29,926 nucleotides of DNA, taken from Syntrophorhabdaceae bacterium PtaU1.Bin034 (lineage in GTDB: Bacteria; Desulfobacterota_G; Syntrophorhabdia; Syntrophorhabdales; WCHB1-27). The position numbers and the translations under genes were made by a program. The notes under the pieces were generated by a model that was not told the origin of the DNA, did no database searches, and saw nothing but the letters and a program-made list of their open reading frames with translations. The stretch covers positions 1 to 29,926 of the forward strand of contig MVRP01000036.1 in assembly GCA_002067405.1 (NCBI GenBank), in the 5' to 3' direction. Of this stretch, positions 1-29,926 are shown piece by piece; within the stretch, counting starts at the first letter, position 1, and each line of letters begins with the position of its first letter.

Positions 1-1
1 T

Positions 2-3000
2 TTCAGCACCAAACCCAATGAAACGGTCAACTTCAACCAGCCCAACAGCTCCTCCATCACCCTCAACAGGGTCATAGGCAATGAAAGGAGTATCCTGGAA
101 GGAGCCCTCAATGCCAATGGTAAGGTCTTCCTCCTCAACTCCAACGGGGTCCTCATCGGGAAGGATGCAACGGTCAATACCGCAGGCTTCATCGCCAGCA
201 CGCTGAACTTGTCGGATGAAGACTTCAATGCCGGCAACTATGTCTTCAAGAGTAACGGCTCCACCGGCTCGGTCATTAACATGGGCAGGATCACTGCCAA
301 AGAAGGAGGCTATGTCGCCCTTCTAGGCAATAGTGTCTCCAACCAGGGACTCATTGCCGCCACCAAAGGTACCATTGCGTTAGCCTCAGGTAATAAGATC
401 ACCCTCAACTTCAACGGCGATTCTCTACTCAACCTCACCATCGACGAAGGCACCTTAAACTCTCTGGTAGAGAACAAAGAGGCCATCTACGCTGAGGGAG
501 GAATCTACGCCGACGGGGGAAGAGTCATCCTCACCGCCAAGGCAGCAGACGACCTTCTCTCTTCCCAGGTGAATAACTCAGGCATCATCCAGGCAAGGAC
601 CATCGACGACCTGAAAGGGAACATACAACTCTATGCCTATAACGGCACTGCTAATATAGACGGCACCCTCGACGCCTCTGCACCTACCACAGGGGATGGG
701 GGATTCATCGAGACCTCGGGGAACAAGGTCAACGTTGCCAACACCGCCTTCATCACCACCAAGTCCGCCTACGGCGCCTATGGTACCTGGCTCATCGACC
801 CGGAGAGCTATATTATCGGTGAAGGGGGCGACATGACCGCTTCTTACCTCTCCGATGCCCTTGCCAACACTCATATGGAAATCTCCGCTATTTCTGGCAG
901 CGGTTCCGGAGAACAAACCGGCTCCGGCCACGGCCTCTCCCACAACGGGCTGGGTCCCAACATTTATGTGAATGATGCCGTTTCCTGGTCCGCCAATACC
1001 ACGCTGACGCTCCTTGCCGACAACAGCATCAACATAAACGCACCCATCACCGCCTCCGGCGATACCGCCATCTTGATCCTCAATGCAGGGAAGGATATCA
1101 ACATTAATAATGCCGTGACCCTTAAAGGGGCGAATGCGACGCTTGTGATGGCTTACGGGGGTGACTACCATATCCTCACCAAGGCGAGCTACAGCGGGAC
1201 AGTGATCGGTGCGGACGGGTACCCGGTGGCAAAGGTAGATCCGCATGACCCTGCCAACGGCGGCGACGGCATCTACGGCAGCGTCACCTTTACGAATCAC
1301 GATAATAAGAACGGTTTGACGGTAAACGGCCAGACCTACACGCTGATTCACAGTATGGACCAGTTTGATATGCTGGATGGCTATAACGCGGCGACCGGGA
1401 CGGGCACAGCCAGCGATGTGAATGGCTACTATGCTTTGGCGCAGGACTTGGATGCTTCAGGGGTAACGTACGCAGACGCTCTCGTAAAGAGGTTTAACGG
1501 CGTGTTTACGGGGTTGGGACATGAGATACAAGGACTGGCCATAAACATTCCGAATAATTTGTATATCCCGCCCCTGAACCAGTATTTCGGTGGTGAGGCG
1601 TACGGCGGTCTGTTCGGCCTGGTTGGGCTTCCCGATGGAAGCGGCCTTATTCGCGATATTGGGCTTGAAAATGCCAATGTGAATATCAACGGCAATAGCT
1701 ACGGCGGAACACTGATCGGCGTTACTTTTGGTGACGTCAAGAATGTTTATGCCACGGGAAGCGTGCAAGGCGACAGGTTTATGGGCGGGCTGATTGGCGC
1801 CGTCGAGCTGCCGAATGCCCTCTGGGGACAATTCTCCAAAACGAACACCAGTACTATATCGGGCTCCTTTGCCGATGTAACCGTAACCGCAACCGGCTAT
1901 AGCGGGGGACTTGTCGGTATCGGGAAATCGCTGACTATCGAAAACTCTCACACGACGGGCGACATGGCTGGTTCCGGCATACAGCGCGGCGGCCTGATAG
2001 GTCAGGCAAACAACATATTCATCAAGAATTCTTACGCTCTCGGAGATATTCAGGGCAGCGAGGATACCGGCGGACTGGTCGGGCATATCGGAAGCACCTA
2101 CGCCTATAACGATAACGGGAGTCCGCTTGGGTCTATCGAGAATTCCTTTGCGACGGGCAATGTTTCGGGCGGGGGACAGACCGGCGGCTTGGTCGGCACA
2201 CTCACTTTTCCCGACGAAAGACGCAGTTTCACGATCAGCAACACCTACGCCACGGGTGACGTGGTCAGTAACGGCGGCAGCAATGTCGGCGGCCTGATAG
2301 GAAATGTTGACGCCTCGAACGGCAGCAAGGGATCGATAACGATCACCGACTCGTATGCAACCGGCGACGTGACCATGACCGGCCCCGCCGACTATAACCT
2401 CGGCAACGGCGCCGGCGGCCTGATAGGTCACACCTATCTGAACGTCACCATCAGCGATTCTTATGCCACCGGCAATGTTACGGGTACAGTGGGCGGTAGT
2501 TATGTCGGCGGCCTGATCGGCGACTTCAGCAACGTAGGCACCTCCTCCACTGCCGCATCTTCCATCACGAATTCCCACGCCACCGGGAACGTCACGGGCA
2601 CCATGTTCGTGGGCGGCTTGGTCGGCAGCAACTACGGCCATGACTCTTCCATTATCGATTCCTACGCCACCGGGAACGTCACGGGCCGCGGCAGGCCCTA
2701 CGACAATGCCGGTACGGCCGGTATGGTAGGCGGGCTGGTAGGCTCAAACGGAGTCGGCTCCGTTATCGACGGCTCTTACGCCACCGGAAATGTCTATGCG
2801 GAAGAAGGCGGGGCCGGCGGCCTGGTCGGCATCAACATCGGCAATGTCTCCAACTCTTACGCAGCAGGCATTGTTTCGGGAGGCCCCGACGCCGCGCCGG
2901 GAGGACTTGTTGGACTCGCCGGGGGCACCATTGAAAACAGCTACTACGACAGCAGCAAAAACAGCGGCCTCGACTGGAAGGGGAGAGAAAACAACGAAAA

Positions 3001-3430
3001 CTACCCGGCCACCGTTACCAACGTCCAGGGACTGACCAACGCGCAGTTCGCTGACATCCAGTACTACCTCAACGGCACCATCGACCAGGTGCTCGCAGCA
3101 CGCCAGGCAGTAGCAGATGCCGCAGCAGCCCGTGCGACAGCAGATGCCGCAGCACGCCAGGCAGCCGAGGAAGCAGCCCGGACAGCAGAAGCCGTCTTCG
3201 AATCCTCTGCCACTGCCCAGGCAGGCCAGACCACGGGCCAGGCCCTCCAGCGCGACGCAAACCCATCAAGGCAGACGGGCGCAGCCACCATACTTGCCGG
3301 GAAGCAGCAGCCCCCGTCCCTCGACGACCACATCATCTTTACCGGCTCGGACAGCTACTCGGCCCACATCAAATCCATCAACGTTGAAGGAGCCGAATTC
3401 GAGCTGGAAGACAAGGACGATAAGAAATAA
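2..3430 (+). CDS. Filamentous haemagglutinin-like TPS exoprotein with GLUG repeats (5' truncated by window edge)
   Basis: The reading frame is open from base 2, so the true start lies outside the window; 1142 residues are visible. The first ~75 residues carry the end of a TpsA secretion (haemagglutination-activity) domain: ETVNFNQP, then LNANGKVFLLNSNGVLIG, the counterpart of the NPNGI signature of FhaB-like proteins. A beta-helix-type region follows. Roughly nt 1590-2940 encodes about fourteen copies of GG(L/T)(V/I/F)G spaced by SYATG(N/D)V, the GLUG motif of secreted adhesins and proteases. An Ala/Arg-rich, probably coiled-coil segment (about nt 3090-3220) precedes an acidic tail ending DKDDKK. 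There is no recognisable C-terminal toxin or anchor domain. The FhaC-type partner lies immediately downstream, which supports secretion by a two-partner system. Whether it is an adhesin or a ligand-binding exoprotein cannot be decided from sequence. Confidence 0.9.
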   Translation, partial: FSTKPNETVNFNQPNSSSITLNRVIGNERSILEGALNANGKVFLLNSNGVLIGKDATVNTAGFIASTLNLSDEDFNAGNYVFKSNGSTGSVINMGRITAKEGGYVALLGNSVSNQGLIAATKGTIALASGNKITLNFNGDSLLNLTIDEGTLNSLVENKEAIYAEGGIYADGGRVILTAKAADDLLSSQVNNSGIIQARTIDDLKGNIQLYAYNGTANIDGTLDASAPTTGDGGFIETSGNKVNVANTAFITTKSAYGAYGTWLIDPESYIIGEGGDMTASYLSDALANTHMEISAISGSGSGEQTGSGHGLSHNGLGPNIYVNDAVSWSANTTLTLLADNSININAPITASGDTAILILNAGKDININNAVTLKGANATLVMAYGGDYHILTKASYSGTVIGADGYPVAKVDPHDPANGGDGIYGSVTFTNHDNKNGLTVNGQTYTLIHSMDQFDMLDGYNAATGTGTASDVNGYYALAQDLDASGVTYADALVKRFNGVFTGLGHEIQGLAINIPNNLYIPPLNQYFGGEAYGGLFGLVGLPDGSGLIRDIGLENANVNINGNSYGGTLIGVTFGDVKNVYATGSVQGDRFMGGLIGAVELPNALWGQFSKTNTSTISGSFADVTVTATGYSGGLVGIGKSLTIENSHTTGDMAGSGIQRGGLIGQANNIFIKNSYALGDIQGSEDTGGLVGHIGSTYAYNDNGSPLGSIENSFATGNVSGGGQTGGLVGTLTFPDERRSFTISNTYATGDVVSNGGSNVGGLIGNVDASNGSKGSITITDSYATGDVTMTGPADYNLGNGAGGLIGHTYLNVTISDSYATGNVTGTVGGSYVGGLIGDFSNVGTSSTAASSITNSHATGNVTGTMFVGGLVGSNYGHDSSIIDSYATGNVTGRGRPYDNAGTAGMVGGLVGSNGVGSVIDGSYATGNVYAEEGGAGGLVGINIGNVSNSYAAGIVSGGPDAAPGGLVGLAGGTIENSYYDSSKNSGLDWKGRENNENYPATVTNVQGLTNAQFADIQYYLNGTIDQVLAARQAVADAAAARATADAAARQAAEEAARTAEAVFESSATAQAGQTTGQALQRDANPSRQTGAATILAGKQQPPSLDDHIIFTGSDSYSAHIKSINVEGAEFELEDKDDKK

Positions 3431-3505
3431 CTGAGAGGACACGAAGAAAGAATTTTTGACGCAGATAAGAACGGATGAAGACAGATAAAACCCCGATGAA
3501 CTATA

Positions 3506-3536
3506 GTGGACACCATTGCGAGACAATGGTGTCCAC
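3506..3536. repeat. Perfect 13-bp inverted repeat between exoprotein and transporter genes
   Basis: GTGGACACCATTG and its exact complement CAATGGTGTCCAC are separated by the 5-base loop CGAGA. The hairpin lies 76 bases after the exoprotein stop and 27 bases before the transporter ATG. No T-tract follows, so a simple Rho-independent terminator is unlikely. It could attenuate transcription or stabilise the mRNA so that partner amounts differ, or be an operator. Confidence 0.6.
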
Positions 3537-3563
3537 ACCCATCCCAACGAAAGAGGACCAACC

Positions 3564-5255
3564 ATGAAAAAACTCACGACCCTCATCACCACCATAGCAC
3601 TCCTTCTTATCATCACCCCCGCCTATGCCCAGCAAGCCCCTGTCCCCAACATCGGCGAAGCCCTCAAGGAAGCAGCCCCTCCCCCCAAGGAGGCCAAAGA
3701 AGCACCCCCTCCCAAAGAGGTCCCGGTCATCATCCAGGAAGAAAAGCCCTTCTCCCTGCCCGAAGGGGAAAAGCTCTTCATCAAGGACTTCGCCATCGAA
3801 GGAGCATTAAAAGAAGACGAAGCCACCCTCTCCACCCTTCTCGCCCCTTATAAAGGAAGGGACCTCACCATGGCAGAGATCACGGAAGCCGCCAACAAGG
3901 TGACCCTCTACTACCGGGACAAGGGATACCTCGTCGCCAGGGCCTACGTCCCCAAGCAGGACGCTACTAGTGGCATCCTCACCATCAGGATCATCATGGG
4001 CACCTACGGGAAGTTCTCCTTAAAGAACACCTCCCACGTCAGGGACTTCCTCATCCAGGGCGTCTTCGACAGGGCCAAGAAGACCTCTCCAGTGGTCACG
4101 AGAGACAGCCTCGAACGGGCCATGCTTCTCGTGAAGGACATGCCGGGGACGCAACTCCCTACCGTTGCCATCGCAGCAGGAGAAGCACCCGGCACCTCTG
4201 ACTTCACCGTGAACGCAGACAAATCCCCCCGTGTGAACGGGTACCTCATGGGAGACAACCAGGGCTCGCGCTTTACCGGGAAGAACAGGGTCTACGGTGG
4301 TATAGATATCAACTCGTCTTTCGGCATTGCCGACAAGTTCTCTGTAAGCGGCATGACCTCCAACGGCGAGGGCCTCCAGAACCTCCGTATCGCCTACGGC
4401 TTCCCCCTGGGCTATACCGGCCTCAGAACAGAGCTTGCCGCATCCCGGACCATCTATGAGCTGGGAGGCATCTACTCTGACCTCGACGCGAAAGGCTCGG
4501 CCGACGTGGTGGAAGGCACGTTCTCCTACCCCTTAAGAAAAAGAAGCAACGAGAGCATCGATATCTCCCTGAACCTCGCCTACAAAAAATTGCAGGACGA
4601 GCTCAAGGCAGTGGACTCCGAAAACCCGAGGAACGCGTCTGTCGCTACCTTATCCCTCCAAAGGGCCGCCTATGGCAGCCTCTTCGGCAAAAACCTCTTT
4701 ACCGCCATGTCCCTGGGTGTCACCCTCGGGGATCTGGACATAAGGGACGATGCCCAGAAAGCCCTCAACGAGGCAGGGGCCAATACAGGAGGCACCTACT
4801 CGAAGGCCAACCTTGCCTTTTCCGGGAACCTTGCCCTCACCGAGAAGCTCTCCGTGCGAGGCTCCCTCAAGCTCCAGAAGTCCCTCTCGGGCAATCTGGA
4901 CCCCACCGAGCAGCTCTTCATCTCCGGGATTTCGGGGGTGAAGGCCTATACCGAATCGGTCAGCTTCGACAACGGCTATGTGGCAAGCATGGAGACGAGA
5001 TATGCCCTTCCTCCCCTCTTCGGCATCACCCACGCGTTAGGCGCCTTCATCGACAACGGCTATGTATACGCCGAGAACGGCAACTACACCACGGAGGACA
5101 AGACCATGGTAAGTGACGTAGGCCTCGGGTACTACGTCAACTTTAAAAAGATGTTCGGCAGTATTCAATTGGCCGAGCCTTTCGGGGGGACAAGGAACGA
5201 CAATGTGAAAGACCCCGGGACCAGGGTGCTCGCGCAGGTGGGGGTGGTATTTTGA
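3564..5255 (+). CDS. FhaC/ShlB-type two-partner secretion outer-membrane transporter (TpsB)
   Basis: Predicted to sit in the outer membrane and export the upstream exoprotein. I chose the ATG at 3564 because it follows GAAAGAGGA and opens a clear signal peptide ([22 protein letters not shown], cleaved after AYA). A Pro/Lys/Glu-rich linker (about residues 23-60) leads into POTRA-like repeats (about 68-200; [25 protein letters not shown]). A beta-barrel of the ShlB family follows to the C-terminus. [11 protein letters not shown] near residue 475 is the likely counterpart of the VRGY motif of loop L6, and the protein ends in Phe as outer-membrane barrels do. At 563 residues it has the usual family length. 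An alternative upstream GTG/ATG start would lack the signal peptide at its N-terminus. The stop overlaps the TTG start of exbB. Confidence 0.92.
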
Positions 5256-5686
5256 AATGGCTATCAGCAACAATCGACTACGGCATCATCGGGCTGCTTA
5301 TAGCCCTGAGCATCCTCGTCGTCGCCATTGCCTTCGAACGGTACTTCTTCTACCGGAAGATCAGCATCAATACCTTCAAGGACATCGAGACCCTGGAGAT
5401 CGCCCTCACGGGGAAGCTCTCCGTCATCGCCTCCGTAGGGAGCAACGCCCCCTACTTAGGTCTTCTCGGTACCGTCCTCGGGATCATGCTCACCTTCTAC
5501 CACATGGGGCAGGATGCGGCCATGGATACGGGGAGGATCATGACCGGCCTCGCCCTCGCCTTGAAAGCAACCGCAGTAGGCCTCGTCGTTGCCTTAATAG
5601 CGGTAGTCCTCTACAACGCGCTCCTGAGAAAGGTCAGGGTACTCATGCTCAACTGGAAGGTGGCCCATGAACGAAAAGCCCTTTGA
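5252..5686 (+). CDS. exbB: Compact ExbB-type proton channel subunit
   Basis: Inner-membrane subunit of the proton-motive-force motor that energises TonB. It starts at TTG 5252, overlapping the TpsB stop (TTGA), after a G-rich Shine-Dalgarno (GGGGGTGG). This start aligns with the ATG of the second ExbB in the window ([11 protein letters not shown] versus MDWLRTVIDYG). At 144 residues it is the short ExbB form without the N-terminal periplasmic extension of enterobacterial ExbB. Three membrane segments are visible (about 10-30, 58-80, 100-125), with the MotA/TolQ/ExbB signature [20 protein letters not shown] and ALKATAVGL. It overlaps exbD by 20 bases, which implies translational coupling. Its position directly behind a TPS transporter is unusual. 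Confidence 0.93.
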
Positions 5687-6047
5687 AACCATGAACGTCA
5701 TCCCTTTTGTTGATATCATGCTCGTCCTGCTCACTATAGTATTGACCACCTCCAGCTTCATCGCCGCAGGGAGGATCCCGGTCAATCTGCCCCAGGCATC
5801 GAAGAGCGTGGCGGAGGCCGAGAAGAACGCCGTCATCGAGATAGGCGCCTCGGGGGACATGTACTTCAATGCCAGGGCAGTCACGTTGGAATCCCTGAAG
5901 CCCCTCCTTCTCCCCCTGGGGAAGGACACGAGCTTCATCATCCGGGCGGACAAGGAGATATCGCTCCAGCGCTTTATCGACGTGGCAGACCTGCTGAAAC
6001 AATTACGCTTCACCAAGGTCGCCGTGCAGACGAAGAGCCGGAGCTGA
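5667..6047 (+). CDS. exbD: ExbD-type biopolymer transport protein
   Basis: Partner of ExbB with a single N-terminal membrane helix and a periplasmic domain. The sequence [18 protein letters not shown] contains the Asp (residue 16) that carries protons in the ExbD/TolR family. The remaining ~95 residues form the periplasmic fold ([34 protein letters not shown]). Length 126 is normal. The start lies within the 3' end of exbB, and tonB follows 21 bases after its stop. A second, clearly homologous ExbD is encoded at 19130-19513. Confidence 0.93.
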
Positions 6048-6068
6048 TTACCCCGGAGGACGTGAGAG

Positions 6069-6818
6069 ATGCATCATCGGGGCACATTTACCTTTTATCA
6101 CTGGCTGGGGATCTCCGTGCTGCTCCATGCAGCCCTTGTGCTGCCTTTTGTCGTGCCCACCCTGCACAGACCGGAGAGGACCACCCACAACAAGCTTGCT
6201 ATCGAGCTCTACGGCATGATCTCGAACAGGCAGCAGGAAGAAAAGAGAAAGGCAGGGACACCTATCCCCCAGAGGCCCGTGCCCCGTGTGACCCGGCAAA
6301 AGGTGGCTATACCTAAACAGCCTCAGCCTCCCGATAAGCCGCCAATGGAAAGCCCGGTCCCCATGGAGACGCCGGGTCCGACGGAAGAGGCATCAGGGTC
6401 AGCGGGAGCATCCGCCGTATTCGTCCCTGCTGCTTCAGGCAGCGGGGGGAGCGCTGACAAAGACCAGCAGCGGCAATCGATCCGCTCCCAAACCCAGCGC
6501 GACATAATCCAGGAATACCTCGCAATGTTGACGAAACGGCTCAGGACCAACCTCGTCTACCCCGAAGAGGTGAGAAAAAAGGGGGTTGCAGGCATTTGCA
6601 CCATCGCCTTCACCATTACCTCATCCGGGGATATCAGGGAGGGCTCTTTACGGGTGCGAAAAAGCAGCGGCTATCCCGCGTTGGATGCCAGCGCCTTACG
6701 GTCTGCCCGTGTGAGCGCGCCCTTTGAAAAGCCTCCGAAGGAGCTCACCGTGGCCATTGCCGTGTCCTTTGAGGTCGAGACGTTGAGGTCAAGGACAAAA
6801 CGTGCTTCTGTGCGCTGA
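6069..6818 (+). CDS. tonB: TonB-family energy transducer, Pro-rich type
   Basis: Links the ExbBD motor to outer-membrane receptors. The start ATG 6069 follows GGAGG with a 9-base spacing. A membrane anchor occupies about residues 10-30 (HWLGISVLLHAALVLPFVV). A Pro-rich periplasmic linker follows (about 55-105; PQRPVPRV, PKQPQPPDKPP), then a Ser/Gly/Ala-rich stretch. The C-terminal TonB domain starts near residue 160 with the typical YP motif (LRTNLVYPEEVRKKGVAG) and SSGYPALDASAL. It completes an exbB-exbD-tonB set transcribed with the two-partner secretion pair. Which receptor it serves is not visible here. Confidence 0.92.
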   Translation: MHHRGTFTFYHWLGISVLLHAALVLPFVVPTLHRPERTTHNKLAIELYGMISNRQQEEKRKAGTPIPQRPVPRVTRQKVAIPKQPQPPDKPPMESPVPMETPGPTEEASGSAGASAVFVPAASGSGGSADKDQQRQSIRSQTQRDIIQEYLAMLTKRLRTNLVYPEEVRKKGVAGICTIAFTITSSGDIREGSLRVRKSSGYPALDASALRSARVSAPFEKPPKELTVAIAVSFEVETLRSRTKRASVR

Positions 6819-6900
6819 AAAGGGCCGCTGCCGGCTTTTAGGTCGTTGGACTAAAGAGAAAGAGGAAGTTGCAAAACGAGATATGAAAGGAGAATTCGGT

Positions 6901-8193
6901 ATGACACGTTGTATAGGGAAAGTTTTACTATTGGGTCTTATTCTACTGACCGGTATTTACGGATGTTCAGGAGGGGGCGGCGGGGACGACGCTACTCCAC
7001 CTACTATCACGGGCTTCTCGCCTGCCGAAGGACGGGCCGGCGACACGATCACCATCACAGGAACGGGCTTCAGCACCACGCCAGCCAACAATGCGGTGAC
7101 GTTCAACGGAACAACAGCTGTGGTGACGAGCAGCACATCCACCCAGATAGTTACCACCATCCCCGCGGGCGCAACAAGCGGCCCGATCAGGGTGACGGTG
7201 GGAGGTTTAAGCGCAACATCCTCTTCTGCCTTTACCGTGATCACAGGCCCGCCTGCGGTTGCCGGGTACTACAGCAACGGCACCAAGAACACGGCCTGCT
7301 ACTGGGCCGGTACCACACGAACCGACCTTCCCGGTGACTATGCTTTTTCGCCGACCGTCTACCACGCCGGCACAATATACATGGCCGGGACCTACCATGA
7401 CGGCTCGAAGTACGTACCCTGCTACTGGCGAGGTACCACGCGCATTGACCTTCCCGGTGACGGCACGCATGACGCAGTTGCTTTAGCCGTTGCCGTGTCG
7501 GACGGCACGGTCTATACGGTCGGACACTACAAAGACGGCACGAAGACGGTAGCCTGCTACTGGCAAGGCACCACGCGCATTGACCTTCCCGGTGACGGCA
7601 CCCACTGGAGCGAAGCCTACGCGATTGCTGTATCCGGAGGCATAGTCTATACCGCCGGAACCTACTGGGACGGCACCAAGGCCACGGCCTGCTACTGGAC
7701 CGGTACCACACGAACCGATCTCCCGGGCGACGGCACGCCTAATCATGAAGCCCGTGCCTACGCGATTGCCGTGTCGGACGGCACGGTCTACACTACCGGG
7801 TATTACAGGAACGGTATGGTTGACACAGCCTGTTACTGGACCGGCGCTACCCGTACCGACCTTCCCGGAAGTGGCACGAATAATGCCCGTGCCTACGCGA
7901 TTGCCGTGTCGGACGGCACGGTCTACACGACCGGGTCCTTCCATGACGGTGCGAAGTGGATACCCTGCTACTGGAAGGGTACCACGCGCATAGACCTTCC
8001 GGGTGACGGCACGCATGACGGCTATGCATCGACCATCGCCGTCTATAGCAGCATTGTTTATACGGCCGGGGCCTACCATGATGGCTCGAAGTACGTACCC
8101 TGCTACTGGACCGGCGTTACCCGTACTGACCTTCCCGGTGACGGCGCGCATGATGCCGAGGTTATAGTCGGATGGTGGTGGCAGTGGTTGTAA
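6901..8193 (+). CDS. Secreted lipoprotein with IPT/TIG domain and CYW repeats
   Basis: I chose ATG 6901 because it follows AAAGGAG at good spacing and begins a lipoprotein signal peptide with lipobox IYGC near residue 20. In-frame ATG 6883 overlaps that ribosome-binding site. Gly/Asp residues follow the Cys. Residues about 30-115 form an IPT/TIG immunoglobulin-like fold (TITGFSPAEGRAGDTITITG). The rest consists of seven imperfect ~46-residue repeats with core CYW(x)GTTR(T/I)DLPGDG and VYTTGxYxDG, probably blades of a propeller-like or beta-rich structure. The final repeat stops abruptly with VGWWWQWL rather than the next VYT segment, so the end may be truncated. No function is known to me. 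It lies 82 bases behind tonB. Confidence 0.85.
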   Translation: MTRCIGKVLLLGLILLTGIYGCSGGGGGDDATPPTITGFSPAEGRAGDTITITGTGFSTTPANNAVTFNGTTAVVTSSTSTQIVTTIPAGATSGPIRVTVGGLSATSSSAFTVITGPPAVAGYYSNGTKNTACYWAGTTRTDLPGDYAFSPTVYHAGTIYMAGTYHDGSKYVPCYWRGTTRIDLPGDGTHDAVALAVAVSDGTVYTVGHYKDGTKTVACYWQGTTRIDLPGDGTHWSEAYAIAVSGGIVYTAGTYWDGTKATACYWTGTTRTDLPGDGTPNHEARAYAIAVSDGTVYTTGYYRNGMVDTACYWTGATRTDLPGSGTNNARAYAIAVSDGTVYTTGSFHDGAKWIPCYWKGTTRIDLPGDGTHDGYASTIAVYSSIVYTAGAYHDGSKYVPCYWTGVTRTDLPGDGAHDAEVIVGWWWQWL

Positions 8194-8249
8194 ACATCGC
8201 CGGATCGGGCGGGGTAGCCCGAGAGTGAGAAAGCCGCTGGGACACCGAT

Positions 8250-8310
8250 TATCCTGGCAGTTAACACTTCATGGTGTTAACCCGGGAGTTGTCCGGGTCC
8301 CGGCAGGATA
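8250..8310. repeat. Perfect three-way-junction inverted-repeat element
   Basis: An outer 7-bp stem, TATCCTG (8250-8256) with CAGGATA (8304-8310), encloses two abutting hairpins: GTTAACAC/GTGTTAAC (8260-8281, 6-base loop) and CCGGGA/TCCCGG (8282-8303, 10-base loop). All three stems are fully paired, leaving only GCA unpaired at the junction. It lies between the convergent lipoprotein and xdhC genes, so it could be transcribed from either side. Confidence 0.6.
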
Positions 8311-8332
8311 CTTAACGCTATACCTGTCCATG

Positions 8333-8383
8333 CCTCCTTTCCATGGGCCGCACGTACCTCGGCGGCCCATGGAAAAAGGGAGG
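8333..8383. terminator. Long convergent-gene hairpin, candidate bidirectional transcription barrier
   Basis: TTTCCATGGGCCGC (8338-8351) pairs perfectly with GCGGCCCATGGAAA (8362-8375) around a 10-base loop. CCTCC (8333-8337) can pair with GGAGG (8379-8383) beyond two or three unpaired bases. It ends 2 bases from the xdhC stop (8385) on the other strand. No long T-tract follows on the + strand; on the - strand the upstream arm is preceded by TTTTT. Termination is the likeliest role but is not proven. Confidence 0.5.
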
Positions 8384-8384
8384 A

Positions 8385-9473
8385 TCATCCGAAAAGGACC
8401 TTGTGATGGTCCGTTGAGTGCGAATGGCTCTTAGGGGATTCAGCAATGCGCGTCGATCTTGCTGAAATGGCCGGTATCGCCTCCGGACGCTGTCGCACCT
8501 CGATGAGTTCCGCTGCAATACTCACGGCTATTTCCTGGGGAGTCTCAGCCCCGATGTGAAGACCGATCGGCGCAAATACCCGGGTGAGATGAGTCACGTC
8601 AAGTCCTTTTGCCAAAAGGTGATCGAAGACCATCATCGTTTTCCGGTGGCTTCCTATCATACCCACGTAGCGGGTCGGCCGCTTGAGCACTTCTCCGAGG
8701 ACGAGGGCGTCGTGTTTGTGTCCGCGTGTGACGATGACGACGTACTCCCTTCCGGAGAAGGGGAGATCTTCAACGACGGTCCCGAACTCACCAACAACAG
8801 TCTCCTTTGCCTCGGGGAAGCGGGCATGATTGGCATAGTCATCACGATCGTCGATAACAGTGACATCAAAGTCGATCATGCTCGCAATTCTGGATATGTG
8901 CTGTGATACATGGCCGGCGCCAAAAATATAGAGAGGGGAACCGACCAGGATAGGGACTATGATCATTCCATCCGATGCAATGACCCTTTTTCCGGTCCTG
9001 GAAACACGGTCGATTGTCTCCTCATCCAGAGGGTCTCCAGCCACGGTTCCATCACTGCCAAGGAAGCTTTTCAGAAGGCCCGATTCCGAATACCTGGTGA
9101 TAACGAACCCTTTAGCGTCCCTCTTGACCGCATTGACAACAGCCTCGTATACTCCTTTTTGCCTTTCATCCACGGGCTCAATAAAGATGTTGACCTTTCC
9201 GCCGCATATCATGGCTTCCTCGATCACGTCCGCCCCGTCCATTTTTACACTGACTATCCGGTGGCGTCCGGTCCTGATGACCTCAACGGCCTCCCGGCAC
9301 GCTGCAGCCTCCACGGAGCCGCCTCCTATGGTCCCGAAGATCCTTCCTTCCGAGGCGACGAACATCTGAGCCCCTTGATCCCTCGGGGCCGACCCTGCCT
9401 TCTCCACTACCGTGACAACCGCGCCTTTTTCACCCTTTGCCAGATGATCCGATATCACTCCGTTGAGATGCAT
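8385..9473 (-). CDS. xdhC: XdhC/CoxI-family molybdenum-hydroxylase maturation protein
   Basis: XdhC proteins bind Moco and help insert its sulfurated form into xanthine-dehydrogenase-type enzymes. The ATG at 9473 follows AGGAGGAGG. The N-terminal XdhC/CoxI domain (about 1-100) has GSAPRDQGAQM, GTIGGGSVE and the conserved MICGGKVNIFIEP. The C-terminal Rossmann domain (about 185-330) has IFGAGHVSQHISRIA and the typical VIVTRGHKHDALVL and VGMIGSHRKT blocks. At 362 residues it is the full two-domain form. It lies downstream of methyltransferase MT1, with a duplicated 87-bp element in the spacer, and the unit is headed by a ModE-box promoter. No molybdenum hydroxylase gene is in the window. Confidence 0.92.
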   Translation of the reverse strand: MHLNGVISDHLAKGEKGAVVTVVEKAGSAPRDQGAQMFVASEGRIFGTIGGGSVEAAACREAVEVIRTGRHRIVSVKMDGADVIEEAMICGGKVNIFIEPVDERQKGVYEAVVNAVKRDAKGFVITRYSESGLLKSFLGSDGTVAGDPLDEETIDRVSRTGKRVIASDGMIIVPILVGSPLYIFGAGHVSQHISRIASMIDFDVTVIDDRDDYANHARFPEAKETVVGEFGTVVEDLPFSGREYVVIVTRGHKHDALVLGEVLKRPTRYVGMIGSHRKTMMVFDHLLAKGLDVTHLTRVFAPIGLHIGAETPQEIAVSIAAELIEVRQRPEAIPAISARSTRIAESPKSHSHSTDHHKVLFG

Positions 9474-9555
9474 TTTTACCTCCTCCTGTGAATGCAGGTT
9501 TTGTCAAGTCTTCGTCCTTAATTATCTTTCTTTATCTATCGTCGTCTGTCGTCCA

Positions 9556-9642
9556 CCCGAGCCGGAATTGAACTTTCTTGTCGCCAATTCCGGCATCATA
9601 GGAGCAGCTGCGCAATTGGTTACGGTCGGCCTTAAGCCGACA
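9556..9642 (-). repeat. 87-bp structured repeat, copy 1
   Basis: Matches copy 2 (28958-29044) at 85 of 87 positions by direct alignment. Read on the - strand, it has a 7-bp hairpin GTCGGCU-UAA-GGCCGAC (last pair a U-G wobble) and then a 10-bp perfect hairpin GCCGGAATTG/CAATTCCGGC with a 14-base loop GCGACAAGAAAGTT. It lies between MT1 and xdhC, about 80 bases upstream of the xdhC start. It could be a REP-type dispersed repeat or a leader RNA element. Confidence 0.75.
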
Positions 9643-9700
9643 TTATCATTTCCTTCGGGGCATCCGGCTAAAATGCAAGTCGGTCTCGGGGGCCATGTCC

Positions 9701-10516
9701 CTAATCCTCGTTTATCCACCACATAACCGCCCAAACACACTGCCTCTGGTAGGGTAGCCTCCATCGGCCGCGTGTTCTTACAAGATTCTGTTTCAGGTAG
9801 ACCTGCACCCGGCGTTCTTCCTCTTCCGTCCAGCCTCCACGGAACATCCACCGTTGGCCGTCAAGGGCTTCTTTCAAGGTACCCCACTCGTTGCGGTGGT
9901 TTTCAGGTATGAAAACCAAATTTACCCTGAGGCCCATTTCATACAGTAAATTGTAATAGTAGATATAGTCGTATCCTGTTTCGAACTTCCTCCCCGTCAC
10001 CTCAAAAAGCCGTTGATCGAACGGTCCTGAGCCGACAACGGTTGAGAGGTAAACGGCCTTTTGTGCAATCTTGCGCAGTTTCTCGATGCAACCCCTTACA
10101 TCGTCAGATAGGAGCGATCTTGAAGCAACCGCAATATCGTGTGGACCTATTCCCAGGGAAGACCAGTCGTCCTCCCAACGGCCATGGATGGTCTCGACAT
10201 TTAATATGCCCTTCTCGCGGCAGCGATTTTCGAGTATATCGAGCATGTTCCTCGAAAAGTCGACTGCAGTTATTTTTCGTACCCTTTTGGCAAGGGGAAT
10301 AGCGATCGTGCCGCCGCCACAGGCCATGTCGAGAACAGTCCAGGTTTTTCGGGGACGCATTATCTTAATGAACGCATCCGGGTAGCCGGTCGAGGCCGCA
10401 TAGCTTGAGAATTCCCGTGCACGACCATCCCAAAAACCACGCCTGTCATCAGAGACGGATGCGTCCACTCCTGTTCTGTCCTGTCGGCCGGCATTGGGGT
10501 TTGTTTCAACTTTCAT
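9701..10516 (-). CDS. Class I SAM-dependent methyltransferase (MT1)
   Basis: Start ATG 10516 follows GGAGG at 7-8 bases. The Rossmann-type fold has motif I VLDMACGGGTIAIPLA (about residue 60) and the acidic loop of motif II AVDFS. The glycine-rich site and AVASRS block closely match MT2 (22993-23892). Shared blocks include FWDGRA, GRWEDDW, the DYIY(Y/T)YNLLY region and a Trp-rich C-terminus (WAVMWW versus WAAIWW). The acceptor substrate is unknown. Its promoter carries a ModE-type box, and xdhC follows, so it belongs to a Mo-responsive unit. The family looks like a small-molecule rather than an rRNA methyltransferase, but that is inference. Confidence 0.88.
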   Translation of the reverse strand: MKVETNPNAGRQDRTGVDASVSDDRRGFWDGRAREFSSYAASTGYPDAFIKIMRPRKTWTVLDMACGGGTIAIPLAKRVRKITAVDFSRNMLDILENRCREKGILNVETIHGRWEDDWSSLGIGPHDIAVASRSLLSDDVRGCIEKLRKIAQKAVYLSTVVGSGPFDQRLFEVTGRKFETGYDYIYYYNLLYEMGLRVNLVFIPENHRNEWGTLKEALDGQRWMFRGGWTEEEERRVQVYLKQNLVRTRGRWRLPYQRQCVWAVMWWINED

Positions 10517-10606
10517 CAATTATCCTCCATTTTCATGCAAAGCTTTCGGACGGCTGCCGCCCTCAACCCGTATCAATTCGCTATGTTACGCTGACAATAG
10601 ATTTAA

Positions 10607-10630
10607 CGTTATATATCATAAGACATAACG
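10607..10630. promoter_or_regulatory. ModE-type operator, MT1-xdhC promoter
   Basis: A 24-bp imperfect inverted repeat: CGTTATAT, 8 bp, ACATAACG. This is the size, spacing and half-site sequence I recall for the ModE operator of E. coli modA. It covers the -10 and most of the spacer of a - strand promoter, so a ModE-Mo repressor bound here would block MT1-xdhC transcription. Confidence 0.8.
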
Positions 10631-10638
10631 ACCGTCAA
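10610..10638 (-). promoter_or_regulatory. Sigma-70-type promoter for MT1-xdhC, overlapped by ModE box
   Basis: On the - strand, TTGACG (10638-10633), a 17-base spacer and TATATA (10615-10610). Predicted transcription start is near 10603, giving a leader of about 87 bases. It has the same layout as the two promoters near 26600 and 26730. Confidence 0.6.
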
Positions 10639-10681
10639 TCATTTTCATCATTTTCTACCGGATTACCGGATGACAGTGCGC

Positions 10682-10710
10682 TTGACAATGAAACTTCCTC
10701 AAATTACTAT
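10682..10710 (+). promoter_or_regulatory. Strong sigma-70-type promoter for the AhpD-like gene
   Basis: TTGACA (10682-10687), a 17-base spacer and TACTAT (10705-10710). The expected transcription start is about 38 bases before the ATG at 10755. It does not overlap the ModE box, whose edge is 52 bases upstream of the -35, so control by ModE is uncertain. Confidence 0.6.
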
Positions 10711-10754
10711 CTGATTATCAGACTTATTTACCAAATCACTGTAAGGGGGCTGCC

Positions 10755-11063
10755 ATGAAAGACCTGCATGAAATATTCACCACGTTCAAGAAGGAGTTTC
10801 CCGCTATCAATGAGGGGCACGAGGCTCTTGGGAAAATAATTCATGAGCAGGCGGGGCCTTTGCCGGAAAAGGTGCGCTGGCTCATAAAAGTAGCTGTTTC
10901 GGGCGCAAGCGGCCACAGGATCGCCCTTGAAACCCACATTGCGAAGGCCAGAGAAGCAGGGGCGACTGAAGATGAAATCAAACATGCGTTGCTTCTGATC
11001 ATACAGACAACGGGGTTCCCTATGTTCATGGAGGCATATTCCACTTACGACGAGATACGCTAA
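10755..11063 (+). CDS. AhpD/carboxymuconolactone-decarboxylase-like protein without the redox cysteines
   Basis: A 102-residue, all-helical CMD-family protein. The ATG follows AAGGGGG. The central segment SGASGHRIALETHIAKAREAG matches the family helix that normally reads GCxxCxxxH, followed by GATEDEIKHALLL, the other hallmark. The His of ALETHIAKA is kept, but no Cys exists anywhere in the protein, so AhpD-type peroxidase recycling through a CxxC pair is not possible as known. It has its own strong promoter and is divergent from the ModE-controlled MT1 unit and convergent with moeA. Its role is unknown; a binding or trimeric structural role is possible. Confidence 0.82.
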   Translation: MKDLHEIFTTFKKEFPAINEGHEALGKIIHEQAGPLPEKVRWLIKVAVSGASGHRIALETHIAKAREAGATEDEIKHALLLIIQTTGFPMFMEAYSTYDEIR

Positions 11064-11086
11064 CGAGCTTTCCGAACGCCGTTGCA

Positions 11087-12376
11087 TTAGAACATGTTGT
11101 CCCTGCGCCAATCCAGGGGCAGCACCTGGATCCTGTCTCCCGCTTTTATCGCGTGTCCCTCCGGGATGATCGTGAGCGAGTTGGCAGCAACCATTGAAGC
11201 TAAAGGTCCCATTTTTTCGACCATATTCAGCATCACTCTGTATTCCCCGTCCACTTTCCGTAGATTCGTCCATCTCACGAACGGCATTGACATCTTCTGC
11301 AAAACCGAGTCTACTGCCGTTGCTTCAACCGAAGAATGGGCTATTGCCGACAGACCGCGCATCTTGAGAAGGGCGGGTCTTACCAGGGTTTCGAAATTGA
11401 TCATGCACCCGGCCGGAGGCCCTGCCAGGGCAAACACCGGGACGGGCGTTTCTCTCCTGATGGATGAAGATGTTGAGGACCTGTCCGCAAGACCGAACGC
11501 CACCGCCGCACCGGGCCCCATGTTGATCCTGGAAAAGACGATTTTTCCGAGCTTCGCCAAAAGCAGCCGGACGAGGTCGTAGTCCCCCTTCGAAACGCCG
11601 CCGCTCGTGATAATTGCGTCTGCCGTCATGCCCCTTCCTATTTTTCTCAGAAGAGAAGCTTCGTTGTCGCGCGCAATCCCTATGATCCTGGGTATGCCGC
11701 CGTAGTGAGTGACGAGAGAAGCGATTGCGGCCATATTGCAGTTGTAGCACTTGCCCTTGGACAGCCGCTTCCCTGGATTTATCAACTCGTCACCTGTAGC
11801 TATTACGGCCATAACCGGACGCCTCACAACCCTGATTCTGTCCCTCCCGAGAAAGGCGAGCGCAGAGACCTGAGCCGGACCGATGACCGTTCCCCGCGGC
11901 AGGATCAGGACCCCTTTGCTGGTGTTGCTTCCTGGTTCACGCACATTGGCGCCTGGCGCTACCTGGGCGTAAATTTTCACTGCCGAGGGATTGTGAGGAT
12001 TCGGCCCATTCTTGTCCTGCGGTTCATCCGTATCCTCGAATCGTACGACGCAGTCGGCCCCATCAGGAAGAATGGACCCTGTCATAATGCGCACGGCAGC
12101 CCCGGGCGGCACCGGGCCTCTTGGCGCTATCCCGGCTCTCACGGTTCCGGCAATGCGCAACGTCACGGGATTATCCCTGCCTGCCTCTTTGATATCGGCC
12201 GATCTCACCGCATATCCGTCAGGAATGGAGGTGCTCAACGCAGGCAAGCTCAGATCGGAATGGATATCCTGAACAGTCACCTGGCCAAGACAATCGAGGA
12301 GACGCTTCTCTTCTGTCTCCTCCATCACACGAACATTTTCCAGCACCTTCTTTAGAGCATCTTCATAACTTAGCAT
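11087..12376 (-). CDS. moeA: MoeA-family molybdopterin molybdotransferase, divergent form
   Basis: MoeA inserts molybdate into adenylylated molybdopterin to give Moco. The ATG follows AAGGAG. The N-terminal domain has SIPDGYAVRSAD where typical MoeA has SAMDGYAV. PPGAAVRIMTGSILPDGADCVVRFED, the MoCF_biosynth core (VIATGDEL; SGGVSKGDYDLV) and the C-terminal domain (IPEGHAIKAGDRIQVLPL) follow in normal order. The usual LPGNPVS loop reads LAGPPAGCMINFE. At 429 residues the length is normal, with a short insertion near DEPQDKNGPNPHNPSA. It is last in the - strand array, 225 bases behind the binding protein. It may be a paralogue specialised for this island, for example for W or for one enzyme class. 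Confidence 0.93.
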   Translation of the reverse strand: MLSYEDALKKVLENVRVMEETEEKRLLDCLGQVTVQDIHSDLSLPALSTSIPDGYAVRSADIKEAGRDNPVTLRIAGTVRAGIAPRGPVPPGAAVRIMTGSILPDGADCVVRFEDTDEPQDKNGPNPHNPSAVKIYAQVAPGANVREPGSNTSKGVLILPRGTVIGPAQVSALAFLGRDRIRVVRRPVMAVIATGDELINPGKRLSKGKCYNCNMAAIASLVTHYGGIPRIIGIARDNEASLLRKIGRGMTADAIITSGGVSKGDYDLVRLLLAKLGKIVFSRINMGPGAAVAFGLADRSSTSSSIRRETPVPVFALAGPPAGCMINFETLVRPALLKMRGLSAIAHSSVEATAVDSVLQKMSMPFVRWTNLRKVDGEYRVMLNMVEKMGPLASMVAANSLTIIPEGHAIKAGDRIQVLPLDWRRDNMF

Positions 12377-12404
12377 TACCTTACTCCTTATGTGCAGTTA
12401 TTGG

Positions 12405-12491
12405 GGCTCAGCGCCCCCTCTACCGGCAAGCCGGTAGAGACTTCCCCCTCATCTCGCTACGCTCGTAGCTGCCGTTGGCTCAGCGCCCCCT
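12405..12491. repeat. Intergenic repeat cluster upstream of moeA
   Basis: GGCTCAGCGCCCCCT occurs as a direct repeat at 12405-12419 and 12477-12491. Between the copies is a perfect 10-bp inverted repeat CTCTACCGGC-AA-GCCGGTAGAG split by 2 bases (12418-12439) and a 6-bp one, GCTACG-CT-CGTAGC. No T-tract is present. It looks like REP-type intergenic DNA and could also limit read-through into moeA. Confidence 0.5.
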
Positions 12492-12601
12492 TTCGCTATG
12501 CTGAAGTGCGGAGGAGATAGGGCGCAGAGGAGAAAATTTGCTTGTTTACCGTTGCCCCTCCGCCCCCGTTGCTTCAGCGGGTGCGTTTTTCGCTTTCATC
12601 G

Positions 12602-13660
12602 TCACATCGGCGGGAGACATTTCAGTATCCTTTCCGCGTCCTTATCCGTTATTGTCTTGCCGTACACCTCTGAATAGAAGGTCTTCATCTCTCCTGCCAT
12701 GTCCCAGTTCCTGAACAGGTCGGGGTGAAATATCTTTGCCATATATATGGCGAGCAGTATGCTTTCGCCACTCGCGTAATCCCATGCAAAAACCCCGTTC
12801 GGGATGGAATAGAGCTTTCCGTTCTTGACCGCCTTCATGGACGCCCAGTTCGGATTCTTCTTCACGCTTTCAAGCGTGTTGCCCCATCCGCTTATGAGGA
12901 TTATGTCCGGGTTCCACGACCATACCCGTTCCATATTTACTTCTGTGAAATTGCCGTCATAGGCCTGCGGCAGAAAGTTGCCGCCCGAGACCTCCGTAAG
13001 CCAGTGCATAATACTGGCCTTGCCCTGGCTGGACAGGAGATTCCCGCTCCTTCCTCCGTAATAGACGGTAGGCCTGTCCTTCTTGCGTATCTTTGAGGTC
13101 ACGGAGAGAATCTGGCCGATCTTCCTGTCGAAATACTCGCAGTACCTGATCGCTCTCGGTTTTGCCTCGGGGCCCAGGAGATCGCCGAAGAACATCACCT
13201 GCCTCTTGAAGTTGTCCATGAAGTCTTCCATGGTCCTCGGCCTTTTTTGAGCCGAGAAGCCGCACGCGGTCTTTATTCCCGCCGCCTTGTATTTCTCCGC
13301 TTCACCGGGGAACGGTGAATAAAGCACAAGGTCGACCTTGAGTTTCAGCATCCGCTCAACGTTGCCTGAAAAAGGCGGCTCTGTCGTATGCACATTCCTT
13401 ATTTCAGGGTAGAGCTTGTAAGCCCAGGGCGACGGTTTCATCATCAGGGTCAGGCTGCCGCCTTTCCCGAGCATGATGATCCTGTCCGAGGAGACACCAT
13501 GCATGCACGCTATCCTCCTGGGGTTCACAGGCACCTCGATCTTGTTGTCGTCCATGTCGGTAATGATCTTGTAATCGGCGGCATAAGCCAAAAAGGCAAG
13601 CCCATGGAACGCGGACAAGAATACCGCAAGCATGAGTAATAAGAGCTTCTTTTTCATCAT
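12602..13660 (-). CDS. Periplasmic metal/metallophore-binding protein of a FecCD-type ABC transporter (set 1)
   Basis: PF01497-type (FecB/BtuF/MolA-like) substrate-binding protein. I chose ATG 13660 because it lies 8 bases after the permease stop, after AAGGAA, and begins a signal peptide (KKKLLLLMLAVFLSAF, cleaved near AYAA). The 352-residue length is normal. The typical start of the mature protein is present (DMDDNKIEVPVNPRRIACM), as are two lobes joined by a helix, with conserved MERVWSWNPDIILIS and YSIPNGVFAWDYASGES. It is cotranscribed with its ATPase and permease. The substrate cannot be read directly. The setting with ModE boxes, MoeA and XdhC favours molybdate, tungstate or a chelate of these over ferric siderophore or cobalamin. 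Confidence 0.88.
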   Translation of the reverse strand: MMKKKLLLLMLAVFLSAFHGLAFLAYAADYKIITDMDDNKIEVPVNPRRIACMHGVSSDRIIMLGKGGSLTLMMKPSPWAYKLYPEIRNVHTTEPPFSGNVERMLKLKVDLVLYSPFPGEAEKYKAAGIKTACGFSAQKRPRTMEDFMDNFKRQVMFFGDLLGPEAKPRAIRYCEYFDRKIGQILSVTSKIRKKDRPTVYYGGRSGNLLSSQGKASIMHWLTEVSGGNFLPQAYDGNFTEVNMERVWSWNPDIILISGWGNTLESVKKNPNWASMKAVKNGKLYSIPNGVFAWDYASGESILLAIYMAKIFHPDLFRNWDMAGEMKTFYSEVYGKTITDKDAERILKCLPPM

Positions 13661-13668
13661 CTTCAGTT

Positions 13669-14679
13669 CTATTCCTTCCATTGTTTCGTCTGCTTCATGA
13701 GGAGATATCCGAGAAGAGGGGCGCCTATGAACGAGGTGACGATGCTTATCGGTATCTCTCCCGAAGGCACGAGCCTGACTATTGTGTCCGTCAGGAGCAG
13801 AAATACCGCTCCCAATACGGCGGCGAAGGGGATCAGCCTGGCGTGGTCCGGGCCCACGATCATGCGGGAAATGTGAGCGACGATAAGATCGACCCACATG
13901 ATTATCCCACAGGATGAGCTTCCTGCCGCCACGATAAGGGTCCCGAAAAGCATGAAGAGGACCCTTGAGAACTTGACATTCACTCCCATGGACAGTGCCT
14001 CTTCGTCCCCGAGCGCCATGAGATTGAGCTTTCCTCTGAACGCGCAGATCACACCTATGCCTATCGAGACAATCACCAGCGCTCTGATCACGTTATTCCA
14101 GAGGACGTTGTTCAGCCCGCCCATTGTCCAGAAGACGATGGCGGGGAGTTGCTCGTACGGATCGGCTATGTATTTCAGGAACGAGCCGGCAGCCATAAAA
14201 AAAGTAGATACGATGACCCCGGCGATCACGAGGGTGGTTATCGTATTGATGCCCCGGTTGCCTATTGCGTAGACCAGCACAACGGCCGCAACGGCCCAGA
14301 AGAAGGCGGAGGTCTCAACGGACAATGCAGATTTACTTAAGAATATTATGGCAATGGAGGCGCCGAATATTGCCCCGTGGGTCACACCGAGAAACGAAGG
14401 AGATACGAGGGGATTTTTCATGATCCCCTGAAATACGACCCCGCCTACCGAAAGAGCGGCCCCGGCAATGACGGCCATGAGCACCCTCGGCAGCCTGACG
14501 GACCATAAGACCATGGCCGGGACGGATAGCTCGTCTCCCGGAACCTGTCCCGCAAGCTTCAACGACACTACCTTCCACAATGTCACAAGTCCTATGTGAT
14601 ATTGGCCGGCGGTAAGCGCGAATAGCATACAAAGAACCAGCAGGGCCAGGATGATGACGAACGGACTGGTTCTTCTCAT
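13669..14679 (-). CDS. FecCD-type ABC transporter permease (set 1)
   Basis: Inner-membrane permease with about ten hydrophobic segments over 336 residues, the normal length for this family (BtuC/FecD/MolB). Signature blocks include LPRVLMAVIAGAALSVGGVVFQ, split here as the N-terminal coupling region, MKNPLVSPSFLGVTHGA, YIADPYEQLPAIVFWTMGGL and ALGDEEALSMG. The start overlaps the ATPase stop by 4 bases, and the binding protein follows after 8 bases. It is more diverged from the permeases of sets 2 and 3 than those two are from one another. Confidence 0.92.
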   Translation of the reverse strand: MRRTSPFVIILALLVLCMLFALTAGQYHIGLVTLWKVVSLKLAGQVPGDELSVPAMVLWSVRLPRVLMAVIAGAALSVGGVVFQGIMKNPLVSPSFLGVTHGAIFGASIAIIFLSKSALSVETSAFFWAVAAVVLVYAIGNRGINTITTLVIAGVIVSTFFMAAGSFLKYIADPYEQLPAIVFWTMGGLNNVLWNNVIRALVIVSIGIGVICAFRGKLNLMALGDEEALSMGVNVKFSRVLFMLFGTLIVAAGSSSCGIIMWVDLIVAHISRMIVGPDHARLIPFAAVLGAVFLLLTDTIVRLVPSGEIPISIVTSFIGAPLLGYLLMKQTKQWKE

Positions 14680-15467
14680 TGTTCATAGGCGGGGAGTACG
14701 TATTGCGCGCCCGTATCCGTATGCCCCATTCTTATCCTCATGTCGTAAAGTGACTCAAGGGATTCCACATGAAATACCTTGTCCCGTAAACCCTGATGAC
14801 ATATGCGGCCGTTATTCAGCATGACGAGCCTGTCGCAGTATCTTCCCGCAGCATTGGGGTCATGAAGGGTCATAATGGTGGTGAGGTTCTTCTCTCTCGT
14901 GATCTTCCTGATCAGTTCCATTATGGTGTACTGGCGTTTGAAATCGAGGTGTGAAGTCGGTTCATCGAGAAGCAGGAGCCCTGCCTTCTGGAACAGTGCC
15001 CTCGCTATCAGCACCATCTGTTTCTCGCCGCCGGAGAGTTCGTTGTACCGCCGTTCCGCAAGGTGCTCTACGCCTAACTCTTCGAGCACTTCGAGGGCGC
15101 TCAGATAGTCGTCCTTCTTCGCTACCCCTGAAATGCCGAACCTCACGCTGCCTGCCATCAGAATGATCTGAATTACCGTAAAAGAAAAGACTATGTTCAG
15201 TTCCTGCGGTACCATCGCTATCAGTCTGGCTATTTCCTCGCGGGAAAGCCTCGCGATGTCAAGGCCGTGCACCCTTATGCTCCCGTTCCTGTTGCAGAGT
15301 ATTCTGTTAATGCATTTAAGCAGGGTAGTCTTGCCGGAACCGTTGGGACCGAGAAGCCCGCAGATCTCTCCCTTTCTTACCGAGAAACTTATGTTGCTCA
15401 GCGTCTTTTTCTCCCGGTAACTGAAATCAAGATTCTCTATCACGAGGACTTCGTTGTTCTGCGTCAT
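14676..15467 (-). CDS. FecE/BtuD-type ABC transporter ATPase (set 1)
   Basis: Cytoplasmic ATPase of the set 1 importer. I placed the start at ATG 15467 (MTQNNEVLVIENLDFSY), after AGGGAG at 9 bases and 4 bases behind the peptidase-like gene. A longer frame would begin inside that gene. Walker A is GPNGSGKTT, the signature motif LSGGEKQM, Walker B LLLLDEPTSHLD, and the switch His is in MTLHDPN. At 263 residues it is standard. Gene order is ATPase-permease-binding protein, the reverse of set 2. Confidence 0.93.
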   Translation of the reverse strand: MTQNNEVLVIENLDFSYREKKTLSNISFSVRKGEICGLLGPNGSGKTTLLKCINRILCNRNGSIRVHGLDIARLSREEIARLIAMVPQELNIVFSFTVIQIILMAGSVRFGISGVAKKDDYLSALEVLEELGVEHLAERRYNELSGGEKQMVLIARALFQKAGLLLLDEPTSHLDFKRQYTIMELIRKITREKNLTTIMTLHDPNAAGRYCDRLVMLNNGRICHQGLRDKVFHVESLESLYDMRIRMGHTDTGAQYVLPAYEQ

Positions 15468-15471
15468 ACAC

Positions 15472-16278
15472 TTACGCTCCCTGTCTTTCGGTTTCATCTC
15501 CACAAACCCCGGCATCCAGGGCAGTCCAGTCCGTTTCGCCTGTCCGGTTACGGTAAAGCAGTCTTATGATTTCCGTCCTGCCCTTGGCCGCCAACAGGGA
15601 TTTGGTTTCTTTATAGGCTTGGAGATAAGCAGTATTCACCTCCTCACAGGAAGAAAGATCGTTCCACAATTCCTCCCGATCGTACCATTTCGCGGCACCA
15701 TCAATGCGCTCGGCGCAACTTTGCCGGAGGGGAGGATATATTTCACTGTTTATCACCTGGCACAGTCCTTCCTCCAGCCACATAGGCACGTCCCGCTTTT
15801 CTTTGCGCGTCATTGATAATACGGTAGCACCCGATATGTCCCGGACAACGTGATGGGTGATTTCATGCGCGAAGACACCGGTGAGGCGGTCCTTATCGGC
15901 ATTCACCCGGCAGGACAGCGGCGAGACAAAAAGAATGATGTTCCTGTTGTCCCGGCTCCCAGGCGCACAAAAGAAGCCTTCGTCATGGGGTTGGCACGTC
16001 ATATATTGCAGGTCTTCAACGTAAGGGGCCATCCACAGGCCGAAGGCCATATCACTATCAAAACCAAACCAGTCTTTAACGTATTGATACGCCTGAAGAA
16101 ACGACGTGCTGATTAACGGGAGCACGGCCTCATCCTGGGCGGCGTAACTGATATGCAGGCAATCCGATACCGCACACTGCTCGGTAATGTTCGGAGACTT
16201 TTCGAATCGCTCGGAGATATACCGAGTTTTTCGAAGGGCAAACCTTTTCTTCAACAAGGACTGGTCTATACTGTTCAT
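15472..16278 (-). CDS. Gluzincin-like putative zinc metallopeptidase (peptidase-MA-like)
   Basis: Carries HEITHH, the HExxH zinc site, near residue 142 counted from ATG 16278, and a downstream MWLEEGL whose Glu fits the third ligand of gluzincin or peptidase-MA-like folds. No signal peptide is evident. The start is uncertain: ATG 16278 (MNSIDQSLLKKRF) has only a weak AAAGAG ahead of it, and in-frame starts at 16410 and about 16362 would add up to 44 residues. I know no named orthologue. It sits between a GNAT gene and the set 1 ATPase, 4 bases from the latter, so it is probably in the same transcript. It might process a peptide or a regulatory protein. Confidence 0.7.
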   Translation of the reverse strand: MNSIDQSLLKKRFALRKTRYISERFEKSPNITEQCAVSDCLHISYAAQDEAVLPLISTSFLQAYQYVKDWFGFDSDMAFGLWMAPYVEDLQYMTCQPHDEGFFCAPGSRDNRNIILFVSPLSCRVNADKDRLTGVFAHEITHHVVRDISGATVLSMTRKEKRDVPMWLEEGLCQVINSEIYPPLRQSCAERIDGAAKWYDREELWNDLSSCEEVNTAYLQAYKETKSLLAAKGRTEIIRLLYRNRTGETDWTALDAGVCGDETERQGA

Positions 16279-16431
16279 GTTTTCTCTTTTCGAGAGAATC
16301 TGGGCCTGGTCCGCAGGGAAGGCCCAGACCCAGTCTCTCCGGGAAGCATAGGCAACTGCCATGGAGCGGTCCACGTCCACGACATTGCCTCTCGCTACCC
16401 GTCCGCCCACTTCACCCGTATGGGGACCAAA

Positions 16432-17046
16432 TCATAAAACGTTGTCGCCCCTTGCCGCTCTCCGCTTTTCTTCCCACTCTCGCCGAAGCATGCCAAAATG
16501 GATAAGGTCGAGCCGTTGACCTCGCCACTGAATCAACTCCCGTTCCACTCCCTCGTGCATGAACCCGAGCTTCTCCGCAACCCGCATCATCCGCGTGTTA
16601 AACGACCATGTATCCAGGGCGATCTTGTGTACGGTGGAATCGGTGAACAGATAATCTACCCACAGGCCTAAGGCCTCTGTTCCGATTCCTTTGTTAAGGT
16701 AGTTATCTTCGGCAATGTCGATCCCAACATACCAGACATCGGGAAATCGTTCCCGGACATAACGGCTGACCCAGCCTATAGGGTTATCCCGGAGGGTCGC
16801 AATGGTCGCCCTCTTGCGTGGGACCTGAATCCCCGTGTTGCAGCTTTTGATAAACCGGCGGATGAGCTTTTCTTGTTGCTCCTGATTCAGGGAGGTCCAG
16901 ATCCCTTCCCAGGGGGCATCATATTCCCTCCACTCCCCGTGTGTCTTCCAGTACACGTATTTCTCTATGTCGGCGAGAACATCGTCACGCAGAAAAACTT
17001 TTCTTCCCCTGGCGAAAGGCCGGGGCGGTGCATTGTGACTGTTCAT
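16432..17046 (-). CDS. GNAT-family N-acetyltransferase (RimJ/RimL-like)
   Basis: Acetyl-CoA-dependent acyltransferase fold of 204 residues. The C-terminal half has the family hallmarks GIDIAEDNYLNKGIGTEAL (acetyl-CoA pyrophosphate loop region) and NTRMMRVAEKLGFMHEGV, as in RimJ/SpeG-like enzymes. The N-terminus is atypical (PFARGRKVFLRDDVLADIEKYVYW). Its ATG overlaps the DUF364 stop (ATGA), so the two are translationally coupled. The acceptor is unknown. In this setting it might acetylate an amine of a chelating small molecule, or be a resistance or housekeeping enzyme carried along. Confidence 0.85.
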   Translation of the reverse strand: MNSHNAPPRPFARGRKVFLRDDVLADIEKYVYWKTHGEWREYDAPWEGIWTSLNQEQQEKLIRRFIKSCNTGIQVPRKRATIATLRDNPIGWVSRYVRERFPDVWYVGIDIAEDNYLNKGIGTEALGLWVDYLFTDSTVHKIALDTWSFNTRMMRVAEKLGFMHEGVERELIQWRGQRLDLIHFGMLRREWEEKRRAARGDNVL

Positions 17047-17957
17047 CCTCGGTCCCCGGTTATGTTTCTCAGGGCATCCCCCGGGCCTGGCCGGTCTCCC
17101 GCAGAGCCGTGCGATATCGGCTGAATCACCGTCCGCTCAGCGCCATTCCCGAAAAAGTGATATCCTGATCCGGCCTCGCTGATCACATTGAGAACCCTGT
17201 CAGGGTCCGTTACCATGACCCCTCCAAGGACGCTGACCCCTCTTCTGAAGAAGGCCTCGGGCAGCATGCTTGCGGTGGGACCAACCACGATAACCGTCGC
17301 GCCGGGCTTTCTCATCTCCAGGAGGCCCTCTATGGTGTCATTGATGAGGGTTGTGCCGGTAATGACGAGCAGGTCCGCCTGTGACACCTTCTCGGGTGCC
17401 AGTTGGTGAGGCACATAGTATTTCATCTCGTCCGGCTTCAATGCCATTGGGTCCAATTCCAGGATACCGAAGGGCTGTCCCCGTTGTTTCAGAACCCTTA
17501 TGATCGGTATAAGGGCCCCGACTACTACGACATAGCCGTCATCGGGCACTGCTACCTCGTCGAAGGCGTCGATGCCGGTCCTGATCTCGTAGGCCACAGG
17601 AGGTCTCTCATTCCAGCAGGCCGCAGAGAGCGCATTCATCACCGCGATGCCCATGGTCTTCTTCAGGGGATTACCGCTCTGCATCTCGTCAATGATTTGA
17701 GTGGCTTTTTTGCCTTTAAGCTTGCCGGAAGCAGGCATGGCACGAGCCGAGCTCGGACAGCACACCGCCTCGGGTATGGCCTTCACAGGGGTGAAACACA
17801 AGCCCCCAAAACCGTTGCTCAGTTTCACCCCTGTGAAGAAAAGCCCGAGGACAACCCGCTCGATGGTCAGTGTTCCCAGCGTGTCCCCAAGGACAGCCCT
17901 GATTTCCTCCATGGTCTCTTTCAGGATGTCGCCAGACTGATATGTCGTAAGTTCCAT
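17043..17957 (-). CDS. DUF4213-DUF364 putative metal-chelate-handling protein (copy A)
   Basis: 304 residues. The N-terminal DUF4213 enolase-like part has LGLFFTGVKLSNGFGG, AVCCPSS and VMNALSAACW. The C-terminal DUF364 Rossmann-like part has VVVVGALIPII, LLVITGTTLINDTIEGLL and VVGPTASMLPEAFF. The family is annotated as putative heavy-metal-chelation proteins and is often found beside metal ABC transporters; its biochemistry is not settled. The start at 17957 has only a weak AAAGAG. It is preceded by the radical SAM gene and overlaps the GNAT gene. Copy B (25445-26257) shares the FFTGV(K/E)LSNGFGG, CC and GPTASMLP blocks. The last ~25 residues beyond the family fold are Gly/Asp/Arg-rich and look like added sequence. 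Confidence 0.87.
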   Translation of the reverse strand: MELTTYQSGDILKETMEEIRAVLGDTLGTLTIERVVLGLFFTGVKLSNGFGGLCFTPVKAIPEAVCCPSSARAMPASGKLKGKKATQIIDEMQSGNPLKKTMGIAVMNALSAACWNERPPVAYEIRTGIDAFDEVAVPDDGYVVVVGALIPIIRVLKQRGQPFGILELDPMALKPDEMKYYVPHQLAPEKVSQADLLVITGTTLINDTIEGLLEMRKPGATVIVVGPTASMLPEAFFRRGVSVLGGVMVTDPDRVLNVISEAGSGYHFFGNGAERTVIQPISHGSAGDRPGPGDALRNITGDRG

Positions 17958-17973
17958 GGTCTCTTTTTATGGC

Positions 17974-19053
17974 CTAGCAGCATGCATCGTCGCAACGCCT
18001 GTCATTTTTCGGAACGCGACCGTCCCCGGCATTACCCCTTGCGAACCTGTCCACAAAGGTTAAAGTGCAACCGAGGCCGGCAAAATAAGGCTCTATTACG
18101 GGCAAGCGATTTACCACGGAAACGGTCTCGTTCACTGGAATAGCGATTTCTGACTGATTTAGACCCGATCCGCCGGTGGTCACGGCCATGCCGAATATCT
18201 GGTTGCCGCCGCCCGCCAGATACCAGAGCGGGAGATCGTCGGGGCCCGTCCCGCCGCCCAGGCCGATGCGAACCCGCGGCAGAATCAGGCGGGCAATGGC
18301 GATTGTTTTAGCCCATTCAACGGATGAGCATGCCATGTGTCCGCTCCAAACGGTCTCCGGCTGGGGTGTGAACCGGGACACCATGAGGTGGCGCAGCCGG
18401 TCGAACTGTCTCAGATAGAAAAGGTGGCGGACGCGGTCCGCATCACTCTCTCCGCATCCCACCATCATAATGCTGCGCAGTTCAAGCCCTTCAGTTCCAC
18501 AGACCTCCAATAGCGCCTTGCGGCCTTCGAAGCTGTCTCCCGGTTTGGCCCGGTTAAAGGCCTCTTTGTTGATGGTCTCCAATGAGGCTGTTATCCCCAC
18601 CACGCCAATTTCCTTAAGGCGCCGGACAGCGTGGGCCGACAAAGGGCCTCCCACGTTCACCTCGAGATCCGCCTTGACTTCCTGTCTGAGGGTGCTCACG
18701 AGGGTCACGATTTCATGGTCATAACCGTCAATACTGGCGCCGCCTACGAGGAGCACCCGTCTTATTCCCAATTGCTCCATTGTCTTAATGGCCTTGATGA
18801 GGGTTTGAACGTCCAGGGGTTTTATTTTCCAATAACGGCAGTAGAGGCAGTGCGGCTCCAGGACACACGGAAGAATGGGACCCACGGGGCCCATGCAGTG
18901 AATCTCCTTTCCGAAAACCCTATCCCTTACTTTGGAAGCGGTTTTGAGCAACTGGAACGCTCCCTCCGGATCATCCGCCCTTACAAGCATTTCCAGGCAT
19001 CGACCCTCGTCGAGCCGTCCCTGAAGAGCAAAATCTACCGCTTCATCATTCAT
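17974..19053 (-). CDS. HcgA/HmdB-like radical SAM protein with CX5CX2C cluster motif
   Basis: The ATG follows GGGAGGGG. The iron-sulfur motif is CVLEPHCLYC, that is Cys-X5-Cys-X2-Cys rather than the standard CX3CX2C. The known family with CX5CX2C is HmdB/HcgA, linked to [Fe]-hydrogenase FeGP cofactor synthesis and related to BioB/HydE/PylB. The TIM-barrel pattern continues with RVLLVGGASIDGYDHE, LEVNVGGPLS, VGITASLETINKEAFNRAKPGDSF (BioB-like), SIMMVGCGES and RIGLGGGTGPDDLPLWYLAGG. The C-terminus RRCDDACC adds four cysteines and may hold another metal or cluster. It lies between exbD and DUF364 copy A. The product is unknown. Confidence 0.85.
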   Translation of the reverse strand: MNDEAVDFALQGRLDEGRCLEMLVRADDPEGAFQLLKTASKVRDRVFGKEIHCMGPVGPILPCVLEPHCLYCRYWKIKPLDVQTLIKAIKTMEQLGIRRVLLVGGASIDGYDHEIVTLVSTLRQEVKADLEVNVGGPLSAHAVRRLKEIGVVGITASLETINKEAFNRAKPGDSFEGRKALLEVCGTEGLELRSIMMVGCGESDADRVRHLFYLRQFDRLRHLMVSRFTPQPETVWSGHMACSSVEWAKTIAIARLILPRVRIGLGGGTGPDDLPLWYLAGGGNQIFGMAVTTGGSGLNQSEIAIPVNETVSVVNRLPVIEPYFAGLGCTLTFVDRFARGNAGDGRVPKNDRRCDDACC

Positions 19054-19129
19054 GGCCGTCCCCTCCCTTCAAAAGCACCACAGTGACCGTACGCAGAAGA
19101 ACATGCGTTATATTTGTTTGTTGTGTCTA

Positions 19130-19513
19130 TCATTGCGACCGCTCGGTCTGGAGGCTTACCTTTTTAAATCCGTTGCCTGACAGGAGGTCCAGCACGTCGA
19201 CGCAAGCCTGGACCGTCACGGAACGATCCGCCTTTACTGCCACCGGTGTTTCGTGCCCGATATTCTTGAGATGCTGCTGAAGTCCGGAAAGAGTGGTCGG
19301 CACGGACTCGAAATAAATGGCGCCCTGCCGGTCAATGGTCACCGTTGCGGCCTTCAGCGGAGATTGATTCGGTGTCTGTGACACCTTCGGCAGCTGAACG
19401 GGAATCGCACCGCTCGCTACAAATGTCGAGGTCATCAGCACGATGGTGAGGAGCACCAGCATGATGTCCACCAGCGGGATGACGTTCATGTAGTCAAACC
19501 CTTTCTCGTCCAT
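19130..19513 (-). CDS. exbD: ExbD-type biopolymer transport protein (metal-island copy)
   Basis: 127 residues with one N-terminal membrane helix. [19 protein letters not shown] carries the proton-relay Asp. The periplasmic domain (VTIDRQGAIYFESV, PVAVKADRSVTVQACVDVLDLL) aligns along its length with the copy at 5667. The start follows GGGAGG and overlaps the end of exbB by 20 bases, exactly the arrangement of the first pair, so the two exbBD pairs probably derive from a common duplicated unit. The cognate TonB is likely the Gly-rich protein at 24574-25431. Confidence 0.93.
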   Translation of the reverse strand: MDEKGFDYMNVIPLVDIMLVLLTIVLMTSTFVASGAIPVQLPKVSQTPNQSPLKAATVTIDRQGAIYFESVPTTLSGLQQHLKNIGHETPVAVKADRSVTVQACVDVLDLLSGNGFKKVSLQTERSQ

Positions 19514-19928
19514 TCAGCACCTCCCATTCCATGACCAGCCGCTTTGCCGAATGCAGCAGCAGGTTGTAAAGAACGACCGCCGGGATCGCGACGATGAGGC
19601 CGATGGCGGTCGCCTTCAGGGCAAGGGCAAGGCCTGACATGATCTGGCCCGTGTCAACGAGACCCTGCCTGCCTATGGTCGAAAAAGTGAGCATAATCCC
19701 GAGAACCGTGCCGAGGAGGCCCAGGTAGGGGGCGTTGCTCCCCACGGTGGCAATAAGATGCAGCCCTCTCATGAGCTCAAGCTCAAGCTCCTTCTTGTCC
19801 CGGTATGTCGCGACATCGACTTTCCTGTAGAACAGCTTTCTTTCTATAGCAATCGCAACCGCAATTATGCTCATGAGGATAAGAAGACCGATCACCCCGT
19901 AATCGATCACAGTCCGTAGCCAGTCCAT
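19494..19928 (-). CDS. exbB: Compact ExbB-type proton channel subunit (metal-island copy)
   Basis: 144 residues, the same length and layout as the copy at 5252: three membrane segments, [20 protein letters not shown], and ALKATAIGLIVAIPAVVLYN. The ATG follows AAAGGAG. It is separated from the set 2 ATPase by 136 bases of G/A-rich, low-complexity spacer and overlaps exbD. It probably energises import of the substrate of the adjacent ABC transporters across the outer membrane. Confidence 0.94.
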   Translation of the reverse strand: MDWLRTVIDYGVIGLLILMSIIAVAIAIERKLFYRKVDVATYRDKKELELELMRGLHLIATVGSNAPYLGLLGTVLGIMLTFSTIGRQGLVDTGQIMSGLALALKATAIGLIVAIPAVVLYNLLLHSAKRLVMEWEVLNGRERV

Positions 19929-20064
19929 ATTTCAACTCCTTTCGATAATGACGATGGAAGACGGGAGCCCGCTTCGCGAGGGAGACCGTTCGCTTCGCTC
20001 ACCAGGGAGCAAGGACCCTTTTGATCCCAAATTGATCCCGAAAAGGCCTTTCCCTTCTTCCATC

Positions 20065-20925
20065 TCATCTTCCGAACTTCTGTTTTTCCCTTCTCCCCAC
20101 TCCCGTCTCCAATCTCCCATCTGCTTTACCCGTCCGCCCATTCCCCATCGCCCGGGGTACGCAAAAGGTGAGCGACCCGTTCACTTTCACCACATCGACC
20201 TTTGCATTATAGAGGCCGAAGAGGTTCTCGTTGGTGACCACGTCATGGCATGGGCCGTCCGCCACGATTGCGCCGTCCTTTATCATGACGGCGCGGTCTG
20301 CCACCCAAAGGGCATGCTCGGGAGAGTGTGTGGACTTTATAAAGGTGTATCCTTCTTCGGACAGCGTCACGATCTGCTCCAGAAGCCGGAGCTGGTTTCC
20401 GTAGTCGAGGCCGCTCGCGGGTTCATCCATGATAAACGTTTTAGCCCCTTGCACGAGGGCCCTTGCGATAATCGTGAGCTGGCGCTCGCCGCCGCTGATC
20501 TCCGTATAAGCCCTGTCTGCCAGGTGCGAGATGGAGAGCCGTTCCAGCGCGCTGTGGGCAATGTCGACGTCTTTGCTCGAATATCTGAAAAAGAAGGCTT
20601 TGTGAGGAATCCGTCCCATGAGCGCTACATCGAGGACCCTGTAGGGGAAAGAGCTTTTGTGGATCTGGGGGACATAGGCGATCTCGCGGGCCAGATACTT
20701 AGATCCCAGATGTGCGATATCTTGACCCTTGTAAAACACCCTGCCCCGAAGAGGACGAAGGATCCCGAGCATTACTTTGATCAGCGTGCTTTTGCCGCAC
20801 CCGTTCGGGCCGAGGAACGTCACTATCTCTCCGTTTTGAATGGTCAGATCGATGCCCCGGAGGACTTCCTTTTTCGTATAGCCGAAGCAGACACCCTCAA
20901 GGCTGATGAGCGGTTTCAGTTCCAT
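20065..20925 (-). CDS. FecE/BtuD-type ABC transporter ATPase (set 2)
   Basis: ATPase of the second FecCD-type importer. Walker A is GPNGCGKST, the signature ISGGERQL, Walker B TFIMDEPASGLD, and the switch His lies in STHSPEH. The ATG overlaps the permease gene by 10 bases. At 286 residues it is about 25 longer than usual: after LTFCVPRAMG the tail (NGRTGKADGRLETGVGRREKQKFGR) is low-complexity and continues in the style of the G/A-rich spacer, so it looks like read-through into non-coding DNA after loss of an earlier stop. Its order (binding protein-permease-ATPase) differs from set 1. Confidence 0.93.
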   Translation of the reverse strand: MELKPLISLEGVCFGYTKKEVLRGIDLTIQNGEIVTFLGPNGCGKSTLIKVMLGILRPLRGRVFYKGQDIAHLGSKYLAREIAYVPQIHKSSFPYRVLDVALMGRIPHKAFFFRYSSKDVDIAHSALERLSISHLADRAYTEISGGERQLTIIARALVQGAKTFIMDEPASGLDYGNQLRLLEQIVTLSEEGYTFIKSTHSPEHALWVADRAVMIKDGAIVADGPCHDVVTNENLFGLYNAKVDVVKVNGSLTFCVPRAMGNGRTGKADGRLETGVGRREKQKFGR

Positions 20926-21929
20926 CCTTTCCTCGCTTTCCTCAGTATGAAGGCGAAAAATGGAATGCCCACGAGTGACGTGGTGATGCCCATGGGCACC
21001 TCCACATTGAACATGAGCCTGGAGACATCGTCAACGATGATCAGGTAGATGGCGCCGATCAGTGCGCTCGCGGGGATGAGCACCTTGTTGTCCGGGCCGA
21101 CAAGCATCCGGGCGATATGGGGGATGATGAGCCCGACCCAGCCGATCATCCCGGCGAGGACCACGGTCATGGCGCTGATCACGGTTGCCAGAAAAATCAG
21201 TAAAAAGCGCATGGTCTCCACGGGAACACCGAGAGACCGCGCCTCTTCGTCGCCCATGCTCAGGGCATTCAGGTATCCCGAAAGCAGGGCGATGGCACAA
21301 ATGATCGCTGCTTGGGGACCGGCGGTCAGAAAGAGCGTCCTTCTGTCCATGAACGACAGGTCGCCCATAAGCCACCGGACAATCTCCGGCAACTGGTTAT
21401 AGGGATCGGCGAGGTACTTGATGATGGAGAGAAGGGAAGTAAAAAGGGCCGCGCTTATGACCCCGCCCAGGACAAGAAGGAGAAGCGTGTTGCCTTTGTG
21501 CATTTTTGCAATGCCCACGGCAATGATAACAGCAATAAAACCGAAAAGGAATGAGCTTGCCTGCACGGCGATCCAGCTCTTCGAGAAGATCATGCCCAGA
21601 GCTGCCCCGAAAGAGGCACCCGCAAGGACCCCGAGGAGGCCCGGAGAGACGAGGGGGTTGATGAACATGGCCTGAAAAGCGGCGCCTGAGACGGAAAGCG
21701 AAGCGCCGATAAGGAGCGCGGCAAGTACGCGGGGCAGCCGGATATGCAAGAGCAGGTTGTCGAGCATCTGGAGCCTGTCGTGGTCCATCTGGCCGACGTT
21801 AAGCGCCTTGAAGGAGATGAAACCGATGATCTCCCGCAAGGGAAGGGGGTATTTGCCCATTGCCAGCGAACATGCAGCAATAACGACAAGCAGGCATGAC
21901 AGGAGGGGGAAGATGCCGAAACGTTTCAT
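20916..21929 (-). CDS. FecCD-type ABC transporter permease (set 2)
   Basis: 337-residue inner-membrane permease with about ten hydrophobic segments. Blocks include LPRVLAALLIGASLSVSGAAFQ (read across the N-terminal third), INPLVSPGLLGVLAGASFGA, YLADPYNQLPEIVRWLMG, LSMGDEEARSLGVP and ARMLVGPDNKVLIPAS. It is strikingly similar to the partial permease at the right edge (29281-29925), with matching C-terminus RKARKGW(N/T), which suggests a recent duplication. It follows the binding protein after 9 bases. Confidence 0.93.
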   Translation of the reverse strand: MKRFGIFPLLSCLLVVIAACSLAMGKYPLPLREIIGFISFKALNVGQMDHDRLQMLDNLLLHIRLPRVLAALLIGASLSVSGAAFQAMFINPLVSPGLLGVLAGASFGAALGMIFSKSWIAVQASSFLFGFIAVIIAVGIAKMHKGNTLLLLVLGGVISAALFTSLLSIIKYLADPYNQLPEIVRWLMGDLSFMDRRTLFLTAGPQAAIICAIALLSGYLNALSMGDEEARSLGVPVETMRFLLIFLATVISAMTVVLAGMIGWVGLIIPHIARMLVGPDNKVLIPASALIGAIYLIIVDDVSRLMFNVEVPMGITTSLVGIPFFAFILRKARKGWN

Positions 21930-21938
21930 CTCACCTGT

Positions 21939-22985
21939 TTACCCGTATATGATCCTGTGGATCTGCTTTTCTGTCGGTGCCACCCCTAAGAAGAGCCGGT
22001 AGAATGCCCCGGTCTCCTTTATCATGTCTTTGCCGTAGTGCTGAGGGTAGAGACAATTCATGAGCCATTGGACCCCGAGGAACCGCATGAAAGAAGGGGG
22101 ACGGTCGAACCAGTTGAAAGGGATGCCGGGAATAAGATAGACCCGCTTTTCTCTGACCGCCTTTATCCGCCTCCATCCGGGGTCGCGGAAGATCTTCCTG
22201 AAGAATTCCTCTTCTTTTACGAGGATTACCTCAGGGTTGTAGAGGACGACCTGCTCAAAGCTTATCCTCTCCATACCCATGGTGTCCTTCGGCGTGCACC
22301 GGTGAACATTTCTCGCTCCCACCAGATTTATCAGCTCTGCGTGGTACGAGCGGTCGCAATCCGTGGCAAGGCCGTCTTTGTCTTCCGCATAGTAGACCCT
22401 CGGTCTTCTGTCTGCGGGGATGGCCTCGACGGTTTGGCCGATTTCTGCAAGGACGTCTTTTCCGTATTTGCCGAGCCGGGCAGTCCGTTCTTCCTTGTTG
22501 AAGAGCTGTCCGAGAAAACGGAACGCCTCGGTGTAGTCGGCAACGGTATCGAAGTAGACATACACGAACGGTATGCCGAGGTTCTTCAAGGTACTTTCAT
22601 ATTTCTCCGTCATCGACGACGTCTTGGGTCCTCCCATGACAATGACATCCGGCTTTGCCTTCATGATCATCTCAATATTAGCAGTCCGCCCTTTGCCGAA
22701 AAACCCTCCCAGAACCGGCAGGGAATGCATGCACTTTGGAAGGTACTCCTTGCCGCCTTCGGCAATGGGGAAATTGAGCCCAACAAGCAAGGTGGGGTCA
22801 ATGGCGGTAATCAGGTAGGTAACCGGAGGAGAGCTGGAATATGCCCGTCTGATGATATCGGGAACAATGACCCTCCGGCCGGCCATATCCGTTATCTCGC
22901 GCGGCCAGACGTTTAAGGCCAGGGCGAGCAATACCAGCGAGAACGATAGGACTTGAAGAAGTCGTCCGGCTTTCGGGCATTTCAT
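21939..22985 (-). CDS. Periplasmic substrate-binding protein, MolA-like (set 2)
   Basis: 348 residues of the PF01497 superfamily with an N-terminal signal sequence (LLQVLSFSLVLLALALNVW). The mature part begins EITDMAGRRVIVPDIIRR. Blocks VYYAEDKDGLATD, VILVKEEEFFRKI and the late IPFNWFDRPPSFMRFLGVQWL resemble binding proteins of the Haemophilus MolBCA molybdate/tungstate type, known from established knowledge to be FecCD-like transporters that carry MoO4/WO4. The similarity is judged by eye. It is followed by its permease and ATPase, and preceded by MT2 after 7 bases. Confidence 0.88.
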   Translation of the reverse strand: MKCPKAGRLLQVLSFSLVLLALALNVWPREITDMAGRRVIVPDIIRRAYSSSPPVTYLITAIDPTLLVGLNFPIAEGGKEYLPKCMHSLPVLGGFFGKGRTANIEMIMKAKPDVIVMGGPKTSSMTEKYESTLKNLGIPFVYVYFDTVADYTEAFRFLGQLFNKEERTARLGKYGKDVLAEIGQTVEAIPADRRPRVYYAEDKDGLATDCDRSYHAELINLVGARNVHRCTPKDTMGMERISFEQVVLYNPEVILVKEEEFFRKIFRDPGWRRIKAVREKRVYLIPGIPFNWFDRPPSFMRFLGVQWLMNCLYPQHYGKDMIKETGAFYRLFLGVAPTEKQIHRIIYG

Positions 22986-22992
22986 GGTCTTC

Positions 22993-23892
22993 TCACCACC
23001 GGACGGTGTCTGTTGCCTTGTCCCACCAGATCGCAGCCCACCTTACCACTCTTTCGTATGAAAGCCCCCAGTGCCCGTTTATGGGGACCAGATAATCCAT
23101 GAGATAGGCCCGGAGCCGTTTCTCTTCCCGGCAGCTCCGCTTGCCGAGCATCCATTCAACTGCGGCAACGGCCTCCTCGCAGCTCTTGTACATCCTGTTC
23201 CGCTTTTCGTCTATAAACGTGACGTTCGCGTGTATCCCCATCTGGTAGAGCAAGTTATAGGTGTAGATGTAATCCGGTCCGAGGTCAAGGGGTCGCCCTA
23301 TGGCATCGAACAGGCGCCGGTCGTATGGCCCGTCGCCGACGATCGTGACGATGCACACCCTTCGTCGGGCGACGCCGCTCAACTTCAGGATAGCGCCGCG
23401 GAGGTCGTCGACGACCATGGAGCGGGAGGCAACAGCGAGGTCACACGACCTGATACCGAGGTCCTTCCAGTCGTCTTCCCAACGTCCCTCGATAGTGACG
23501 ATATTGCTGACGCCCTCGGCTTTGCACCGCTCGTCCACGACCGAGAGCATTCTCGGCGATATATCGACGGCAGTCACCATCTTCACGCGTTTTGCCAGGG
23601 GAATGGCAAGAGTGCCGCTTCCGCAGCCCATGTCCAGCACCGTCCAATGCCCCATAGGGTTGATGATGGAAAGGAACCGGTCGGCATAGTCGGTTTCCGA
23701 TGCCGCCTTCTCGAAGGATACCGCTCTTCCGTCCCAGAACGACACGTTCCGCTTCGGTACGCTTGCTTGCGCCCTTCGCTCCTTCCACACGCGATTCCAA
23801 TCAACCGTCCTCATATCTATCGCTTCATCGAAAAATACCTCTTCGCAGGCGTCGCTGCAGACCATCATTTCGTTGTCCTGATTTATTGCCAT
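22993..23892 (-). CDS. Class I SAM-dependent methyltransferase (MT2)
   Basis: 299 residues. Motif I is VLDMGCGSGTLAIPLA and the acidic strand end is AVDIS. It is a close paralogue of MT1 (shared FWDGRA, GRWEDDW, LAVASRSMVVDDLRG, DYIYTYNLLYQMG). A ~45-residue N-terminal extension absent from MT1 carries MMVCSDACEEVFFDEA with two cysteines. The start at 23892 follows AGGGG, and the stop is 7 bases before the binding protein gene. It sits between FmdE and the set 2 transporter in the long ModE-controlled operon. The substrate is unknown. Confidence 0.88.
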   Translation of the reverse strand: MAINQDNEMMVCSDACEEVFFDEAIDMRTVDWNRVWKERRAQASVPKRNVSFWDGRAVSFEKAASETDYADRFLSIINPMGHWTVLDMGCGSGTLAIPLAKRVKMVTAVDISPRMLSVVDERCKAEGVSNIVTIEGRWEDDWKDLGIRSCDLAVASRSMVVDDLRGAILKLSGVARRRVCIVTIVGDGPYDRRLFDAIGRPLDLGPDYIYTYNLLYQMGIHANVTFIDEKRNRMYKSCEEAVAAVEWMLGKRSCREEKRLRAYLMDYLVPINGHWGLSYERVVRWAAIWWDKATDTVRW

Positions 23893-23901
23893 GTTGAGCC
23901 C

Positions 23902-24519
23902 CTATTTTCCCGGCTGCGTCACGTGCAATGAGTAGTAGCACGTCCCTTCCGCGCAGGGTTTGCAGAGCGTCTTTCCGTGCTTGTATCGTTCTCTCATGTC
24001 CATAACGCGCTCTCCGCACATGTCGCATTTAACCACACGCAGAGGTTTTCCCGGCATATCCTGGGGCCGCACAATCAATACCACCTCCTGCATGTTGAAC
24101 AGCTTCTCGTCGGGCAATGAGGTATAGAGGTCAATCAAAGATCCCGGTTCTTCGCCTGTTTCTTTGAAGGCGCCTTTCTCCGTCCGGTTCTCTTCCTTTT
24201 CCCTGACCGTCAGCCTTACTGCCTTTCCGGTCTTCAAATTAAGGAAGGTGGCTGCCATTTTTCCATAGTCGAGGATCTTCATGGTCCTCCTGCCCGGCTG
24301 ACATCCTGTGATCGCCATGATGGCGTCGGTCGCGCACCGGTCGATCTCCACGAAGACGAGGAGGTTCTTTTTGTCCTTCCCCTTGGGGTCTTCCACACCT
24401 ATGGCCTTGAGCCCCGCGATCGCCATCCGCGTGCCGATGGTCAATCCCGCACAGATGTCCCCATGCACTTTTGCGGCGGCAGATAAACAGCGATCAAATT
24501 CAAGATAGTCCAAGCTCAT
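23902..24519 (-). CDS. fmdE: FmdE-family protein with C-terminal zinc ribbon
   Basis: 205 residues. The N-terminal FmdE domain has KVHGDICAGLTIGTRMA (Cys of the HG(D/H)ICxG motif) and FVEIDRCATDAIMAITGCQPG. The C-terminus is a Cys4 zinc ribbon, CDMCGERV ... LCKPCAE. FmdE is named from the molybdenum formylmethanofuran dehydrogenase operon of methanogens but is not a catalytic subunit; bacterial homologues are often near Mo/W genes and their exact role is unsettled. The ATG follows GGAGG. It lies between tonB and MT2. A metal-binding or cofactor-handling role for Mo/W is the reasonable inference. Confidence 0.92.
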   Translation of the reverse strand: MSLDYLEFDRCLSAAAKVHGDICAGLTIGTRMAIAGLKAIGVEDPKGKDKKNLLVFVEIDRCATDAIMAITGCQPGRRTMKILDYGKMAATFLNLKTGKAVRLTVREKEENRTEKGAFKETGEEPGSLIDLYTSLPDEKLFNMQEVVLIVRPQDMPGKPLRVVKCDMCGERVMDMRERYKHGKTLCKPCAEGTCYYSLHVTQPGK

Positions 24520-24573
24520 GCATTATTCCTCCAGTTCTATTCCTGCGATTGTTCCTTTTCGGGGCAGTCCCGG

Positions 24574-25431
24574 TCACTCAAGCCGGTAGACCACTGGTAT
24601 GACAAGCTGCGCCTTGACCGGAGGCTTGGGAAACGGCTCCACTTCTCTTATGGTCTGCACAACGTTTTGATCCAGGATGTCATATCCCGAGTTCTTCACT
24701 ATTCTTATTTTCTCGGTGTGGCCGTTCTCACAGACGACAAACGATACTGTCACCCCTCCATGCCAGCCGAGCTTCTTTGCTATAGGGGGATAGGTCAGGT
24801 TCTTAAGGATAAGATCCCGAATATAGGCAAAGTGTTCTTTAAGGTAACGGTTTCTCAGGGTCTCCGCCGACTCGCCGCGGCCCCTGCCGGATCCTGCGGA
24901 AGCGCCGATTCCGCTTCCCACGCCGGACCCGCTTCCCGTTCCTGTTCCGCTTCCCGTTCCGGACCCGATGCCGCTCCCCGTTCCCGTCCCTGCACCGTTT
25001 CCCGATCCGCCGCCGCTTGCGCCCGTTTCAGTGCCTCCCCACATTTGAGGCAAAGGAGCCGGGTCCGGGGCGGCAGAGTTCGATGCGACCATTTGCGGAG
25101 CCTGTTCGACGATCTTCTGCTCCACCATCGAGGCTGAAGCAGTTTCATTATCATTATCGGCTCTGGTCTTTGTGTAGCGCACACGAGCACGGGCTTTCCC
25201 GGTTTTGGGCTTTGCGGGCGCAGGCTGGAAGGCTTCTTTTTTCTCATTGCCCTGAACTGCCGATCCGCCCCCGCCCCCACCCCCGGCACTGTCAGGGGTC
25301 AGGAACACGACGAAGGGTTCGAGAGACCTTGTTGCATACGAGGCGCACACGCATACCCCTGCTATCAACACAATATGAAGCAGAAATGAGACAAGAAGCT
25401 CTTTGCGCATATAAAGTGACTTACCGCTCAT
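24574..25431 (-). CDS. tonB: TonB-family energy transducer with Gly/Ser/Thr-rich linker
   Basis: 285 residues. An N-terminal anchor (about 8-32; LLVSFLLHIVLIAGVCVCASY) is followed by a Gly7 run, a Lys/Arg/Pro part, and then a long linker of Gly-Thr/Gly-Ser repeats (about residues 135-195) in place of the usual Pro-rich spacer. The C-terminal TonB domain is intact: IRDLILKNLTYPPIAKKLGWHGGVTVSFVV, SGYDILDQNVVQ and PVVYRLE at the end. It lies 13 bases after DUF364 copy B, second in the ModE-controlled operon, with its exbBD pair further downstream. The linker is encoded by a GC-rich tandem-like stretch (about 24880-25020). Confidence 0.92.
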   Translation of the reverse strand: MSGKSLYMRKELLVSFLLHIVLIAGVCVCASYATRSLEPFVVFLTPDSAGGGGGGGSAVQGNEKKEAFQPAPAKPKTGKARARVRYTKTRADNDNETASASMVEQKIVEQAPQMVASNSAAPDPAPLPQMWGGTETGASGGGSGNGAGTGTGSGIGSGTGSGTGTGSGSGVGSGIGASAGSGRGRGESAETLRNRYLKEHFAYIRDLILKNLTYPPIAKKLGWHGGVTVSFVVCENGHTEKIRIVKNSGYDILDQNVVQTIREVEPFPKPPVKAQLVIPVVYRLE

Positions 25432-25444
25432 TTCCGTCCGTTTC

Positions 25445-26257
25445 TTATCCTTTGAGTATGTTGATCTTTCTCACACACGCGTCGGTGAACAGGCGGTAGG
25501 CGCCGGCGCCTTCAGCGAGGAGGTCCAGCGCTTTATCTGTGTCGGTCACCTCCACCCCGCTCACTATGCTTGCATTCTTCTGAAAGAGGGCATCAGGCAA
25601 CATACTGGCTGTCGGTCCTGTGACGATCACCGTTGCGCCCGGCCTCGTAAAACTCAGAAGGTCGTCGATTGTCCCATTAGCTATTGATGCACCCGTGATA
25701 ATCACCGTGTCGCATGCGGGTAGCACAACGGATGCCTGTTCTGCGGGCACGTAAAATTGCATCTCGTCTGTTTTCAGGGAGTCCTTTTTTTGCTCCACCA
25801 CGCTCAGGTCTATCCCTTCCATTACTTTGAACCGCTTCAAAAAAGGAACGAAGGCCCCCACCATGCCGATCTTGCCCGCCGAACATAGATCTATCAAATC
25901 GAGCGCGTCGGCATCGTACACGATCCTATAGTTTTCCTCGTTGAGGAACGGTGCTGACAATGCATTCATCACGACAAGTTTCACCACATCGGTGAGCGGA
26001 GAGCTCCCTTTCCAATTCAGGAGCTCCGTCACGGGAAGTCCTTTCAGCCGGACAGGTGCGTGACTTTCCACCGCCATGGATGAGCAACAGGCGACTCCGT
26101 GCAAGTCAGCGGTCGGCGTATAGCCAACGCCACCGAACCCGTTGGAAAGTTCCACGCCGGTGAAGAACAACCCGATTATGATCCTGTCGATGCGAATGCC
26201 GTCGAGCTTCCCTCCATAAAGCGTTTGGATCTGCTGCAATGTCTCATTCAGTATCAT
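25445..26257 (-). CDS. DUF4213-DUF364 putative metal-chelate-handling protein (copy B)
   Basis: 270 residues, first gene of the long operon, with the ATG after GAGGAGGGG. The N-terminal block is LFFTGVELSNGFGG, then GVACCSSMAVESHAPV and VMNALSAPFLNEE. The C-terminal DUF364 part has GMVGAFVPFLKRF, DTVIITGASIANGTIDDLL and VTGPTASMLPDALF. It is shorter than copy A at the C-terminus and ends cleanly at the family boundary. The Cys-Cys pair and FTGV(E/K)LSNGFGG are shared between copies and are candidates for ligand binding. A ~330-base leader and a ModE-box promoter precede it. Confidence 0.88.
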   Translation of the reverse strand: MILNETLQQIQTLYGGKLDGIRIDRIIIGLFFTGVELSNGFGGVGYTPTADLHGVACCSSMAVESHAPVRLKGLPVTELLNWKGSSPLTDVVKLVVMNALSAPFLNEENYRIVYDADALDLIDLCSAGKIGMVGAFVPFLKRFKVMEGIDLSVVEQKKDSLKTDEMQFYVPAEQASVVLPACDTVIITGASIANGTIDDLLSFTRPGATVIVTGPTASMLPDALFQKNASIVSGVEVTDTDKALDLLAEGAGAYRLFTDACVRKINILKG

Positions 26258-26586
26258 AAATCCCCTCCTCGATGCATTGACACATAGCTAAAATCATAGC
26301 TGAAGAATATGCAGAGGTGGGAAATATGGATTCACTATTTCTTCTGTTCTCCATCACTTCTCGTTCTTGCAGTCAGGGGCTGACGGGAGAATGGAGGCAG
26401 TCATCCTCCCGCCCGCGCGCTGACGCTATCATAAGGGCCCGGCGGCAGGAGAGGCATCCAGGACCGCCTTGCCGACTATGAGGCGAACAGACAAATATCC
26501 TTGAAGCGTGACCGGCCGAAATCTCATTCGCGTGACCGTCCACTTCGCACTTTTGATCCGTTGTATCTACTCAGCAATAACCTCAT
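26258..26586 (-). other. Long untranslated leader of the DUF364-tonB operon
   Basis: About 329 bases between the predicted transcription start and the DUF364 ATG, with no convincing ORF. On the - strand it can form GGCGG/CCGCC (26468-26464 with 26445-26441), GGAGG/CCTCC (26409-26405 with 26397-26393) and GTCAG/CTGAC (26384-26380 with 26376-26372). I could not match it to a known riboswitch, including the Moco motif. Confidence 0.45.
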
Positions 26587-26589
26587 ATT

Positions 26590-26613
26590 CGTTATATAAC
26601 ATCATATATAACG
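26590..26613. promoter_or_regulatory. ModE-type operator, DUF364-tonB operon promoter
   Basis: A 24-bp inverted repeat: CGTTATAT, 8 bp, ATATAACG. The half-sites are perfect complements, the best of the three in the window. It covers the spacer and -10 of the leftward promoter, the position expected for repression by Mo-bound ModE. Confidence 0.85.
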
Positions 26614-26622
26614 ACAAGTCAA
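26593..26622 (-). promoter_or_regulatory. Leftward promoter of the DUF364-tonB-fmdE-transporter operon
   Basis: On the - strand, TTGACT (26622-26617), an 18-base spacer and TATATA (26598-26593). The layout, and most bases over about 42 positions, match the rightward promoter at 26720. Confidence 0.65.
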
Positions 26623-26719
26623 GACTTATTTTGCATTTTTTCCTAAAAGGGATGCAAGGGATATATCGACATGGGCATAACGTAAGAATAAAGGCCCATT
26701 TTTTCAACTGCTATTTACA

Positions 26720-26749
26720 TTGACCTGACGTTATTGCTGATGTTATATA
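26720..26749 (+). promoter_or_regulatory. Rightward promoter of the phosphoesterase gene
   Basis: TTGACC (26720-26725), an 18-base spacer and TATATA (26744-26749). Divergent from the 26593-26622 promoter, with 97 A/T-rich bases between the two -35 boxes. Confidence 0.6.
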
Positions 26750-26752
26750 ACC
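26729..26752. promoter_or_regulatory. ModE-type operator, phosphoesterase promoter
   Basis: CGTTATTG, 8 bp, ATATAACC: a 24-bp site with one strong half (GTTATATAAC context) and one weaker half. It overlaps the spacer and -10 of the rightward promoter as in the other two cases. Confidence 0.7.
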
Positions 26753-26873
26753 AACCTCAGGATGTCGGCTTATGTCAATGCAAAGGTGGGCGATCGAAGA
26801 TGGAAGCGGCAGGAATTGTGAATTGCAGGCTCAATAGAACGGATCAGGAGAACGAGCCAAACGGGGAGGGGGA

Positions 26874-28028
26874 ATGCAAAGAATGACCGGAAATAATCTT
26901 GCGCGGTTGCGAATCCGGTGGCAGTCGGAGGGAAGAGGCGTCAGTCCAAGGAGGAGGACGTGTTTTCTGCTATCAACTCTGTCAGTAGCCCTCGTTCTGG
27001 CGGTCCTTCTGCTTGCAGGGTGCACGCATAACCATGCCGTCTGTGACGCGCTCCCCGGCTGGAAGTTCGCGGTTGTGAGCGACACTCAGGGAGATAATAA
27101 GGAAGTACCCGGCAAGTCCTGTATCAACGACGCAGTCGTGGCAAAAATAGCCGAGGACATGGTGGCGGAAAAACCCGATTTTGTCCTTGTTTCAGGCGAT
27201 CTCGTCAATGGCTGGTTTCGAAATGGGAGTACGGATTATTCACGTCAGTATTTAAACTGGAAGGCAGCCATGGAACCTGTGTACCGGGCAGGGATAAAAG
27301 TCTATCCCGTGCGGGGCAACCATGACAGCGGCCCCGAGCGCCTGGCCCTTCCACCCCTCCCGGCCCATCTGGAACCGCCTCCCGGGTCTATTGCTTTGTT
27401 GAAAGGTGCTTACTTAAAGCATTTCGCCGAAACCCACATCCCGAGAAACGGTCCGTCCGGAGAAGAAGGACTCACTTACCGCTTTATTCATAAGAACGCT
27501 TTTGTGATTGTCCTCGACCAATTCGACGAGCACCAGCACAAGATCGATCAGACATGGCTTGAAAGACAGCTCTCTCAAGGTAAAAAGCGCCACATTTTCG
27601 TGTTCGGCCACGAGCCTGCTTTTCAGGTGAGGCACAAGGACTGCCTTGCCTTTTACCCTGAGCACCGGGACGCCTTTTGGAATGCCATCGGTAAAGCGGG
27701 AGGGCGGCTCTATTTCTGCGGCCATGACCATCTGTACAACCGCGCCCTGATTTTCGACAAAGCCGGCAATCCGATCCGCCAGATCGTTGCTGGCACCGGA
27801 GGAGGCCGGCTTGTGGCATGGTCGGGTGTTTACCCGGAAGGTGAAAGGGTAAAGGGCGAATACAACAACTCTGATCATCACGGCTATCTTCTTGTTACGG
27901 TGGAAGTAACAAGGGTGACCGTTTCGTGGAAAGCCCTTGTCCTTGAGAAAGGGATTGAGCGCTTCCGGGTCCTCGATTCCTTTTCGTACGTGGCGTCGGC
28001 ATCTTTGGAAGGACTGCCGGAAAGATAG
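26874..28028 (+). CDS. Lipoprotein metallophosphoesterase (calcineurin-like)
   Basis: 384 residues. GGGGAGGGGGA precedes ATG 26874; ATG 26883 is an equally possible start. After a basic N-terminus, a hydrophobic stretch ends in the lipobox LLAGC (about residue 49), so the enzyme is probably anchored facing the periplasm. Metallophosphoesterase blocks are in order: VVSDTQGDN (DxH/DxQ-like first motif), LVSGDLVNG (GDxxx), PVRGNHDSG (GNHD), FVFGHEPAF and YFCGHDHLYNRAL (GHxH-like). The first motif reads DTQ instead of DxH, a common variant in this superfamily. It is the only gene of the right half on this strand apart from the AhpD-like gene, and it has its own ModE-box promoter. The substrate is unknown; a phosphate ester or phosphoanhydride in the periplasm is expected. 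Confidence 0.88.
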   Translation: MQRMTGNNLARLRIRWQSEGRGVSPRRRTCFLLSTLSVALVLAVLLLAGCTHNHAVCDALPGWKFAVVSDTQGDNKEVPGKSCINDAVVAKIAEDMVAEKPDFVLVSGDLVNGWFRNGSTDYSRQYLNWKAAMEPVYRAGIKVYPVRGNHDSGPERLALPPLPAHLEPPPGSIALLKGAYLKHFAETHIPRNGPSGEEGLTYRFIHKNAFVIVLDQFDEHQHKIDQTWLERQLSQGKKRHIFVFGHEPAFQVRHKDCLAFYPEHRDAFWNAIGKAGGRLYFCGHDHLYNRALIFDKAGNPIRQIVAGTGGGRLVAWSGVYPEGERVKGEYNNSDHHGYLLVTVEVTRVTVSWKALVLEKGIERFRVLDSFSYVASASLEGLPER

Positions 28029-28037
28029 CGCCGAATG

Positions 28038-28067
28038 AGAATCGGGGGAGGATCAGAGGCCGATTCT
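28038..28067. terminator. Candidate hairpin between convergent phosphoesterase and MT3 genes
   Basis: AGAATCGG (28038-28045) pairs with CCGATTCT (28060-28067) around a 14-base loop. It overlaps the last codons of MT3. It has no T-tract, so it is only a weak terminator candidate. Confidence 0.3.
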
Positions 28068-28871
28068 GTCCACCCGCCACATAAGCACGCCTATCTCGCT
28101 CTCCCTTCGGCACCGGATCATCCGTTTTTCCTTGTCGTTTTCGCTCAAGACCGCCATCACCGATGCTTCAATCCTGTTTCTGTGGGCCGCCTTGCCTGCC
28201 GCCTCGAATCTCTGCGCGATTTCATCAATAAGCTGTTCCGCTGTTTTCTCGGTGGTTGTCACGACATTCAGGGAACCGTAGGAGAAGCTCCTTCCCATCC
28301 CCGCGAGTTTGAGCCTGGTGTCGCGTATGTATGGTCTGGGCTTACGCGGAGCTTTCAGCGCCTTCAATACCCGGTCGCAAACCGGATCACGTCGTATCCT
28401 TTCCGTTGCAATGCAGACACACCACGTCTTCGCGCACCTCTCCATCTTGAGTATGTCTGCTTCGGTCTCAACAGCTATGGACAGCGCCGACAGAACGACG
28501 TCGAAAGCCTTTTCGAGGCCCGCATCCCTCACGTTTACCTCTTTCCACGAATGTCTGAGTAATTGGACGCCCTCAATGTCCATCTTCTCGGCTTCCCGCC
28601 ACAACCGGATAAGCATGTTTTCAGATATGTCGAGGGCAGTCACCCTCGAGCCCCTTTGTGCGAGAGGGAGAGCTAAAGTTCCCGTGCCGCATCCTATATC
28701 GAGTATACTGACTCCCTTCAGAGAAATTCCTTTTTCCTCCAGGATCCCGATTATCCGGATGGTTCGGGACAGGGTCTCGCTATCAAAGGGAAGGCCATAC
28801 TTCGGGGCCTTTTTCTCCCAAAAGAGGCGGTTATCCACTCCTGAAACAGCCCTGTCAGCGCTCGCTATCAT
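28053..28871 (-). CDS. Class I SAM-dependent methyltransferase (MT3)
   Basis: 272 residues, with the ATG after AGGAGG. Motif I is ILDIGCGTGTLALPLA and motif II ALDISENML. It keeps the general plan of MT1 and MT2 (N-terminal FWEKKAPKY in place of FWDGRA, HSWKEV in place of GRWEDDW, C-terminal IGVLMWRVDR) but is clearly more diverged. It lies downstream of the partial FecCD permease, with a binding-protein remnant and repeat copy 2 between them. Each of the three methyltransferases is thus next to metal-transport or Mo genes. The substrate is unknown. Confidence 0.87.
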   Translation of the reverse strand: MIASADRAVSGVDNRLFWEKKAPKYGLPFDSETLSRTIRIIGILEEKGISLKGVSILDIGCGTGTLALPLAQRGSRVTALDISENMLIRLWREAEKMDIEGVQLLRHSWKEVNVRDAGLEKAFDVVLSALSIAVETEADILKMERCAKTWCVCIATERIRRDPVCDRVLKALKAPRKPRPYIRDTRLKLAGMGRSFSYGSLNVVTTTEKTAEQLIDEIAQRFEAAGKAAHRNRIEASVMAVLSENDKEKRMIRCRRESEIGVLMWRVDRIGL

Positions 28872-28957
28872 ATCTTTCCTCCTGATTGCTTTGCTGGTTT
28901 TATCAAAAAATCCGCTCGTTCTTTGTTCTTCCTAAGCATTTCTTCTCTCATCGGCCG

Positions 28958-29044
28958 CCCGAGCCGGAATTGAACTTTTTTGTCGCCAATTCCGGCATCA
29001 TAGGAGCAGCTGCGCAATTGGTTACGGTCGGCTTTAAGCCGACA
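28958..29044 (-). repeat. 87-bp structured repeat, copy 2
   Basis: Second copy of the element at 9556-9642, differing at two positions: one in the loop of the long hairpin and one closing the short hairpin (a U-A pair here, U-G there, read on the - strand). It lies between the binding-protein remnant and MT3, 87 bases before the MT3 start. Confidence 0.75.
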
Positions 29045-29057
29045 AGATCTACAAGTC

Positions 29058-29216
29058 CTACGAACAATAAATACTCTCTTTCCAGACCCGGAGAATCCCC
29101 TTCTCTCGGTTCTTCTGAAGGGTCCTTGCCCCGGCATCGCCTGATATGCCCGCGGAGACAATAGCAAAGACGACGCCGGCGACAAGGATTGAAAAATGAA
29201 TATGTTTACGAGCCAT
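29058..29216 (-). pseudogene. Truncated N-terminus of a family-3-type solute-binding protein
   Basis: A 52-codon ORF beginning MARKHIHFSILVAGVVFAIV, a good signal peptide, with a likely cleavage site near AGA. The next residues, RTLQKNREKGILRVWKES, resemble the start of mature family-3 (amino-acid-type) binding proteins, which usually read TLxKI+++GxLxVG. It then stops, 14 bases before repeat copy 2. No good Shine-Dalgarno is present. I read it as the remnant of a gene broken near the repeat; a real small exported peptide is the alternative. Confidence 0.45.
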
Positions 29217-29280
29217 CGAGGTTTTTCAAGATCGCACCTGACCGATCCACGGGTCTTCCCGCCGGACCTTCTCGAGGGTG

Positions 29281-29925
29281 TCATGTCCAGCCCTTCCTTG
29301 CTTTTCTCAATATGATCCAGAAGAAAGGTATACCGATCAGCGAGGTGGAGATACCGATCGGCACCTCCACGTTGAAAAGCAGTCGCGACACGTCGTCCAC
29401 TATCAAAAGGTAAATTGCGCCGATCAGGGCGCTTGCAGGGACGAGGGTCTTGTTGTTGGGGCCGATGAGCATCCTTGCCACGTGAGGGATCACGAGGCCG
29501 ACCCACCCGATCATGCCGGCCAGCACCACCGTGAGGGCGCTTGCGGTTGTCGCCAGGAATATGAGGAGCAGGCGGACCCATTCCACGGGGACGCCCAGCG
29601 CCTTCGCCTCTTCGTCACCCATGCTCAAAGCGTTGAGATAGCCGGAAAAGAGAGCAATAAGGATGATGCTCGCAACCTGGGGAATGGCCAGGAATGTCAA
29701 GGAACGGCCGTCGACCAGGGATAACCCGCCCATAAGCCATTGGACGATGGCAGGCAACTGATTGTAGGGGTCTGCTACATACTTGACGATCGACAGGAGT
29801 GAAGTAAAAAGGGCGCTGCTGATCACCCCGCCGAGCACGAGCAGCAATATCGTGTTGCCTCTATACATCTTCGCCGTGCCGACGGCAATAAGAACGGCTG
29901 CAAAACCGAATACGAAGGTGCCTGT
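29281..29925 (-). CDS. FecCD-type ABC transporter permease (set 3, 5' part beyond window)
   Basis: The frame is open to the right edge of the window; 214 C-terminal residues are visible. It follows the set 2 permease almost block for block: FGFAAVLIAVGTAKMYRGN, LGGVISSALFTSLLSIVKY, VADPYNQLPAIVQWLMGGL, LSMGDEEAKALGVP, VVLAGMIGWVGLVIPHVARML, and the C-terminus RKARKGWT. A third transporter of the same kind therefore begins beyond 29926. No ATPase gene follows it in the window, so set 3 may share the ATPase of set 2 or be partly decayed. Confidence 0.92.
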   Translation of the reverse strand, partial: TGTFVFGFAAVLIAVGTAKMYRGNTILLLVLGGVISSALFTSLLSIVKYVADPYNQLPAIVQWLMGGLSLVDGRSLTFLAIPQVASIILIALFSGYLNALSMGDEEAKALGVPVEWVRLLLIFLATTASALTVVLAGMIGWVGLVIPHVARMLIGPNNKTLVPASALIGAIYLLIVDDVSRLLFNVEVPIGISTSLIGIPFFWIILRKARKGWT

Positions 29926-29926
29926 C

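Follow-up and report, generated by a model that had tools for sequence, protein, structure and literature searches.

A candidate molybdenum or tungsten acquisition island in a Syntrophorhabdaceae bacterium joins TonB-type uptake genes with putative ligand-handling enzymes

Molybdenum and tungsten enzymes are drivers of anaerobic carbon and nitrogen cycling, and the usual picture of how cells acquire these metals is that free oxyanions pass through porins and are then imported by ModABC or TupABC. A precedent for an organic molybdenum carrier is provided by the molybdophores of Azotobacter, which are catechol siderophores; these, however, are iron-type catecholates, whereas the candidate enzymes of the locus described here are SAM-dependent and appear to be Mo-controlled. 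Siderophore and B12 uptake systems have their whole transport chassis in common with this locus, and in its relatives the receptor too, but they are under Fur or cobalamin control instead of the ModE box or Moco riboswitch found here, and, unlike for siderophore systems, no NRPS or NIS synthetase was noticed in a reading of the annotated ORFs.

Among importers of the metals themselves, MolABC of Haemophilus influenzae (HI1470–1472) is described as a low-affinity molybdate/tungstate system whose binding protein, MolA, binds free molybdate and tungstate (PMC4031551). What it has in common with our locus is a FecCD-type (Type II) permease with its cognate ATPase and a related binding protein; it differs in that the available portion of that text mentions no TonB, receptor, DUF364, FmdE or radical SAM, of which all but the receptor are present here. 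In Pelobacter carbinolicus, the genome paper (PMC3543383, available portion) places ligand-gated channels of the TonB type close to molybdopterin riboswitches and to genes related to metal binding or molybdopterin, and suggests novel metal ligands from tetrapyrrole methyltransferases, but in that portion gives no radical SAM/DUF364/FmdE set, ModE or cross-phylum comparison. For the DUF364 family (structures 3l5o and 3npg), heavy-metal chelation has been proposed and a Mo/W/V gene context noted, in a text whose available portion mentions neither TonB or its receptor nor radical SAM, and no control by ModE or a riboswitch (PMC2954201). The first-pass annotation of our locus had called the system undescribed; we found no account of the whole in the literature, but parts of it, namely a proposal of metal chelation by DUF364 and TonB-type channels beside molybdopterin riboswitches, are already in print.

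The window, by which we mean the whole 29,926-nucleotide stretch analysed, is probably an entire metagenome contig, broken off inside an importer. HMM searches identified a main run of 17 minus-strand genes in succession, from 26257 to 11087, which opens with a DUF4213/DUF364 protein, DUF364b (25445–26257; PF04016, 5.5e-40), followed by a TonB whose translation has a Gly/Ser-rich linker (24574–25431; PF03544, 4.1e-17), an FmdE domain protein with a C4 zinc finger (23902–24519; PF02663, 2.2e-31; PF01258, 1e-07) and the class I methyltransferase MT2 (22993–23892; PF13649, 4.7e-13). Next come two transport modules, the first comprising the periplasmic binding protein PBP2 (21939–22985; PF01497), FecCD-type permease 2 (20916–21929; PF01032, 1.6e-78) and ABC ATPase 2 (20065–20925; PF00005, 2e-29), and the other ExbB (19494–19928; PF01618, 2.9e-29) and ExbD (19130–19513; PF02472, 1.5e-28). 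The run continues with an HcgA/HydE/BioB-type radical SAM enzyme (17974–19053; PF04055), a second DUF4213/DUF364 protein, DUF364a (17043–17957; PF04016, 1.4e-43), a GNAT acetyltransferase (16432–17046; PF13302, 2.9e-16) and a Peptidase-MA-like protein of uncertain start (15472–16410), the latter a weak match below cut-off (PF13485, 0.0021). A further importer set consists of ABC ATPase 1 (14676–15515; PF00005, 3.8e-33; real start, from the translation, probably ~15467), FecCD-type permease 1 (13669–14679; PF01032, 5e-79) and PBP1 (12602–13681; PF01497, 7.4e-19), which has a signal-peptide-like N terminus and a start taken from translation, so that the two PBP/FecCD/ATPase sets occupy 12602–15515 and 20065–22985. 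The run closes with MoeA, which inserts Mo into molybdopterin (11087–12376; PF03453, 2.9e-41; PF00994).

Beyond the run lie, also on the minus strand, the class I methyltransferase MT1 (9701–10519; PF13649, 6.8e-12) and an XdhC-family Mo-enzyme maturation factor (8385–9473; NF045664, 326.5 bits, cut-off 350), and on the other side a divergent, plus-strand calcineurin-like phosphoesterase with a lipoprotein-like signal (26874–28028; PF00149, 3.5e-15), the class I methyltransferase MT3 (28053–28871, minus strand; PF13649, 3.9e-13) and the third FecCD permease, partial at the contig end (29281–29925, minus strand; PF01032, 8.3e-51), which shares 70–75% DNA identity with permease 2 in three aligned blocks. 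Every gene family named in the first-pass annotation was thus recovered by HMM search; its island, begun at 11087, takes in the main run but leaves XdhC and one methyltransferase outside that start. A second ExbB-ExbD-TonB set (5252–6818), absent from the first-pass annotation, adjoins a two-partner secretion pair, and a 99-nt repeat gave a single chance match, below cut-off, against Rfam.

We scanned for the ModE-type pattern CGTTAT-N12-ATAACG and found six matches with at most two mismatches in the window, compared with a chance mean of 0.65, a count of six being reached in 0 of 100 shuffles; one of the six, at 5035, falls within the TpsB gene. The two perfect palindromes bracket the 17-gene run on both sides, one (10607–10630) lying 88 bp upstream of MT1 and the other (26590–26613) within a cluster at 26559–26752 between the divergent genes for DUF364b and the phosphoesterase, which also holds matches with one mismatch (26729–26752) and with two (26559–26582 and 26659–26682). 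At the level of DNA sequence, these two perfect and one near-perfect palindromes, exceeding the shuffles, support the earlier premise of a Mo-controlled island, and we found no ModE gene in the window itself. Genome-wide, boxes with at most one mismatch are overall no more frequent than a reversed-pattern control, and therefore only the nearness of boxes to the island counts.

Such nearness is also seen in relatives. In 22 Gram-negative loci (401 kb, including the window), which like all island loci are relatives of one another and do not represent independent events, there are 38 boxes at up to two mismatches (3–6 in ten shuffles) and 17 at up to one (0–1 in ten shuffles), or 32 and 14 without the window, compared with 14 in 980 kb of control loci, every one at two mismatches. 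A ModE-type domain is encoded in 19/19 Gram-negative island genomes (6 above the curated cut-off), in 7 of them within ~15 kb of the island, versus 0/10 Gram-positive genomes. Among Gram-positive loci, 7/10 carry instead the Mo/W-cofactor riboswitch RF01055, versus 0/11 control loci scanned, and MoeA is present in 3/10. Because two unrelated Mo/W sensors sit on one gene set, acquisition of Mo or W is very likely the role of the island. These counts leave out an archaeal locus (L016), radical SAM paralogue loci (L092–L100) and other short loci (~4 kb pieces or duplicates), and loci taken for their nitrogenase-like and ModE genes (L137–L141).

According to the first-pass annotation, Fur, B12 or nickel signals consistently replacing ModE boxes in homologous islands would speak against it, and such signals would suit an island for iron, cobalamin or nickel uptake that is under ModE by happenstance. 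Iron and B12 systems typically include FecCD permeases, PBP2-fold proteins and TonB. The homologous islands mainly favour the annotation, carrying ModE boxes or Mo/W riboswitches, with exceptions: neither signal is present in 5/13 Desulfobacterota loci retrieved through PBP2 (L120, L121, L125, L129 and L132), two of which (L125 and L129) rank with the loci most similar in gene content, and a Mo signal is likewise absent from L002, L007, L011 and L135, all but L011 being short loci. The 13 PBP2 loci show a slight excess of NikR-like sites (8 versus 1–7 in ten shuffles), one preceding the L125 genes; seven Gram-positive loci hold 4 Fur-like sites versus 1.2 expected, confined to L006 and L011; and a cobalamin riboswitch is carried by L139, a related nitrogenase-like/FecCD island that lacks the radical SAM gene. 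Against these stand the recurrence of both Mo/W sensors, the absence of Fur-like sites from the window and eight Gram-negative radical-SAM loci (Fur 0, NikR 2; shuffles 0–2 for each), a shuffle-level count of one in the PBP2 loci (0–4 in shuffles; L127), no Zur-like sites in the window or across seven Gram-negative loci, and no cobalamin or NiCo riboswitch in L001–L015. We therefore regard an iron, cobalamin or nickel island as very improbable.

The window contains TonB, ExbB, ExbD, binding proteins, FecCD permeases and ATPases, and this set of predicted genes supports a reading of TonB-powered uptake. We found no TonB-dependent receptor in the window, whose end cuts the third importer; the receptor had been predicted to lie nearby, and the gene clusters of relatives agree, as one is present in 8/8 Gram-negative radical-SAM loci and 13/13 of the PBP2 loci, versus 0/10 Gram-positive, 0/1 acidobacterial and 0/63 control loci.

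The binding proteins bear on what is transported. PBP2 matches PDB 4pag (6.7e-81), with MolA (3psa, 2.3e-20) third in the list and ahead of those chains that are named as iron or heme proteins; for PBP1, MolA is again third (6e-14), but an 'iron complex' chain (4hn9) outscores it. In NCBIfam, both permeases come closest to B12-type models and ATPase 1 to a heme-type one, all below cut-off. The resemblance of both binding proteins to a binder of free molybdate and tungstate (PMC4031551) would fit direct uptake of inorganic molybdate, tungstate or thiomolybdate, with TonB needed solely on account of the extreme dilution of the metal and the enzymes belonging to ModE-co-regulated Moco or other metabolism, as MoeA and XdhC, Moco genes in the same neighbourhood, might suggest. 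MolBC-A is, however, described as low-affinity in the available portion of that text, and in several phyla the genes for radical SAM, DUF364 and methyltransferase proteins lie in among those of the importer and are retained where the receptor is absent. FecCD genes are present in 15/19 radical-SAM loci. Also, to our knowledge, Moco synthesis as currently understood requires none of these enzymes, which further argues against inorganic uptake, and we consider it rather unlikely. Since the enzyme and importer genes co-occur with or without an outer membrane, the enzymes seem tied to the transported molecule rather than to the envelope.

The radical SAM protein has a CX5CX2C motif with cysteines 63, 69 and 72 invariant, and its predicted model resembles HydE, BioB and PylB. 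It shares this motif and TIGR03957 similarity with HcgA of [Fe]-hydrogenase cofactor synthesis but scores 127.9 bits, below the family cut-off of 320.9. Synthesis of the FeGP cofactor was rejected, as the remaining genes of the hcg-like archaeal locus L016 lack counterparts: its other ORFs have no convincing match among window or island ORFs (one at 0.0045, 12.6 bits). Both DUF364 proteins match the Pfam pair DUF4213/DUF364 above cut-off, and the predicted model of DUF364a matches 3npg and 3l5o; it fits well only DUF364 structures, and HcgC was not among the matches listed, which gives no indication of an HcgC-like methyltransferase. In the relative L121, FmdE is fused to a methyltransferase, the same pair as FmdE and MT2 of the window; proteins P0023 and P0032 are apparent assembly chimeras and were excluded as fusion evidence.

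The enzymes might alternatively dismantle an organic molecule scavenged ready-made from other cells, for instance debris of the molybdopterin cofactor or a metal complex resembling a tetrapyrrole. The Moco riboswitch is regarded as a sensor of the cofactor; some Gram-positive islands hold nitrogenase-like proteins, a class that includes tetrapyrrole reductases; and the cobalamin-riboswitch version in L139, together with the lack of any exporter common to the loci that could be noticed from their annotated ORFs, would be compatible with such scavenging. For DUF364, moreover, ligands of a pterin- or flavin-like kind have been predicted (PMC2954201, available portion). The lipoprotein-like phosphoesterase, 122 bp from its closest ModE-type box, could belong to the same process, but it has no counterpart beside the boxes of other loci, and the rank of MolA above iron and heme chains for PBP2, though not above 4hn9 for PBP1, also argues against scavenging, as does the lack of direct support for pterin or tetrapyrrole import. 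We judge this reading quite unlikely.

On the explanation that we favour, with somewhat more confidence than doubt, ModE represses a group of genes that serve to acquire Mo or W with high affinity and that include ligand-handling enzymes. When Mo or W is scarce, ModE would leave its boxes; TonB-ExbBD would then power an outer-membrane receptor, encoded beyond the contig, to import a Mo/W complex, which PBP1, PBP2 and the two FecCD importers would move into the cytoplasm. There the HcgA-like radical SAM enzyme, the methyltransferases with FmdE, DUF364 and GNAT would synthesise or modify the complex's organic ligand, and MoeA and XdhC would put the metal into use for molybdenum enzymes; we infer the repression, the transport, the ligand with its chemistry and the order of these steps. 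A molybdophore as product or substrate of the island, as previously proposed, is a good inference because the enzymes persist where an outer membrane is absent. Tentatively, and with less conviction, the islands might point to Mo/W metallophores of a new class, assembled without NRPS or NIS synthetases through radical-SAM and methyl-transfer reactions, for which the HcgA-like enzyme, the FmdE-linked methyltransferase and DUF364 would be responsible, joined in some Gram-positives by a dedicated nitrogenase-like reductase. Both monoderms (Moco/Tuco riboswitch) and diderms (ModE) would use them.

If the TonB-type system is indeed conserved and switched by Mo/W, some anaerobes would be importing Mo or W actively in complexed form, much as bacteria do iron and B12; such a system would also provide functional settings for DUF364, FmdE, HcgA-like radical SAM and divergent nitrogenase-like proteins, and would single out candidate genes for a molybdophore or tungstophore that can be tested. 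A search of 395 Desulfobacterota genomes recovered the radical SAM gene solely from the genome used as the centre of the comparison. XdhC had a single match, at 36% identity, across 6 genomes, and for PBP2 there was none at 1e-60 across 24 genomes from the order to which L057 belongs. The named entries among the best 120 homologs listed for DUF364 and PBP2 include Syntrophorhabdales, Syntrophales and Geobacter.

The window is probably a complete metagenome contig, since its radical SAM protein is listed on just one contig, 29926 bases long. Pfam and NCBIfam scans confirmed that the gene families listed in the first-pass annotation are present in the window, and placed 17 consecutive minus-strand genes in a main run (26257 to 11087) that is probably one operon. 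In order, this run encodes DUF364b (one of two DUF4213/DUF364 proteins), TonB, FmdE with a zinc finger, the class I methyltransferase MT2, the binding protein, permease and ATPase set PBP2-FecCD2-ATP2, ExbB, ExbD, an HcgA-like radical SAM enzyme, DUF364a, a GNAT protein, a weak peptidase-MA-like protein, the other importer set as ATP1-FecCD1-PBP1, and MoeA. A second minus-strand unit carries the methyltransferase MT1 and XdhC (10519 to 8385), and a further unit carries the methyltransferase MT3 and a third FecCD gene, the latter cut at the contig end; a receptor gene is predicted upstream of it. By NCBIfam, FecCD1 and FecCD2 are closest to B12 systems and ATP1 to heme systems, all below cut-off; for PBP1 an 'iron complex' chain outscores MolA. 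Elsewhere in the window, positions 2–6818 hold the two-partner secretion genes TpsA, which has GLUG motifs, and TpsB, and after them another ExbB-ExbD-TonB set, and a 99-nt intergenic direct repeat (9549–9647 and 28951–29049, copies 94% identical) adjoins MT1 and MT3. This repeat contains hairpins and a tRNA T-arm-like stretch; it gave nothing at gathering score in Rfam and was unmatched in the fetched loci.

There are two perfect ModE-type boxes (CGTTAT-N12-ATAACG): one at 10607, which precedes MT1 by 88 bp, and one at 26590, in the divergent gap and 333 bp ahead of the gene that opens the main run. A further copy, at 26729, has one mismatch. At up to two mismatches the window holds six such palindromes, against a shuffle mean of 0.65, and none of 100 shuffles reached six. 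The palindrome agrees with the E. coli ModE consensus, ATCGCTATATA-N6-TATATAACGAT, as quoted in the Geobacter genome paper (PMC2700814). Two divergent genes neighbour these boxes: a lipoprotein-like calcineurin-type phosphoesterase (26874–28028), facing away from the main run and 122 bp off the closest box, for which no match was found beside boxes in the other loci, and a small carboxymuconolactone-decarboxylase-like protein (10755–11063), separated from MT1 by the perfect box.

Searching with PBP2 returned matches at 1e-75 or better in at least 13 of 395 Desulfobacterota genomes, with up to five candidates scored per genome. The 13 regions (L120–L132) contain FecCD (12/13), TonB (9/13), FmdE and a class I methyltransferase (7/13 each) and DUF364 (5/13), and none has the radical SAM gene. 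Two of them, L125 and L129, carry almost the full transport and enzyme set of the window together with a receptor, again without the radical SAM gene, and in L121 FmdE and a methyltransferase are fused. The TonB-dependent receptor that the first-pass annotation had expected nearby was found in the relatives, both downstream of the Gram-negative radical SAM genes and in 13/13 PBP2 regions (on the opposite strand in L120). The profile used to detect the receptors was itself derived from eight of them; eight receptor loci (L008, L009, L013, L015, L124, L127, L131 and L132) were checked against Pfam.

A scan of genome contigs with the radical SAM alignment A2, in which the best 80 of 100 matching stretches gave 79 loci, yielded 15 true relatives (L001–L015, E ≤4e-52), a single HcgA-like gene from an archaeon (L016) and 63 far weaker, unannotated radical SAM matches that served as controls (L017–L079). 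These relatives belong to Desulfosporosinus and other Clostridia, Burkholderiales/Rhodocyclales-type Proteobacteria, one Desulfocapsaceae and one Acidobacteriaceae MAG; L005 and L014 overlap on a single contig, and L010 and L015 share one genome. Order and family searches added four loci (L133–L136). FecCD genes occur in 15 of these 19 loci (8/10 Gram-positive, 7/8 Gram-negative, 0/1 acidobacterial; the L010 stretch stops after the receptor), compared to 0/63 controls. In the Gram-negative loci the receptor comes after the radical SAM gene and, in most of them, FecCD, ATPase and binding protein come next; L013 also encodes TonB.

The radical SAM gene is rare. Among the 395 Desulfobacterota genomes it was seen only in G012, itself the search centre, and in the family of L005 in 3 of 249, both counts being lower bounds because the first look scored few candidates per genome. 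The order of Desulfosporosinus had matches at 1e-60 in 10 of 73 genomes, of which three had a paralogous type only. In a tree, the Desulfocapsaceae copy (L013, 9926–10987) falls inside a well-supported, mostly proteobacterial group, which suggests that the island moved between lineages by horizontal transfer, so that the loci cannot be counted as independent events. The enzyme and its examined relatives share the CX5CX2C motif with HcgA, but the window enzyme departs from HcgA by score and by gene context, and on these grounds we rejected that identity; its model is predicted to fold like HydE/BioB/PylB (pLDDT 89.5).

Across the 22 Gram-negative loci (401 kb, window included), we counted 38 ModE-type boxes at up to two mismatches (3–6 in ten shuffles) and 17 at up to one (0–1 in ten shuffles), whereas the 63 control loci (980 kb) gave 14, every one with two mismatches. 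Counted separately, the 13 PBP2 loci hold 17 (shuffles 0–6) and the eight radical-SAM loci 15 (shuffles 0–4). A box is present in 16/22 loci and, by an automatic rule, near a recognised island gene in 11/22, although that of L127 sits within a gene and is doubtful. Genome-wide, boxes at up to one mismatch did not, overall, outnumber the reversed pattern. All 19 Gram-negative island genomes have a ModE-type DNA-binding domain (TIGR00637, 1e-8), six above the curated cut-off; it was found in none of the 10 Gram-positive ones. In seven of the 19 the domain is no more than about 15 kb from the island, and in G012 about 1 kb separates it from the radical SAM gene.

Gram-positive loci show ModE patterns at background level only. 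Instead, the Mo/W-cofactor riboswitch RF01055 was found in seven of ten (L001, twice; L003, L004, L006, L012, L133 and L134). Six of the seven have it upstream and in the same orientation; that of L003 is ~5 kb past the radical SAM gene on the downstream side, ahead of methyltransferase genes. Scans of the Gram-negative loci and of 11 of the 63 control loci found none. That one gene set is linked to two different Mo/W sensors is the best reason to take Mo or W as the cargo. The island is real, has a recurring gene set and is probably a Mo/W-controlled, TonB-type acquisition system. Published accounts describe a Syntrophomonas wolfei operon with three Moco RNAs, transport genes and unknown genes (PMC2408646), a predicted Geobacter ModE regulon that takes in several transport systems (PMC2700814), and Pelobacter TonB-type channels close to molybdopterin riboswitches (PMC3543383).

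Some results speak against this reading, among them the genome-wide box counts and the B12-, heme- and iron-type scores given above. Neither box nor riboswitch was found in L120, L121, L125, L129 or L132, and L125 (upstream of 4697) and L129 (upstream of 826) have palindromes of another kind, A/T-rich and with arms like TTAACAT / ATGTTAA, possibly the site of another regulator. The riboswitch was not found in L007, L011 or L135, nor any Mo signal in L002, the stretches of L002, L007 and L135 being short. NikR-like sites number eight in the 13 PBP2 loci against 1–7 in ten shuffles, one preceding the first genes of L125; Fur-like sites number four in seven Gram-positive loci against 1.2 expected, and a separate one lies close to a second receptor gene of L127. 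A related island, L139 (6118–13257), encoding a NifH-like protein, two nitrogenase-like subunits, binding protein, FecCD and ATPase without the radical SAM gene, has a cobalamin riboswitch upstream and is apparently the same chassis in a cobalt/B12 setting.

In the proposed route, TonB, ExbBD and the receptor would drive active uptake across the outer membrane, the binding protein/FecCD sets would finish the route inward, and MoeA and XdhC would act downstream. Most of the island enzymes are group-transfer or radical SAM enzymes. Since such enzymes accompany the importers in Gram-positives too, where there is no outer membrane to cross, a role on the ligand of the cargo is more likely than one in the envelope step. 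They may either make a ligand that is secreted or process one that is imported; no shared exporter, NRPS or NIS gene was noticed among the annotated part of the neighbouring ORFs. Of the first-pass proposal, Mo/W control, TonB-type uptake and the expected receptor are supported, and a molybdophore-like chelate as carrier is plausible. Molybdophores are given as a known metallophore class (PMC11317620), DUF364 is placed with metal chelation in a molybdate/tungstate context (PMC2954201), and MolBC-A is treated in PMC4031551; no description of the whole system was recognised in a literature search that mostly left subscription papers outside.

Several loci carry further genes. A PflA-like radical SAM domain, differing from the window's type, is fused to a binding-protein domain in L003 (14102–15886) and L120 (2332–4185) by Pfam, and in L127 (16755–18548), L130 (12122–13984) and L131 (5605–7455) by similarity; the L003 protein, from Desulfosporosinus, has neither signal peptide nor hydrophobic segment and is thus probably cytoplasmic. 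Divergent pairs of nitrogenase-like subunits occur in L133 (2827–5465), L137 (4241–6545 and 13742–16865, one pair accompanied by a NifH-like protein) and L138 (11846–14322), among FecCD, MoeA, DUF364 and radical SAM genes; these stretches also contain Mo/W riboswitches. A DUF2478 gene adjoins receptor and binding protein in the ModE-box islands of L009 (5133–6179) and L136 (6231–6794), and in the Mo-riboswitch island of L004 a TrmO-like domain is followed by a weak FmdE match (7180–8106).
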